From Terasakiella brassicae (GTDB lineage Bacteria > Pseudomonadota > Alphaproteobacteria > Rhodospirillales > Terasakiellaceae): DNA of 64,000 bases. Below the pieces are notes generated by a model, which worked only from the letters and a program-made list of their open reading frames with translations, did not search any database and had not been told where the DNA came from. Position numbers and translations under genes: made by a program. Positions 1-64,000 of the stretch are shown here, one piece after another (positions within the stretch are counted from its first letter, which is position 1; the number at the start of each line of letters is the position of its first letter). The stretch covers positions 124,001-188,000 of the forward strand of contig NZ_BMHV01000003.1 in the NCBI RefSeq assembly GCF_014641495.1, given 5' to 3'.

Positions 1-1
1 T

Positions 2-229
2 TTGCCGGATACCATTGAAAATACGGATGTTCGCACGTTGGCTGGGGCACTTAAAAAGATCAATGAAGATTGGTATAGCGGCCGTATCGCCATTAGTGAT
101 GGGTCCGAGGTTAAAAAGGCAAAAGAAGCCGCTGATAATGAAGCCAAAAAGCAGGTCGAACAGGTGAAAAAAACTGAACAGGATGAGGACGGTTTTTTTA
201 GTACGCTGGCTTCCTGGTTTGCCGGATAA
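2..229 (+). CDS. 3' end of an unrecognised gene (partial)
   Basis: An open frame enters from before the window and stops at 227-229, leaving 75 residues. The first codon in the window is not a real start. The visible tail is rich in Lys, Glu and Asp (a charged stretch around residues 37-65) and ends in a short hydrophobic FFSTLASWFAG-like patch. I do not recognise the family. The next gene starts 6 nt after its stop and runs the same way, so it probably belongs to the adaptor/M50 operon and could be the exported substrate or another exporter part. That role is inference from position only. Confidence 0.6.
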   Translation: MPDTIENTDVRTLAGALKKINEDWYSGRIAISDGSEVKKAKEAADNEAKKQVEQVKKTEQDEDGFFSTLASWFAG

Positions 230-235
230 ACAGGC

Positions 236-1000
236 ATGAATTTGACGAAGTCTTTAAGTCTGTATGTCTTTTGGGCGGGGGTAGTGTTTTTCAGCGCTGC
301 CCCCGTTTATGCGCAGGATTTTTTACAGGCCCGTGCCCTTTTACAGGCCGTTCATCAGGTTAAAATTTCCAGTGAAATTCAGGCGAAAATTAATCATTTG
401 GGTTTGCTGGAAGGAGATCGTTTTAAAAAAGGCGATGTCTTGGTCGGTTTTGAATGTAGTTTGCTCAAGGCACACGTCAGGGTAAAACAGGCGATTCTAA
501 AGGGTGAACAAAAGACCTTAGCGAATAAAAAACAACTGATGACATTGCAATCGGTTGGTGAACTGGAAGTCGCCCTTGCCAGTGCCGCAGTGGAAAAAGC
601 ACAAGGTGAGCTGGATATCGTGCGATATGCGACACGACAATGTGAAATCACAGCACCGTTTAATGGCCGCGTTGTCAAAAAAAATGTGAACCCGTTTGAA
701 ACCGTTGCGCCCGGTGATATTTTATTGGAGATACTGGACGATCAGACGTTGGAAGTTGCTTTGGTCGTGCCGTCCAATTGGCTTTCCTGGTTAAAGCCGG
801 GAACACCGTTTGAATTGACAATAGATGAAACGGGGGAACAGATTGCGGCAAAAATCGTTCGAACAGGGGCGTGGATTGATCCGGTAAGCCAATCCATCAG
901 TGTTTTTGGTGAAATTAATAATGTTGAGACGACCAAAAATTTACTTGCGGGTATGAGCGGAAGCGCCGTCTTTGAAAATACAGGCACAACGACACAATGA
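236..1000 (+). CDS. Periplasmic adaptor (HlyD/RND membrane fusion) protein
   Basis: The 254-residue protein has an N-terminal signal peptide (hydrophobic core about residues 8-22, cleavage likely after VYAQ). A biotinyl-lipoyl-like hairpin follows, with a G-D-x-F-K-K-G-D turn near residue 62, then an alpha-helical hairpin rich in Ala, Glu and Lys (about 85-130), the second lipoyl half (ITAPFNGRV, about 140) and a beta-barrel domain. This is the layout of adaptors that bridge an inner-membrane transporter to an outer-membrane channel. It is shorter than typical RND adaptors (350-400 residues). The stop overlaps the next start by 4 nt (ATGA at 997-1000), indicating translational coupling. No TolC-type gene is visible, so the cargo is unknown. 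Confidence 0.75.
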   Translation: MNLTKSLSLYVFWAGVVFFSAAPVYAQDFLQARALLQAVHQVKISSEIQAKINHLGLLEGDRFKKGDVLVGFECSLLKAHVRVKQAILKGEQKTLANKKQLMTLQSVGELEVALASAAVEKAQGELDIVRYATRQCEITAPFNGRVVKKNVNPFETVAPGDILLEILDDQTLEVALVVPSNWLSWLKPGTPFELTIDETGEQIAAKIVRTGAWIDPVSQSISVFGEINNVETTKNLLAGMSGSAVFENTGTTTQ

Positions 1001-2334
1001 CGGATACGAAGGGTAATTTTCAAAATACCTTAATGTCCTTGTTTCAGTTGGAACGGGAATTACGACAGGCAAAACAAACATCCGAACTATTTTATATTTT
1101 GGTCAATCGGGTCCGTAGCTTAAGCCCGTTTGATAGTGGCGTTGTCTTTTCAATTGAGGGTGGGAAAGCGCGTGCAGAAATGGTTTCCGATGTGGCGGTT
1201 CTGGATCGCAACGCGCCCTTCATCCATTGGATGGAACGTATTGCCACGATGTGTGCCCAAAAAGACGATGCGGCGACCCCTCATGTACTGGACCTGAATG
1301 CCTTGGGGGTTGCGCAGGATGAGGATATGCAGGAATGGGGGCATCCCCAAAACGTTTGGTTTCCCTTGCGCACCGGTGAGGGACGTTTGATCGGTGCTTT
1401 GTGGTATATGCGCGCACAGCCGTTTGTGGAAAACGAATTGGCTTTGCTGGAAAAACTCTCAGATGTTGCCGCTCATGCCTGGAATGCGTTGATCCCCAAA
1501 TCGGCGTTTTCATGGCACCACCTGAAAAATAAAAAGATTATGACGGCAATTGCGGTTCTTTTAATTGCGGCCCAATTCATTCCGGTTTCCCAATCTGTCT
1601 TGGCCCCTGCGGAAGTGGTGGCGCGTAGCCCGTCTGTTGTGAGTGCACCGATCAACGGTGTCTTGAAAGACGTTTTGGTCAACCCGAATGCGCAAGTGAG
1701 TGAAAATCAGCTTTTGATCCGTTATGAAGCGACCGAATTTCAAGGGCGTCTGGATATTGCACAAGAAGAATTGCTGGTGGCGCAAAGCGAGTTATTAAGT
1801 GCGCAGCAAGCCGCTTTTGGCGATAGACGGATCAAAGGGGAACTTGCCGTTTTGCGATCTCGTTTGCAATTGCGCGAAGCCGAACGCGATTATGCCCGCA
1901 CACAATTGGAAAAAATTGAAATTCGCAGCCCGCGTAAGGGTGTTGTTGTTTTTCGTGATGTCGCTGATTTAGAAGGCATTCCTGTAAAAACAGGAGAGCG
2001 TTTGATGCAGATTGCCGATGCGCGCGATACGCAGTTGCGCATTGAATTGCCGGTTGGGGATGCGCTTTACTTTGACAGTGGGGCACGTGTTCGCTTGTTT
2101 CTGGATAAAGCCCCGCTCCATCCTGTTGATGCCACGTTGCTGCGTTCCAGTTATGAAGCGGCCCCGACACCGTCTGGTGTCTTGAGCTATCGTTTGGTGG
2201 CGGCTTTTGAAGAAACGGATAAACCGAGATTGGGATTGCGCGGTACAGCCAAGATCATGGGTGATGATGTCCCGCTTTTTGTCTATTTATTCCGTCGACC
2301 GATGGCAAAACTGCGCCAATATTTTGGTTTGTAG
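997..2334 (+). CDS. GAF-domain / HlyD membrane fusion protein
   Basis: The 445-residue protein has a soluble N-terminal region of about 165 residues resembling a GAF sensor fold. One transmembrane helix follows (about residues 178-197), then a HlyD-like periplasmic part: a first lipoyl half near 210-235, an alpha hairpin rich in Leu, Glu and Gln (about 245-310), a second lipoyl half (IRSPRKGVVV, about 308-317) and a beta-barrel tail. The topology places the GAF-like domain in the cytoplasm and the adaptor in the periplasm. A cytoplasmic sensor fused to an export adaptor is uncommon and suggests that export responds to a ligand. It overlaps the previous gene by 4 nt and ends 9 nt before the M50 gene. 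The GAF call is by pattern and less certain than the HlyD call. Confidence 0.7.
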   Translation: MTDTKGNFQNTLMSLFQLERELRQAKQTSELFYILVNRVRSLSPFDSGVVFSIEGGKARAEMVSDVAVLDRNAPFIHWMERIATMCAQKDDAATPHVLDLNALGVAQDEDMQEWGHPQNVWFPLRTGEGRLIGALWYMRAQPFVENELALLEKLSDVAAHAWNALIPKSAFSWHHLKNKKIMTAIAVLLIAAQFIPVSQSVLAPAEVVARSPSVVSAPINGVLKDVLVNPNAQVSENQLLIRYEATEFQGRLDIAQEELLVAQSELLSAQQAAFGDRRIKGELAVLRSRLQLREAERDYARTQLEKIEIRSPRKGVVVFRDVADLEGIPVKTGERLMQIADARDTQLRIELPVGDALYFDSGARVRLFLDKAPLHPVDATLLRSSYEAAPTPSGVLSYRLVAAFEETDKPRLGLRGTAKIMGDDVPLFVYLFRRPMAKLRQYFGL

Positions 2335-2343
2335 GGGGCAGAC

Positions 2344-4467
2344 ATGCTGGAGCAGGCATTAGACAAATTGCCGCCATTGCGTGAAGACTTAAGCCTTTTC
2401 CCCGGACCCGTGATGGGCAACGGTGCCCCCAGTTGGACCATCCATGATCCTGTGCGCAACCGTTATCATCGGATCGGACAGGAAGCGTTTGATATGCTCA
2501 GTTATTGGCATCTGGGTAGTGCAAAACAACTCATTGGGAACCTGTCGCACATGAAGGGTGTTTATTCACCAACACAGGAAGATGTTCAATGGATGGCGCA
2601 CTTTCTTCACAGCAATCTGTTGGTGCAACGTGAAAGCCCGGAAGACATTGCGGGACTGCGCCGTATTGCACAAATGAGCAAATCCAGTTGGTATCGCCAG
2701 CTTTTGCATAATTATCTGTTTTTCCGTATTCCTTTGGTGCGCCCGCAACGTTTTTTGAAAGCGACACGACCATTTGCAGATAAAATATTTTCAAAAACTT
2801 TTTTGATTATCTTGTTGGTGCTGGGTGTCATTGGTGGATATTTGGTAACTCGCCAATGGGACGGGTTCTTAACGACTTTCATGCATTTCTTCACTTGGGA
2901 AGGAATGTTCTTTTATGGCCTTGCCCTTTTGTTTGCCAAAGTCTTGCACGAATTGGGGCACGCTTATACGGCGCAACGTGCGGGCTGTCGGGTGCCCAGT
3001 ATGGGGGTTGCTTTTTTGGTCATGTGGCCGGTGCTTTATACCGATACGACGGATGCATGGCGTTTGACGGACAAGAAAAAACGCCTGCAAATCGGGGCGG
3101 CGGGGATGTTGGCCGAACTGGGATTGGCATTGGTGGCGACTTTCGTGTGGAATTTTCTTCCCGAAGGATCGTTGAAAAGTGCGGCCTTTTTAATCGCCAC
3201 CGTGACATGGCTGATGACTTTGGCGATCAATTTAAACCCTTTTATGCGCTTTGACGGTTATTATTTATTATCGGATTGGCTGGAGGTTGAAAACCTGCAA
3301 GATCGGGCATTTGCACGGGGAAAGTGGTGGTTGCGGGAGAAATTGTTCGGCCTTGGTGATCCGCAACCTGAACCTTTTGGCGAGCCGCTGGGAAAAATTT
3401 TGCTGGTTTATGCCTTCGGCACATGGATTTACCGCTTCTTCCTGTTTTTGGGGATTGCGGTTTTGGTCTATGCTTATTTTTTCAAGGTCTTGGGCATATT
3501 CCTGTTTCTGGTTGAAATTATCTGGTTTGTCGGCCTGCCCATTTGGCGCGAACTTCAGGCATGGTGGAAAAGAAAAAATGATATGAAATGGAATGTGCAA
3601 AGTTTGCGTACGATGGGTGTTTTAGGTGTTGTTGCAATTGCCCTGTTTTTTCCGTGGCAAGGATCGGTGCACCTGCCAGCCATTGTGGATGCGCAACATT
3701 CGGTTCGCGTTTTTGCCCCATTTAGTGCGCGTCTGGAAACAATCCGGGTTAAACCGGGCGACATGGTCAAACAAGGTGATGTGTTGTTTACCCTGACATC
3801 GGATGAGTTGGATTTTCAAATTGCACAGGTGCAACGCAAAATAGATCTGCGCAAAGAACTGGTGAAACGCGAGGCTGCAGGTGGTGCGGAACGTCAACGG
3901 ATCCGTATTTTACGACAAGATCTGGAAAGTGAACAAACACGCCTGCAAAGTCTGATAAAAGGACGCGATCTGTTGACCATCCGCAGCGAAATAGACGGAC
4001 GAGTAACCGATTTTGACGAATTGCTATCGGTCGGAATGTGGATCAATCAGGATCATGTGCTGGCGCGTGTTGTGTCATTGAAACAGGCGCGTATGATTGC
4101 TTATGTGGATGAAGTGCAGGTCGATCGTTTGATCAAAGGGGAAAACGCAACCTTTTTCCCCGATAATCTGCAAGGAGACAAGATCAAAGGCGTTTTACAA
4201 TCGGTTGCGAACGTGAATACGGCTTTTATGGATCAAGCTTATCTGGCATCGGTTTTTGGCGGGGATATTGCGGTTGAACCGGATCGTCAGAAAAGACTGG
4301 TGCCAACACAAGGGATATATCGTGTAACGTTTGATGTGGCCGGAGATATGCCTGCACCGTCACATGTGATGCGCGGGTCGATCAAGGTTCCGTCCCATCG
4401 TGAAAGTCTGTTTGGCGCGATTGTCCGTTCTGTTTGGGCGGTCCTTATTCGGGAAAGTGCTTTTTAA
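2344..4467 (+). CDS. M50 site-2-protease-like membrane protein fused to a HlyD adaptor
   Basis: The 707-residue protein begins with a soluble domain of about 100 residues, possibly PqqD-like (weak). A multi-spanning M50 core follows: the zinc motif HELGH has its first His at residue 202, and the downstream NPFMRFDG motif carries the probable third zinc ligand Asp304. After about residue 440 comes a HlyD-type section with lipoyl-like halves (RVKPGDMVKQGDVL near 465) and a helical hairpin. Site-2 proteases cut substrates within the membrane; the HlyD fusion suggests processing or release coupled to export. The three genes 236-4467 look like one export machine. It converges on the ABC transporter genes across a 46-nt gap. 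The exporter role is inference. Confidence 0.75.
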   Translation: MLEQALDKLPPLREDLSLFPGPVMGNGAPSWTIHDPVRNRYHRIGQEAFDMLSYWHLGSAKQLIGNLSHMKGVYSPTQEDVQWMAHFLHSNLLVQRESPEDIAGLRRIAQMSKSSWYRQLLHNYLFFRIPLVRPQRFLKATRPFADKIFSKTFLIILLVLGVIGGYLVTRQWDGFLTTFMHFFTWEGMFFYGLALLFAKVLHELGHAYTAQRAGCRVPSMGVAFLVMWPVLYTDTTDAWRLTDKKKRLQIGAAGMLAELGLALVATFVWNFLPEGSLKSAAFLIATVTWLMTLAINLNPFMRFDGYYLLSDWLEVENLQDRAFARGKWWLREKLFGLGDPQPEPFGEPLGKILLVYAFGTWIYRFFLFLGIAVLVYAYFFKVLGIFLFLVEIIWFVGLPIWRELQAWWKRKNDMKWNVQSLRTMGVLGVVAIALFFPWQGSVHLPAIVDAQHSVRVFAPFSARLETIRVKPGDMVKQGDVLFTLTSDELDFQIAQVQRKIDLRKELVKREAAGGAERQRIRILRQDLESEQTRLQSLIKGRDLLTIRSEIDGRVTDFDELLSVGMWINQDHVLARVVSLKQARMIAYVDEVQVDRLIKGENATFFPDNLQGDKIKGVLQSVANVNTAFMDQAYLASVFGGDIAVEPDRQKRLVPTQGIYRVTFDVAGDMPAPSHVMRGSIKVPSHRESLFGAIVRSVWAVLIRESAF

Positions 4468-4513
4468 TAAATCCTCTTAACCCGTGAAGATGCATTTGCG
4501 TTAAGTCACGAAG

Positions 4514-6127
4514 TCATTGCACAATTTTGCCGAAATCCATTTTTACCACACGATCAGCACAATCGAAATATCGGTCATCGTGGCTGATGATAATCAAAGT
4601 TTTACCTTGGGCCTTTAATTGCGGCAGCAACGTTTTATAGAAATAGTCTTTAAAATGCGGGTCTTGGTCGGCGGCCCATTCATCAAAAATGAAAATGGGT
4701 TTGTCTTCCAGTAACGTGACGATCAGGCCGAGGCGTTTTCGTTGGCCCTGCGATAATTTAACGGCACTGAAACGTCCATCAATACAGCTTGTTTTTTCGC
4801 TGAGTTCCATTTGATCAATCAAGGCGTTGACCTGTTCATCGTCTATTGCGTCAATCCCGTAAAGGCGATCAAATAAATGATAATCGGCAAAAACACCGCT
4901 GAATAATTGTCGATAAGATGAAATCCTGTTCGTGCCAATCAATCGACCATCGACAAGAATTTTCCCGGCGCTGCGTTTGTACAACCCGGTTAAGACTTTT
5001 AACAGTGTGGTTTTCCCACTGCCGTTTCCGCCCACGATAAATAAGGTTTCTCCGCGATACAGGCTCAGGTCAATTTCACCGATTTGAAATGGTTTTTCTT
5101 CATATGGGGTTTGTGGAAATCGGAAAAGCAGGTTCTGGAATTCGATTTTTTCAAATGTTGAATAATCGATCTGCACTTGATTGGCGTTTTTTTCACGCAT
5201 CATACCTTCCAGTTCCGTTTCCATGCGGTACAGGTTTGAAATGGCCATATTGGCGCGTGAGAGTTCAGGAAAGGCAGACAGGCACATCAACAACGGGGCC
5301 ACCATAAAAAGGGTGGCGATTGTGACGCTCATCGCTGTTTCTTTTTGGAGGTCGGCATAACCGGGCAAGATGAAAACGATAACACCGATCAGAAGATAGA
5401 AATAGGTCTGCGTATAAACCATGTGACCGGAAAACAGCTTTCCAGCCTGTAAATTCAACAGTTTTAGTTGCCGTACGACACTGCTGTAGGTACGAAAGAC
5501 AGCTTTGTTTTTACGCGCGTGTAGTTTTATTTCTTTGAAGCCGTTCAATATATGACCAAGGGTGCGAAAGAAGGCTGCATCTTCACGCATCAAACGATGG
5601 AGCAACGCATCAGTATCTTTGCGGATTGTCATATAAGTGACAGCCCCTAGGGCAAAGGCGACAAGCATGATCAAAAGGGCAGGAAGTGAATTTAACCCCA
5701 CATAGATCATGCAGAAAAATACAATGACACTGGATTGAAAGGCGTTGACCAAGGCATTAACGGATTGGGAAAGGGTGGAAACCTCTTGTGTCAACAAGCT
5801 GTAAATATTGGCGCGTTCAACTTGTTCAAAGGCGACAAGGTCGGCGCGGCGTAATTTGGTGATGACGCGTTTGCGTATGGAATTAATCATTTCTTCCATC
5901 GTGGTCATCGACGTCAGTAAGGTGTATTTTTTAGTGTAATAATAAAGCGCCATTGTGGTCAGGATCAGCAAAATGGCATGTAAATCGGGACCGTCTTTAC
6001 CGGCAGAAGAGATATTGCTGAACGCGCTGAGTAAAATGGCGTTGATCAATCCCCCTAACGTTGCCATGACAAGCAAGGGAACGGGCGATTTTCGCATCTC
6101 TTTGGTTAAAAAGGCGAACAGGTTCAT
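4514..6127 (-). CDS. Cyclic-peptide export ABC transporter, SyrD/PvdE type (second of pair)
   Basis: The 537-residue fused permease-ATPase has about six transmembrane segments in the first 320 residues, then a nucleotide-binding domain. Walker A is GGNGSGKTT (near residue 366), the signature LSQGQRKRLG (near 457), Walker B FIFDEW (near 482), and the switch His lies in IISHDD. This size and motif set match SyrD/PvdE-family exporters, which move lipopeptides or siderophore precursors across the inner membrane. The start ATG overlaps the upstream paralogue's stop by 4 nt. The two proteins share organisation throughout, so they arose by duplication and may form a heterodimer. The most likely substrate is the product of the neighbouring NRPS/PKS operon. 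Confidence 0.88.
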   Translation of the reverse strand: MNLFAFLTKEMRKSPVPLLVMATLGGLINAILLSAFSNISSAGKDGPDLHAILLILTTMALYYYTKKYTLLTSMTTMEEMINSIRKRVITKLRRADLVAFEQVERANIYSLLTQEVSTLSQSVNALVNAFQSSVIVFFCMIYVGLNSLPALLIMLVAFALGAVTYMTIRKDTDALLHRLMREDAAFFRTLGHILNGFKEIKLHARKNKAVFRTYSSVVRQLKLLNLQAGKLFSGHMVYTQTYFYLLIGVIVFILPGYADLQKETAMSVTIATLFMVAPLLMCLSAFPELSRANMAISNLYRMETELEGMMREKNANQVQIDYSTFEKIEFQNLLFRFPQTPYEEKPFQIGEIDLSLYRGETLFIVGGNGSGKTTLLKVLTGLYKRSAGKILVDGRLIGTNRISSYRQLFSGVFADYHLFDRLYGIDAIDDEQVNALIDQMELSEKTSCIDGRFSAVKLSQGQRKRLGLIVTLLEDKPIFIFDEWAADQDPHFKDYFYKTLLPQLKAQGKTLIIISHDDRYFDCADRVVKMDFGKIVQ

Positions 6128-7749
6128 GGCTGGCTATCCTCTACAATGCGGCCCTGTTCCAGCTTGACAATATGGTCGCAGCAGGAAAAGTATCGATCGT
6201 CATGGGTGACCACCACAATGGTTTTGCCCTGTGCGCGCAATTCAGGCAGAAATTCTTCATAAAAATATTGTCGAAAGACGGGATCAAAACCGGCGGCGGG
6301 CTCGTCTAACAGATAGAGGGGGCGATCTTCCAAAAGGGCTGCAATAATCGCCAGACGTTTGCGTTGGCCAAAGGATAATCGGGTTGTGCTGAAACTGTTT
6401 TGGGTAAAGGTTGTTTTATCCTGTAGGGCGAGTTTTATGAGCAGCTCATTGACCTTTGTTGTTTTGATGTCTTGCAAACCGTAAAGTTTATCAAAAAGAT
6501 GATAATCGGCGAAAACAGCGCTGAAGGTTTCGCGAAAGGCCGTTCGTTCCGCCAAAGTGATTTCGATATCATCAAGAATGAGTTTGCCCGCACTTTGTGG
6601 ATAAAGGCTGCAAATCACCTTCATCAATGTGGTTTTCCCGCTGCCATTGCCCCCGCAAATAAAAATAATTTGTCCGCAGTTTAGTCGCAAATCTAAGGGA
6701 CCGATGGAAAAGACAGGCGTGCCATCTTCCTCGCGGTGGCTATATTCCACTTGTTCCAGTCGAAGCTGGTCTGTTGCGCTCAAGGTGAGGTGGGCTGGGG
6801 TGGGGCGTGGGGCGGTATCTTCAATTTCTGCCAAGCGGGTTTCCAGCATGCGGATATGGTTGGTGGCGGCGACGACTTTAAAATAGTCCGGGATCGCCGC
6901 AACCACATTTTCCAATGATGTCCAGAAAAAGAGAATGGCAACAATTAATTGTGGAACCGTTTCTTGCGGGGTGAGCTTGAAATAAGGAAAGACAATGACC
7001 AAAAGCGCAATCAAGCCATACATATAGGCTTGAGAGAACATGACCGTATCGGTCAATTTGGAACTGGTTGCGACTTTCAGGGCGGTTGTATCGTCCGAGA
7101 GACGGTCAAAGTCGCTGAAAATATGCTGGCTTTTGCGACGACACAGGACCAGTTCCTTAAACCCATCCAGAATATGATTCAGGAGTGCGAAAAACTGATT
7201 TTCTTTTTGAGCCGCTTCATAAAGGTCGGGTTGAAGCTCGCTATCCTTAAATTGATAAACGCCAACGCCAAAGACAATAAAAACTAAAATCGCCAGAAGG
7301 GAGGGAAGGGAGAGCCAACCGATATAACCAATGCAGGCGATAATAATAACGACGGATTGTGAGGCATTGATCAAGGAAAGACTGGCATTTGAAATCATTG
7401 TGGTTTGCTGTGTCAGCGCCACATAAAAGTTTTCTTTACCCATTGCCTCGAATGCAATGAGACTGGATTTGCGAATTTTATCGGCAATGCGGATGCGAAC
7501 ACCGCGCAGGATGTTTTGGACAATAGATTGTGTGCGATCAACCGATATTTTTTTGCTGTAAGAAGATACCAGCAAGGCAATGGAAAAAAGCAGAAAACCG
7601 CGCACGTTCATCTCGCCGGATTGTACCTCGCCTGCCGCTTTATTTAAAATGGCGAGCATGGCCGAACTGGAAAGCCCGGAAATAATACCCAGAATGGCAA
7701 TACGTTTAAAAGAGGCACGGGTTTCTTGACGCAGGAGATTGAATATCAT
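6124..7749 (-). CDS. Cyclic-peptide export ABC transporter, SyrD/PvdE type (first of pair)
   Basis: The 541-residue paralogue of the downstream gene has the same order: permease domain (about residues 1-320), Walker A GGNGSGKTT (near 365), signature LSFGQRKRLA (near 458), Walker B LYLLDEP and switch His in VVTHDD. Walker B ends in the usual DEP here but DEW in the partner, so the two ATPase sites are not identical. It is the promoter-proximal gene of a two-gene minus-strand unit, transcribed divergently from the type II thioesterase. The shared 148-nt spacer carries an AGGTGT-n4-ACACCT palindrome. No strong Shine-Dalgarno sequence precedes the ATG. Co-regulation with the synthase operon is inferred from the shared motif. 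Confidence 0.88.
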   Translation of the reverse strand: MIFNLLRQETRASFKRIAILGIISGLSSSAMLAILNKAAGEVQSGEMNVRGFLLFSIALLVSSYSKKISVDRTQSIVQNILRGVRIRIADKIRKSSLIAFEAMGKENFYVALTQQTTMISNASLSLINASQSVVIIIACIGYIGWLSLPSLLAILVFIVFGVGVYQFKDSELQPDLYEAAQKENQFFALLNHILDGFKELVLCRRKSQHIFSDFDRLSDDTTALKVATSSKLTDTVMFSQAYMYGLIALLVIVFPYFKLTPQETVPQLIVAILFFWTSLENVVAAIPDYFKVVAATNHIRMLETRLAEIEDTAPRPTPAHLTLSATDQLRLEQVEYSHREEDGTPVFSIGPLDLRLNCGQIIFICGGNGSGKTTLMKVICSLYPQSAGKLILDDIEITLAERTAFRETFSAVFADYHLFDKLYGLQDIKTTKVNELLIKLALQDKTTFTQNSFSTTRLSFGQRKRLAIIAALLEDRPLYLLDEPAAGFDPVFRQYFYEEFLPELRAQGKTIVVVTHDDRYFSCCDHIVKLEQGRIVEDSQP

Positions 7750-7897
7750 CGCTTATGAATCGATTGGTTTTAGTGTGATGTTGATTGTCTTACTCGTATA
7801 GGTGTATTGACACCTTCGCGAAAACCACTCTAAAATGCAACTAATAAAAATTTAATAGACTAAAATTCACCAATAAATAGTAATAAGAGCTTTATTC
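7750..7897. promoter_or_regulatory. Divergent promoter region between exporter and thioesterase genes
   Basis: This 148-nt AT-rich spacer separates divergent transcripts. On the plus strand TTGACA (7807-7812) and TAAAAT (7831-7836) are 18 nt apart, a good sigma-70-like promoter for the thioesterase/PPTase pair. A perfect palindrome, AGGTGT-ATTG-ACACCT (7800-7815), overlaps the -35 box, the position expected of a repressor operator. It contains GGTGTATT (7801-7808), also found upstream of the aminotransferase and of the synthase operon. Confidence 0.6.
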
Positions 7898-8683
7898 ATG
7901 TCCATGACATCGACGAACGGCCTGCGACCTTTTGTGCGCAAACATGACAATAAATCCAGTACGAACAAATGGATTATGGAATTTCAAGCCCATCATGCCA
8001 CAGCGCAAAAGGTGATTTGTTTACCCCATGCCGGGTGTGGGGCTGCGGCATTTAAAACGTTGACGGGGGATTTTTTCCACAATCGGGATATGGTCGTGGT
8101 GCAGTATCCGGGGCGTGAAACCCGCATGAAAGACTCTTTCGTGTCTGATATGCACGATTTGGTCGATGATATCGTACAGGCTTTGATCCCGCATATGACT
8201 GATCCTTATATCCTGTTTGGTCATAGCATGGGGTCCAAGGTTGCTTATGAAGTGGTGCAACGTCTTCAGGTCCAAAAAGAACGTATGCCTGATAAAATGG
8301 TGGTCTCCTGTAGTCCGGCCCCGCACCGTCCGTCCGGCTTGAATAATGCCTTTCAGGAAAGTGATGATTTGTTTTTGCGCTATCTTAAACGTCTTGGTGG
8401 TGTGCCGGATGAATTGTTGGCAATCCCGGACTTATTGAATATGGTGCTGCCTATTTTACGGGCGGATTTTGAATTACTGTACCGTTATCAGGCCCCGGCC
8501 AATGCCGAAAAGATTAAGTGTGCGCTTTCTGCCATTGGTAGCGCACAAGATGTTTCGGTAAAGGTGCAGGATGTGGCCCACTGGCAGGACCTTTGTGCAG
8601 AAAAGTTTGACTTGATCCCGGTCGAAGGCGGGCATTTCTATTTTTCGAATTTGAACGTCGGGATGGATGATCTTATCCCATGA
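7898..8683 (+). CDS. Type II (editing) thioesterase
   Basis: The 261-residue alpha/beta hydrolase has a PHAGCGAAAF motif (residues 43-52), nucleophile Ser110 in GHSMG and catalytic His246 in EGGHF. Type II thioesterases work in trans: they hydrolyse wrong or stalled acyl groups from the phosphopantetheine arms of NRPS and PKS carrier domains. The N-terminus is about 20 residues longer than usual before the first conserved Trp (residue 25). An internal Met28 exists, but the ATG at 7898 has an AAGAG-like ribosome site and is preferred. The stop overlaps the downstream PPTase start (ATGA, 8680-8683), so the two accessory enzymes are coupled. Confidence 0.92.
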   Translation: MSMTSTNGLRPFVRKHDNKSSTNKWIMEFQAHHATAQKVICLPHAGCGAAAFKTLTGDFFHNRDMVVVQYPGRETRMKDSFVSDMHDLVDDIVQALIPHMTDPYILFGHSMGSKVAYEVVQRLQVQKERMPDKMVVSCSPAPHRPSGLNNAFQESDDLFLRYLKRLGGVPDELLAIPDLLNMVLPILRADFELLYRYQAPANAEKIKCALSAIGSAQDVSVKVQDVAHWQDLCAEKFDLIPVEGGHFYFSNLNVGMDDLIP

Positions 8684-9429
8684 TGACACCGGGTGACGTG
8701 CATGTTTGGACTTTCCCCTTAATGCAAGGTTCAAGACAGATTCGTGAGCTTACCTTGTGCTTGGATCCATCGGAACGAAGCCGTGGTGAGCGATTCTATT
8801 TTGATCATTTGAAACGGCGCTTTATCGTGCGGCATGCTTTCTTGCGCCATATTCTTGCAAGATATCTGTCTTTATCGGCGCCGGATTTGCAATTTGATCA
8901 AAATGCGTATGGTAAGCCCCGGTTATCTGCACGATGCAATCATGCTGATTTGCGGTTTAACCTGTCTTCCAGCGGGGAATGGGGCGTACTTGCCTGTATG
9001 TATGGCCATGACCTTGGCGTCGATATCGAAGAACAGCGTTTGATGGTGGAACGGGACCAGCTTGTTGGTGATTTTTTTTCTGAACAAGAAATTATACAAT
9101 GGGAAAAACTGTCTGATTACGACAAAGATAATGCATTTTTTATCGGTTGGACGCGTAAGGAGGCTTATATCAAAGCCCTTGGGCTTGGTCTTTCCCTTGA
9201 TCTCAAAAGTTTCAGTGTTTCGTTTGATGAAAATGAGGATCACCTGTTATCCGGCGATAATGATAAGTGGCGGTTGGTTCCTTTTTTAACCGCCCCTAAT
9301 TATCGGGCATGTGTCGCCTGTCCACAACAAGCAAAAACGTTATCCTTTTTCCATATCCCTGAGTTGGGCAGTAATGACTTGTTCAAGAATGTCCAATCCC
9401 CGAACAAGGTCGTCGTCTTCGATCGTTAA
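8680..9429 (+). CDS. Sfp-type 4'-phosphopantetheinyl transferase
   Basis: The 249-residue enzyme has the family landmarks GVDIE (magnesium ligands Asp115 and Glu117) and WTRKEAYIKALG (Lys160, Glu161, Lys165). It transfers phosphopantetheine from coenzyme A to the serine of carrier domains and so activates the carrier proteins of the cluster. The usual F-N-x-S-H-S-G motif reads FNLSSSG here, so the conserved His is Ser. Translation can begin at either of two overlapping ATGs (8680 or 8683). The last 90 nt overlap the 3' end of the convergent aminotransferase gene. Confidence 0.9.
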   Translation: MMTPGDVHVWTFPLMQGSRQIRELTLCLDPSERSRGERFYFDHLKRRFIVRHAFLRHILARYLSLSAPDLQFDQNAYGKPRLSARCNHADLRFNLSSSGEWGVLACMYGHDLGVDIEEQRLMVERDQLVGDFFSEQEIIQWEKLSDYDKDNAFFIGWTRKEAYIKALGLGLSLDLKSFSVSFDENEDHLLSGDNDKWRLVPFLTAPNYRACVACPQQAKTLSFFHIPELGSNDLFKNVQSPNKVVVFDR

Positions 9430-10653
9430 AGGCGGCATAATTTTTATAATCTGGTTTTTGGGGCCACAAGTTTCCAAAATGACACCTTGGGCGAACATGT
9501 CATTCTGGATGCGCCGGGCCAACAGGGGATCATGGACATCGACCCCTTTCATCAGGCCCAGTCCTTTGACCAAAAGGCCGTGTTGGGCGTGAGTGCGAGC
9601 GATATGATCCAGCTTATCTTTCAATATCTGGATATTGTTTTCCAGATGATTGACAAATGCTGCATCATTCCAGAAATCAAGGGCGTGACGTGCGCAAATA
9701 AAAGCAAGGTTATTGCCGCGAAATGTTCCGCTGTGCTCCCCCGGGTTTTGTGTATCGAGATCGGATTTAATCAGCACTATGGCCATCGGCAGGCCAAATC
9801 CGCCGATGGATTTAGAAAGGCAGACCAGATCAGGTTCAAGACTGGCCCGTTCGAAGCTGAAGAATGAACCTGTACGACCACAACCTGTTTGAACTTCGTC
9901 CACGATCAGCAGGATATTTTCCCGTTTGGCAAAATTGGATAAATCGCGCAACCATCGGCGGGATGCGACATTCAGGCCGCCTTCGCCTTGTACGGTTTCC
10001 AAAACAATGGCGGCCGGTTTGTCGATACCGCCTGCCGGGTCACTGATGATTTTGTCCAGATAGGTAACGGTGTCGACCCCTTCACCGAAATAATCGTAAT
10101 AAGGCATGCGGACCGTATCAGACAGGCCTGTACCGCCCGATTTACGATCCTCCCCATTGGCGGTTAGGGCGAGGGAACCAAGGGTCATGCCGTGAAAGCC
10201 GTTGGTAAAGGCCACAACATTGGATCGTCCGGTGGCTTTGCGTGCGACTTTTAAGGCCGCCTCAATGGCATTGGTCCCAGTCGGTCCGGTGAATTGAATT
10301 TTATATTTCAATCCCCGTGGGCGGAGAATTTGCCGATTGAACGTTTCCAAAAAATCAGCTTTGGCCGATGTGTGCATATCCAGCGAGGTGGTTACGCCAT
10401 CACTTTGTAAATAATCAATTAAAACAGATTTTAAAACCGGGTGGTTATGACCATAATTGAGTGCCCCGGCGCAGGATAGAAAATCAAGATAGGATTTGCC
10501 TGTATCGTCCCAAAGCGTTGCGTTACGGGCTTTGGTGAATTTTACCGGAAACTTGCGACAATAGGTGCGCACCGAAGATTCCAATTCCTCAAACACATTC
10601 AGGAAAGACAGGTCGCAAGGGTCCGTTATTGTCTTGTTGGTCATATATGTCAT
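9340..10653 (-). CDS. Class III aminotransferase, diaminobutyrate-2-oxoglutarate type
   Basis: This PLP-dependent class III aminotransferase of about 437 residues resembles EctB and the siderophore-pathway diaminobutyrate aminotransferases. From the chosen start, the cofactor Lys is about residue 281 (CLSKSIGG) and the cofactor-ring Asp about 252 (IVDEVQTG); an ETVQGEGG motif lies between. The expected reaction makes L-2,4-diaminobutyrate from aspartate-semialdehyde and glutamate. No ectA or ectC homologue is adjacent, so precursor supply for the synthase is more likely than ectoine synthesis. One adenylation domain in protein D has an acidic pocket suited to this amino acid. The frame opens at GTG 10665, but ATG 10653 follows a GGTGGA ribosome site. 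The 3' end overlaps the PPTase gene. Confidence 0.85.
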   Translation of the reverse strand: MTYMTNKTITDPCDLSFLNVFEELESSVRTYCRKFPVKFTKARNATLWDDTGKSYLDFLSCAGALNYGHNHPVLKSVLIDYLQSDGVTTSLDMHTSAKADFLETFNRQILRPRGLKYKIQFTGPTGTNAIEAALKVARKATGRSNVVAFTNGFHGMTLGSLALTANGEDRKSGGTGLSDTVRMPYYDYFGEGVDTVTYLDKIISDPAGGIDKPAAIVLETVQGEGGLNVASRRWLRDLSNFAKRENILLIVDEVQTGCGRTGSFFSFERASLEPDLVCLSKSIGGFGLPMAIVLIKSDLDTQNPGEHSGTFRGNNLAFICARHALDFWNDAAFVNHLENNIQILKDKLDHIARTHAQHGLLVKGLGLMKGVDVHDPLLARRIQNDMFAQGVILETCGPKNQIIKIMPPLTIEDDDLVRGLDILEQVITAQLRDMEKG

Positions 10654-10665
10654 GTCATCCACCAC

Positions 10666-10826
10666 AGGCTGATTGTTACCATGTGTAGGGATTTACTCAT
10701 ACATATTTAAAGTTGTCAAATATATAAAATACACCTTAAAATAATATACTTTAATGCACTTATCAGTGTATAAAACAATATATTCGTCTAAAAGATGTTG
10801 TTTGTTTTATGGTATCGGATCGGTAA
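10666..10826. promoter_or_regulatory. Divergent promoter region between aminotransferase and secretin-lipoprotein genes
   Basis: This 161-nt, very AT-rich spacer holds the shared motif GGTGTATT on the minus strand (plus-strand AATACACC, 10728-10735) and an oppositely oriented GTGTAT at 10766-10771. A TTGACA-like -35 for the aminotransferase lies on the minus strand at 10714-10719; its -10 is poor. No convincing promoter was identified for the plus-strand gene. Confidence 0.45.
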
Positions 10827-12635
10827 ATGAGAATTAAATCATTGAAATTTATGGCCTTTGTTTCCAGTTGCGCGCTCTTGTCCGCCTGTGGTTCGCTTGA
10901 TCAGTTCTCTCATCAGGGGGAGGAGGAAGCGTCTTCCCTACAGTTATCCGGGGACCGGCTGAGAGATCCTTTTGTGCGCGCAGGGGTGCAAGCTCTGGAA
11001 CAAAAGGATTATGTTCAGGCCTTAAAATCGTTTAACCGGGCCTTGAAGTTTGAACCCAGTAATTCCCGTCTGCATTTCTTGGCGGCCTTAAGTTATCATT
11101 TGCAGGCAGCGCAAGGTGACAGCAGTCAGCTTGCGCTGGCAAAGGTGGGCTATGATCTGGCTTTGCGACATGATCCTGCAAATTTCTGGGCGGCCTCTCA
11201 ACTGGGATATATTGCTTTTTCAGAAGGGGATTATGAAAGGGCGCAAAATGCTTTTGCCTATGCTTTGATTTATGCACCGGATCAAGCCGATTTCTGGCAT
11301 GGATTGGCTGTTTCATCTTATGGGGCGCGTGATATAGAAACGGCCTTGCATGCGGTTCACTATCTTGAAACAAACACAAGTCCCGACCTGAACCAGCTTG
11401 ACGATCTGGCTATCATCGAAGCTGCGGCGGGTCGCTTTGGGGCGGCTGATAAATATTATGCGACTTATATGGCGCAAGCTGCCAATAGATCAAGTTTTCG
11501 AACAAGTTTGCTGACAAATCGTTTGGCGGCGTGGAAGAACCTCCACCAAACAGGGTTTGAGTTTGCGCAATACGAAATTATCCCGAATACCGAAGAAGAA
11601 ATCTCCACCACGACCACACAGAATAAAACAGCCCCTCAGGCGACTGGCGTGTCAACGCAGGCGGGAAAAGATATGACCTTGGTTGATGTGGTGATTATCC
11701 GTTCCGAAGAAAGCCATAGCACATCCAAAGGCGTGAATTTGTTGAATGGGTTGTCGTCAACCTTATCAGGGACGTTATGGAGTATGAGCGATACCCGCAC
11801 CGTCAATAAATATGGGGCCAACAGCGGTGCAACGACTTATACTATTAGTCCATCCTTTTCTTTATCGGCGACTTATTCGTTAAATATCTTCAATGATAAT
11901 TATGATCGTAACGAAGTCTTGGCCCGTCCCACTTTGGTTGCCCTTGATAACACCACGTCCGAATTTTTTACGGGATCGGTTTTTCATGTGGAATTGCCCG
12001 GTGCCGCAGGCAGTGTCGGTGCGGTTGAAAAAGTGCCGGTTGGTGTTCGTTTGGAAGTCACGCCTAAATTCTTAAGCACGCAAGAAGTCCAACTGAAAGT
12101 CGCTGCGGGTCGTGCCTTTATCGAAGGGCAATCCGCCAATGCAGGCTTTAATAATTTCACGCAAGTGACGCAAAATTCGGTTTCTGCAAATGTGGTGATG
12201 AAGTTTGGCGATACTCTGGTTTTAAGTGGGTTAAGCGAGAAAGAAACCCAGAATTTGCGAGACGGTGTTCCGTTGTTGCAAGATATTCCGCTGGTGCAAT
12301 ATCTGTTCTCAAATGAAAATACGCTGGACTATACCAAGTCTGTCATTGTGTTAATTACACCGCGCAAACCCCATTTTACTCAACAGGGGGCGAACGCGCA
12401 TGCCGGGCAAAAGAACGACCCGGAACTGGCACTGGAACAGAATTTTCTGGAGAGTTTAAAAGAAAACACGGATTGGATCCGACCAGAAGATAATCTGGCG
12501 GCGGTGTTTCATCATCTTAAATCCAGTAAGCTGTTTAACGCGTTTCGGCGCGGTGATGTCACGTTGGAAGACTGGTATAGCCCGCAACGTCTGGATCGTA
12601 TGATGAAAGAAACCCTTGGTTTTCTGTATTTCTAA
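10827..12635 (+). CDS. TPR-containing lipoprotein with a secretin (type II/III secretion) core
   Basis: The 602-residue protein begins with a lipoprotein signal (LLSAC, lipidated Cys21). Tetratricopeptide-like helical repeats follow (about residues 55-220), then a Gln/Thr-rich linker. The C-terminal half has secretin-core features: ARPTLVAL, VPVGVRLEVTP, the Q-x-S-V-S-A segment and a closing VIVLITPR near residue 515. Secretins form outer-membrane rings; one anchored as a lipoprotein and preceded by TPRs instead of N0/N1 domains is unusual. No other pilus or type II secretion gene is near, so it is either an orphan of a dispersed system or part of an outer-membrane exit. A direct role in exporting the cluster product is speculative. 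Confidence 0.75.
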   Translation: MRIKSLKFMAFVSSCALLSACGSLDQFSHQGEEEASSLQLSGDRLRDPFVRAGVQALEQKDYVQALKSFNRALKFEPSNSRLHFLAALSYHLQAAQGDSSQLALAKVGYDLALRHDPANFWAASQLGYIAFSEGDYERAQNAFAYALIYAPDQADFWHGLAVSSYGARDIETALHAVHYLETNTSPDLNQLDDLAIIEAAAGRFGAADKYYATYMAQAANRSSFRTSLLTNRLAAWKNLHQTGFEFAQYEIIPNTEEEISTTTTQNKTAPQATGVSTQAGKDMTLVDVVIIRSEESHSTSKGVNLLNGLSSTLSGTLWSMSDTRTVNKYGANSGATTYTISPSFSLSATYSLNIFNDNYDRNEVLARPTLVALDNTTSEFFTGSVFHVELPGAAGSVGAVEKVPVGVRLEVTPKFLSTQEVQLKVAAGRAFIEGQSANAGFNNFTQVTQNSVSANVVMKFGDTLVLSGLSEKETQNLRDGVPLLQDIPLVQYLFSNENTLDYTKSVIVLITPRKPHFTQQGANAHAGQKNDPELALEQNFLESLKENTDWIRPEDNLAAVFHHLKSSKLFNAFRRGDVTLEDWYSPQRLDRMMKETLGFLYF

Positions 12636-12908
12636 GGAATATCATTATTGTTTTTTACAGGAGGGGACACAACATAAAGAATCGCAAACATGAGAGGGCG
12701 TTTCGACTTTGCTCAGCCTTGAATCTGTTGTGTTTTTATTTGCAAAGTCATTTTATCTATAAAAGATATAAAAATAAGAAAGAATGACTTTTTAATCTAA
12801 AAAATATAGTAAAAATATAATAATTTTGAAAAATATTAGTCAGATTTACTTTTCGTGTTTTGCTAGATTTCAAGTGTGAAATAAATAGTTGAAAACAAGG
12901 AATTTGAT
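12636..12908. repeat. AT-rich spacer with an inverted repeat before putA
   Basis: This 273-nt spacer has no supported gene. AAAGTCATT (12744-12752) and AATGACTTT (12783-12791) form 9-bp arms, with a smaller TATCT/AGATA pair inside. It could be a weak terminator for the lipoprotein gene, which lacks a GC-rich one, or a regulator site for putA. AACAAGGAA just before 12909 is the putA ribosome site. Confidence 0.4.
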
Positions 12909-15900
12909 ATGACCGCAAATAAAAGCACGCAACTGCGCAGCACGATCCAGTCGGCCTATCTTGGCGACGAAACAGACGTTGTTCAACGTTTGATCAAGGA
13001 ACTGGCATTGGATGAACAGACGCGTGCGCGTATTTGTGGCGAGGCCGTTAAAATTGTTGAACAACTGCGCACGAGCGCAACGCCGGGCATGATGGAAGTC
13101 TTTCTGGCGGAATACGGTTTGACCACACAAGAAGGCGTGGCCTTGATGTGTATGGCCGAGGCTTTGTTGCGTGTGCCTGATGACATCACCATTGACGCCC
13201 TTATTCAGGACAAGATTGCTCCGGCGGATTGGAGCAGCCATCTGGGTCATTCCAGTTCGCCGCTTGTGAACAGTTCCACCTGGGCCTTGTTGTTGACCGG
13301 GAAGATCATTCAGGATCAAGAATCTGATAAATGGGATGTTACAGGCACCATTCGTGGTTTGATCAAACGTGCAGGCGAGCCCGTTATCCGCAAGGCCGTT
13401 GCCCAATCGATGAAAATCTTGGGTCACCAATTCGTTTTGGGCCGCAACATTGATGATGCGATGGAACGTGCCGAAGGTATGGAAAAGAAAGGTTATACCT
13501 ATTCTTATGACATGCTGGGCGAAGCGGCGCGCACCGCAGAAGATGCCAAACGTTATTTCATGGCCTATTCCAAGGCGATTTCAAATATATCGGACAAATG
13601 CAACGCTGATGACATCCGCGATAACCCGGGCATTTCAGTAAAATTGTCGGCCCTGCATCCGCGTTATGAATTTGCCAAACATGATCGGGTGATGAACGAA
13701 CTGGTTCCGCGCCTGTCCAGTCTGGTCCATCAGGCGAAAAACGCCAATATGGGCTTCAACATCGATGCGGAAGAAGCTGATCGTCTGGATATTTCCCTTG
13801 ATGTCATTGAAGCGGTCTTGTCCAACCCGGATTTAAAAGGTTGGGATGGTTTTGGTGTGGTTGTGCAGGCCTATGGTCCACGCGCCGGATATACGATTGA
13901 CTGGCTTTACGACCTTGCCAGCCGACTGGATCGTAAAATTATGGTTCGTCTGGTGAAAGGGGCTTATTGGGATGCGGAAGTCAAGCTGTCTCAGGTCAAT
14001 GGTCTGGATGCTTATCCCGTCTTCACCCGTAAATCTTCCACCGATATCAGCTATATGGCGAATGCCAAAAAACTGTTGGGGATGACAGACCGGATTTATC
14101 CGCAATTTGCCACACACAACGCCCATAGCGTTGCGACTATTCTGGAACTGGCAGGCACCGAAGATAATTATGAATTCCAACGCCTGCATGGTATGGGCGA
14201 GGCCCTGCACCGCGTGGTCAAGGAAGCTCATAAGGGGCGTTGTCGTATTTATGCACCGGTCGGTATCCACGAAGATTTGCTGGCCTATCTTGTGCGTCGC
14301 CTTCTGGAAAACGGGGCAAACAGTTCGTTTGTGAATCAGGTGCTGGATGAAAAAGTTCCGGCGGCTGAAGTTGTAAAAGATCCGGTGGCCTATGTTCTGG
14401 CACAAGATACAATTCCAAACCCGAAAATCCCCAACCCGTTAAAAATTTACGCAGAAGGTCGCACCAATTCCAAAGGGATCAATATTGCAAACCCGCCTGT
14501 TTTGGCGGAATTGGAAGAAAAACGCAGTATTTATCGCACGACCAAATGGCAAGCTGGCCCGATTGTGGGTGGTGTTCTGTTGGAAGGAACGAAAATTCCG
14601 GTCTTCAACCCATCCAACCGCGAAGATATGGTCGGTGAAGTGATTGAAGCAAACGCCGAACAGGTCGAAATAGCTATTGCAAAAGCGCAGGCAGCCCAAA
14701 TCGCATGGGCGAATACCCCGGCAAAAGAACGTGCGGCTTGTTTGAACCGGATTGCCGATTTATACGAAGACAATACCGCAGAACTGATGGCAATGGTGTC
14801 GCGCGAAGCCGGGAAATCCATTCTGGATGGGATTGCGGAAATTCGTGAGGCCGTTGATTTTTGTCGTTTCTACGCATTGCGGGCGATGGAGTTGGATGCA
14901 AATACCGACTTGAAAGCCCGTGGTCTGTTTACCTGTATTTCCCCGTGGAACTTCCCGCTGGCGATTTTCACAGGTCAGATTGTGGCCGCCTTGGCAACCG
15001 GGAATGCGGTTTTGGCAAAACCTGCTGAACAAACACCGCTGGTCGCCAGCAAGGCCGTTGAACTGATGCATAAAGCGGGCATTCCGGTTGATGTACTGGC
15101 CTTGTTACCGGGCCAGGGCCACAGTGTCGGTGCGAAACTGACATCGGATAGCCGTATCAGCGGGGTCTGTTTTACAGGTTCTACACAAACCGCCCAGTTG
15201 ATCCATAAAGCAATGGCGCAAAATATGGATCCGCAAGCTCCGTTAATCGCCGAAACAGGCGGTATGAACGCGATGATCGTCGATTCAACCGCGCTGCCGG
15301 AACAAGCCATTCGCGATATTCTGGCCTCTTCCTTCCAAAGTGCGGGGCAGCGTTGTTCAGCCCTTCGCATGTTGTATGTGCAGGAAGATGTGGCAGATAA
15401 AGTGATCCATATGCTGAAAGGCGCAATGGATGAACTGGAAATCAACGATCCGTGGTCCATACAAACAGATGTTGGCCCGGTCATTGATGAGGAAGCGCGC
15501 AAAACCATCGAAGACCACTGTCAGAAGATGGAAGCCGAAGGCCGCCTGATCAAAAAGCTGGATATCACAGCTGTGAAAGACAAGGGCACATATGTTGCCC
15601 CGGCGGTTTATCGTGTGAACGGTATTGAAGATCTGGAACAGGAAATCTTTGGCCCCATTCTGCATGTGGCGACCTTTAAGGCAGCGGATTTGCTGAAAGT
15701 GGTCGATAACGTCAATGCGATGAAATATGGCCTGACCTTTGGGATCCATACCCGTGTGAACCGTCGTGTACAAAAGGTCTGTGAACGTGCCCGCGTTGGT
15801 AACTTGTATGTCAACCGCAACCAGATCGGTGCGGTCGTCGGTGTGCAGCCTTTTGGTGGGGAAGGATTATCCGGGACGGGACCAAAAGCGGGTGGGCCCC

Positions 15901-16589
15901 TTTATCTGCGTCGTTTTGTTGCTCCCCAACCCCTTGTCAATAATACCCCGGTTAGATTGACTGAGGGCAGCAAGGCAACAGCTGATGTCGCAGCCATTAA
16001 CGCGGTCTTGCCGGAATTGGCGGACAAGCAGGTTACATGGGATAGCCGCGATGACCGTTTGCTACAATTAAACAAACTGGCAGATGTGGATGGGAACATC
16101 TTGTGCGAAGTTGCCCAACAGGTGCGCAAGAACCTGATCGGGTATCATTTCGATACCGAAGAATTGATGGGGCCGACCGGGGAAAGCAACAAACTGGCCA
16201 ATCACGGGCGTGGTGCGATGATCTGTTGCGGTCAGGATGCAGCTTACTATGCCCTTATGGCATTGGCTTGTGGCAATACGGTCTTGTTGGTGGATGCGCC
16301 AGTCGATCAGGCCAATGCACTGGTGAAAGCTTTTGGGGATGTCGTCAAAATCATCAATGGTTCCTTAAACGGACTTGATTTATCCGGGCTTGGCTGGTTT
16401 GCCGGTGTTGCCTTTAATCCTTCTGAATATGACGTGCGGGCCATTCGCAAACAACTGGCGGCACGCGAGGGGGCAATCTTGTCCGTTTTATGTGACAAAC
16501 AGGACTGGCCGGGCTTTGTAACCGAACGGACCTTGTGTGTCGACACAACAGCATCCGGCGGGAATGCGGCCCTGCTGGCTTCCGCTTAA
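12909..16589 (+). CDS. putA: Bifunctional proline dehydrogenase / P5C dehydrogenase
   Basis: The 1226-residue enzyme oxidises proline to glutamate in two steps. The FAD-dependent proline dehydrogenase barrel spans about residues 190-500 (VKGAYWD, RLHGMGEALH, YAPVGIHEDLLAYLVRR). The NAD-dependent aldehyde dehydrogenase spans about 540-1010, with an FTGSTQTA loop, Glu in AETGGMN and catalytic Cys816 in SAGQRCSA. A C-terminal domain of about 200 residues follows, as in long PutA forms. There is no N-terminal ribbon-helix-helix, so it is not a self-repressing PutA. An AAGGA ribosome site precedes the ATG and a strong terminator follows the stop. It is probably a housekeeping gene flanking the cluster. 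Confidence 0.96.
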   Translation: MTANKSTQLRSTIQSAYLGDETDVVQRLIKELALDEQTRARICGEAVKIVEQLRTSATPGMMEVFLAEYGLTTQEGVALMCMAEALLRVPDDITIDALIQDKIAPADWSSHLGHSSSPLVNSSTWALLLTGKIIQDQESDKWDVTGTIRGLIKRAGEPVIRKAVAQSMKILGHQFVLGRNIDDAMERAEGMEKKGYTYSYDMLGEAARTAEDAKRYFMAYSKAISNISDKCNADDIRDNPGISVKLSALHPRYEFAKHDRVMNELVPRLSSLVHQAKNANMGFNIDAEEADRLDISLDVIEAVLSNPDLKGWDGFGVVVQAYGPRAGYTIDWLYDLASRLDRKIMVRLVKGAYWDAEVKLSQVNGLDAYPVFTRKSSTDISYMANAKKLLGMTDRIYPQFATHNAHSVATILELAGTEDNYEFQRLHGMGEALHRVVKEAHKGRCRIYAPVGIHEDLLAYLVRRLLENGANSSFVNQVLDEKVPAAEVVKDPVAYVLAQDTIPNPKIPNPLKIYAEGRTNSKGINIANPPVLAELEEKRSIYRTTKWQAGPIVGGVLLEGTKIPVFNPSNREDMVGEVIEANAEQVEIAIAKAQAAQIAWANTPAKERAACLNRIADLYEDNTAELMAMVSREAGKSILDGIAEIREAVDFCRFYALRAMELDANTDLKARGLFTCISPWNFPLAIFTGQIVAALATGNAVLAKPAEQTPLVASKAVELMHKAGIPVDVLALLPGQGHSVGAKLTSDSRISGVCFTGSTQTAQLIHKAMAQNMDPQAPLIAETGGMNAMIVDSTALPEQAIRDILASSFQSAGQRCSALRMLYVQEDVADKVIHMLKGAMDELEINDPWSIQTDVGPVIDEEARKTIEDHCQKMEAEGRLIKKLDITAVKDKGTYVAPAVYRVNGIEDLEQEIFGPILHVATFKAADLLKVVDNVNAMKYGLTFGIHTRVNRRVQKVCERARVGNLYVNRNQIGAVVGVQPFGGEGLSGTGPKAGGPLYLRRFVAPQPLVNNTPVRLTEGSKATADVAAINAVLPELADKQVTWDSRDDRLLQLNKLADVDGNILCEVAQQVRKNLIGYHFDTEELMGPTGESNKLANHGRGAMICCGQDAAYYALMALACGNTVLLVDAPVDQANALVKAFGDVVKIINGSLNGLDLSGLGWFAGVAFNPSEYDVRAIRKQLAAREGAILSVLCDKQDWPGFVTERTLCVDTTASGGNAALLASA

Positions 16590-16614
16590 GTATTAAATTT
16601 TTCTCCCCGACTGT

Positions 16615-16652
16615 AGGCCCTGTTTTCCATTTGGCGAACAGGGCCTTTTTTT
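16615..16652 (+). terminator. Rho-independent terminator of putA
   Basis: A perfect 10-bp stem AGGCCCTGTT / AACAGGGCCT (16615-16624 and 16637-16646) with a 12-nt loop is followed by a T run to 16652. The minus-strand reading lacks a T run, so it serves putA and only poorly the convergent synthase operon that ends at 16654. Confidence 0.92.
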
Positions 16653-16653
16653 G

Positions 16654-19600
16654 TTAGCTGGCGAGTGTCTGTTCCAGCAAGTTGGCGAGCTCTTCCAGAC
16701 TTTGCTCATTTTCATCACTCATCGTTTCATCACTGAAACGATCGGCCAATAAATCATCTAGTAAATAATCGGCCAGTTTTTCAATGGTGGGATAGAGAAA
16801 AATCAACGTTGCGGGCAAACTACAATCATATGTTTTTTGCAATCGGTTGCGAAATTCAACGGACAACATGGAATCCATCCCCAGATCGGCAAACCCTTGA
16901 TGAAGGCCGGGCCATTTTGATTTTGCCAGTCCAAGGATGGTGGCGACTTGTTTGGTCAGTTGGTCTTGCAAAACGGTTTTACGGCTGTCTGGGGTTGCAT
17001 CGACCAATATTGTCAGCAAGGAAGACCGTGCTTTATCTTCAGGATTGTTTGTTGCGGATTTGGTTGGAAGGACAGGTTCAAAGAGCAAGGCGGTACGGGA
17101 TGGGATTTTATCCGCCCAACGGGCCCAATCCACATCGGCCAATGTGATTTCACAGATATCTTTATCCAGCAAAGCGCCCATTGCATTTAAGGCGGCCTCT
17201 GGATCAATGGGGGAAATCCCGGTTTGTTTGAGCTGATCTTCCACAGCTTCATTTTGTGCAAGATAACCTACATCGGCAATGGCCCCCCAGTTGATGCACA
17301 GGCTGTTTAACCCTTGGGCGTGACGGTTGGAAGATAATCGGCGCAGATAATTGTTGCCTGCCACATAGTTGGCTTGACCGGGATTACCGATCACGGCGGA
17401 GATGGACGAAAACAGGACAAACAGGTCAAGGTCGATATCTTGCGTACAATCGTGCAGATTTTTTGCCCCAATCGCCTTTGTCTTGAAGACTTTTTCAAAA
17501 TCAACAGGTGTCAGTTGATTAAGATATCCATCGGCATAGATATTGGCGGCATGGATGATACCTGCCAAGGGAATGTCAGCCTCGCCTTTGTAAGGGGTGA
17601 TTATATCGCGCAACGCGGCGGCATCGGTTACATCACAGGCTTTGATTTCGACTGTTACGCCCTGATCGTGCAAGTCCTGAATATCTGTTTCTGAAGCTTT
17701 TGGGATCGTTTGACTACGCCCCAGCAAGATCAAATGCCCGGCCCCGTTTGCGGCCATCCATTTGGCGACACTCAAACCAAAACCGCGCACACCACCGGTG
17801 ATTAAATAGGCGGCGTCTTTTTTGAAACGCGTCAATTTAGTATCGGATTGTGTTGTAAAATGAGATGGATTTACAGGGATATAGGTTAAAGAACGTTCTC
17901 TTATTTTATCGAAGTAAGAGGCGGGCATCCCCATCAAATCAATAAAGCGGCCCGCAGGTTTGATCAGATTGATTTGACGTTGGTAATCATGTGCGGGCGT
18001 TGTGTAAACCATCAGATCTACGCCGTTGCTGCCTGTGATTTCCATAATGTGACGTTCAAGGTCGGGGGATGTTGCGCAGAGGGCAAGATCAGCCTGTTCA
18101 AACGTCTTTGGGTCGTAGGTTATGACGATCACTTGTGCACCGGATTTCTGGACGTGCTGACATAATAAGGGCGTGAGGGCACTTTGATCATGCAAAATAA
18201 CCCAATCGCCTTTTTGAAACGGGGGAACCTGTGTCAGGATATGCTGGACGGTCTCTTTGACGTTGATGTCATGGTGGATCGTTTGGTGTGATTTATCCGG
18301 TAAGGTCCTCGGGTCAAGGTGATGGAGCCTTTTGGCGAAAACAGCCGTGCCGTTCAGGGCGATTTCGGGACCAAGGGTGTCTTCTTCCAGAATGTCCAGT
18401 AACGTTGGAATATCGTTTTGATCCTGAAGGTCAACTTGTTGGCAGTTGATATTGGGATATTCATTGGCGATGACACGTCCCATTCCCCATAGCCCGGCAC
18501 TTTCTAAGTTACCGCCACGATAACCTTGGGTGACAAGGCAAATGTGACGGGGGATTTTTTGTTGGCTTCCCAGTGATTGCAGGATACGGAGCAATTCAAG
18601 CTCCGCTTTATCTTGACCACAGAAGATTACCCCCCATTTTTCAGACGTAAAGTCAGGCAGATGATCCCCATCAAATAAAACGGCTTGTGCGCCTTTTTCA
18701 ACGAAACCCGTTTGAATAGCCTGTGCAAAATTATGATTGCCACAGATCAACCAGTTTTGTGTCTGAAATTGGTCTGATCGCTTGGCGGGGAGAGACGTTT
18801 CGTCCCATTGGAAATTATAAAAATCACCTTCAAAATGTTGCAAAGGGTCTTCTTGGAAGGTGCTTAAAGCCTGACAAGTGAAACCGGATAGATGAGCGAG
18901 AATAAGGCCCTGTTCATCGCATAAGGTGATATTGCCTTTAACAAAGCTGTTATCAAACAGGACCAGTTCCGTACAAGCAAACAGACGATGGGGTATTTTA
19001 CCCGTCAGGATTAGGCGATCGAGATGAACGGGTAAATAAAGACCATCCAGCCCGTTTTCATCCAATAAGGACAGAAACGTTTGGAAAGCGCTATCCAGTA
19101 AACTGGGATGCAAGTGATAATCTGCATTGTCCAATTCATCAGGAAGGACCAGTTCCGCCAAGGCACGGGTGGGGTTGAGGTGCAGGTTATCAATCGCCTG
19201 AAAAGCCGGGCCGTAGGTCAATCCCCGGTGCTGAAAGGATTGGTAAAGGTCGTCACGCCCGATTGTTTTTGTGGCTTGGGTACGCCAGTTTTGCAAGTCG
19301 ATGGGGGCAATGTCGGGGTGGAAGGTGTCTGTCAACAGGTACCCACTGGCATGGTTCTGCCAGTGATCTGCGATTTGGGAATGAATATCAAACTGACCTG
19401 TTTTTGGGGCGTAGCTGAATTGTATAGGTGTTGCTTCATCCTTGTTTAGGTATAAGGCTTTTTTAAACGATATATCACTAATCTGGATCGGAAAATCTGT
19501 TGTAGGGGACGCTGCCAATGCCATTTCAAGATAGGCGGCACCGGGGTAGACGATATCTGCGCCCACCTTGTGATCTTGTAAGTAAGTATGGGTTTTCAAA

Positions 19601-22350
19601 TCGATATCCATATCCCATAAGGGGGATGCACTGGGCAGGCGGCTGCCCAACAGAGGATGGACGGTTGGGGCATTGAAATGTTTGGTGCGCATCCCGCCTT
19701 TGCGGTAATTTTCCGACTGGTCACTTTCCAGCCAATAACGTTCGCTTTGCCAAGGATAAAGCGGCAGATCAAGTGGGCGGGGCTTATCAGGATAAAGCGT
19801 GATCCAATCCTCGAACATGCCCTGTTCAAACAGACGGGCGAGAACGTTCATCACGCTTTCGACCTCGTCTTGTTTGCGTCGCAGGCAACTGACGACAAAA
19901 CAATCAGGCAGGGTCTCACTGATAGATGTCGCCAAAACCGGATGTGGGGCAAGTTCCACAAATGCATTACATCCAAAATCATTTAGGGACTGAATGGCAT
20001 CGGCAAACAGGACGGGTCTGCGAATGTTGTCAAACCAGTATTCTGCGTTGATGGTGTGTCCGTCCCTTAAGGCCCCGCTAACGGTGGAAAAAAGCGGTGT
20101 ATGTGTGGTTTGTGGGGTTAGAGACTGCAAAGCACTGACAAGTTCGTCTTTTAATGGGTCCATTTTGGGGCTGTGGTAGGGGACCTTGCCATTGATCATT
20201 TTGCAAAAAATATTGTTGTTCTTTAGCTCGCTCACAATGTCGTTCAAGGTTTTTTCGTCCCCTGCCAAGGCTGTTGCAAAGGGGCTGTTGACGGCCCCAA
20301 GCGAGACTTCACTTTCTCGCCCTTTCAGGTAAAATGCCGTGTCTTCCTGCGATAATGCGGTGGCAAGAATGCGCCCCTGTCCTTCGGTTTGATGTTGCAG
20401 GCGACTGCGGTGATAAATCACAAGGCAGGCATCTTCAAGGCTGAGGGCACCGCTGACATGGGCGGCGGCAACTTCACCTGCGCTGTGTCCGACAATGGCA
20501 TCGGGGGTAACGCCTTTGGACTTCAACAGCTCTGCCAAGGCGACTTGCAAGGCGAAAATACCGGGCTGGGCAATCTGGGTTTCTTCAATCCGGCTGTTGT
20601 CTTCGGCTCGGTTCAGTTCTTCCCATAGGGACCAGTCGGCATGATGGGATAAAAGCTGATCAATCTCTTTAATCTTATGGGCAAAGAGCGGTTCTTCTTC
20701 CATAAGTTGACGTCCCATTGCCCACCATTGCGGTCCCATACCGGAAAAGACAAAAGCGATTTTTCCGGTATTTGTTGCAACGGATGCCGGTTCCCCATCT
20801 TGTTCCAGATATAAATCCAGTTTTTCCTTCAAATCAAAGCGGTCTTTGGCGACAAAGCCTGCGCGGAAATCATGGTGTTGACGCAGCCGGGCCAAGTTGG
20901 TCGCGATGTCACAAAGATCAACGTCTTTTTGATCCAGAAAATCCTTCAGGGAATGAACGGTTGCTTTCAGTGCCTCATTACTTTGGGCGGACAAAGCGAT
21001 AAGGTGCGCGGGGTGCGTGTCATGTTCTGTCGTGCGGGGTTGTGTTTGATAATGGTCGGCACCTTCCAGGGCGACATGCACATTGGTCCCGCCGAAACCA
21101 AAGGAATTTACCCCGATGTAACGGGCCTGCTCACTTGCTTTAAAAGGTGTGTTTTCTGTGACGACACGCAGGTTCCAGTCCTCAAACGGGATGTTTTCAT
21201 TTGGGGTGTTGAAATGAATGTTGGGTGGAATTTGTTCATAATGCAGGCTGAGGGCGGCTTTCATCAATCCGGCCATGCCCGATGCAGCCTCCAGATGGCC
21301 GATGTTGGATTTGACTGATCCGATTTTACAGGGGGTATCTGTGGGGCGATCTTTGGCGAAAACATCGCTGATTGCGCCTGTTTCGATGGGATCTCCCGTC
21401 GGGGTGCCTGTGCCGTGGGCTTCCACATAAGTGACCTGTAGCGGGTCGATTTGCGCACGTTGATAGACCGCGCGCATCAACTCGGACTGGGATTGTCGAC
21501 TGGGGACGGTGACGCTTTTTGTATGTCCATCCTGATTGGACCCGGTGGCGTGAATAACGGCGTAGATACGGTTGTTATCGGCGAGAGCTTGGGAAAGCGG
21601 TTTTAACAAAACAGCACCAACCCCTTCGCTACGGACATAGCCGTTTGCGCTGGCATCAAAAACCTTGCAGCGTCCGTCCGGGGATAGAAAACCGCCTTTT
21701 GAAGTCGAAATCGTCCATTCCGGCTTAAAGATCATATTCACCCCACCGACAACGGCGCGGGTAATCTCGCCGTTTTTAAGGGCGGTGCAGGCAAGATGCA
21801 GGGCAACCATAGAGGATGAACAAGCCGTATCGACGCTTAAACTCGGCCCCTTGAAATCATAATAGTGTGAAATTCGATTGGATAGTAACGTTGCGCTGGC
21901 ACCAATAGAGGTATGCGCCCCCAATAAGTCGCGTTGCATGGTGTCGTGGGATAAAAGATTATAATCTACGGCAAAACATCCGACATAAACCCCGGTTGAG
22001 CTGCCTTTTAAGTGCGCGGGGATTTCACCGGCATCTTCAAACATTTCCCATGTGACTTGCAAAAGTTGACGTTGCTGGGGGTCCATTGCGTTGGCTTCGC
22101 GCGGGGAAATACCGAAAAAGGCAGCATCGAATTTATCGAAATCGTCTATGAAACCGGCACACCGTGTACGAATGGTGCCGGGTTTGCTCATATCGTCGTT
22201 ATAAAAATGATCAAGGTTCCAGCGATCTTCGGGAACTTCGGTAATGGCATCATATTTGTTGCAAATCAGGTCCCAGAACTGGCGCGGGCTGTTGGCACCG
22301 TGGGGGAAACGGCAGCCAAGGCCGATGATGGCAATCGGATCGTTTTTCAT
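16654..22350 (-). CDS. Type I polyketide synthase H (KS-AT-DH-ER remnant-KR-ACP)
   Basis: The 1898-residue single module runs: KS (about 5-430, Cys near 175 in DTACSSS, HGTGT, NIGH); AT (about 535-830, GHSAGE Ser near 622, specificity motif YHSPKM, neither classic malonyl HAFH nor methylmalonyl YASH); DH (about 890-1160, His near 927 in HKVGADIVYP, Asp near 1086 in LLDSAFQ); a degenerate ER remnant (about 1330-1475); KR (about 1515-1700, TGGVRGFG, Tyr in ANYVAG); ACP (Ser near 1826 in GMDSM). An active DH-KR with a dead ER predicts an alpha,beta-double bond. It has no N-terminal docking coil and no thioesterase. I infer that it starts the chain and passes it to D, whose N-terminus is a docking helix. 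It is the last gene of the operon, 30 nt after the racemase. Confidence 0.93.
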   Translation of the reverse strand: MKNDPIAIIGLGCRFPHGANSPRQFWDLICNKYDAITEVPEDRWNLDHFYNDDMSKPGTIRTRCAGFIDDFDKFDAAFFGISPREANAMDPQQRQLLQVTWEMFEDAGEIPAHLKGSSTGVYVGCFAVDYNLLSHDTMQRDLLGAHTSIGASATLLSNRISHYYDFKGPSLSVDTACSSSMVALHLACTALKNGEITRAVVGGVNMIFKPEWTISTSKGGFLSPDGRCKVFDASANGYVRSEGVGAVLLKPLSQALADNNRIYAVIHATGSNQDGHTKSVTVPSRQSQSELMRAVYQRAQIDPLQVTYVEAHGTGTPTGDPIETGAISDVFAKDRPTDTPCKIGSVKSNIGHLEAASGMAGLMKAALSLHYEQIPPNIHFNTPNENIPFEDWNLRVVTENTPFKASEQARYIGVNSFGFGGTNVHVALEGADHYQTQPRTTEHDTHPAHLIALSAQSNEALKATVHSLKDFLDQKDVDLCDIATNLARLRQHHDFRAGFVAKDRFDLKEKLDLYLEQDGEPASVATNTGKIAFVFSGMGPQWWAMGRQLMEEEPLFAHKIKEIDQLLSHHADWSLWEELNRAEDNSRIEETQIAQPGIFALQVALAELLKSKGVTPDAIVGHSAGEVAAAHVSGALSLEDACLVIYHRSRLQHQTEGQGRILATALSQEDTAFYLKGRESEVSLGAVNSPFATALAGDEKTLNDIVSELKNNNIFCKMINGKVPYHSPKMDPLKDELVSALQSLTPQTTHTPLFSTVSGALRDGHTINAEYWFDNIRRPVLFADAIQSLNDFGCNAFVELAPHPVLATSISETLPDCFVVSCLRRKQDEVESVMNVLARLFEQGMFEDWITLYPDKPRPLDLPLYPWQSERYWLESDQSENYRKGGMRTKHFNAPTVHPLLGSRLPSASPLWDMDIDLKTHTYLQDHKVGADIVYPGAAYLEMALAASPTTDFPIQISDISFKKALYLNKDEATPIQFSYAPKTGQFDIHSQIADHWQNHASGYLLTDTFHPDIAPIDLQNWRTQATKTIGRDDLYQSFQHRGLTYGPAFQAIDNLHLNPTRALAELVLPDELDNADYHLHPSLLDSAFQTFLSLLDENGLDGLYLPVHLDRLILTGKIPHRLFACTELVLFDNSFVKGNITLCDEQGLILAHLSGFTCQALSTFQEDPLQHFEGDFYNFQWDETSLPAKRSDQFQTQNWLICGNHNFAQAIQTGFVEKGAQAVLFDGDHLPDFTSEKWGVIFCGQDKAELELLRILQSLGSQQKIPRHICLVTQGYRGGNLESAGLWGMGRVIANEYPNINCQQVDLQDQNDIPTLLDILEEDTLGPEIALNGTAVFAKRLHHLDPRTLPDKSHQTIHHDINVKETVQHILTQVPPFQKGDWVILHDQSALTPLLCQHVQKSGAQVIVITYDPKTFEQADLALCATSPDLERHIMEITGSNGVDLMVYTTPAHDYQRQINLIKPAGRFIDLMGMPASYFDKIRERSLTYIPVNPSHFTTQSDTKLTRFKKDAAYLITGGVRGFGLSVAKWMAANGAGHLILLGRSQTIPKASETDIQDLHDQGVTVEIKACDVTDAAALRDIITPYKGEADIPLAGIIHAANIYADGYLNQLTPVDFEKVFKTKAIGAKNLHDCTQDIDLDLFVLFSSISAVIGNPGQANYVAGNNYLRRLSSNRHAQGLNSLCINWGAIADVGYLAQNEAVEDQLKQTGISPIDPEAALNAMGALLDKDICEITLADVDWARWADKIPSRTALLFEPVLPTKSATNNPEDKARSSLLTILVDATPDSRKTVLQDQLTKQVATILGLAKSKWPGLHQGFADLGMDSMLSVEFRNRLQKTYDCSLPATLIFLYPTIEKLADYLLDDLLADRFSDETMSDENEQSLEELANLLEQTLAS

Positions 22351-22380
22351 AGGATTTTTCTCTTTCTTAATCTTATCCGT

Positions 22381-23025
22381 TTATTGGGCGACCATGCGGT
22401 ATTGATCGGGGATGTAACCGTTGTTCAGCGCATATTGGATCAGGCGTTTACCGGGATAGATCACATCAATGGGGGATCGGGCGAGGTCGCAATCTTCAAA
22501 ATGGGTGCAACCCAGAACGAAAGCTTCGGCCTTTAGATGCGCGCTGGTTTCAATCAACTGATGCAGGATATCTTCGACAAAGGGTTCATTGTTTTCGACC
22601 GCCTCGACCAGCGAAACCATTGCATAGGACAAGGTTTTGGTCGTGCGGTTGTTTTGGTCACAGAACAACCGGATATTGTTGATGGTATCTTCAAAACAGG
22701 CCACCACACCGACAGAGGAATATTGCGCGAGGAAATCGTTGTACACGAGGCTGAGACTTAAAATGGGTGTCTGGATTTTGTTGGCGAGACGATCCCAGTC
22801 CACCGCAAAGGAAAGCGTGTTGCAAAAGACAAGAAAGACATCGGCCTGTATGGGGCGCAGTTTTTCCAGAATATAATCATCGATTAAGGGAACACGTGCC
22901 AGAATGTCACGATAATCACTGGGGGAATTGGAAATGGGTAGTCCTCGGGCCGCAATGCCCATGCGTGCCAGCAGGTCCACGCCGATTTGCGCATCACATC
23001 CATCACCGCCGATAACGTAAATCAT
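22381..23025 (-). CDS. Aspartate/glutamate racemase family protein
   Basis: The 214-residue protein carries the two catalytic cysteines of cofactor-independent Asp/Glu racemases: Cys68 in FCNT and Cys173 in LGCTHF. It is somewhat shorter than most relatives (about 230-260). It should interconvert L and D forms of Glu, Asp or a derivative, giving a free D-amino acid. The synthase has its own epimerisation domains, so the product may instead supply the neighbouring GCS2-family ligase. Its ATG overlaps that ligase's TGA by 4 nt. A housekeeping D-Glu role is less likely given its place inside a dedicated operon. Confidence 0.85.
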   Translation of the reverse strand: MIYVIGGDGCDAQIGVDLLARMGIAARGLPISNSPSDYRDILARVPLIDDYILEKLRPIQADVFLVFCNTLSFAVDWDRLANKIQTPILSLSLVYNDFLAQYSSVGVVACFEDTINNIRLFCDQNNRTTKTLSYAMVSLVEAVENNEPFVEDILHQLIETSAHLKAEAFVLGCTHFEDCDLARSPIDVIYPGKRLIQYALNNGYIPDQYRMVAQ

Positions 23026-24239
23026 ATTGTTTCCTCCTTCTGGAAAAGGCCGAGTTCTTTTAATGTGTCGAAGACCAACTTGCTTTTGTCACCCAAGGCG
23101 CCGTTTTGAACGGCAAGGCGGTTTTCGTCTTGTGCCTCTTGCCAGCTGATCAAGGGGCTTATGGTCTGATTAATTTCTTGTGCGCGTTCAACAAGGTTGA
23201 CAAAAACCTGATAGATTTTGCGTAGTTCCATCATGTTTTGCGGGGTGCCGATATGTCGGAGTTCCACATATAACTTGTCTGATTTTTCAATTGCGCGGGT
23301 GATTTTGCCCACATCGCCATCAATGGTTCCGACCCCGGCATCAAAGACCAGTCGGCAATGCCAGAACGGCAGGGACAAGGCATAAAAATTGGCAAGACTG
23401 CCGTTTACATAGGTTTTGTCATAACCGATTTTATCCGTGCGCATCTGCGAGGTTGTCGGAATATGATGAACGCGAAAAGCCGTGGCCCCGTTAAAAACCA
23501 CATCGGACACACGGGGGCGCCCATTTTGTGTATCAAAAAAAGCAAGTTCACCATTTTTTACCGAATTGGACACGATAAAGGCGGGCAGGTCCAACAGGTT
23601 CGCAACATAATCGTCAAGGCTGTTAATTTCGCGCGTTGGCAAGCCTGTGCGTTGTGCGCTGTAAGGGATGGCGTGCAGCCAGTTTTGCAGGCGTGGTGTG
23701 TTTTTGATATCGTGCCCGCCGTAAAGGTGCACAAACAGGGGGGCGGTTAGATAAAGGGTGCGTAAAACAGCCGGAATTTCGGGCGTGGAAATATCAATCG
23801 CGGGCTGAAAGGCCAGTGAATTCATTAAATGCCAATGCCCCCAGTTTTGGTGACGTACGATGCTGTAAAGGCCGGTGGAAACGGTGCGGTTCCAGTATTC
23901 GTCCTCGTTGGGTGGGGCATATTGGGATACCCAATGCAGGCGATATTCCGGCGTTATGGATTCAAAAAAGGCAAGCAGATTTTCCAGATTATCAATGGTC
24001 GCATCCAGATCGCAGAAGGGCAGGCTGACCAGTTCGACAATGGCGCAATTGTTATCCAGAATAAACCAGCCGTTTTTGCCCGAAGCACCAAGGGCCAGCC
24101 CGTTGTAGGGTTCTGTAATGGCGCTGTATCCGGCAGAAACGGCGCGATTAACGATAATGGCCCAGTCTTTTGGGGTGGCGGGTATGTCGTCTTTGGTCAG
24201 GAACAATTCCAGTTCCGCCCCTAACTTTCGCGATTTCAT
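23022..24239 (-). CDS. Glutamate-cysteine ligase-like (GCS2-family) ATP-dependent ligase
   Basis: The 405-residue protein has the signature order of the GCS2 carboxylate-amine ligase family: N-terminal GAELEL (acidic ATP/metal ligands), a central D-N-N-C-A-I-V-E-L-V segment, a WGHWHLMNSLAF-like strand and a late YVELRHIGT segment. Members activate a glutamate-type carboxylate with ATP and couple it to an amine. It overlaps gene G by 4 nt upstream and the racemase by 4 nt downstream. A ligase plus an Asp/Glu racemase suggests formation of a (D-)glutamyl or aspartyl amide that serves as a building block, starter or protecting group. The substrate cannot be read from sequence, and the family call is by motif only. 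Confidence 0.65.
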   Translation of the reverse strand: MKSRKLGAELELFLTKDDIPATPKDWAIIVNRAVSAGYSAITEPYNGLALGASGKNGWFILDNNCAIVELVSLPFCDLDATIDNLENLLAFFESITPEYRLHWVSQYAPPNEDEYWNRTVSTGLYSIVRHQNWGHWHLMNSLAFQPAIDISTPEIPAVLRTLYLTAPLFVHLYGGHDIKNTPRLQNWLHAIPYSAQRTGLPTREINSLDDYVANLLDLPAFIVSNSVKNGELAFFDTQNGRPRVSDVVFNGATAFRVHHIPTTSQMRTDKIGYDKTYVNGSLANFYALSLPFWHCRLVFDAGVGTIDGDVGKITRAIEKSDKLYVELRHIGTPQNMMELRKIYQVFVNLVERAQEINQTISPLISWQEAQDENRLAVQNGALGDKSKLVFDTLKELGLFQKEETI

Positions 24240-27200
24240 GCGAGGTGTCCTTCTTCCTGAACATTATGCGCTGTTGCGGGCAGGCTCAGTCCGTCAATAA
24301 ACCGGTCCAGTTCGTCCTGATTGAAACCGTCATAATCAATGTCGGACGGGGTGAGTTCCCGTTCGGGTTTTTGGTCAATTTCGATGATCAGATGTTGTAG
24401 CTCATCCTTGAAACGATGCAGGAAACCTTCGCTGGTCTGAGAACGATAATGGCGGGTGCTGTAACCAATTTTGATGTTTAGTTTGCCCTTTGTGATCAGG
24501 GCGATCACTTCAATAAGAAAGGGTTGCGGGGCGTTGGGGGAAATATTGGGGGCAACGTCACGGTCTGACAGGCTGAAAAGGCCATTTTCTTCAAATTCAT
24601 CAAATTGACCGAGATAGTTAAAACTGATTTTCGGTGCAGCCGTTAAGGGGTGTTTGGCGAGATAACGTAACAGCCCATAACCCATCCCTTTATGTGGAAT
24701 GTTGCGCAAAACTTCTTTCACTTGTTTTACATTTGTACCCCTGTCCGGGCTGGGTGTTGGCAGCAACACGGGGTACATGCTGGTTAGCCATCCGACATTC
24801 GCGCCGATGTTCAGGCCGTTATCCAGCGCTTCGCGACCATGACTTTCCAGCATAAGGGCGGGTGGGGTTGTATCGGCAAGGGGGCCGAAGGCACGTGATA
24901 GGGCACATAGCAGGAAATCATCTATTCGACTGTTAAACGTTTCGTGGATATCGCCAAGCAGGCGGGCGGTTTGTGTTTCAGACAATGATGTTTCAACGAT
25001 TTGGCAATCCGCGTGGGTGCAGTCATCCTGTTCGAAGTCAGGGATTAACGGGCGATTATGGGCTTGTTGGTCGATTGTTTGCCAATAGGGTAATTGGTCG
25101 ATTGCTGCCTTGCTTGCATAGGTATTGACGGCTTTTGCCCAATGGGAAAAGGAAATTAGGGATGGAGAGAGAGAGGTCGTCAAGTCGTGATAGACCGCTT
25201 CCAATTCTTCAAACAAGGTGCGCCAGGATACGGCATCAATAATCAGGTGATGGGCCGTGATAAACAGATAATCCTTTTCTTCAGCGCGAAACCAACCAAC
25301 CTGAACGCTTGGCCCCATCAGATCGACTTTTTCTTGTAAGGCCTGTGTCGTTGGGTGGTCGGGCGCAGAATCAAAGGATGTAAAACCGAAATCGACAGTC
25401 CCGATATATTGAATGAATTGGTCGCTCTCGCGGCGAAATTTCAGCCGGAAGGCATCGTGATTTCCAAAGACGGTTTGTAAGGATTGCGTAAGGTGTTTTT
25501 CATCTAATCGGGATTTTGAAGTTAATAAAACGGATTGGTTGAAATGGTGCTGCGGGTCTGGATAGGTTTCAAAAAACCAGTGTTGAATGGCGGTCAGCGG
25601 GACCGTATCCCCTGTTTTTAAGGCAGCTAAGGTCTGTTGTTGTTCTTCAATTTTGCACAGTTTTTGAGCAAGTTCTGCAATAATAGGATGATTAAACAGG
25701 TCGCGTACATCCAGTTTATAGTGTCTTTGATGTAAATGTGCGACAATTTGCAAGGCTTTGATGGAATCACCACCCAGATAAAAGAAATTATCGGTGATGG
25801 AAACCTGATCACGGCCCAAAATATCGCATAACATATCGCAAAGAAGGCGCTGTTCTTCTGTTTGTGGGGCGCTAAACGCAGTTGTTGTATGGACCGCCTC
25901 TGCATCCATATGGGCCAAGGCTTTGCGATCAACCTTGCCGCTTTTGTTGACGGGTAACTCTTTTAAATGAAAGAATTGTGCCGGGATCATATAATCGGTA
26001 ATGCGGGTCTTTAAGTGACCATGAAGTTCTGCAATATCGGGTGTGTGATCCATTTCAACAAAGGCATGAAGTTCCTGCCCGTTTGCGCCCATGTCTTTGG
26101 CAATGACGCAGGCTTTTTTAACACCGTCACAGGTCGCCAAATTGGCTTCGATATCGCCCAGTTCAATGCGGTAGCCACGAATTTTAACCTGATCGTCATT
26201 ACGTCGAACAAAAACAATATTGCCGTCTTTTAAGCGATGGCAGATATCGCCGGTCCGATACATAAACTGATGGACGGACGCATCGTCAGGATGGGCAAAC
26301 GGGTTGGGGATACGAACTGCGCGCGTGCGTGTATCCAGATTGACATAACCGCGAAACAAGGCACTGCCACTGATATGTAGTTCCCCATCGACCCCGCAAG
26401 GAACAGGGTTACCCCCGGGATCAAGGATATAGGCACGACAATCCCCAAGAACAGTGCCGATGGGGACTGAGGCGGTGCGATTATTGATGATATAATCTTG
26501 CGATTGCGTGAAGGCCAGAACATCGACACAACATTCCGTTGGACCATAAATATTGGTGATATCGATGGATGTACCTTTCAGGCGTTGGGCCTGATGTTGG
26601 GGCAATGCCTCCCCGCCGATCAACAGGTGGTGCAGGGCTAAATCGTCAGCTTCGCCAAGGCCCGCATCCAGCATGATATTGAGCAACGTTGGTGTGCCAT
26701 CGCTGAACTGGATCTGATGATCTTTCAGGAACGTCAGAAGGCGGTGACCATCCTGTTTGTTTTCCCTATCACACAGATGCAGGCTATGACCTTGCAGCAA
26801 GGCACCAAAGACCTGTTGAACGGAGGCATCAAAGACCAAAGCCGCCATCAAGGCCACATTCATATGCTCAGGCAAGTCGTGATAAATGCGTTCCTGTAAC
26901 CCTTGTACAAGGTCGATGACGCTTTGATGTTCAATCATCACCCCTTTTGGGGTTCCGGTCGACCCGGACGTATAGATGATATAGGCCAATTGATCGGACT
27001 GAAGGGCACGTTTTGGGTTTGTTTCAGCCTGCTGGTCGATTTGGGGCTGTGCCTCTGTTAAGGAAATCCAGTGCAGGTCCTCGCCCAAATCGCTTTCACT
27101 GTCTGCGCTTAAAACAAAACGGGCGTTGGCATCGGTGAGGATATAGCGCAATCGATCAACGGGTTGGGTGGTATCCAGCGGTAAATAACAGCCGCCCGCC

Positions 27201-28999
27201 TTTAAAATGGCGAGGATGGAGATAATCGCCTCCGCGCTATTGTCCATATAAAGGGCAACGACATCTTCTTTTTGCAATCCATGAGCCAGCAGGAAATGGG
27301 CAAGCTTGTTGGCTTTTATGTTCAGTTCACGGTAACTCATCGCCTTGTCGTTATGGACAAGGGCGGTATGGATGGGGAAGGCCGCAACCTGTTTTTCGAA
27401 AACCTCAACGATCGTTGTTTTTATGATCGGTTTCTTACTCGGCGGTGTGATGTTTTGATCCTGTAAGCCGATTTCTGTTATGGCCTTGTCCGGTGTTGCC
27501 AGCATCTTTTCTAACAATGTGAAGAAATGATCGGCCATGTTCTGAATCGTTTTTTCGTCAAACAGATCGGCGTTATATTCAAATTCGCAATGAAGGGTGC
27601 TGTCAGCTTGTTCTTCGGCCAAGAGGCTGAGATCGAATTTAGCCGTATCACGGGCAAGGGTAACGCCTTCGATTTCAATACCTTGGAAACTGTCATTGGA
27701 AATAGGCATGTTTTGCAATACACACATGACTTGCACAAGGGGGGCATAGCTCATATCGCGTTTGGGCTGAACCAGATCGACCAGTTTTTCAAACGGGACA
27801 TCTTGGTGGCTGAAAACCCCGCGTGCGCTTTGGGCGGTGCGTTTTAAGATTTCACGAAAACCCGGATTGCCCGACAGGTTGGTGCGTAACGGCAATGTAT
27901 TGATGAAAAAGCCGATCAAAGCTTCCTGTTCGTGCCGGGTCCGTCCTGCGGTATGGGTACCGATAACAAGATCGTCATGGCCCATATATTTGTGGATTAA
28001 ACTGTTCAGGGTTGCGCATAATCCCATGTAGAGACTGGCATTTTCCTGTTTGCAAAAGGCTTCCAAACGATCTTTTAAATCGGCCTTCATATAGGCATTG
28101 ACCAGTCCCCCGCGATAGCTTTGTTGTTTGGGGCGGGCCCGGTCATAGGGCAGTTCCAGCAATGGCGGTATGTTGGCAAGGGCCTGTTTCCAATAATCAA
28201 GCTGGTGGTCCAGTCCGCCTTGTTCCGCCCAAAGACGTTGCCACAAGGCAAAGTCAGCGTATTGGATATCCAGTGCGGGTAAATCAGGGGCGCAATTGTT
28301 CAAATACGCATCGTAAAGCTGACTGAGTTCGCGAATAAGGATTTCCAGTGACCAGCCATCCCCGATGATATGATGCAACACAAGGCAAAGCAGATAGGCA
28401 TTGTCGTCTGTTTGAACGAAGCTGAGACGCAGCAGTGGATCCTTTTCCAATTCAAAGGCATATCCGGTTTCTGTCTGGATATGATGATCAAGGAAGCTTT
28501 GTTGTGCGGTCTTATCCAAATGACGAATGTCATGTCTGTCTATGGTGAATACACGGTTCGGGACGATGATCTGTTCCCCACGTTCTTTGACTGTGATGAA
28601 ATTGGTGCGCAGAATTTCATGGCGCGTTGCCAAGCTATTCAGGGCACGTTCCAGACAACCCATGTCCAGATGTCCGGTAAGACGGCGGCAGGCGGGAATG
28701 TTATAGGCCGCGCTTTTTCCTTCCAGATTGTACAGAAACCAAAGCCGTTGTTGGGCAAAAGATAAGGGGATACCATCGCGGCGATCCATCGGTGTCAGTG
28801 CAAGATCGGTTTTGTTTCTGCTGTGTTGATTTTTCTTTAAAAATGCAATGAGTTCGGCCTTGTTCGCTTTGATTTCATCGCGCAAAGCAGGCGTGACGGC
28901 CCCTTTTGGGGCTTCGAATTTTAATTGGTCATCAGGTCCATCAACCCGCAGGCGAATGGCTGATTTTTTGAGTTTAAGAAGCAGGGTTTCCATCGACAT
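24236..28999 (-). CDS. NRPS G (docking-C-A-T-E), Gln/Glu-like pocket
   Basis: The 1587-residue single module begins with a TubC-like docking domain (about 1-55, KFEAPKGAVTP). An LCL-type C domain follows (HHIIGDGW near 207). The A domain (about 520-1010) has pocket residues, read by alignment to GrsA, of DAQDLGIVDK, one position from the DAQDLGVVDK signature I recall for Gln and close to that for Glu. The T domain has LGGDS (Ser near 1078). The E domain (about 1120-1560) has HHLIIDA near 1249, ESHGR and a GWLTSMYP segment. The C-terminus has a SDIDY...DELDRF stretch like a donor communication domain. The frame opens at 29041, but ATG 28999 lies one nt past the TGA of F after a GGAAGAGGGG ribosome site and is preferred. 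Confidence 0.94.
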   Translation of the reverse strand: MSMETLLLKLKKSAIRLRVDGPDDQLKFEAPKGAVTPALRDEIKANKAELIAFLKKNQHSRNKTDLALTPMDRRDGIPLSFAQQRLWFLYNLEGKSAAYNIPACRRLTGHLDMGCLERALNSLATRHEILRTNFITVKERGEQIIVPNRVFTIDRHDIRHLDKTAQQSFLDHHIQTETGYAFELEKDPLLRLSFVQTDDNAYLLCLVLHHIIGDGWSLEILIRELSQLYDAYLNNCAPDLPALDIQYADFALWQRLWAEQGGLDHQLDYWKQALANIPPLLELPYDRARPKQQSYRGGLVNAYMKADLKDRLEAFCKQENASLYMGLCATLNSLIHKYMGHDDLVIGTHTAGRTRHEQEALIGFFINTLPLRTNLSGNPGFREILKRTAQSARGVFSHQDVPFEKLVDLVQPKRDMSYAPLVQVMCVLQNMPISNDSFQGIEIEGVTLARDTAKFDLSLLAEEQADSTLHCEFEYNADLFDEKTIQNMADHFFTLLEKMLATPDKAITEIGLQDQNITPPSKKPIIKTTIVEVFEKQVAAFPIHTALVHNDKAMSYRELNIKANKLAHFLLAHGLQKEDVVALYMDNSAEAIISILAILKAGGCYLPLDTTQPVDRLRYILTDANARFVLSADSESDLGEDLHWISLTEAQPQIDQQAETNPKRALQSDQLAYIIYTSGSTGTPKGVMIEHQSVIDLVQGLQERIYHDLPEHMNVALMAALVFDASVQQVFGALLQGHSLHLCDRENKQDGHRLLTFLKDHQIQFSDGTPTLLNIMLDAGLGEADDLALHHLLIGGEALPQHQAQRLKGTSIDITNIYGPTECCVDVLAFTQSQDYIINNRTASVPIGTVLGDCRAYILDPGGNPVPCGVDGELHISGSALFRGYVNLDTRTRAVRIPNPFAHPDDASVHQFMYRTGDICHRLKDGNIVFVRRNDDQVKIRGYRIELGDIEANLATCDGVKKACVIAKDMGANGQELHAFVEMDHTPDIAELHGHLKTRITDYMIPAQFFHLKELPVNKSGKVDRKALAHMDAEAVHTTTAFSAPQTEEQRLLCDMLCDILGRDQVSITDNFFYLGGDSIKALQIVAHLHQRHYKLDVRDLFNHPIIAELAQKLCKIEEQQQTLAALKTGDTVPLTAIQHWFFETYPDPQHHFNQSVLLTSKSRLDEKHLTQSLQTVFGNHDAFRLKFRRESDQFIQYIGTVDFGFTSFDSAPDHPTTQALQEKVDLMGPSVQVGWFRAEEKDYLFITAHHLIIDAVSWRTLFEELEAVYHDLTTSLSPSLISFSHWAKAVNTYASKAAIDQLPYWQTIDQQAHNRPLIPDFEQDDCTHADCQIVETSLSETQTARLLGDIHETFNSRIDDFLLCALSRAFGPLADTTPPALMLESHGREALDNGLNIGANVGWLTSMYPVLLPTPSPDRGTNVKQVKEVLRNIPHKGMGYGLLRYLAKHPLTAAPKISFNYLGQFDEFEENGLFSLSDRDVAPNISPNAPQPFLIEVIALITKGKLNIKIGYSTRHYRSQTSEGFLHRFKDELQHLIIEIDQKPERELTPSDIDYDGFNQDELDRFIDGLSLPATAHNVQEEGHLA

Positions 29000-29000
29000 A

Positions 29001-32000
29001 TCAGAGAACCCCCTCTTCCATCTCGTCACAGTCGGAGGCATCTTCGTCTTGTGCCCAGTTTATGACCTCCAGACGTTCACATAACTGTTTGACCGTGGGG
29101 CGCTCAAACAGGTCGTTGACGCTGAGTTCGACCTGAAAGAAATCACGCAGACGCGACAGAACCTTAATGGCGATGAGGGAGTCGCCGCCAAGGTCGTAGA
29201 AATTATCCTCAATCCCGATTTGGGGAATGGCGAGAACCTCTTGCCAGACGGCGATCATTTGTTTTTGATTGTCTGTTTGCGCGGCGATGTAGTCCCCAAG
29301 CAAGGCAGACCGGCTGTGTACGTTATCAGATATTTCTGCGGAACCTGCTTCTTGTGTGTTCTGGTGCAAAATATCTTTATGGGCGGTGCGTTCATTAAAG
29401 TCACAGGTCGAAATCACAATCTGTGACGGCAGAGTTTGCAGCGATAAAATACGTTTGAAGGTCTCGCAACCCTGTGCGGTACTCATGCCGCCAACGGGGA
29501 TATGACCGAGGCGTTTTTTCATCATGGCTTCGTATGCTTGTGCCATGCCGACACCACGCCAGCGATCCCAATTGACGGCAATCACAGGTGTCTTGCCTGT
29601 ACGGGCCTGCTGGGCGGCGAAATGATCGACAAAGGCGTTGGAACTGCAATATTCCACATCCCCGGCCCCCACGTCATAGGCACTGTGGGAGGAAGAAAGC
29701 AGGATAAAATCCAGCCCCTTGTCCCCTAAAAGGTCCATGACATTGCGGCTGCCCTGTACCTTGGGCAAAAATTCGTTTGCGTGGGGGGATTTGGTTTTGG
29801 ACAGGATCGGACCGCGATTTTCAAAGGCGGCGGTCTGGATAAACCCATGCAAGGGACCGAAGGTTTCTTCGGTTTGCTCAATGGCGGCTTTCATGGACGT
29901 TTTGTCAGAAATATCAGCACAGAGAGGCAAGACATGAGCCCCGAAACTTTCCAGTTCCCGAATGCTGTGGATTTTTTGGGCAATGGGATCCGTGTGGGCA
30001 CCAGATGTGATTTTTTCCCCGACAATCAGGCCGCTGTCGGCATGATCTCGACGGGTTCCTGATTGTGGATAGGTTGCGACTTTAAAACCGCAATCCTGAA
30101 ACAGGTTTTCCCATTTTTCCAATGTCAGAAGCGGGGAGTCCTGGCGTAAGTCTTCGTCCTGAAAATACCACCAGCCTTCCAATAGTCCCAACGGCAGGTT
30201 CATCCAGCGTTGCGTGACAACTGATTCAACAAATAAAACCATGCCGTTCGGGGCCAGTATTTTTTTGACCTGTGCCATTGTTTCGCGCATTTGATGGGTG
30301 GCATGGACGCAATCAAGTTCTAAAATAATATCGTAGCTGTTGGCCTCAAACCCTTGGGCAATCGGGTCTTGGGAAATATCCAGCAACCCGAATTTCATAA
30401 AATCCAGCCCGTTTTCACGTGCGTTGCGTTCTGCCTTCAAAACAAAGGATTTACCGATATCGGTGAAGGTATATTCGACGTTTTTACCTGTCAGGGCGGG
30501 CAAAACCACATCGCTAAAGACACCTGCCCCGGCCCCGAGTTCCAGAATACGAAGGGTCTTGTTTGGATTTTTGGCGATTTTTTCCAGCATAAGATCACGC
30601 GCCATTTCGGTATAGACACGGTGGCGTGTATGTTCGGGAATGGCCTTGGTTGCTTTATCCCAAATGCTTTCTCCACCGCCGGGGAACAGAACGCCGACGG
30701 CTTCGATCTCGCCACTCAGGGCCTTGGCGTAATCTTTCATGCAATGTTCAAACACATCAAAGATCGGTTTGAAATCGGGGAATTGCCTGATCAGTTCGTT
30801 ATGTAAAGGTCGTGGATCATCCGCATCTATCGGATTTTTCAGGAAGGTGATCTGATCATCATGTCGGGCAATCATATCGTCCTGAACCAGTACTTTCAGG
30901 ATATAATTGAACAGTTTGACGAATTTATCCTGAATGGCAAAATGATGGATCAAATCGGTGTGGCTGTAACTTCGCCCCTTTGTCATATCAAGGCCGCTTT
31001 CGCCAAAGAAACGGCAGATATAGAGGGAACATAACCGATCAACTTTTTCAACAAAACCGTCATAGGTTTCAATGCCTTGAATGCCAAGGGACTGATCAAT
31101 CCGATGTTCGATTTCAACAGGATCAAGCCCACCAAGGTGAAGCAAATTTTCAGACGTTGTTTGTTGGTTGCTCAGGTACGCATCCCAATCCGCGCGGTCC
31201 GGGATACTTGCGGTACCGCACAGGGCGAGATTGGCATGATGGGTCTGGGCGAGATGACGCGCGAGTTCCAACCCGATCCCGTTTAATCCACCGGCAATCA
31301 TATAGGTGCCACCCTCACGTAAATGGGTGGTGTCGTTATCGTCGATCAGGATTTGTTCAAAACAAGGTGACCAACGGTGTGAGCCGCGCAGGGCAATTAA
31401 TTGGCCGTTGGCATAGTGGGCGCTGGGTTGGTTAATTTCTGCTATGATTTGGGCGATGGGCGTTTGATCACACAGATCAATGGCTTTACATTGAATATGG
31501 GGATGTTCCACCGGAATGACCCGTAGCGGTCCCAAAATAAGGGCCTGTTCGGCACAAAGCGGTTCTTGCCCGTTCACATCGTTCAGGTTTTTGCACAGGA
31601 TATGCAGACTTAGGGCATCTTCGCGCAAGCCAAGAGCCTGAACGAGGCTGATCAGACTGTAAAAGCCGTGATCAAGCGTGTGTTCAAGGGATTGGTCGTT
31701 GGTCATATCCAGTGACCAGCCGTGAATGATGGTGTCCGGCAGTTTTTCCAGATCATTCAGTAAGGCGAGATAGTCGTCCTTCTCTGCTGGGCGGATTTCA
31801 TAAGAACGGGCCGTCAGCTTGCGATACTCAAGGCCCGCATAAACGCAAATGGTATTTTCAGACTGTTGGGCGATTTGCGTCCCGATCCCTGTTTGATCCA
31901 TGAAAACAAGCGTTAAGTCGTCTGTTGCAGATGTTGTGCAAAGCGGGGCTTCACGTTTCCATGACGGGACATAAAACCAATCTTGAACATGGGGGCTATG

Positions 32001-34655
32001 GGTGTTTTTTGGGTTTTGATCCGTTGCAGAAATCCAGTAGGGTTTATGTTGAAACGGATAGGGGGGCAGGCCAATGCGCTGCGCATTTGGGGCAATGATT
32101 TCAGACCAATCAGCCGGGCATCCCTTTTCCCAACATGCCGTGATTGCGTTTAAAAAAGCATGACTGTCGGGTTTGTCATCACGGATATGGCGCATCGTGG
32201 AAAGGGGGGTGGCTTGTAAGGTAAGTTTGGCAAAACTTGCAAGTGCGGTTCCTGGTCCAACTTCGATAAACAGGTGTTGGCCCTGTTCCTGCAATGTCTG
32301 TAATCCATTGGCAAACTGTACGGTGTGGCGCAAATGATCAACCCAGTAGTTAACCGATTGCGCCTGTTCATTCGTTATCAATTTCCCGGTTAAATTGGCG
32401 ATAAACGGTAGGGTGGGGGCGTGACGTTCAAGACGTGAAACGGCCTTGGCAAATTCATCCAGCATCGGGTCCATCGCGGCACTGTGGAAGGCGTGACTGG
32501 TGTGCAGGTGGGTGTGTTCAATGCCTTTTGCGCTCAGTTTGTTGGCCAATTCTGTGATGTCTTGACTTGTTCCTGAAATGACGCAACGATCCGGTGCATT
32601 ATGGGCGGCAAGGCTGAGATTATCGCCCAGATCATCAACGATTTTTTCGAAGGGAATGGCAACGCCGAGCATGTCGCCTTTTGCCATCTTTTGCATCAAT
32701 TCCCCACGAATGGCGACCAGTTCAAGCGCATCTTTTAAGGAGAAAACACCGGATAAGGCGGCGCAGACATATTCGCCCAGACTATGCCCGATCATCTTAT
32801 CCGGCGTGATACCGAAGCTTCTGAGCAATTGTGCCAAGGCATATTCGATAGAAAACAGCAATGGTTGGGCAATATCGGTGCGTTTTATATCGCCTTTCGC
32901 ACTTCCGTTTATATAGTCGCGAATGTCCCATAATATTTTTGGCAACAAAATATCGGCGCATTTATCAATGCTCTGACGGAAAACAGGGAAATCGGCATAA
33001 AGGCCTTTTCCCATTTCCAGATATTGCGCACCTTGCCCGGGAAACATGAAAACGGTTTGAACAGGGCGGGCAGCTTGTGCAGGATGGTTCAAGACCTTTT
33101 GCAAGGCATCAATGGCACTGGGAATATCGTGGCAGACAACGCCTTTGCGATAATCAAATGTTTTGCGCCCCTGTTGCAGGGTAAAGGCCACATCGTTGAG
33201 ATTTGTATCGGGGTTATTTTTTAAATAGCTGGCGAGATTGTCGCAGGCTTGGTGCAAGGCGTTTTCGTTTTTTGCCGATAGGGGCAGAATGACCGGGTGG
33301 TCGGTTGATGCTTTTTCGCGTTGCAGGGTTGGGGCTTCTTCCACAATGACATGGGCATTTGTGCCGCCAATCCCAAAGGAACTGACCCCGGCGCGTCGTG
33401 GCGTGTTGTCTGGGGTGGGCCAGTCACACAGGGTGATGTTGACGTGGAAGGGGCTGCTTTCAAAATCTATTTCCGGGTTTGGGCGTTCAAAATGCAGGCT
33501 TGGCGGAATTTGACGGTGGTGGAGGGATAAAACCGTTTTAATCAAACCCGCAATTCCGGCCGCACTGTCCAGATGGCCCATATTGCTTTTAACCGATCCA
33601 ATTTTGCAAAAACCTGTTTTGTCGGTCTTGGCGCGAAAGGCTTTACTTAACGCCTTGATCTCGATCGGGTCGCCCAGTCTGGTTCCGGTGCCGTGAGCTT
33701 CGATATACTGGATGGTTTCAGGGTGAACGTCTGCATTGGCCTGTGCTTCGGCGACGACTTCTGCCTGACCTTCTACGCTGGGGGATGTATATCCGGCCTT
33801 TAGCGCGCCATCGTTATTGGTTGCACTGCCTTTGATAATGGCGAGAATGCGGTCTTGGTCGCGCATGGCATCGTCCAGTCGTTTTAAGACGATCAACCCA
33901 ACCCCACTGCCACCGACCAAACCGCTGGAATTGGCATCAAAGGCGCGACAATGTCCGTCCTTGGATTGTGTGCCGCCTTCTTCATACAGATATCCGCTGA
34001 TATGGGGGACTTGCAGGGTGACACCACCGGCCAGCACCATATCGTTTTGATAAGACAGCAGGCTTTGACACGCCAGATCCACAGCGACGAGGGAGGTTGA
34101 ACAAGCCGTTGACACACTTAAACTTGTGCCCTTCAAATTCATTTTATAGGATACCCGCGTACACATATAATCTTTGTCGCTGGAAGCCAGAACCAGATAG
34201 GGTCCTTTGTCCATGACGGCTTGCGGGTTTTCCATCATGGCGCGCAGCAGGTAACTGTTCAGGCCCGATCCCCCATAAATCCCAATGCGCCCGTCAAATT
34301 GATCGGGGTCGTATCCGGCATCTTCCAGTGCCGCCCAGGATTGTTCTAGGAACAGACGGTGTTGCGGATCAATAATCTCGGCCTCGGTTGGGGAAATGCC
34401 GAAAAATTCCGCATCAAACCCTTTGATATCATCCAGCACCCCTTGTGCTTTGACATAATCGGGATGATTTAACAGGTCCGGCTCAACGCCTGCGGCCAAA
34501 AGTTCCTCGTCACTGAAATGACGAATGGTTTCGGTACCTGAAATCAGGTTTTGCCAATATTCATGATAATTTTGTGCGCCGGGGAAACGGCATGACAGCC
34601 CGATAACGGCAATGTCGTTTGTGTCGTCTGCAAACGATGTGTCCATGTTGTTCAT
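29001..34655 (-). CDS. Type I PKS F (KS-AT-KR interrupted by methyltransferase-T)
   Basis: The 1884-residue module has KS (about 15-440, Cys near 182 in STACSTS, HGTGT) and AT (about 545-830, GHSLGE near 624, HAFH near 720, malonyl type). The KR Rossmann fold opens near 1118 (AGGLNGIG), is interrupted by a SAM methyltransferase of about 400 residues (motif I ELGAGAG near 1375), and resumes near 1567 to the catalytic Tyr near 1668 (VEYCSSN). A carrier follows (LGGDS near 1825). It should add malonate to an aminoacyl chain, C-methylate it and reduce the ketone, as BlmVIII does in bleomycin (KS-AT-MT-KR-ACP). The C-terminus is acidic and ends EEGVL. The start lies 5 nt after the stop of E. Confidence 0.93.
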   Translation of the reverse strand: MNNMDTSFADDTNDIAVIGLSCRFPGAQNYHEYWQNLISGTETIRHFSDEELLAAGVEPDLLNHPDYVKAQGVLDDIKGFDAEFFGISPTEAEIIDPQHRLFLEQSWAALEDAGYDPDQFDGRIGIYGGSGLNSYLLRAMMENPQAVMDKGPYLVLASSDKDYMCTRVSYKMNLKGTSLSVSTACSTSLVAVDLACQSLLSYQNDMVLAGGVTLQVPHISGYLYEEGGTQSKDGHCRAFDANSSGLVGGSGVGLIVLKRLDDAMRDQDRILAIIKGSATNNDGALKAGYTSPSVEGQAEVVAEAQANADVHPETIQYIEAHGTGTRLGDPIEIKALSKAFRAKTDKTGFCKIGSVKSNMGHLDSAAGIAGLIKTVLSLHHRQIPPSLHFERPNPEIDFESSPFHVNITLCDWPTPDNTPRRAGVSSFGIGGTNAHVIVEEAPTLQREKASTDHPVILPLSAKNENALHQACDNLASYLKNNPDTNLNDVAFTLQQGRKTFDYRKGVVCHDIPSAIDALQKVLNHPAQAARPVQTVFMFPGQGAQYLEMGKGLYADFPVFRQSIDKCADILLPKILWDIRDYINGSAKGDIKRTDIAQPLLFSIEYALAQLLRSFGITPDKMIGHSLGEYVCAALSGVFSLKDALELVAIRGELMQKMAKGDMLGVAIPFEKIVDDLGDNLSLAAHNAPDRCVISGTSQDITELANKLSAKGIEHTHLHTSHAFHSAAMDPMLDEFAKAVSRLERHAPTLPFIANLTGKLITNEQAQSVNYWVDHLRHTVQFANGLQTLQEQGQHLFIEVGPGTALASFAKLTLQATPLSTMRHIRDDKPDSHAFLNAITACWEKGCPADWSEIIAPNAQRIGLPPYPFQHKPYWISATDQNPKNTHSPHVQDWFYVPSWKREAPLCTTSATDDLTLVFMDQTGIGTQIAQQSENTICVYAGLEYRKLTARSYEIRPAEKDDYLALLNDLEKLPDTIIHGWSLDMTNDQSLEHTLDHGFYSLISLVQALGLREDALSLHILCKNLNDVNGQEPLCAEQALILGPLRVIPVEHPHIQCKAIDLCDQTPIAQIIAEINQPSAHYANGQLIALRGSHRWSPCFEQILIDDNDTTHLREGGTYMIAGGLNGIGLELARHLAQTHHANLALCGTASIPDRADWDAYLSNQQTTSENLLHLGGLDPVEIEHRIDQSLGIQGIETYDGFVEKVDRLCSLYICRFFGESGLDMTKGRSYSHTDLIHHFAIQDKFVKLFNYILKVLVQDDMIARHDDQITFLKNPIDADDPRPLHNELIRQFPDFKPIFDVFEHCMKDYAKALSGEIEAVGVLFPGGGESIWDKATKAIPEHTRHRVYTEMARDLMLEKIAKNPNKTLRILELGAGAGVFSDVVLPALTGKNVEYTFTDIGKSFVLKAERNARENGLDFMKFGLLDISQDPIAQGFEANSYDIILELDCVHATHQMRETMAQVKKILAPNGMVLFVESVVTQRWMNLPLGLLEGWWYFQDEDLRQDSPLLTLEKWENLFQDCGFKVATYPQSGTRRDHADSGLIVGEKITSGAHTDPIAQKIHSIRELESFGAHVLPLCADISDKTSMKAAIEQTEETFGPLHGFIQTAAFENRGPILSKTKSPHANEFLPKVQGSRNVMDLLGDKGLDFILLSSSHSAYDVGAGDVEYCSSNAFVDHFAAQQARTGKTPVIAVNWDRWRGVGMAQAYEAMMKKRLGHIPVGGMSTAQGCETFKRILSLQTLPSQIVISTCDFNERTAHKDILHQNTQEAGSAEISDNVHSRSALLGDYIAAQTDNQKQMIAVWQEVLAIPQIGIEDNFYDLGGDSLIAIKVLSRLRDFFQVELSVNDLFERPTVKQLCERLEVINWAQDEDASDCDEMEEGVL

Positions 34656-34660
34656 GTGTT

Positions 34661-37600
34661 TTATACCTTCTGTTCAGTTTGCATGGTACGGCCCCGGCGA
34701 ACGCGTCCTTGACGGCGTTTGGTGGCGCGTTGTTCCAGTTGATCGGTGTTGATTTCGCGTTCAGTTTGATCTGTGTCGATAAAATCAGCGATGGCACGGA
34801 TGGTGGGATATTGGAAAAGATCGACCACATTGATGTCGCGTTGGAATGCGGCACGCAGACGGTTACAGACCTTGACCAGCAAGAAGGAATAACCGCCGAC
34901 ATCAAAGAAATTGTCATCAATGCCAACCTGTTTCAGTCCGAGTTCCTCACACCAGATTTGATGAATGGCTTGTTCATCGGCGTTCAAGGTTTGTGTGGAA
35001 GGGGCCGTTTGAATTAGGCGTTGGTTTTTTTCCGGTTTGGGCAGGTTTTTGCGATCAATCTTGCCATTGGGCGTCAGGGGCAGTTGGTCCAGTTCAACAA
35101 AGATTAAAGGCACCATATAGGCGGGTAGACGGGCCTTTAAAAATTCGCGAATTTCATGGATGGGGGGCAGATTTCCAACCAGATAGGCACAGAGGCGTTG
35201 ATCGCCCGGTTGATCTTCGCGCACAATCACGACGTTATGATCAAGCCCGTTCATTTTGGATAAGGTTTGTTCGATTTCACCCAGTTCAATGCGATAACCG
35301 CGCATTTTAACCTGTGTGTCCATCCGTGCGATATAGTCAAAATCGCCATTGGGTAGACGGCGCACCAGATCCCCTGTTTTATATAATCTGCCAAAGGGAC
35401 TGTTGATAAAACGCTCGTGGCTGAGGTCTGGTCGTTTGAAATAACCAACTGCCAGACCTTGACCGCCCAAATGCAATTCCCCTACTGCACCGATCGGCAC
35501 AGGGTTTAAATCACTGTCCAGTATCAAGGCCGTTGTGTTGGCAATGGGTTGACCAATGGCGACATTCCCGCTGGGACTAGAGGCCGAATGAACCTGTTTA
35601 ATCAAGGACCAGACGGTGGCCTCAGTCGGGCCATAGAAATTCCAGAGATCAATATTCAGTTTCAGTAATTGTTCGCCTAGTTCCTGTGGCAGAGCTTCGC
35701 CGCCGCAGATGATGACGCGCAAGGTTTGGGCCGCGCCTTCTTTAAAATCAGGCAGGCTTAATAATTGACGCATGAAAGACGGGGTCTGGTTTAAAACAGT
35801 GACTTTTTCATCAAGAAGCAATTGATGAAAATTGTGAGCGTCCTGTGTCAGGGTATTGGAAACGATGACCAGTTTGCCACCGCTGTAAAGCGGGCTCCAA
35901 ATCTCCCACACAGACAAATCAAAGGCGTAGGAATGAAAGACGGTCCAGACATCTTTGGCTGAGGCCTTTAATCGGGGATGTACACCGTGTAATAGATTGA
36001 TGACACTGTGATGCTGAATTTGCACGCCCTTTGGTTTTCCCGTGGATCCGGATGTGTAGATGACATAGGCGAGATCACGAGATGAAACACTTATTGATAT
36101 ATTTTTTAAGCTTTCCTGCTTGATTAAGTTGTGTTCATGGTCAAGCAAATAACAGGGGGCGTTGAGGGTGATTTCCTCCAGTTTGATATCTTGGGCAACT
36201 TTACTTTCGCACAGCAACAGGGTTGCGTCTGAATCTTCCATCAAAAACTTTAGGCGTTCGCGCGGGTAAATCGGGTCAATCGGCACATATGCCGCCCCGG
36301 TTTTTAAAATCGCCAGAAGCGAGACGATTAAATCAAGGCCGCGATCCAGGCAAACGCCGACACGGTCTCCTTTGCAGACACCTCTGGCGCTCAACCAATA
36401 GGCCAGTTGATTGGCGCGTTCGTTTAATTCTTTGTAAGATAAAGAGTGTCCATCATAAACAAGGGCTGGTGTGTCGGGTGTGTTTTGGGCATGTTGGGCA
36501 ATGACATCATGCAGGCAGAGATCGTCTGGATAAGGTTGACTTGTTGCGTTTGCGTCTGTCACCAGTTGTTTAAATTCCGTATCCGACAGGGTATGGATGT
36601 GACATAAGGGCGTATCGTGTTTGGCGCAAACTGACAATAAGACGGCTTCAAAATTTGCAGCCATTCGGGCAATGGTTTCCGGGGCGAACAGATCGGTATT
36701 ATAGATATATTCGACTTTCAGACCGCTTCTTTCTTCCCAGACGTGGACTTCCAAATCTAAACGCACCGTTCCGCTTTCAAACGCGATGGGTTCCAGTGTC
36801 AGCCCGTCCAATGCGGCGGTTGTACTGCCGGAGGCATGCAAAGGCGCGTTTTGTAAAACAAAGACCACTTGGGCCAAGGGACTGCGGCTGAGGTCGCGTT
36901 CAATATTCAGGTTTTCAACAATTTTTTCAAATGGAACATCCTGATTTTCATAAGCCTTCAGGGTTTCGCGTTGAACCTGCTTTAACAAATCGGTAAATGT
37001 TTCCGTTGTGTTGATTTGAAGGCGCAAGGGCAGGGTATTGGCAAAAAAACCGATCAGGTCTTCGACTTCGGGGCGGTTGCGGTTTGCAATCGGACTGCCA
37101 ATGATTAAATCGTTTTGTGCGCTGTAGCTTCTGATATGCAAGGCAAAGGCCGCCAGCAAGGGCATAAACAGGGTGCCGCCAGCCTCGCGGGCGATTTGAT
37201 GCAGCGTTTTTTGCACATTGCCCGACAGATAGGTCGTATGGGTTTTACCGTGATAGGTTTGCAAGGCGGGACGTGCATAATCGGTGGGCAGGTCCAGAAT
37301 GTGCGGGGCATCTTTCAGATGTGTTGTCCAATAGTCAAGTTGTTGGCGGTAATCTGTCCCTTCCATCCAGCTTTTCTGCCATTGTGAAAAATCGCCATAT
37401 TGGATATCCAGTTCCGGCAAGTCGGCGGATTTATTATTGGAAAACGCTTTGTAAAGGACAGAAAGTTCCCGTCCGATGATCCCGATAGACCAACCGTCTG
37501 AAACGATGTGGTGCATGCTCAGTAACAAGATATGTTCCTCACCACTGACCTTTAAGAGTTGTCCCCGAATTAACGGTGCGGTTTGTAGGTCAAAGGGGTT

Positions 37601-38110
37601 TAGACATTCAGTTTCAATGGTTTGCTGAATATGAGCCTCGCGCGTGTCTATATCCATTGCGCTTAGATCGGATTTTTCCAGAACAAGGGATAGATCAGCA
37701 TGAATTTTTTGAACGGGGTTTGCGTCTTTCAAGGGGAAACTGGTGCGTAAAATTTCATGGCGACGCACGATTTCGTTTAAGCTGCGTTCCAATGCGTTTA
37801 TGTTAAGCGCCCCCTTTAGACGCAGGGCAGCGGGCATGTTATAGGCGGGACTGTCTTTTTCCAGTTGATCGACAAACCACAGACGTTGTTGGGCAAAAGA
37901 CAGGGGCAGGTCTTGATCCCGTGGTGTTGTGGTGATCGTTTGATGGTTCAGAAAATGCGCAAGCAATTCTTCTTTGCGTTGGGAAAGTTGGGCACTGAGT
38001 TCCTGTGTCATTACGCCTTTGGGGGCGTTGATGCGCAGTTTGTCATTTTCGCAGGAAAGGCGGATATCTTGATTTTCCAGCTCTTTCAACCAGTTTATCA
38101 GGTTTGTCAC
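34661..38110 (-). CDS. NRPS E (docking-C-A-T), substrate unassigned
   Basis: The 1149-residue module has a TubC-like docking domain (about 1-55, RINAPKGVMTQ), an LCL-type C domain (MHHIVSDGW near 199), an A domain (about 500-1000, YTSGSTGKPKG near 684) and a T domain (VGGYS, Ser near 1074), with a basic C-terminal tail. The pocket by alignment reads DLWNIGFVWK. It partly resembles codes recalled for Cys (DLYNLSLIWK) and Thr (DFWNIGMVHK), so no substrate is called. The start codon is GTG at 38108-38110, overlapping the TGA of D by 4 nt. Its docking domain is the expected partner of the EEFVL tail of D, and its carrier feeds the KS of F, giving a gamma-amino-beta-hydroxy acid. Confidence 0.93.
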   Translation of the reverse strand: MTNLINWLKELENQDIRLSCENDKLRINAPKGVMTQELSAQLSQRKEELLAHFLNHQTITTTPRDQDLPLSFAQQRLWFVDQLEKDSPAYNMPAALRLKGALNINALERSLNEIVRRHEILRTSFPLKDANPVQKIHADLSLVLEKSDLSAMDIDTREAHIQQTIETECLNPFDLQTAPLIRGQLLKVSGEEHILLLSMHHIVSDGWSIGIIGRELSVLYKAFSNNKSADLPELDIQYGDFSQWQKSWMEGTDYRQQLDYWTTHLKDAPHILDLPTDYARPALQTYHGKTHTTYLSGNVQKTLHQIAREAGGTLFMPLLAAFALHIRSYSAQNDLIIGSPIANRNRPEVEDLIGFFANTLPLRLQINTTETFTDLLKQVQRETLKAYENQDVPFEKIVENLNIERDLSRSPLAQVVFVLQNAPLHASGSTTAALDGLTLEPIAFESGTVRLDLEVHVWEERSGLKVEYIYNTDLFAPETIARMAANFEAVLLSVCAKHDTPLCHIHTLSDTEFKQLVTDANATSQPYPDDLCLHDVIAQHAQNTPDTPALVYDGHSLSYKELNERANQLAYWLSARGVCKGDRVGVCLDRGLDLIVSLLAILKTGAAYVPIDPIYPRERLKFLMEDSDATLLLCESKVAQDIKLEEITLNAPCYLLDHEHNLIKQESLKNISISVSSRDLAYVIYTSGSTGKPKGVQIQHHSVINLLHGVHPRLKASAKDVWTVFHSYAFDLSVWEIWSPLYSGGKLVIVSNTLTQDAHNFHQLLLDEKVTVLNQTPSFMRQLLSLPDFKEGAAQTLRVIICGGEALPQELGEQLLKLNIDLWNFYGPTEATVWSLIKQVHSASSPSGNVAIGQPIANTTALILDSDLNPVPIGAVGELHLGGQGLAVGYFKRPDLSHERFINSPFGRLYKTGDLVRRLPNGDFDYIARMDTQVKMRGYRIELGEIEQTLSKMNGLDHNVVIVREDQPGDQRLCAYLVGNLPPIHEIREFLKARLPAYMVPLIFVELDQLPLTPNGKIDRKNLPKPEKNQRLIQTAPSTQTLNADEQAIHQIWCEELGLKQVGIDDNFFDVGGYSFLLVKVCNRLRAAFQRDINVVDLFQYPTIRAIADFIDTDQTEREINTDQLEQRATKRRQGRVRRGRTMQTEQKV

Positions 38111-41100
38111 AGTACAAATTCCTCTCTTTCCTCTTGCATGGCTTCTTGCCGGGCGGCGAGTTCCCGTATGGTGGGGTTTTCAAACAGGGTGGTAATGTTC
38201 ATTTCCCCGCCAAAGGTCTGGCGCAGGCGGGTAATCATTTGCGTGCCCAGCAGGGAATGCCCACCCAGTTCAAAGAAATTGTCGTCAATTCCGATATCAC
38301 GCAGACCCAGTAAATTTTGCCAAATCACCACAATCTTTTGTTCGATTTGCGTAGCCGCCCCGATGTAATCCGTTTCCAGATCGGGACGTTCATAAAGGGT
38401 GTCGGGTGTTTCGTTTTCATCCTTGTTTATCGACCAGAACGGGGTGACCCATTTTTCAATGCGGGTCGGCAGATCGGTCACAGAAATAATGGATTGATCG
38501 GGCCAAGCGGTGGATTGCATCAGGTGATCAAAGGCAGCAAGGCCTTCTGTTTCCAAAATCGTGTTTTCATCGCGTGCTTTCAGGTTTAGGACCGGATCGT
38601 CATCGCCTTTCCAGCCATCCCAGCAAATGCTCAACCACGGTGTGTGATTGTCGCGGTTTTTAAGCTGGCAAAAGCTGTCCATAAAAGCATTGACCACTGC
38701 ATAAGGACCAAAGCGCAATCCACCAAGGACGGAAGACAGGGACGAAAATAAACAGACGAAATCCAGTTTATGATCTTTGAGGACTTGTTCCAGAACAAGG
38801 GTGCCCCGGACTTTGGGTTCTAAATGTTGACGATAGATATCCGGTGTGAGTTCTTCCAACGGATAATCCTGATCGGTGATACCTGCGGTATGGATTACAC
38901 CGTCCAGGGTGCCAAAATGTTCCACCGTCTGGGCAATTGCCGTTTGCATCTCATCAAGGTTGGCAACATTGGCGGGGATGGCCAGAACTTCTGCCCCCAA
39001 CTTTTTCAGTTCAGTGACTTTTTCCAACTTATCCTGTGTCATCTTGCGGGTGACAAGGGCGAGCTTGGCCTTGAAATTGAGCGCCAAATGTTTGGCGAAG
39101 ATAAACCCAAGATGCCCCAAGCCCCCGGTAATTAGAAGGGTGGCGCCTTCTTTTAAAGGCTTGTTCCCTGTTGGTGGGGCGGGTTCAAATGTTTGCACCC
39201 AACGATAACGCCCGCGATAGGAAACAAGCGGGTCGGATGTACAGGTTAAAATTTCTGCCCTTAATTGATCAACCATGCGCGGCGTGATGTTTTGGGTGGT
39301 GGCGAAGTCGACGCATTGGCACAGAATACCGGGAAATTCCTGTGCGATAACTTTCAACAGGGCACTCGCGCTGTAGATGGTCGGGTTTAAGGCTTCTTCA
39401 CCGTTGATGTCTTGGGTCTGGTTCAAGATGGTTTTTAAAACGGTGGTTTCTGCATTGTAATGCCGTCCGATGTTTTGGGCGATATGCAACAGGCTGATAA
39501 ATCCGTGATCCAGATCGGTTTCAAGGTTGTCTTGCCATTGGGCAGCCGGGCATTGAAAAGACCAGAAATGCAGGATGCCTTTTGGTGTCAGGTTGTTGCG
39601 TTCCAGTTGGTCGAACAATTGATTATAATCTGTGACTTCAACCGGATTCAGGGTGAAACCTGTGTCGATATTTCCACTGAAGGCATCTCCCTTATGAACG
39701 GTGATACCTTTCAGGCCCAGTTGGTCGGCAAATCCCAGATCATCGGCAAAGATCAGCCACGGTCCAAACGTATCGTCCAGATTAGGGCCTTTTATGGGTG
39801 CGCGCTGCCATGTAGAGACATTGAACCAGTCGTCCAGATTACGAAGCTTGCCTTGCGGGCGTTTCTTATGGGATTTGGTTTGGTTGGGGGCAATCCAGTA
39901 ACGTTTACGTTCAAACGGGTAAGTGGGCAGCGCGATACGGCGAGCTTGTTTTTTGTGCCAGAATGCCGTCCAGTCGATGTTGACACCATTGGTCCAAAGC
40001 CGTGCGAGGCTATGCAGGAGATAATCATGCCCATCCTGTTTGCCATAAACCCCTTGATGACATGCCAAGATGAGATGATCGGCTTGTTTGGCGTTATGTT
40101 GCTGGGCAAAGGTCGCAAGCGTATTGCCGGGGCCAAGTTCCAGCAAGATCGCCTTGTTGTTCTCCAACAAAACGCCAAGACCGTCGCTGAATTGAACGGA
40201 TTGTCGTAAATGTTGATACCAGTAAACCGGATTACAGGCCTGATCATCGCTTATCCACGTCCCGCTAAGATTAGAAAGAAACGGGCGTGTCGGGGCGTTT
40301 AGTTTAATCTGGTTAAAGGCCATTAGAAAATCATGTTCCAACGCTTCCATCGATGCGGAATGAAACGCGTGGGAGGTATAAAGGCGACGATAAGAAATTC
40401 CGTCTTTTTCAAGTTTTTGTTCCAGATCATCAATGGCGTCAAACGGACCGGATAAAACACTGAGGTTCGAACTGTTGCTTGCTGCCAAATCCAGACCATT
40501 GGTGAGATATCCTTGGGCCTGGTCGGGCGGAACATGCAGGGCGCACATGGCACCTGATGGCATGGATTGCATCAATTTGGCACGTGTGGCGACCAGAAGG
40601 CAGGCATCTTGCAGGCTGAACACACCGGACAGGCAAGCCGCCCCATATTCCCCGATGCTGTGCCCGATCAGATAATCGGGATGAATACCCCAACTTTCCA
40701 GCAACTTGGCACTGGCATATTCAAAGGCAAACAGCAATGGCTGGGTATAAACAGTCTGATTGATCCGTTCCTTATCCCCCCATATGGCATGCAGGTCTGT
40801 CTTGAGATGTGTGTTGAAATAGCCAAGCGTTTCATCAAAGGTGTCTTTAAAAACAGGTTCTTGGGGATAAAGGTCTTTGCCCATATCTGCAAATTGTGCC
40901 CCTTGACCGGAAAACATAAATGTCAGGGGGCGTTGTTCGCTTTCCGCCTTGCCTGTTATCGTTTTGACGATTTCTTGGCTGTCATGGACAAGTACGCAAC
41001 GATGGGCAAAGGTTTTGCGTCCCACATTTAATGTGTAGGCGACATTGGTGATGTTTATATCTGCGTGGGTGTTGAGATAATTTTCCAAATCTTTTTGTTG

Positions 41101-44100
41101 CGCTGCCAATGCCTGTTTCGTTTGGGCGGACAGGGTCAGAAGATGCGTTGTTTTTTCTATTTGTTGAGGGGTGGAAATATGCGGCGCTTCTTCCACAATG
41201 ACATGGGCGTTTGTACCGCCAATGCCCAAGGAACTGATCCCGGCGCGGCGTGGTTGTCCATTGTTGTCCCAATTCTGCGCTTTGGTCGGGATAAAGAACG
41301 GCGATTGGGTTAAATCCATTGCCGGGTTCAGGGTGTTAAAATGTAATTGTGGAGGGATGGTTTTATGTTTCATGGCCATCACCGCGCAAATCAAGCTGGC
41401 CACCCCGGCGGCTGTATCGGTATGGCCGATATTGGCCTTGACGGACCCGATGGCACAGGTCGATGGTTTCCCGGGTCCAAAGGCAGTGCTGAGGGCGGCA
41501 ATTTCAATGGGGTCCCCCATCGGGGTGCCGGTGCCGTGGGCGCAGATATAACCAATGGATTGTGGATCAATACCTGCATTGTCATAGGCTTTTTTGATGA
41601 CGCCAACCTGACCGTCCACAGATGGGGCGGTATATCCGGCCTTTAGGGCCCCATCATTGTTAATGGCGGACCCTTTGATAAGGCCATGGATGATATCATT
41701 ATCATTTATGGCCTTATCCAGCGGTTTTAACAGGACAATGCCCATGCCACTTCCCGGGATGGTGCCTTTGGCGGTTTCATCAAAGGGACGGCAATGACCA
41801 TCGGGGGACAGGATCATACCATCCTGATAAAGATAGCCCGCCTGATGCAGCACATTGGCCGATATGCTGCCTGCCAATGCCATATCACATTCCCCGGATT
41901 GCAGGCTTTGACATGCCATATGAACGGCAACCAAGGATGTTGAACACGCCGTTTGTACCGACACACAAGGCCCTTGCAGGTTCAGCTTATAGCCCGCAGA
42001 CGTGGCAATATAATCTTTATCGTTGCTGATCTCGACCTGATAGAGTTGGGCGGTGCCGTCTTCGTCCAATGTGGGTTCGACGTGATGGCTTAAATAAGTC
42101 GTTGCGCCTTGTCCGGCAAAACATCCGATGACCGGGCGATTGGTTTGATCGTTCGCATATCCGGCTTGTTCCAGTGTTTCCCAAGCGCCTTCTAAGAACA
42201 GGCGTTGTTGCGGGTCCATCACTTCGGCTTCGCGTGCGTTAAACCCGAAAAACGGGGCATCAAATTGATCGAGACCGTCCAGAACAGCACAGCCGGGGAC
42301 ATAGTCGGGATGATGAATTTGTTCCCCATCGGCCCCGCGTTTTAAAAGGGTGTCTGTATCAAAAAATGTGACGGATTCTACCTTGTTGCGCAGGTTGTCC
42401 CAATATTCGTCCACCGTGCGGGCACCGGGGAAACGACACGTCATGGCGATAATGGCAATATCCTGATTTTGCGGTTTGTCCTGTTTTACAACGCGTTGAG
42501 CCGTTTGTTCAGTGACCTCTTTCGGGTTTAAAAATTGGGCAAGTGAAGCAATGGTGGGATATTGAAACATGGTCACAAGCGGGAAGTCGCGCGCAAACCT
42601 GTCTTGAACACGACGATGCAGGCGCGCCATTAACAGGGAATGCCCGCCCAATTCAAAGAAATTGTCATGCACGCCAATGGCGTCATGCCCCAACAGGTCT
42701 TTCCATAGGGCGATGAGTTTTTGTTGCGTGGCGGTTTGTCCTGCCTGATTGACAGGGGTAGATGGTTTGACCTGCGGAGCGGCTAAGGATTTTTTATCGA
42801 CCTTGCCGTTGGGCAGTTGCGGAAAGCTGTCCACAAAAACAAAGGCTGCGGGCACCATGTGGGGCGGCAGGCTTTCCCCAAGGAAAGTGCGCAGATGGGT
42901 TATATCGGGTTGTGTGTTTTCACATCTCAAATAAGCCGCAAGGTTTTTGCCGGTTTGCGGATCCTCAAACGTGATGACAAGGGCTTGGCGAATAGCCGGG
43001 TGGGCCATAAGACGGGCTTCGATCTCACCCAGTTCAATGCGATAACCGCGAATTTTGACCTGATCATCAAAACGTCCCAGATATTCCAGATTACCGCACG
43101 CCAACCAGCGTCCCGTATCCCCGGTGCGATAAAGCACTTGATGATGTTTGTCTGTGCTGTGTGGGTTTGCGACAAAAGCTTGGGTGGTTTTTTGTGGATT
43201 TTGCCAATATCCTTCGCCAACCCCGATACCGGACACGCAAATTTCGCCGGGTAATCCGATGGGAACCGGGTTTAAGGCATCGTCCAACACATACATGCGC
43301 ATATTGCCGATGGGGGACCCAATGGGCACATTGTGGGTTGTTTCTGGTAGTTTTTCACGTAAGACATATTGGCAGACATCGTCTGCGGCCTCACTTGGGC
43401 CATAGGCATTGATCAAAGGCACATGGGGCAACACATCCAGCCAGCGATTAACCAACGCGACCGAGGCCGCCTCCCCCGTCACCATTCCCCATTCCAGCTT
43501 GTTTGTTGACGCTGTATCTGTTTCTTCAATCAAGGCGATGAGTTCATCCAGCACAACGGGCACCAGTTCAATGACCGTGACGTTTTCATCACAAATCAGT
43601 TGATAAAGGGCTTTTGGCGTACAAACGGTGTGGAAATCGGCGACCACACACGTTCCGCCAATTAACACAGGGCCGAGGAATTGCCAGATGGAAATATCGG
43701 ATGAGGACGGCGCACTTTGTAAAAAGACACTGTCTTCGTGAAAGGACATGGCCTCAAATTCAGCAAAGATATGATTAAGCGCCCCGTTATGACGCACAAT
43801 CGCACCTTTGGGTTGCCCGGTTGACCCGGATGTATAGATCATATAGGCGCGATCGGTTGGCGTGTTGACAAGATCAATATCGTCTGCGCTTTGGCCTTCT
43901 AAAACAGTACTGTCCAGTCGTAGGGCCTGTACACCGTTTGCCAGCATACCTTCAAATTCTTGGCGGGTGATCACAGTAGCGGCCTGTGCATTTTCCAGCA
44001 TGTAGGAAATGCGCTCTTGCGGGTATTCCGGGTCAATCGACACATAAGCCGCCCCCGCCTTCATAATGCCAAGGATAGCGGCCAGAAAATCTGCGCTGCG

Positions 44101-47100
44101 ATGATCAAGGATTGCAACGAAATCATTTGGTTGGATACCGGATTGACGCAACCAATGGGCGATGCGGTTTGCCTGTTCATTCAGTTGTTGGTACGTCCAG
44201 CGTTGTGTGCCGGATACCACGGCGATTTTTTCCGGTGTGCGCGCGACTTGCTGCATAAAATGATGCGCAACCGTACTGTCGGTGGGATAGACCGCATCGG
44301 TTTGATTAAATTCGATCAGGACTTGGTGACGCTCTGTCCCATCCATCATATCCATGTGGGATAAGGGGGCCGATAGATCGTTCAGGGCGCAGCGGGCAAG
44401 GTTTTTAAAATGTTTGCCCATACGTTCCATTGTGGTGGCATCGAACAGATCGGTGCTGTATTTCAAAGAACAATGGAATTGCCCATTGCTTTCGATAATT
44501 TCAAAGGAAATATCAAATTGACCTTCCTGTTGGTTGATCTCATGCGGCAGAACATCCAACGTCCCCCAATGTAAGGGCTGATCGCCGCCTTCGATTAATT
44601 TGGCAACTAGATCTTTGGCCTTTTGCGGTTGCTGGAAGGTGAAATCAGTCTGGAAAATCGGTGTAACCCCAGCCTCCCGACTAGGATGCAGTTTTTCCAC
44701 CAAACGGGCAAAAGGATAATCTTGATGGGTCAGGGCGGATAGCACGATGGTCTTTGTCTGTTGGAGAAAATCCGCCCATGACAGATCGTGAGACAGGTTT
44801 TGGCGCATGACGACTGGATTGACGAAATGCCCAACGACCCCGTCATAATCTGATTTATTGCGCCCGGTTGTCGGGCAACCGATCAGGATATCATCCTGTT
44901 GGCTATAACGATGTAATAACAGGGAATAAAGCGATAACAAGGTCACATAGTCGCTCACCCCGGATTGTTGGGATAGATGTTTAAGCCCGTGTGTTATGTC
45001 TTTATCCAGCACGAAGGTATGGGTTGCCCCGTTATAGGATTGTACAGATGGTCGCGGTCGGTCTGTCGGCAGGGTCAAAACGGGTAAGGGGCCGCTAAGC
45101 GTATCCTGCCAGAAATTCCAGTCTTGCGTGGCCCGCTCACTGTTCAGGTATGCGGTCTGCGCCTGCGCGTAATCCTGATAACAAATGGGCAAGTCGGGCA
45201 GGACATTGCCGTTATTGAGTTGCGCAAATTCATCCAGTAACACCCAAAGGGACCAGCCATCACAGACGATATGATGGGTGACCAGTAATAATACAGTGTC
45301 GTGATCTGTTGTACGGATCAGATGGGTCCGAAAGAGAGGGCCGGTTTTCAGGTCGAACGGTTGGCGGTAGGCACGATCAAGGGCCGTTTGCAGGTCGTCA
45401 ACATTTTGCACATCTATTTCAAAGGGAATATCGGCTTGTACATGTTGAAGAATTTCATCACCCGATACAGATAGGCATGTGTTCAAAGTGGGATGGCGCG
45501 CAACAATGGTTTGCCAATTCTGCGTCATTTTCTCAAAGTCGATGTCCCCCTTCAGGTCCAAGGCAAAGGCCACGTTATAGGCAGGTGTTTCACCATCCAT
45601 TTCATGGATCAGCCATAAGGATTGCTGACCGGGGGTCAGGGGAAAGGCCTTTTGCTGTTTCTGTTTGGCAGGTCCAGACGTGGTGTCTATATGTTGATTG
45701 TTTGTGAGTTGTTGGGCAAGTTCCGTAATATTCATCCCGCCCATCAAATCGACGATTTGCAGGGTTGCGTTTGTGCGCCCTTCCACCACATTTTTGATTT
45801 CCAACGCCATTAGGGAGTCCATACCCAGCAGGCTGAGCGGTTCATCCTGTGGGAAATTTGTGGCCTCCAGCTTGAAAATTGGGGCTAGGGTGGTGCATAG
45901 GAAATCTGAAATTTTTTGAACGTCCAGATCCGCCAGATTAAGTTTGGAAGTTTCTTTTGAGGCAATGAGTTCCTGACAGATGGGCATGGTGCCAAGGGCC
46001 GCACGACGTTCCCCGAAAGGAAGAATGGCGAGGTAGTCTTGTGAGCTGCCTAAAAGACGGTCCATTAAAGCAATAGCGTCCTGCGAACCAACAGGATGAA
46101 GCAATTGTGTCGCCGGATCAAAATGGTCTGCGGCCATGCCCGCTTCTTTCCACGGCCCCCAGGCAAGGCTTAGTCCTTTTTTACCGTGTCTGCGACGATA
46201 TGCCATGAAGGCATCCATTGTGGCATTTGCACTTGCATATGCCCCCAACTCAGGTGAATTCAGTACAGCAGAAGCCGAGGACAAAGCGATAAAGAAATCA
46301 AGATCATCCTCGTTCAACACCTGATCCAAGGTCTGAAGGCCTTGGATTTTCGGGCTGAATTGTCGGGCGAAGGCTTCAAAATCCAATTGACAAGCCGGGG
46401 CACGTGTCGCGACACCGGCAGCGTGAATGACCCCTTTGATCGGTTGTGGGGCCTGATTTTGATACCAGTCTCCAAAAGCTTCCGTGTTTGAAATATCAAG
46501 GGCAACAGGGATGATATTGATATCTGTTTTTTCAAATTCCCCTAGGTCGGAAGGCACATTGCGGCCCATCAGGATGATGTTCTTCGCCCCTTTACGAGCC
46601 AGCATTTTGGCGCATTCGCGGCCAATGACCCCAAAACCGCCCGTAATTAGATAGCTTGCATCTTCATCCAAATCGATGGTTGTGGGGGATATGTCCGCAG
46701 GTGTTAATCTGGGAACCTCAACCCCGTTTTCTGTCAGGCGGAACTGATCTTCCTTATGGATTGTATCAATCAGATGACACAGGGTTTGAGGAACCGTATG
46801 TGCGCCCAGATCAATCAATCCCCCCCAATGGTGGCTTTCTTCGACGGCCAAGGTTCGCCCCAGTCCCCAGAAAGCAGCTTGATGGGGGGCTTCTGTCCAT
46901 GCGTTTTGGGTCATCAGCCATAAATCGACCGTGTGGCCTTTAATGTCCTTCACGGTAGAAATGATTTGTGCACTGAGTGGCGCGATACGGTCTGCATCTG
47001 CATGCAACAGTGAAAAATCAAGGAGATGAACGGGTAAGCCCTCTCCATCCAGACGGGGGAGGAGTTGATCACGTGTTATTTTTTCAGCTCGTTCCCCGGT

Positions 47101-49863
47101 TTCTAATAAATGAACCAAATAAGGGTCGGCCTGATTTCTTTCGTCATCCAGCAGAAGCCACAGGGCATCCGGTTTGTGAGAAGCCTTTGACAGATCAAAG
47201 TCGCGCCATGTGATGTGATAGAGGTCGTCCTCTAATCGGTGCAGAGATTGTTTGTTGTCAACAAAGGTGAAGGTGCAGTCTTCCACAGAAACAAGCAGTT
47301 CTTTCATATCGTTGAAAATATGCAAGGAACCACTGAGGTGACGGTCATTTTGGGTGGTCAGGGTTGCGTGGCTCCAAAACCGTTTACCGATAAACGGGCG
47401 ATGGAAAACAACGCCTTTAATGGATTGCGCAACAAAACGCCCTTGTTGGTCAAACTGTTCGGCAAAATCAGCCAGCAGATGTCCACAAGCATCCAGTATG
47501 GCAGGATGGGCAAAATAACCGTCAGTTTGCAGGTTGGGATGTTGGATTTGGGCAAGCAAGGTGTGATCGTGGCGTTGGTAATTTGCAATGCCTTGAAAAG
47601 CCCCTTGCCAATCGTTTCCGCGTGCTTGCCATGTTTGATAAAAAGACGAACCGGAACAAGTCGGCCCTTCTATTAAATCAGGAAAGGTGATGTTGATATT
47701 ATCTGTGGTCGCAACGATCACTCCTTCGGCATGTTCTGTCCACGAGCTGGAACCAACCTGCGCCGTGATGATGAAACGATAGCCACGTTCATGGGGGCTA
47801 AATTCAGTTTTAAGGGTGTAAGCCTTCTTTTCGTCCAGCAATAAGGGACGTTTTAAATCCATCCGTTCAATCGAGGCACGTGTGTCAGGCATAAGGTGCT
47901 GAAAGGCGGCATGTGCCATTTCAAGATAGGCAACGCCGGGAAAGACGCTTTGATCCCCGATTTTATGATCCAGCAACCAGTTATATGCGGGGAACAAGTT
48001 GGGGTTTATCCAGACAAGTGTGTCATCGTCGCGCTGGCCTAAAATATGCGTGTTTTTTTTCGTTTCCAGCTTGTATCTGCTACGTTGAAAAGGATATGGG
48101 GGTAAAGCGACCAAGGTGTAATCGCGTTCTTGATAGAGGCTGTCCCAATCAATATTGACACCGTCCAAATATGCTTGGGTCAGGTCGGTGAAATCCGGTG
48201 TTTGCAGTGGTCCTGTTTTCAGTTTGACCTTAACAGGCGTATCTTTTGCAGATTTTAGCGTTTCAATAGCTTCTTTTAAGGTCGAAACAGGGCAAGCAAA
48301 ACGATATTCAAAATGATCACGCGCGATATTGCTGCTGTAACAAATGTTTTTTAGGGCCGTTTCAGGTTGGTTTTGCAAAAAAACGATGTAATGTTCAATC
48401 TGTTGAGCAAATGCCGCTTTTGTTTTGGCGGATATCGCCAGCGTATGCGGTGCGTCAAACGGTGCTTTTTTCGCTATATGTTCAGTTTTTTGGGCTTCAC
48501 CCAAAATAATATGGGCGTTTGTGCCACTAAATCCGAAGGAACTGATTGCACCAATGCGTTTGTTTTCGTTTGCGGGCCAGTTTTGTGATTGTGTCGGTAC
48601 GTTTAAGGCCAGCTTGTCCCAGTCAATATGCGGGTTTGGGGTGGTGAAAGAGGTATGGCCGGGGATTATACCGTGATGCAGGGACAGGGCGGTTTTGATC
48701 AATCCGGCAATGCCAGCGGCCCCTTCCAGATGGCCGATATTGGCTTTGACGGAGGCAACGATCAACGGGTTGTCCTGATTGCGCGTGCGGGCATAAACAC
48801 GATTTAACCCTTCGATCTCAATCGGATCACCAAGGGGTGTGCCTGTTCCGTGGGCTTCCACATAAGAAATATCTGTGGGGTCCAGTGTAGCATTGTTCAG
48901 GGCCGCTTCCATCACGGCGATTTGTGCGCTGCTGTTGGGTACGGTCAGGGCGCTGGATTGTCCGTCATGGTTTACGGCGCTACCTTGCACCACGGCGATG
49001 ATCTTATCGTTATCGCGTTGGGCATCACTCAGACGTTTGAGCAGGATAAACCCGCAACCTTCGCCCCGGCCATAACCATCCGCATCGGCATCAAACGTTT
49101 TACAGGTACCGTCCGGGGACAACATATTGGCAGCACATTCTGCGACTGCCATATAAGGGGATGTCATAACATTGACGCCGCCCGCCAAGGCCAAATCACA
49201 TTCCCCGCGTCGAATGGCATTACAGGCCAAATGGACAGCAACCAGTGAGGATGAACAGGCGGTGTCCAATGTCAGGCTGGGGCCATTTAGATCAAAGAAA
49301 TGCGAAATACGCCCGGCAGCGGCACTTAAGGCAAGGCCGGTTGCGCTGTGAACATCAACATCGTCGGGGGTGTTTGTAGTTTGCAGGAAATCGTAACTCA
49401 TCGTACCGACAAAAACGCCGGTACGGCTTTGTCTGATTTTGCGGGCGGGCAGGCCTGCATTTTCTAAAGTTTGCCAGGCGGTTTCCAGTAAAAGACGTTG
49501 TTGCGGGTCCATCAGTTGGGCTTCGCGGGGGCTGATGGCGAAAAAGGGCGCGTCAAACCCGAAGATGTCACCGTCTAGAAAACTGGCTCTTTTACAATAT
49601 GTTTTGCCTTTTTGTGTCGAGTCTGGATCGAAAAAGACAGAATTGTCCCAGCGTTCTGCGGGAATGTCACGCGCTGTGTTTTTCCCGTTACAAAGGATTT
49701 CCCAAAATTTTTGCGGATTGTCCGCCCCGCCGGGGAAATGGCACCCCATCGCGACAATCGCGATCGGTTCGTTCTGGTCACGTTTGGCTTGTTCCAGCTC
49801 ATGACGCAGTTCCCCGATGGTTTTCATGGCGTTTGCCATTAATTCTTTGTAACGATTTTCCAT
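38107..49863 (-). CDS. Hybrid PKS-NRPS-PKS D (KS-DH-KR-ACP / C-A-T / KS-AT-KR-T)
   Basis: The 3918-residue, three-module protein opens with a docking helix (1-30). Module 1: KS (Cys near 202), a linker where the AT is missing, DH (His near 632 in HKIGDQSVFP), KR (TGGFGVIG near 1072), ACP (GMDSL near 1349). Module 2: C (HHIVCDGW near 1527), A (YTSGSTG near 2009), T (LGGHS near 2408). Module 3: KS (TACSTS near 2638), AT (GHSIG near 3066, HAFH, malonyl type), KR (TGGLGHLG near 3577), T (LGGHS near 3869). The A pocket reads DIWEVGADDK, acidic and close to DIWELTADDK, which I recall for diaminobutyrate in pyoverdine synthesis. Module 3 should convert the aminoacyl chain to a statine-like unit. The C-terminus ends EEFVL. 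Confidence 0.95.
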   Translation of the reverse strand: MENRYKELMANAMKTIGELRHELEQAKRDQNEPIAIVAMGCHFPGGADNPQKFWEILCNGKNTARDIPAERWDNSVFFDPDSTQKGKTYCKRASFLDGDIFGFDAPFFAISPREAQLMDPQQRLLLETAWQTLENAGLPARKIRQSRTGVFVGTMSYDFLQTTNTPDDVDVHSATGLALSAAAGRISHFFDLNGPSLTLDTACSSSLVAVHLACNAIRRGECDLALAGGVNVMTSPYMAVAECAANMLSPDGTCKTFDADADGYGRGEGCGFILLKRLSDAQRDNDKIIAVVQGSAVNHDGQSSALTVPNSSAQIAVMEAALNNATLDPTDISYVEAHGTGTPLGDPIEIEGLNRVYARTRNQDNPLIVASVKANIGHLEGAAGIAGLIKTALSLHHGIIPGHTSFTTPNPHIDWDKLALNVPTQSQNWPANENKRIGAISSFGFSGTNAHIILGEAQKTEHIAKKAPFDAPHTLAISAKTKAAFAQQIEHYIVFLQNQPETALKNICYSSNIARDHFEYRFACPVSTLKEAIETLKSAKDTPVKVKLKTGPLQTPDFTDLTQAYLDGVNIDWDSLYQERDYTLVALPPYPFQRSRYKLETKKNTHILGQRDDDTLVWINPNLFPAYNWLLDHKIGDQSVFPGVAYLEMAHAAFQHLMPDTRASIERMDLKRPLLLDEKKAYTLKTEFSPHERGYRFIITAQVGSSSWTEHAEGVIVATTDNINITFPDLIEGPTCSGSSFYQTWQARGNDWQGAFQGIANYQRHDHTLLAQIQHPNLQTDGYFAHPAILDACGHLLADFAEQFDQQGRFVAQSIKGVVFHRPFIGKRFWSHATLTTQNDRHLSGSLHIFNDMKELLVSVEDCTFTFVDNKQSLHRLEDDLYHITWRDFDLSKASHKPDALWLLLDDERNQADPYLVHLLETGERAEKITRDQLLPRLDGEGLPVHLLDFSLLHADADRIAPLSAQIISTVKDIKGHTVDLWLMTQNAWTEAPHQAAFWGLGRTLAVEESHHWGGLIDLGAHTVPQTLCHLIDTIHKEDQFRLTENGVEVPRLTPADISPTTIDLDEDASYLITGGFGVIGRECAKMLARKGAKNIILMGRNVPSDLGEFEKTDINIIPVALDISNTEAFGDWYQNQAPQPIKGVIHAAGVATRAPACQLDFEAFARQFSPKIQGLQTLDQVLNEDDLDFFIALSSASAVLNSPELGAYASANATMDAFMAYRRRHGKKGLSLAWGPWKEAGMAADHFDPATQLLHPVGSQDAIALMDRLLGSSQDYLAILPFGERRAALGTMPICQELIASKETSKLNLADLDVQKISDFLCTTLAPIFKLEATNFPQDEPLSLLGMDSLMALEIKNVVEGRTNATLQIVDLMGGMNITELAQQLTNNQHIDTTSGPAKQKQQKAFPLTPGQQSLWLIHEMDGETPAYNVAFALDLKGDIDFEKMTQNWQTIVARHPTLNTCLSVSGDEILQHVQADIPFEIDVQNVDDLQTALDRAYRQPFDLKTGPLFRTHLIRTTDHDTVLLLVTHHIVCDGWSLWVLLDEFAQLNNGNVLPDLPICYQDYAQAQTAYLNSERATQDWNFWQDTLSGPLPVLTLPTDRPRPSVQSYNGATHTFVLDKDITHGLKHLSQQSGVSDYVTLLSLYSLLLHRYSQQDDILIGCPTTGRNKSDYDGVVGHFVNPVVMRQNLSHDLSWADFLQQTKTIVLSALTHQDYPFARLVEKLHPSREAGVTPIFQTDFTFQQPQKAKDLVAKLIEGGDQPLHWGTLDVLPHEINQQEGQFDISFEIIESNGQFHCSLKYSTDLFDATTMERMGKHFKNLARCALNDLSAPLSHMDMMDGTERHQVLIEFNQTDAVYPTDSTVAHHFMQQVARTPEKIAVVSGTQRWTYQQLNEQANRIAHWLRQSGIQPNDFVAILDHRSADFLAAILGIMKAGAAYVSIDPEYPQERISYMLENAQAATVITRQEFEGMLANGVQALRLDSTVLEGQSADDIDLVNTPTDRAYMIYTSGSTGQPKGAIVRHNGALNHIFAEFEAMSFHEDSVFLQSAPSSSDISIWQFLGPVLIGGTCVVADFHTVCTPKALYQLICDENVTVIELVPVVLDELIALIEETDTASTNKLEWGMVTGEAASVALVNRWLDVLPHVPLINAYGPSEAADDVCQYVLREKLPETTHNVPIGSPIGNMRMYVLDDALNPVPIGLPGEICVSGIGVGEGYWQNPQKTTQAFVANPHSTDKHHQVLYRTGDTGRWLACGNLEYLGRFDDQVKIRGYRIELGEIEARLMAHPAIRQALVITFEDPQTGKNLAAYLRCENTQPDITHLRTFLGESLPPHMVPAAFVFVDSFPQLPNGKVDKKSLAAPQVKPSTPVNQAGQTATQQKLIALWKDLLGHDAIGVHDNFFELGGHSLLMARLHRRVQDRFARDFPLVTMFQYPTIASLAQFLNPKEVTEQTAQRVVKQDKPQNQDIAIIAMTCRFPGARTVDEYWDNLRNKVESVTFFDTDTLLKRGADGEQIHHPDYVPGCAVLDGLDQFDAPFFGFNAREAEVMDPQQRLFLEGAWETLEQAGYANDQTNRPVIGCFAGQGATTYLSHHVEPTLDEDGTAQLYQVEISNDKDYIATSAGYKLNLQGPCVSVQTACSTSLVAVHMACQSLQSGECDMALAGSISANVLHQAGYLYQDGMILSPDGHCRPFDETAKGTIPGSGMGIVLLKPLDKAINDNDIIHGLIKGSAINNDGALKAGYTAPSVDGQVGVIKKAYDNAGIDPQSIGYICAHGTGTPMGDPIEIAALSTAFGPGKPSTCAIGSVKANIGHTDTAAGVASLICAVMAMKHKTIPPQLHFNTLNPAMDLTQSPFFIPTKAQNWDNNGQPRRAGISSLGIGGTNAHVIVEEAPHISTPQQIEKTTHLLTLSAQTKQALAAQQKDLENYLNTHADINITNVAYTLNVGRKTFAHRCVLVHDSQEIVKTITGKAESEQRPLTFMFSGQGAQFADMGKDLYPQEPVFKDTFDETLGYFNTHLKTDLHAIWGDKERINQTVYTQPLLFAFEYASAKLLESWGIHPDYLIGHSIGEYGAACLSGVFSLQDACLLVATRAKLMQSMPSGAMCALHVPPDQAQGYLTNGLDLAASNSSNLSVLSGPFDAIDDLEQKLEKDGISYRRLYTSHAFHSASMEALEHDFLMAFNQIKLNAPTRPFLSNLSGTWISDDQACNPVYWYQHLRQSVQFSDGLGVLLENNKAILLELGPGNTLATFAQQHNAKQADHLILACHQGVYGKQDGHDYLLHSLARLWTNGVNIDWTAFWHKKQARRIALPTYPFERKRYWIAPNQTKSHKKRPQGKLRNLDDWFNVSTWQRAPIKGPNLDDTFGPWLIFADDLGFADQLGLKGITVHKGDAFSGNIDTGFTLNPVEVTDYNQLFDQLERNNLTPKGILHFWSFQCPAAQWQDNLETDLDHGFISLLHIAQNIGRHYNAETTVLKTILNQTQDINGEEALNPTIYSASALLKVIAQEFPGILCQCVDFATTQNITPRMVDQLRAEILTCTSDPLVSYRGRYRWVQTFEPAPPTGNKPLKEGATLLITGGLGHLGFIFAKHLALNFKAKLALVTRKMTQDKLEKVTELKKLGAEVLAIPANVANLDEMQTAIAQTVEHFGTLDGVIHTAGITDQDYPLEELTPDIYRQHLEPKVRGTLVLEQVLKDHKLDFVCLFSSLSSVLGGLRFGPYAVVNAFMDSFCQLKNRDNHTPWLSICWDGWKGDDDPVLNLKARDENTILETEGLAAFDHLMQSTAWPDQSIISVTDLPTRIEKWVTPFWSINKDENETPDTLYERPDLETDYIGAATQIEQKIVVIWQNLLGLRDIGIDDNFFELGGHSLLGTQMITRLRQTFGGEMNITTLFENPTIRELAARQEAMQEEREEFVL

Positions 49864-49872
49864 GGTTTATGC

Positions 49873-52800
49873 TTAATCCAGATAGTCGCTGAGATGGGAA
49901 ACAAGGGCGGAAACGAAAGGCGGTTCCATCATGGTGTTATGATTGCCCGGTGTGATGTGCACTTTGATGTCGCCTGTGGCAAAACTCTGCCAGCCCAGTG
50001 TCGGGTCATCGGGGCAGTATTTTTCCTGCATGGATTGTTCGCCTTCTGCCCGGATCAGGTGAATGGAACCGTTGAAAGAGGGTGACAAGGTCGCGTGGGC
50101 AAGGGCGCAATTGGTTTTATAAACCTCAAAAAAACGCGCAACATCGTCATAGGTATAATCGGCGGGAATGATGTCGGCTTTGATCAGTGTGTCGCGCAGA
50201 TAATCAATTAATTTATTTTCTGAGAATTGACGTAATTGGTCACTCGTGGTGTCGCGTAATTCATCGCTAAGCAAGGCTTTGACCAAGGCCGCGTTATCCA
50301 TGTTTTTTAACTCATTGGGTAAGGCTGGCGGGGCGTAGGCATCGATCAGGAAAAGGTTGGAAACTTCGGCGCCTTCCTTTTGCAGAATGCAGGCCATTTC
50401 ATAGGCAATGACCGCCCCGCCGGACCAGCCCAGTAATTGATAGGGGCCTTCGCCTTGATGCTGTTTCAATGCATCGACGTAGGTTTGTGTGCATTCTTTT
50501 AAGTCTTTAAAGGGGGACTGATGGGGCGATAAACCACGGGCCTGAAATCCATGAACAGGGATGTCTTGTGCCAATTCACGTGCAAAAGGCAGGTAACAGA
50601 GAACGCGCCCACCCGCCGGATGGACACAATAAATCGGATTTTTTTGGGAATTGGGGGCGGGGCGTACCGGGATCAGTGGGGACCATTTTTCTTTTAGGTC
50701 TTTATTTTGACGCAGCCGTTGCGCGAAATCGGCGACACTTGTGTGTTGGAAAATAAGATCCAAATCCAGTTTTTGATTGAACGCGCGTTCAATGCGGCTC
50801 AATAAACGTACGGCTAACAGCGAATGTCCGCCGCTCGCAAAAAAATCATCATGGATGCCGAGGTCTGAATTGTTGAGAACCTCTTGCCAGATTTGTAACA
50901 GCGCCAGTTCAATATTGTCGCGTGCCATATGACGTTCCGGTAAATGGCTGGGGGCACGTTGCAGGTCCACAAGGGCCTTGCGATTGATTTTACCGTTGGG
51001 CAGTTTGGGGAAATCGTCCAAAATGCTGATATGGGCCGGACACATATATTCCGGGAGCTTATTCAGAATAAAACGACGCAAATCATCCGTTTCAAGGGAT
51101 GAGGCAAGGACAAAGGCGAGGATTTGTAATCCGGCCTTGTCATCGTCATGGGAGATAACGATGGCATTTTCGACCTGTTGATGACGGCAGAGAACATGGG
51201 CGATTTCATCCAGTTCAATACGAAATCCGCGCAGTTTTATCTGATGATCCATGCGACCGAGAAATTCAACTTCGCCATGAGTTTGCCAACGCGCCAGATC
51301 TCCGGTGCGATAAATCCGGTTTGAAAAAACAGGGGAGAAGGGATTGGTCAGAAATTTTTCCTGTGTCAGATCATCCCTGTTTAAATAGCCACGGGCCAGT
51401 CCGGCACTTTCGATATAAAGTTCACCTGCGACACCAACAGGGACAGGACGCATGTGTTCATCCAGAATGTGAACTTTTGTATTTTCGATGGGTTTACCGA
51501 TTAAGGGCTTTCCTGTACCCGCGTAATGGGAAAAAGTGGCACAAACCGTACTTTCCGTTGGGCCATAGCCATTCAAAAACGTGCGCCCCACAGACCATTT
51601 TTGCGCAATGTCATCCGGGCAGCTTTCCCCGGCAACGATCAGGCAGCCGAGATCGGGCAGGTCTGTTTGCGGCAAAACCCCCAACAAGGACGGTGGGACG
51701 GTCAGGTGCGTTATTTTCTGTGTTTGCAACAGATTTAATAAAGGATCAACCGGCGACATATCGGCGCGTGTTGCCACATGAAGGGCGGCGCCGTGACATA
51801 GGGTGACGAAAATTTCAGAAATGGATGCATCGAAACTCAGCGATGCAAATTGCAACACCCGGCTGTTAGGTGTCATGTCAAACAGGCGGCCTTGGGCGTG
51901 GATGAAGTTACAGAGCCCGCGATGTTCCAGCAATGCCCCTTTGGGGTTTCCGGTTGAACCCGATGTGTAGATGACATAGGCAAGATTGTCAGCTGTGCTT
52001 GTATTGGGGGCAGCAGGTTTCGTCATCGGGCTGCACAAGGCATCCATAGATAAAATAGGTAGATCGGGATTGATCATTCGCTCCGAGATGACATTATCCC
52101 CGATGACAAGGGTGCAGGCGCTGTCTTTGATCATGTAGGACAGGCGATCATCGGGATAATTGGGATCAAGCGGCAGAAACGCGGCCCCGCTGCGTAAAAT
52201 GCCCAAAAAGGCAAGGATGGACTGAAAAGGGTTTTCAAGACAGACACCGACCAGTTGTTCCGGTCCCACGGCGTTTTCTTGTAGATGGGCGGCAATAGTA
52301 TCGACCTGTTGCATCATTTCTTCATAAGAAATTGAGGTCTTGCGATAGACCAAAGCAGGGTTTTGCGGGTAGGTCTGTGCCATGTTGGTCAAGAGTTCCA
52401 TGACATTGATATCATCGGGGAAATCATGCGCGGTATTGTTCCAAACCTCGGTTTGTGCCCAGATGTTTTCTTGCGTGTCTAATGCAAGGGTATCGATTGA
52501 TTGCATCGGGTCGGACAAGGCTTGTGTCAGGATATGTTGATAATATCGCGCTAACAGTTGCACAGTTTCAGGACGATAAAGGGTATTGTCGTAAAAAAAC
52601 GTAGCGATTAATGTCGCATTTTCCCCTTCTTCGACCTTCAAGGACAAGGCGCTTTGGTCAGGGTGCGTGAAAGACGAATGGATTTCATCATAGGCAAAGG
52701 ACACATCAAATAAACGGTCTGTTTCAAGACTTAAATCTTCGACCAGTTTGGACTGGGGGTAGTTTTGATGCGCATAGCAATTGAGAAGTTTTTCGCGTAA

Positions 52801-53178
52801 CTTCAAAAGGAAATCACGAAAGCTTTCTGTCTCGTCGATTTGGTGGCGAATGGCCAGCATGTTGTCATTCGTCGGTGTCGCTGGTTTGCGGGTCGGGGTA
52901 CCAATGGTGATGGTTGGCAAATGATTATATTTATGCAGGCAGATCATCAGGGCGGAAAGTAAAACGGTGCCGCACAAAAAGGGTCCTTGTGCGATTTTTT
53001 TAATCTGTTGTGTCAGGCCTTGATCCAGTGTGAAGGTGATATGCGCTGGGCTGGAACCATTTTGGGCAAAGACAGGACTGTCCGCCTTTGGGGCGCAGAA
53101 AATGGGGCCTTCAGCCAACAAGTCCATCCAGAACTGTTTTTCGTCCAAGGTCTTTCGATCGAAAATCATGGTGTTCAT
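49873..53178 (-). CDS. NRPS C (truncated C-A-T-TE), aromatic-like pocket
   Basis: The 1101-residue terminal-type module begins with only the C-terminal lobe of a condensation domain (about 1-230); the HHxxxDG lobe is absent. The A domain (about 250-740, YTSGSTGNPKG near 402) has a pocket reading DASTIAGVCK, close to DASTVAAVCK recalled for Tyr, so Tyr or Phe is likely. T follows (SGGHS near 784), then a type I thioesterase (about 835-1101) with Ser near 918 in GWSGG and His near 1080 in GNHN. It is the only cis thioesterase in the cluster, so product release probably occurs here although the gene is mid-operon. It starts 15 nt after the radical SAM gene and ends 9 nt before D. Without a full C domain it might instead be an initiation or stand-alone unit. 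Confidence 0.93.
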   Translation of the reverse strand: MNTMIFDRKTLDEKQFWMDLLAEGPIFCAPKADSPVFAQNGSSPAHITFTLDQGLTQQIKKIAQGPFLCGTVLLSALMICLHKYNHLPTITIGTPTRKPATPTNDNMLAIRHQIDETESFRDFLLKLREKLLNCYAHQNYPQSKLVEDLSLETDRLFDVSFAYDEIHSSFTHPDQSALSLKVEEGENATLIATFFYDNTLYRPETVQLLARYYQHILTQALSDPMQSIDTLALDTQENIWAQTEVWNNTAHDFPDDINVMELLTNMAQTYPQNPALVYRKTSISYEEMMQQVDTIAAHLQENAVGPEQLVGVCLENPFQSILAFLGILRSGAAFLPLDPNYPDDRLSYMIKDSACTLVIGDNVISERMINPDLPILSMDALCSPMTKPAAPNTSTADNLAYVIYTSGSTGNPKGALLEHRGLCNFIHAQGRLFDMTPNSRVLQFASLSFDASISEIFVTLCHGAALHVATRADMSPVDPLLNLLQTQKITHLTVPPSLLGVLPQTDLPDLGCLIVAGESCPDDIAQKWSVGRTFLNGYGPTESTVCATFSHYAGTGKPLIGKPIENTKVHILDEHMRPVPVGVAGELYIESAGLARGYLNRDDLTQEKFLTNPFSPVFSNRIYRTGDLARWQTHGEVEFLGRMDHQIKLRGFRIELDEIAHVLCRHQQVENAIVISHDDDKAGLQILAFVLASSLETDDLRRFILNKLPEYMCPAHISILDDFPKLPNGKINRKALVDLQRAPSHLPERHMARDNIELALLQIWQEVLNNSDLGIHDDFFASGGHSLLAVRLLSRIERAFNQKLDLDLIFQHTSVADFAQRLRQNKDLKEKWSPLIPVRPAPNSQKNPIYCVHPAGGRVLCYLPFARELAQDIPVHGFQARGLSPHQSPFKDLKECTQTYVDALKQHQGEGPYQLLGWSGGAVIAYEMACILQKEGAEVSNLFLIDAYAPPALPNELKNMDNAALVKALLSDELRDTTSDQLRQFSENKLIDYLRDTLIKADIIPADYTYDDVARFFEVYKTNCALAHATLSPSFNGSIHLIRAEGEQSMQEKYCPDDPTLGWQSFATGDIKVHITPGNHNTMMEPPFVSALVSHLSDYLD

Positions 53179-53193
53179 GGTGTCTTTCCCCTC

Positions 53194-54900
53194 CTAAAAA
53201 GCAAAGGCTTCAAGTTGATCGTCATTGTGTAACGCGGTGTCGGTTTGCGGTGTGCGGGGATCATAAAGCGGGGGATGGTTGTTCATGCCCCTTAAATGAT
53301 CAAAGCCATCGCGCCGCCCCCAATAGGACAGGTTTTTTAAAATCTGTTCGGATGGTTCTTGTTGATGCGGGATCAAGAGTTTTTCGCGAATACCATCGTT
53401 AAAGGCACGCAGGAAGCCTTTAATCTGTTCACGAGAAAACCCGTTTCGTTGCAGGTAGAACAGGCTCCACATTTCAAACCCCTGTTGCGGGAGCCAAATG
53501 GAATTTTGGACTTCCAGAAACATCTGTTCGACAAAGGCCGTGGCCTGCTGGCAATTCATGGTGTTGTGCGACCAATTGAACGCAAAGTTTTCGATACCCA
53601 GTTCCTCTTTTTGTTTCCAAACAGGGGTGATGGGGTCGCAGAACCACAATTGGGCGCGGTAAAAATCGCTTTTACTTTCTTCCAGAAACGACATGCTTTC
53701 AGCAACCGTGTCCGGGGTCTCGCCGGGGAAACCGATGATGAGGTTGCAATGGGTCAATATGTCACGTTCGCGAAACATTTTAATCGCGCTCAGGTAATCT
53801 TTGCGCCGCGATTTCTTGTTCATTTTTTCAAGAATGGTGTCACTGCCGGACTCAACGCCCAGAAAGACCCCTTCGCATCCGGCGCGCTGCATCAAGTCAA
53901 TGGTGGCTTCGTCGCCATGATCGGATCGGTAAAAGGAATTCCATTTAAATCCGTACCCTTTGTCGATCATCAATTGCATGATGTCTCGAAATCGTTTTTT
54001 AGGCACGTTGAAGGTATCGTCCAAAAAGGTCAGGGTGTTGACGGTTCCTAAGTCCTTGATGCTGTCTAGCGTACGTTCCACATGGGCGAGATCAAGATAG
54101 GTATATTTGCCCGCCCGATCAGGAAAACCACAAAAGGCACAGGAAAACGGGCAGGATTTTGCGGTGCGAAGGGAAAGGAATTGACCGAATTTTTCTTTCG
54201 CAAACAGGCTGTAATCCACCGGGTTTTCTTCCAGTGAATTACGCTCAACCGATATTGTGTTGTGAACAAATGTGTCTTTCTGGCGGTAGGCGATATTATC
54301 AATGTCAGCCAAATCTTTTTGGGTCTTTAACGCATCCAACAAATCACAGAGGGCTTTTTCCCCTTCGGAAGAAATGACGTAATAATCACCACCTAAATAG
54401 GAAAACAACTCGCTTAAACCATCCGTGTCCAACATGGCGGCCTGACTAGAAATAAACGGTCCGCCGATGACGATTTCTACATCTGTGTTATGGGCGCGGA
54501 TAAACTGGACAATTTCAATAATCGGCTGGGGGACGACATAAAGCGTTGTGGTAATGGCGACCGTGCGAATACCGCCTTTTTCCAGTTTATCGCGTAAAGC
54601 GTCTTTTTCTTGCTGGAACAGGTTGATGTAATCAAAAGTAAACCCGTTCTTTGCCAGATAACTGCCCAGACACAAGACAACAGGCCAGACGAAATCACTG
54701 TTGTGATAGGTTCTGGGTTCCCATCCATTCACATGGTTCAAGATATCCATTGCATGATGGGGGTGTCCTTGCATATTCAGGAAGGCAAGATTGATATCGC
54801 GATAACCGCCCGATGTCGGGTCGTTGCCACGGATCATATCCACCGTTTTTTCAAAATCGAAATCGTTGAAGCCGATGATTAAGCAATCTGTATGCATCAT
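53194..54900 (-). CDS. Cobalamin-binding radical SAM enzyme (PhpK-like methyltransferase family)
   Basis: About 568 residues with an N-terminal cobalamin-binding-like Rossmann region (about 5-170, opening CLIIGFNDFDF, then VIGGPF) and a radical SAM barrel with CPFSCAFC (Cys250, Cys254, Cys257, the Fe-S cluster ligands). B12-dependent radical SAM enzymes of this layout often methylate unactivated carbon or phosphorus; the N-terminus resembles the PhpK P-methyltransferase group. No canonical DxHxxG cobalamin ligand is evident, as in several class B enzymes. The frame opens at 55002 inside gene B, but the conserved N-terminus begins at the ATG at 54900, 19 nt after the stop of B, so that start is used. 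Inside an NRPS operon it probably methylates a residue or precursor; the target is unknown. Confidence 0.82.
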   Translation of the reverse strand: MMHTDCLIIGFNDFDFEKTVDMIRGNDPTSGGYRDINLAFLNMQGHPHHAMDILNHVNGWEPRTYHNSDFVWPVVLCLGSYLAKNGFTFDYINLFQQEKDALRDKLEKGGIRTVAITTTLYVVPQPIIEIVQFIRAHNTDVEIVIGGPFISSQAAMLDTDGLSELFSYLGGDYYVISSEGEKALCDLLDALKTQKDLADIDNIAYRQKDTFVHNTISVERNSLEENPVDYSLFAKEKFGQFLSLRTAKSCPFSCAFCGFPDRAGKYTYLDLAHVERTLDSIKDLGTVNTLTFLDDTFNVPKKRFRDIMQLMIDKGYGFKWNSFYRSDHGDEATIDLMQRAGCEGVFLGVESGSDTILEKMNKKSRRKDYLSAIKMFRERDILTHCNLIIGFPGETPDTVAESMSFLEESKSDFYRAQLWFCDPITPVWKQKEELGIENFAFNWSHNTMNCQQATAFVEQMFLEVQNSIWLPQQGFEMWSLFYLQRNGFSREQIKGFLRAFNDGIREKLLIPHQQEPSEQILKNLSYWGRRDGFDHLRGMNNHPPLYDPRTPQTDTALHNDDQLEAFAF

Positions 54901-54919
54901 AAATCCAAACCGTTTTGTC

Positions 54920-57900
54920 CTATTGGGCCGCGTGGCGGCGTTTTGATCGGGTGATGGTTGGGCGGATGGGGGCAGATGTTTCTTGTTGTTGAAGGTCATC
55001 AATCACATGCGCAAGGCGGGCAATGGTCGGGTTGTCGAACAGGCTGTGAAAGGGCAGCTCAAGGGCCATTTTATTGCGAATGCGCGACATAATGCGTGTT
55101 GCGCTTAGGGAATGTCCGCCAATATTGAAGAAATTGTCATCCATTCCGATCTGTTGGCTTTCCAGAACATCCTGCCAAATTTCCTGAAGGGTGCATTCTG
55201 TCTCGGTCGCCGGGGCGCGGTAAGCTTGCGTGATTATGTGCGCCTGATTTTGTTGCGCCAATGCTTTGCGGTCGACTTTTCCGCGCTCACTCAGCGGCAG
55301 CTTGTCCAACGGGGTAAGGCGTTGCGGCACCATGTAGGATGGAACCAGACGGGCAAGGGCGGATTTGAGATCGGTTTCACTTGTTTTGGCTGCGGATAGG
55401 TAAAAACCGACAAGCTGGTCGTGATCATCAAGAATGACGATTGCCCGGTCAATGTCGGGATGGTTTTCCAGTTTGTTTTCAATTTCGCCCAGTTCCACAC
55501 GGTAGCCGCGCACCTGAACCTGATCATCATTGCGCCCGATAAAATGCAAGTCGCCTTGTTCATCCCAATAGGCAAGATCCCCGGTTTTATAAAGGCGTGC
55601 ACCGGGCTGAAACGGATGGGGGATGAATTTTTCACGGGTTAAGTCGTCTTGTTTCCAATATCCCCGGGCAAGGCCAATGCCGCCCAGATAAATTTCGCCT
55701 TCAATGCCGATGGGCACCGGGCGTAAGTCTTGATCCAGCAGATAGACCTGAACATTATCAATGGGCTGTCCGATGGTGATTTGGGTATCAGGGTGGACCC
55801 GTGTTGAGGTCGCCACCACACTGCATTCTGTGGGGCCGTAATTGTTATAGATTTCCAGATCGCCAGCCCTGATATCCTTTAAGACATCCCCACCGGTCAA
55901 AATTTTGATTTTAGGGGATAGCTTGCCGTCATGCGTTTTGCTGACGTCTTCGCATATGGCAGGCGGCAGGAAGGTATGGCTGATGTCATTTTCCTGTAAA
56001 AAGGTAATTAATTTTTCCACATCCAGTCGCACAGGGTCGGGGACCGGGTATAGACAGAGACCATTGAGCAAATTGGGCACCATTTCCCAAAGTGATGCAT
56101 CAAAGGCAGGGGAGGCATAAAGCGTTGCCCGACTGCCGGTTGCCAATTGAAAGGCCTGTTCATGCCAGTTGACGAGATTAAGCAATCCGGCTTCTTCGAC
56201 CATGGCGCCTTTGGGTTGCCCGGTGGAACCGGACGTGTAGGTCATATAGGCAAGGCCGTTGGTTTGCACAGGCGTAAAGTGCGTGATATCGCCCTCCCAT
56301 TTTTGATCCAGATTGCAAACAGGTGTTGCGGTTGTGATCTTTTCAAGGTTTTGGGTGTTGGATAAAACGCATAGGGCCTCGCTGTCTTTCAGGATATAGT
56401 CCATGCGCGCCTGCGGTGTCTCGGGATCCAAGGGGACATAGACACCGCCTGCCTTGAGAATACTTAAGAAGCTGCAAACCAGTGAAGCGGAACGTTCTAA
56501 AAGAACGCCCACATGCGGATTACCCGTTACGGCGAAATTTTTTTGCAAATGATGGGCCAGTGCATCGCTGCGTTGATCCAGTTCACGGTAGGTCAAACGG
56601 GTTGGACCATCAACGATGGCCGGGGCGTTGGGTGCGCGTTCCACCTGTTGTTTAAAACGTTCAATAACAGATAGGCGAGATGGGGCCGTTTGGGGGTGAT
56701 GATTAAAACCTTTTAAAATCAATTCGCGTTCTTGTGGTCCTAAAATATCAATGTCGCGGATTGTTTTTTCAGGTGTGGCTAGAATTTGATGTAAAACCTG
56801 TTCAAAATGCCCGGCCATGCGTTGCATTTGTGCAGGGCTAAATCGGTTTGTGTTATAGGAAAATTCAGCACTCAGGCAGGTTCCGGGATTGAAGGCGAGG
56901 GTGAAATCATAATGGGTATGTTCGTGACGGATGAGACGCTCAACCGTCAGGCCATAGGCATCCTTTTCCATGTTTTCCTGAAAACCTTCATCGATATGAA
57001 AGTTTTCAAAAGCAAAAAGATGATCCGGTTTTTGCGTATCATTCAGGATATCATTGAGGGCGAGATATTGATGTGGGTCAACACAAAGGGCCTCGTCCTG
57101 CAATTGGGACAGCAGGTCACAAAAACGCATATCCTCGGCTATCTGGACCCGTACCGGAATGGTGTTGATAAACAGTCCCACCATATCTTTAATGTTGGGC
57201 ACGTCATGGGGGCGCACGGTGACGACACTGGCAAACAGGATGTCGTTCCTCCCCTTGTAACGGGCCAGCATTACCCCCCAAATGGCCCGGCATAAAATCG
57301 CAGGTGTGACACGTAATTTTTGTGTGAGGGTCTGTAGGGCACCCGTGGTTTCTTCACTTAATTGCAACAGATGTTTTGCAGGGCAGTAGCCAGCTTTATT
57401 ACGTTGAAAAGGCAGATGTGTTGCAGAGGTCCCTTTTAGATATTTCGCCCAGAAATCGAGTGAAGATTGCGTGTCACGGTGATGCAGCCAATTAAAATAG
57501 GGTTTGGAAGAAACCGGTGGTGTCAGGTCCGGGCGTTCACCACGCACGTTGGCGCTGTATATTTCCATTAGTTCCTGCAATAAAATTGCGCTGCTCCATC
57601 CGTCCAGCAGGATATGATGATGGGTCCTTATGATCTCGTGACGCTGTGTGTCCAGTTTTACGATACACAGACGGGCGAGTTGTCCGGCATGGGGTGTAAA
57701 GGGCTTTTCACGGTTTTCTTGACGCAGTTGATCTAGGGTTGCGTCTTGTTCCGGTCTATTCAGGTTGCTGAGATCAATAAAACGGGTGTCAGCGCGAACC
57801 TTCTTGAGAACAATTTGGCAGGGTTGTTTGGTTTTTTCATATTCAAAGGCAGTGCGCAAAATATCGTGACGGTCCACAAGGTCCTGCCAGCTTTTTAAAA

Positions 57901-58045
57901 ACAGATCAGGGGCAAACGAACCTGTGACAAGATAGGAAAACTGTTCAACATAGGTGCTTTGGTCATCCCCGAATAAGGCATGAAACAGCATGCCTTCCTG
58001 CAATGGGGTTAGGGGATAGATATCTTGGAGATCTTCTTTCTTCAT
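54920..58045 (-). CDS. NRPS B (C-A-T), Leu-like pocket
   Basis: The 1041-residue module has a C domain beginning with the YPLTPLQEGMLFH pattern of domains that take D-configured donors (catalytic HHHILLDGW near 140), an A domain (about 450-930, YTSGSTGQPKG near 602) and a T domain (IGGHS near 977), then a basic tail. The pocket reads DAWFLGNVVK, identical to a leucine signature I recall. With no epimerisation domain, L-Leu is expected. The N-terminus (KKEDLQDIYPL) looks like an acceptor communication segment, matching the E-domain terminus of A. The frame opens with TTG at 58051, overlapping the stop of A, but the ATG at 58045 lies 2 nt beyond that TGA and is preferred. Confidence 0.94.
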   Translation of the reverse strand: MKKEDLQDIYPLTPLQEGMLFHALFGDDQSTYVEQFSYLVTGSFAPDLFLKSWQDLVDRHDILRTAFEYEKTKQPCQIVLKKVRADTRFIDLSNLNRPEQDATLDQLRQENREKPFTPHAGQLARLCIVKLDTQRHEIIRTHHHILLDGWSSAILLQELMEIYSANVRGERPDLTPPVSSKPYFNWLHHRDTQSSLDFWAKYLKGTSATHLPFQRNKAGYCPAKHLLQLSEETTGALQTLTQKLRVTPAILCRAIWGVMLARYKGRNDILFASVVTVRPHDVPNIKDMVGLFINTIPVRVQIAEDMRFCDLLSQLQDEALCVDPHQYLALNDILNDTQKPDHLFAFENFHIDEGFQENMEKDAYGLTVERLIRHEHTHYDFTLAFNPGTCLSAEFSYNTNRFSPAQMQRMAGHFEQVLHQILATPEKTIRDIDILGPQERELILKGFNHHPQTAPSRLSVIERFKQQVERAPNAPAIVDGPTRLTYRELDQRSDALAHHLQKNFAVTGNPHVGVLLERSASLVCSFLSILKAGGVYVPLDPETPQARMDYILKDSEALCVLSNTQNLEKITTATPVCNLDQKWEGDITHFTPVQTNGLAYMTYTSGSTGQPKGAMVEEAGLLNLVNWHEQAFQLATGSRATLYASPAFDASLWEMVPNLLNGLCLYPVPDPVRLDVEKLITFLQENDISHTFLPPAICEDVSKTHDGKLSPKIKILTGGDVLKDIRAGDLEIYNNYGPTECSVVATSTRVHPDTQITIGQPIDNVQVYLLDQDLRPVPIGIEGEIYLGGIGLARGYWKQDDLTREKFIPHPFQPGARLYKTGDLAYWDEQGDLHFIGRNDDQVQVRGYRVELGEIENKLENHPDIDRAIVILDDHDQLVGFYLSAAKTSETDLKSALARLVPSYMVPQRLTPLDKLPLSERGKVDRKALAQQNQAHIITQAYRAPATETECTLQEIWQDVLESQQIGMDDNFFNIGGHSLSATRIMSRIRNKMALELPFHSLFDNPTIARLAHVIDDLQQQETSAPIRPTITRSKRRHAAQ

Positions 58046-58047
58046 GC

Positions 58048-61000
58048 TCAAAACAGGCTTTCAAATTCATCAAGGCTGAGGGTGGACAGGGTTAAATCGG
58101 CTGGCGTCAGTTCGGATGTGTCGCGTGCGCTGCAAAACGCGATGAGTTTGTTCATTTCTTCATGCAGGGTGTGCAGTAGGTCTTCCATCGTGCTTTTCAA
58201 ATAGCGATGGCGGCTGTAGGACAGGGTAATTTCCAGCCTGTCATCCATGACGATGGCCGCAATGTCCAAATTGCTGGTGCGTTTGGCGCTGGGGGCAATG
58301 GCGGTGCCTGTATTGTCCGTTGAAATATCGAACAAAGGCGTGTTCTGTGCGTTTTTAAAATGGCCGAGGTAATTAAACGTGATGTGGCAACGTTGATCAA
58401 AGGCGGGGTCAAGACCTAAGCCGTCTTTGGACAGGTAACTCAACACGCCATATCCAAACCCTTTGTTGGGGATTTGTCGCAGGTTTTCCTTGATGGTTTT
58501 GATCTGTTGGTCGGTTTTCGTTATGTGTGACAGATCCAGTAAAACCGGATAAAGCGAAGTAAACCAACCCAGCGTTCGACTGACATCACTGTTTTTAAGG
58601 GCAGGGGAACGACCATGCCCTTCCAGCATGACAATGGTTTTTTCCAGTCCTTTCCAGTTTTTTAAGGCACGCGCCAAGGCAACCAGCAGAATTTCTTCTG
58701 CGCTGGTGTGAAAGGCGTTATTGACCTCCCCCATCAAGGTGTGCGTGTCTTTGGGGGTTAAGCTGACGGTGCAACTTTCCAAATCGCACAGGCGATTATG
58801 CGGTGAGGGGATTTCAACGGGGAAGGGACAAACATCGGCCTGCCGGATGCGTTTCCAATAGGGAATTTCCTTTTTTAAATCGTCACTTTGCGCATATTGG
58901 ACAAGGGCATTTCCCCAATGTTTCAGGGAATGGGTTTTGCGTGGCAAGTTAATAGCTTGTTTGGCGGTTATGTTACGGTAGGCCTGCGTTAAATCTTCCA
59001 ACAAAATACGCCAGGACACACCGTCAATAATCAGGTGATGGACAACCAGCAATATATGGTCCTGTTTTGCGCCTTGCAGGAGAATGGCTTTGGCCAAGGG
59101 ACCGTTGGTTAAATCAAGTCCGGTATGGGCCTGATTGGCCTGACGCAGAATTTGGCGATTTTCATCGCGTTTCCTGTCTAATTGTATCGCCTGAAATTTA
59201 AAACCGTTTGTTGTCTCACAAAATTCCTGATGCCAAACACCATCCGGGGTTTGATGGAATTTCAGGCGAAAAGCATCATGTTGCTGAACAAGAACATGAA
59301 TGGCCTGTTCCATTGCAGACACATCCAGTCGTTCATGGGCGTGAAGTAACAGGGCATGGTTAAACCAGTTGGGATTGGTTGAAAATTTGTCAAAGAAACG
59401 GTGCTGAACCGGGCCAAGCACGGCTTCCCCCGTGATATCGTCTTCTTCCACGAAATGATCCTGCGTGATAAAGGGAGCAAGCTTGGCAACGCTTGGATTA
59501 TCAAACAGGTCTTTGATCTGAAGGCTTAATCCTGATTTATAAAGCTGGGACAATAACTGAATAGCGCGGATGGAATCACCACCCAGTTCAAAATAATCAT
59601 GATGAATGCCGATATCGCTGCGCCCGAAAACATGTTGCCATGCCTCAAGGAGGATTTTCTCGGTTGGTGTCGTTGGGGGTGTTGCTGCAATTTTGTTTGA
59701 TTGTTCGTCAACTTCAACAATTTCAAGCAAGGCTTTACGATCAATTTTGCCGGAAACCAACCGGGGCATGTTTTGCAATAAAGCATAACGGCTGGGTACC
59801 ATATGGGCAGGCAAGCTTGCCGATAAATCTTGGCGTAAATCGTCAAGGTTAATCTGGTCGTGGGTAACGAGGCAGGCCTTTAAATAGGTATGCCCGGTGT
59901 GGTCCTGTGCCGCAATGACACAGGCTTCTTTGATCTGCGCATACCGATTGAGCCTGTCTTCAATTTCGCTTGGCTCAATACGGTAGCCCATAATCTTGAC
60001 CTGTTGGTCATTGCGGCCCAGAAACTCGACATGTCCATCGGATCTAAAACGGGCCAGATCCCCTGTTTTGTAGATACGTTTGTCAGGGGTTGTCGGATGT
60101 GGAATGAATTTTTCATCATTCAGGGCATCATTGTTTAAATAACCACGGGCGACACCCGGTCCACCGATACACAATTCCCCAATGCCACCAAGGGGAACGG
60201 GATGTCCTTGCGGGCTTAAAATAAAGATTTCCGCATTCCCTAACGGTTTACCGATGGGGACATGGGCCGTATCGGTTGTCAGGGGGGCAGAGGTGGTAAA
60301 GCTGAGGGCGTTAACGCAACATTCCGTTGGACCATAAAGGTTGGAAACCGTGCAGTTTTGCACCACTTTATTGGCAAGGGAAACGGGCAAGGCTTCCCCG
60401 CCGAAAATCATGTGGCTGAGTTGTTTTGTCAGGGTGTCCAGTTCGCCCGCTTCGTCCAGCAAGGCCAGAAAGTTGGGAATGCAGCCCCCGATATCAATCT
60501 TGTATGTTTGGCAGAATTGACGGAACTTGCGGGTATCGCGCTTGCTGTCATCATCCATAATGAACAGGCTATGTCCGTAGAGAAGGGCGGAGAAAATCTG
60601 TTGCACCGACCCGTCAAACACATAGGTGGTTAAAAGCACCATATTGAGGGGGCGTTGATGACGTTGATAGACATCGTGGTTCATGGCATGGGCCAGATGA
60701 ACAACGCTGCCCTGTTCAATCATCACCCCTTTGGGTGTGCCGGTGGTGCCGGATGTGTAAATCACATAGGCGAGATCGTCAGCTTTGCTTTCAATCTGTT
60801 GGAAGGCCAAATCGGGAAGGGTTGTGATTTCAAGACAAGGCTTTGTTGTAAGTTCGCATGCCTTCGATTGTGTCTGTGGATCAACAAGGATGGCTTGTGC
60901 CTGACTGTCTTTTAAAATGAAATCAATGCGTTCTGTTGGAAAGTCCGGTTCAATGGGAACGTAAGCGGCCCGGGCCTTAAGCACGCCTAAAATCGCAAGG

Positions 61001-62598
61001 ACACACCAATGGCTGCGTGTCAGCATCAAGGCGACCCGATCATCGGGCGACAGGTTGACGCTTTGTCGTAAATGGGCGGCAATTCGATCAGATTGCAAAT
61101 CGACCTCTGCATAGGTCAGGCTGATGTGTTCAAACGACAGGCAGGTCCTCGTCGGGTGGGCATTGACCTGTTTCTTGAACAACTCAATGAGGGTTTCATC
61201 CTGTTCGTAATGTAAGGGGGTGCCTCGCGAGAAGCTTTTTAGCTGCGCTTTTTCTGTATCCGATAACAGATCAATATCGCATATTCGAACCTCCTCCCCT
61301 TGTCTTATGAATTCTGATAGGGCGCGTTGAAAATGTTTAGCGAGACGATGCAAGTCTGCGTCATCATAAAGGGCTGAATTGTAGCCGATTTTAACTTTCA
61401 AACGATCTTGATCGGGCAGAAGGCGCACGCCCAGATCAAAATGAGTTTTCTCCCACGTTTGCAGTTGGGTGACGGCAAAGTCGGTGCCGGGGAGTAGGGT
61501 GTTGAGTTCAAACACACGATCCAGAGGATAATTTTCCATGACGAACAAGGATCCGATCAAGCGATCCTTTAAGGGGGTGGTTGATTGAATATCAGCCAAG
61601 GCAATATGTTGGTGAGGCTCCGATGCCAACGCATTGTGCTGAACTTGCGAAAACAGATCGCAAAGACGCATATCGGGGGTGAACTGAATACGCACCGGGA
61701 TTGTATTAATGAAAATGCCCGCCATTTTTTCAATGCCGTCGATTTCATGCGGGCGACCGGAGACCACGCAGCCGAAAACAATATCGTCAGATTGGGTTTG
61801 CTGAGCCAGTAAAAGCCCCCAAAGGCTTTGAAAAAGGCTGTTCAGGGTGATGTTTTGATCGTTTGCCAGTTTATTCAGGCTATCCAATTGATCTGGTCCG
61901 ACATCAAAATAAACGGCCTTGGGTTCGCTTGCGGTTTTAGGGGTCGCACGCTGGGGTGGGGTTGATTGGGTCTCAAAACCAGCCAGATAGGTTTGCCAGT
62001 ATTGCATGGAGGCCGTTTGATTTTGGGCGTCACGCCACTTTATATATTTTGAAAAACCAACCGGTTGTTCATAGGGCAGAGGCTTCTTGTTAATTTGTGC
62101 AATATATATATCCAGTGCTTCTTTAACCAGATTCCCCAATGACCAGCCATCCATAATGATATGGTGGTGGGTGAGGATAACTTCGAAGCTGTCATTGCTC
62201 AATTGCAGGACACGCAAACGCAGCAGCATGTCATCTTCAAGATGAAAAGGGGTATGCTTTTCCTGTTCCTGAAATGTGTGAACGGCTTGTTCTTTGTCTT
62301 CGCTGTTAAGGTGGCGGTAATCGATAACTTGGAAATCAAGAGGGCGCTTGTCTGCGACAACCTGCAAGGGGGTTGGTGTATTTTGAAAGACAAAATTCGT
62401 GCGCAAGATGTCATGGCGATTTACCAGCCTTTGCCATGCTTCTTTGAAAGCCGATACATCAAAATATCCCTGAAGGCGCCATGATATTTGCTGAAGGTAA
62501 GATTGTTTGTCGTCACCTTTCAGGTAGTGGAAAAACAGCCCTGCCTGCATGGGGGACAGTTTGTAGATATTGGCGATGTTGTTCTTGGCTGGCTTCAT
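58048..62598 (-). CDS. NRPS A (C-A-T-E), substrate unassigned
   Basis: The 1516-residue module has a C domain of the D-donor type (YKLSPMQAGLFFH, HHHIIMDGW near 144), an A domain (about 460-950, YTSGTTGTPKG near 614), a T domain (LGGDS near 1007) and an E domain (about 1050-1500: HHLIIDG near 1186, EGHGR, GWFTSLYP). The pocket by alignment reads DGQGIGLVNK, which I cannot assign; the Gln at position 239 and the paired Cys at 328-329 are shared with G, hinting at a related polar substrate. The C-terminus (TPADLTLSTLSLDEFESLF) resembles a donor communication domain for B. Although first in the operon, its C domain expects a D-aminoacyl donor, which only G can offer. The ATG is the first codon after the promoter region. 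Confidence 0.94.
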   Translation of the reverse strand: MKPAKNNIANIYKLSPMQAGLFFHYLKGDDKQSYLQQISWRLQGYFDVSAFKEAWQRLVNRHDILRTNFVFQNTPTPLQVVADKRPLDFQVIDYRHLNSEDKEQAVHTFQEQEKHTPFHLEDDMLLRLRVLQLSNDSFEVILTHHHIIMDGWSLGNLVKEALDIYIAQINKKPLPYEQPVGFSKYIKWRDAQNQTASMQYWQTYLAGFETQSTPPQRATPKTASEPKAVYFDVGPDQLDSLNKLANDQNITLNSLFQSLWGLLLAQQTQSDDIVFGCVVSGRPHEIDGIEKMAGIFINTIPVRIQFTPDMRLCDLFSQVQHNALASEPHQHIALADIQSTTPLKDRLIGSLFVMENYPLDRVFELNTLLPGTDFAVTQLQTWEKTHFDLGVRLLPDQDRLKVKIGYNSALYDDADLHRLAKHFQRALSEFIRQGEEVRICDIDLLSDTEKAQLKSFSRGTPLHYEQDETLIELFKKQVNAHPTRTCLSFEHISLTYAEVDLQSDRIAAHLRQSVNLSPDDRVALMLTRSHWCVLAILGVLKARAAYVPIEPDFPTERIDFILKDSQAQAILVDPQTQSKACELTTKPCLEITTLPDLAFQQIESKADDLAYVIYTSGTTGTPKGVMIEQGSVVHLAHAMNHDVYQRHQRPLNMVLLTTYVFDGSVQQIFSALLYGHSLFIMDDDSKRDTRKFRQFCQTYKIDIGGCIPNFLALLDEAGELDTLTKQLSHMIFGGEALPVSLANKVVQNCTVSNLYGPTECCVNALSFTTSAPLTTDTAHVPIGKPLGNAEIFILSPQGHPVPLGGIGELCIGGPGVARGYLNNDALNDEKFIPHPTTPDKRIYKTGDLARFRSDGHVEFLGRNDQQVKIMGYRIEPSEIEDRLNRYAQIKEACVIAAQDHTGHTYLKACLVTHDQINLDDLRQDLSASLPAHMVPSRYALLQNMPRLVSGKIDRKALLEIVEVDEQSNKIAATPPTTPTEKILLEAWQHVFGRSDIGIHHDYFELGGDSIRAIQLLSQLYKSGLSLQIKDLFDNPSVAKLAPFITQDHFVEEDDITGEAVLGPVQHRFFDKFSTNPNWFNHALLLHAHERLDVSAMEQAIHVLVQQHDAFRLKFHQTPDGVWHQEFCETTNGFKFQAIQLDRKRDENRQILRQANQAHTGLDLTNGPLAKAILLQGAKQDHILLVVHHLIIDGVSWRILLEDLTQAYRNITAKQAINLPRKTHSLKHWGNALVQYAQSDDLKKEIPYWKRIRQADVCPFPVEIPSPHNRLCDLESCTVSLTPKDTHTLMGEVNNAFHTSAEEILLVALARALKNWKGLEKTIVMLEGHGRSPALKNSDVSRTLGWFTSLYPVLLDLSHITKTDQQIKTIKENLRQIPNKGFGYGVLSYLSKDGLGLDPAFDQRCHITFNYLGHFKNAQNTPLFDISTDNTGTAIAPSAKRTSNLDIAAIVMDDRLEITLSYSRHRYLKSTMEDLLHTLHEEMNKLIAFCSARDTSELTPADLTLSTLSLDEFESLF

Positions 62599-62893
62599 CT
62601 TAGTAAGAAATACACTAATTAATATATATTGGTGTATTTCCCCTCCCTCAATATATCTATCTATTCGTGCGTAACATTATGTTTACTTGTTTAGATTGTA
62701 TAGTATTTTTTTTATAATCTTTAGAAAGAGAATAAAATTTAAGATGAAATTAGATGATAATTAATTGAAATATAATGTAAAAATATTAATTGTAATTTTT
62801 TAATAAAAACAACTATTGATATTTTAAGGGTTGTGTGGATAGAATTGCCTGTGCGGAAGCGTTGAGGAAACTATACACTTTAAAGATGTTTTC
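62599..62893. promoter_or_regulatory. Promoter and operator region of the synthase operon
   Basis: A 295-nt AT-rich spacer separates the synthase operon (minus) from a small membrane protein gene (plus). On the minus strand TTGAGG (plus 62646-62651) and TATATA (plus 62623-62628) are 17 nt apart, a plausible sigma-70 promoter. An inverted repeat, GAAATACAC / GTGTATTTC (62607-62615 and 62632-62640, 16-nt spacer), brackets the -10 box, consistent with a repressor site. One arm contains the GGTGTATT motif (62631-62638). Nothing coding was found. Confidence 0.6.
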
Positions 62894-63148
62894 TTGAAGC
62901 GGCCTGATTATGTATCTGTTGAAAACGCAGACTATTTCAAACTGGTTTGCGACATGGGGAGAAAACTCTTGGGTTCAATGCTAGGAATTTGGATTCTTGC
63001 CAGCCTGTTGATTGGAATGCTCGGCATTCATAAGCGGTTTGGGTTTTGGGGATTCTTTTTTGGATCACTCGTTTTATCCCCCATCATTGGCATAATCATG
63101 CTGTTTTCTATGGAAGATAACTACATCCATACCAAGGCTTCTGAGTAA
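62894..63148 (+). CDS. Small hypothetical membrane protein, two helices
   Basis: The 84-residue frame uses a TTG start, or the ATG at 62954 (64 residues). It has two hydrophobic segments, about residues 26-45 (LLGSMLGIWILASLLIGMLG) and 50-73 (Gly/Phe-rich), and a short charged tail. No family is recognised. Both start options have weak ribosome sites. It lies 31 nt before a DUF697-like gene on the same strand and may be co-transcribed with it. Probably unrelated to the biosynthetic cluster. Confidence 0.5.
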   Translation: MKRPDYVSVENADYFKLVCDMGRKLLGSMLGIWILASLLIGMLGIHKRFGFWGFFFGSLVLSPIIGIIMLFSMEDNYIHTKASE

Positions 63149-63179
63149 TCGTCTTTTACATTTACCAAAGGTGACCAAA

Positions 63180-63869
63180 GTGACTGATACCGATAAGAAG
63201 ACCCCTGCGCGCAAAACCGCAACGACGAAAGAACCTGAAAAAGCAGAAAGCGCAACTGAAACTGTGACGAGTGATGCACCAGAAGCACAAGCTGCTGAAA
63301 TGGCGCATGGCGCGGACCATGAAGAAAGTCTTGAACAGCATGACCATGAGATAGATTTGCATGCAGCGGCTGACAAAATCGTTCGCCGCAATATCTACTG
63401 GGCGCTTGGGTTTGGCGTTGTACCGCTTCCGATTGCCGATATGTTTACAATCGGTGCTGTTCAGTTAAAAATGATGAAAGAACTGGCTGATTTATACGAT
63501 GTGCCGTTTAGTAAAAATCTGGCAACGGCCGCTGCTGTCAGCATTATTGGTGGCGTTGGCCCGGTTGAGTTGGCAAAAGGTCTGGGGGCCAGTGTTGTCA
63601 AACTGATCCCCGGTGCGGGCAGTGTGGCCGGTATTGCCGCTTTGCCGATCACGGCGGGTGCCCTGACCTATGTCATCGGGCATATTCTGGTAAAGCATTT
63701 TGAATCTGGGGGGACGTTCTGTTCCTTTGATGCGTCAAAAGTTAAAGGCTACTCCAAAGACCTGTACGCCAAGGGCAAAGGGATGGTCAGCCGCATGAAA
63801 AAAGATAAAGAGGCCGATGCATCTTCTGCTGCTGCAGAAGAAACGGCTTCTGCGGCGGCCACGGCGTAA
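63180..63869 (+). CDS. DUF697 / YcjF-like membrane-associated protein
   Basis: About 229 residues. The first 60 or so are a charged, Lys/Glu/Thr/Ala-rich disordered region. The remainder resembles DUF697, the small alpha-helical membrane-associated domain often linked to GTPases: VRRNIYWALGFG near 70, PIADMFTIGAVQLKMM, and Gly/Ala-rich hydrophobic helices near 115-165. A Lys-rich and then Ala-rich tail follows. Exact function is unknown. The frame begins at GTG 63171, but GTG 63180 sits 8 nt after an AAAGG ribosome site and is preferred. A stem-loop with a T run follows the stop. Confidence 0.7.
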   Translation: MTDTDKKTPARKTATTKEPEKAESATETVTSDAPEAQAAEMAHGADHEESLEQHDHEIDLHAAADKIVRRNIYWALGFGVVPLPIADMFTIGAVQLKMMKELADLYDVPFSKNLATAAAVSIIGGVGPVELAKGLGASVVKLIPGAGSVAGIAALPITAGALTYVIGHILVKHFESGGTFCSFDASKVKGYSKDLYAKGKGMVSRMKKDKEADASSAAAEETASAAATA

Positions 63870-63886
63870 AATCTCCCGAATGCACA

Positions 63887-63944
63887 AACCGAAGTTTCTT
63901 TTCTTTGAAAAGGGAAAGGAAGCTTCGGGTTGTATCCCTTTTTT
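63887..63944 (+). terminator. Probable rho-independent terminator after the DUF697-like gene
   Basis: AACCGAAG (63887-63894) pairs with CTTCGGGTT (63923-63931) with one bulged G. Inner T/C-rich and A/G-rich stretches extend the stem, and a run of six T (63939-63944) follows. Imperfect but well placed. Nothing further was seen to position 64000. Confidence 0.6.
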
Positions 63945-64000
63945 ATCTAATCATAAAACGCAAACGGTCAACTGTTTGCGATTGCATAGGTGTGTCCAAT

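Follow-up and report, generated by a model that had tools for sequence, protein, structure and literature searches.

A predicted working order, unlike gene order, for a nine-protein PKS-NRPS line in Terasakiella brassicae

Results

Organization of the PKS-NRPS line

The window, a stretch of 64,000 nucleotides from Terasakiella brassicae, carries on its minus strand eight megasynthase genes (A to H), together with two small genes and one for a radical SAM protein, and on its plus strand the start of a further synthetase gene, I. The nine synthetase proteins very probably form a single PKS-NRPS line, for which domain content and comparison with a related cluster predict the working order H > D > E > F > G > A > B > I > C. 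In the proposed line, H and the first module of D would make the polyketide start, and D, E and F would supply, in turn, amino acid, ketide, amino acid and C-methylated ketide units. G and A would each add one residue and epimerise it. Four further residues would come from B, I (two) and C, and the thioesterase (TE) of C would release the product. The last module would be divided: I would contribute its C-terminal domain as the condensation (C) domain, and protein C the A-T-TE portion. The genes and domains concerned are the following.

4514-7749, minus strand: two ABC exporters, scoring above the TIGR01194 cut-off (cyclic-peptide exporter family)
7898-8683, plus strand: free thioesterase (PF00975), presumably type II
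8680-9429, plus strand: phosphopantetheinyl transferase
9340-10665, minus strand: diaminobutyrate-2-oxoglutarate transaminase
16654-22350, minus strand: protein H, KS-AT-DH-KR-T; proposed first subunit
22381-23025, minus strand: Asp/Glu-racemase-like protein within the operon, scoring under the Pfam and NCBIfam cut-offs
23022-24239, minus strand: 405-aa protein within the operon, without significant Pfam or NCBIfam match
24236-29041, minus strand: protein G, TubC_N-C(not DCL)-A-T-E; code DAQDLGIVDK
29001-34655, minus strand: protein F, KS-AT-MT-KR-T
34661-38110, minus strand: protein E, TubC_N-C(not DCL)-A-T; code DLWNIGFVWK
38107-49863, minus strand: protein D, N-terminal helix (by eye)-KS-(AT absent)-DH-KR-T-C-A-T-KS-AT-KR-T; code DIWEMTADDK
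49873-53178, minus strand: protein C, half C-A-T-TE; code DASTIAGVCK
49888-50637, minus strand: terminal thioesterase of protein C, GWSGG
52462-53172, minus strand: half condensation domain of protein C, model positions 191-448 of 453; HHxxxD absent
53194-55002, minus strand: radical SAM methyltransferase, TIGR04479 (PhpK) subfamily
54920-58051, minus strand: protein B, C(DCL)-A-T; code DAWFLGNVVK (Leu)
58048-62598, minus strand: protein A, C-A-T-E; code DGQGIGLVNK
58105-59427, minus strand: epimerisation domain of protein A
61240-62574, minus strand: condensation domain of protein A, D-accepting (DCL) class
63990-64000, plus strand: start of protein I, 2568 aa, C-A-T-C-A-T-C; the gene continues past the window (contig C3, 187990-195696)

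The carrier after the first KR of D was matched by Pfam, not by the analysis's own model. Among the neighbouring genes, the diaminobutyrate transaminase gene adjoins those of the phosphopantetheinyl transferase and the free TE; its product may supply a Dab-using module, possibly that of D.

Epimerisation domains and condensation-domain class

The sequence-only reading had placed epimerisation (E) domains in A and G only, and the ends of these two proteins match TIGR01720 at 135.1 and 133.2 bits, respectively, above the curated cut-off of 74.2. The terminal C domain of protein I gave no TIGR01720 match. An N-terminal condensation motif that the same reading had confined to A and B was, written as a regular expression, found in exactly these two of the eight full C domains of the cluster, those of protein I included. 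Among reference domains the motif is present in 22 of 23 directly after an E domain, 4 of 26 after a carrier, none of 21 first in their frame and neither of two others.

The references comprise 20 regions from 16 genomes, hand-picked from 48 E-domain places in 25 other genomes, and were labelled by the preceding domain in the frame (23 after E, 26 after a carrier, 21 first, 2 after C). Some of the first-in-frame domains stem from frames cut by the edge of a stretch, and matches of at most 330 residues were left out. In a tree of 87 C domains (quick method, LG+G4; one identical row and the E domains omitted), where the references are mutually related and class reflects domain context, not biochemistry, a 31-row clade with SH-aLRT 96 unites the first C domains of A and B, their two Hahella orthologs, all 23 C-after-E references and 4 of the 26 C-after-T references. 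The six other full C domains of the cluster and six of Hahella lie outside it. This placement assigns both of these C domains, of A and of B, to the D-accepting (DCL) class, as had been proposed from the letters. Both domains contain HHxxxDG and lack the Dual E/C motif HH[I/L]xxxxGD, as given in PMC1894796, so their donor should already be D-configured. The Dual motif is present in one of the four C-after-T references within the clade.

The domain classes bear directly on plain collinearity, in which the proteins would work in gene order from A to H. Operon order is the one point in its favour; A would need a preceding donor of a D-residue, the TE of C would act in mid-line and H would be left without release, and we give this order next to no credence. 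The TE of C is, as the earlier reading held, the only one in cis: it is the sole in-line TE of the cluster, and the free TE at 7898-8683 is separate.

A cluster in Hahella sp. HN01 with genes in the predicted working order

A scan of genome contigs with six exact peptide patterns, the reach of which is limited to close relatives, yielded one relative of the radical SAM protein, in Hahella sp. HN01 (52% identity). The cluster around it occupies one strand, at 24894-77267 of the 112468-base contig NZ_JAHMIN010000025.1. Its first gene encodes a 3651-aa protein, AMP-ligase-like-KS-AT-DH-KR-T(weak)-C-A-T, followed by KS-AT-KR-T, TubC(weak)-C-A-T, KS-AT-MT-KR-T and TubC(weak)-C-A-T-E. Further along are C-A-T-E, C-A-T, C-A-T-C-A-T-C, the radical SAM gene and half C-A-T-TE, with a TauD gene downstream. 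Expressed in Terasakiella proteins, this is D (two genes)-E-F-G-A-B-I-radical SAM-C, and the domain string equals that of Terasakiella, taken in working order, from the DH-KR of D onward. Collinearity of D, E, F and G, claimed previously, is thus matched by orthologs in that order on one strand.

The two clusters share this domain string and a radical SAM gene adjoining the half-C/TE subunit. They differ in that the Hahella genes follow the working order on one strand, an AMP-ligase-like start stands in place of H, D is spread over two genes, the AT of the first module is kept, a TauD gene lies downstream, and D and A bear codes that we take to be Gln-type.

Reciprocal best hits connect D, E, F, G, A, B, I, C and the radical SAM protein with Hahella, the synthetase orthologs at 32-41% identity. 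The bit-score margin over the second-best match is narrow, at 1.15 for E and 1.17 for B; the margin of 1.09 for D is over the other Hahella gene, which matches the second half of D. Starred support in the domain trees joins I_C3, D_C1, the epimerisation domain of G, the adenylation domains of I2 and B and the second KR piece of F to their Hahella counterparts. Elsewhere the partners are not the orthologs: A_C1 joins B_C1 and hA_C1 joins hB_C1, the A domains of proteins A and G join each other, and I_C2 stands with G_C1; the remaining pairings lack resolution. The proposed orthology is thus based on whole-protein matches and synteny rather than on every domain.

Side by side with these correspondences, the racemase-like and 405-aa proteins (22381-24239) have no BLASTP match at E 1e-10 among frames of at least 120 aa at 8001-102000 of the Hahella contig.

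Screening of subunit orders

All 362,880 orders of the nine proteins were screened. Strict rules on KS type, D- or L-accepting C domains, TubC_N docking and the free C domain leave two orders, H>D>E>F>G>A>B>I>C and H>D>G>A>B>F>E>I>C, and looser rules leave 36. The Hahella gene order leads us to choose the first.

The second order differs in that the carrier tails of D and F would dock to G and E, the reverse of the preferred pairing. It satisfies every strict rule, and docking features permit the exchange: the C-terminal tails of D (EREEFVL) and F (EMEEGVL) are both acidic, and TubC_N stands at the N-terminus of both E and G. Against it, the Hahella orthologs of E, F, G, A, B and I lie in this sequence on one strand, and the tail EM[E/D]EGVL is common to F and its ortholog, the latter directly ahead of the G ortholog. 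The exchange is accordingly improbable, and we infer docking of D to E and of F to G.

The sequence-only reading had arrived at H>D>E>F>G>A>B>C. Its rotation, with D-E-F-G ahead of A-B-C, agrees with C-domain class and with Hahella; its direct step from B to C gives way to one through I. That order had also been called the one fitting everything, a claim that went too far, as the swapped order satisfies the same rules and is opposed by synteny only. For the eight proteins of that reading, the strict rules likewise leave two orders.

Protein I and the divided last module

Condensation-family matches number 11 in the whole genome, and all lie at C3:148341-195612, three of them in protein I; no more than one such match occurs in any of the five other genomes of the genus. 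With all 11 in this region, protein I is either part of the cluster or an orphan beside it. It contains only C, A and T domains, with no TE seen. Among the subunits, I alone ends in a free, intact C domain, and every NRPS subunit except protein C has a catalytic C domain; both statements hold equally in Hahella. In protein C, the C-domain match starts only at model position 191 of 453 and lacks HHxxxD; the Hahella ortholog is truncated in the same way. Gene C begins 15 bases past the radical SAM gene, and the genome-wide condensation search found no further C fragment near this start. The layout of a polymyxin-type split last module, a free C domain ending one subunit and A-T-TE on another, is present in both clusters. 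Given the half C domain without HHxxxDG on protein C and the free intact one ending I, protein I is placed between B and C; to judge from these domains, the final peptide bond would most likely be formed by the terminal C domain of I acting on protein C.

Alternatively, I could be a separate synthetase, with B passing its chain straight to C. The gene of I lies beside A on the plus strand with two small frames in between, and its codon usage is set apart from that of A to H (0.101 versus 0.05-0.07). Strand can, however, account for the codon-usage difference: third-position GC skew is negative in A to H and two other minus-strand genes and positive in I and six other plus-strand genes, so that I follows the plus-strand pattern. 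This suggests that I has kept its current orientation for a long time. A separate I would, moreover, leave protein C without a catalytic C domain and I itself, with C, A and T domains only, without a TE, and the Hahella ortholog of I lies between those of B and C. A separate I therefore seems most unlikely, and we retain I between B and C.

The C-terminal tail EEF[S/D]F is common to I and its Hahella ortholog. Speculatively, the half C domain of protein C could be a docking device, retained after the loss of catalysis, that holds this tail; such recognition might have allowed the operon to rotate and a gene to flip without a change in working order.

Between A and I, a DUF697 gene (63171-63869) has a 33% homolog at 23474-24013 of the Hahella contig, which precedes that cluster by 0.9 kb and is encoded on the other strand, and no match in the five other genomes of the genus. 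It is perhaps linked to the cluster. Separately, two other NRPS frames from Pseudomonadota have C as their last recognised domain, followed by about 360 aa without match, and in one case the next frame begins with a partial C domain (model positions 134-458 of 464). Such a split may exist elsewhere too.

The front of the line

Protein H is placed first by elimination, as it has no Hahella ortholog and the first Hahella PKS module resembles module 1 of D more closely than H, in both DH and KR. Module 1 of D (45690-49770) consists of KS followed by DH-KR-T and has no AT match, whereas its Hahella counterpart has an AT; the stretches flanking the missing AT appear joined. It is an AT-less module in an otherwise cis-AT line. 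The AT activity would have to come from H, from F, from the second module of D or from the one AT that the genome encodes outside the cluster.

In the KS tree, the first KS of D groups with the KS of H and of the first Hahella module, not with KS domains that follow NRPS carriers, and should therefore accept an ACP-bound acyl group. The KS of F groups with KS domains downstream of NRPS carriers. The ACP of H is the only carrier in the cluster without another assignment. H as an ordinary first module fits both the KS grouping and the unassigned ACP. H could instead synthesise the starter iteratively or serve mainly as AT donor for module 1 of D, with the core order kept, a reading compatible with the preferred one from D to C. 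It would suit the absence of a Hahella ortholog, the AT-less module 1 of D, and the start in Hahella, where an AMP-ligase-like domain and a carrier recognised by eye only precede the D1-like module. We consider it the less probable reading, though one of some weight, and continue with H as first subunit.

Adenylation codes

Ten-position codes were extracted with numbering checked against 1amu. In Hahella, the codes corresponding to those listed above are DAQDLGVVDK for each of D, G and A, DFWNCGFVWK for E, DAWFVGNVCK for B and DASTVAAVCK for C. The first module of I has DFWNIGMVHK in Terasakiella and DLFNNALTYK in Hahella, and the second (I2) has DVQFIAHVVK in both. At E, G, B, I2 and C the two clusters differ by at most two of the ten positions; the codes at D, A and I1 diverge. 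The A domain of protein A groups with Gln-type A domains. The code of G is taken as Gln-like and that of C as Tyr-like, and the Pro and Ala readings are likewise assumed. The residues of I are predicted to be a Thr-Pro pair, which would stand between a Leu-like (B) and a Tyr-like (C) residue. The chain would end, after a D-Gln-like residue from G and a D-residue from A, in Leu, Thr, Pro and Tyr. A literature search for DIWELTADDK, a code close to that of D, gave no match. Leu and Thr codes appear, minus the last one or two positions, in PMC7253712 and PMC3708778.

Relation to known synthetases

In the polymyxin synthetase, as described in PMC3708778, the modules run pmxE-pmxA-pmxB and are not collinear with the product, and PmxB (1102 aa) holds 'the remaining part' of a divided last module, A-T-TE. 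Gene order unlike working order and a divided last module are therefore common to both systems, but the polymyxin system consists of NRPS modules only, has a starter C domain and is encoded by three synthetase genes, whereas nine PKS/NRPS subunits on two strands are involved here. The N-terminus of the thermoactinoamide synthetase ThdA likewise carries a truncated C domain, described in PMC7253712 as probably inactive; there it is located on a starter module, while the half C domain of Terasakiella is on the last. Other split or trans-complemented modules are described in the review PMC8949500, which deals with exceptions. Rotated order and a divided last module are already known from polymyxin; what is new is this cluster, its nine-part scrambled layout and its collinear partner.

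A product prediction from gene order would go wrong twice here, through the rotation and through the subunit on the opposite strand. The scrambled cluster and its counterpart in working order form a natural test of docking versus gene order as the determinant, and the pair yields a concrete predicted residue order. Among the papers listed, titles and abstract openings gave no described product of the cluster.

The radical SAM methyltransferase

The radical SAM protein matches TIGR04479 (PhpK) at 687.1 bits, above the cut-off of 600, and its ortholog adjoins the protein C gene in Hahella too. P-methylation was set aside as unlikely: EDKxxxxxNS, which we take to be the PEP mutase motif of C-P bond formation, is present in neither of the two PF13714 proteins of the genome (assembly 99.7% complete). 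The cluster's enzyme shares its family with PhpK-type methyltransferases but occurs in a genome whose two PF13714 proteins lack this motif, and it probably performs C-methylation.

Searches with the protein in 385 genomes of the class (E up to 1e-60) and with the family model in 398 genomes of the phylum (E up to 1e-100) returned only the protein's own match, and 95 genomes of Hahella's order returned only Hahella. In 100 genomes of the order, three proteins at 31-34% identity were found besides its own, and in 369 genomes of Hahella's class, one protein under the family cut-off besides Hahella's. Within 15-20 kb of these four other matches, none of the C, E, A, T, KS, AT, TE and MT models matched at E 1e-5. 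Plasmids gave 148 records matching the radical SAM protein, none over 80% of its length and with 21-25% identity among the matches listed. For protein C, the best of 2837 plasmid matches are NRPS modules at about 35%, mostly cyanobacterial. Both clusters thus keep a rare PhpK-subfamily radical SAM protein next to their half-C/TE gene.
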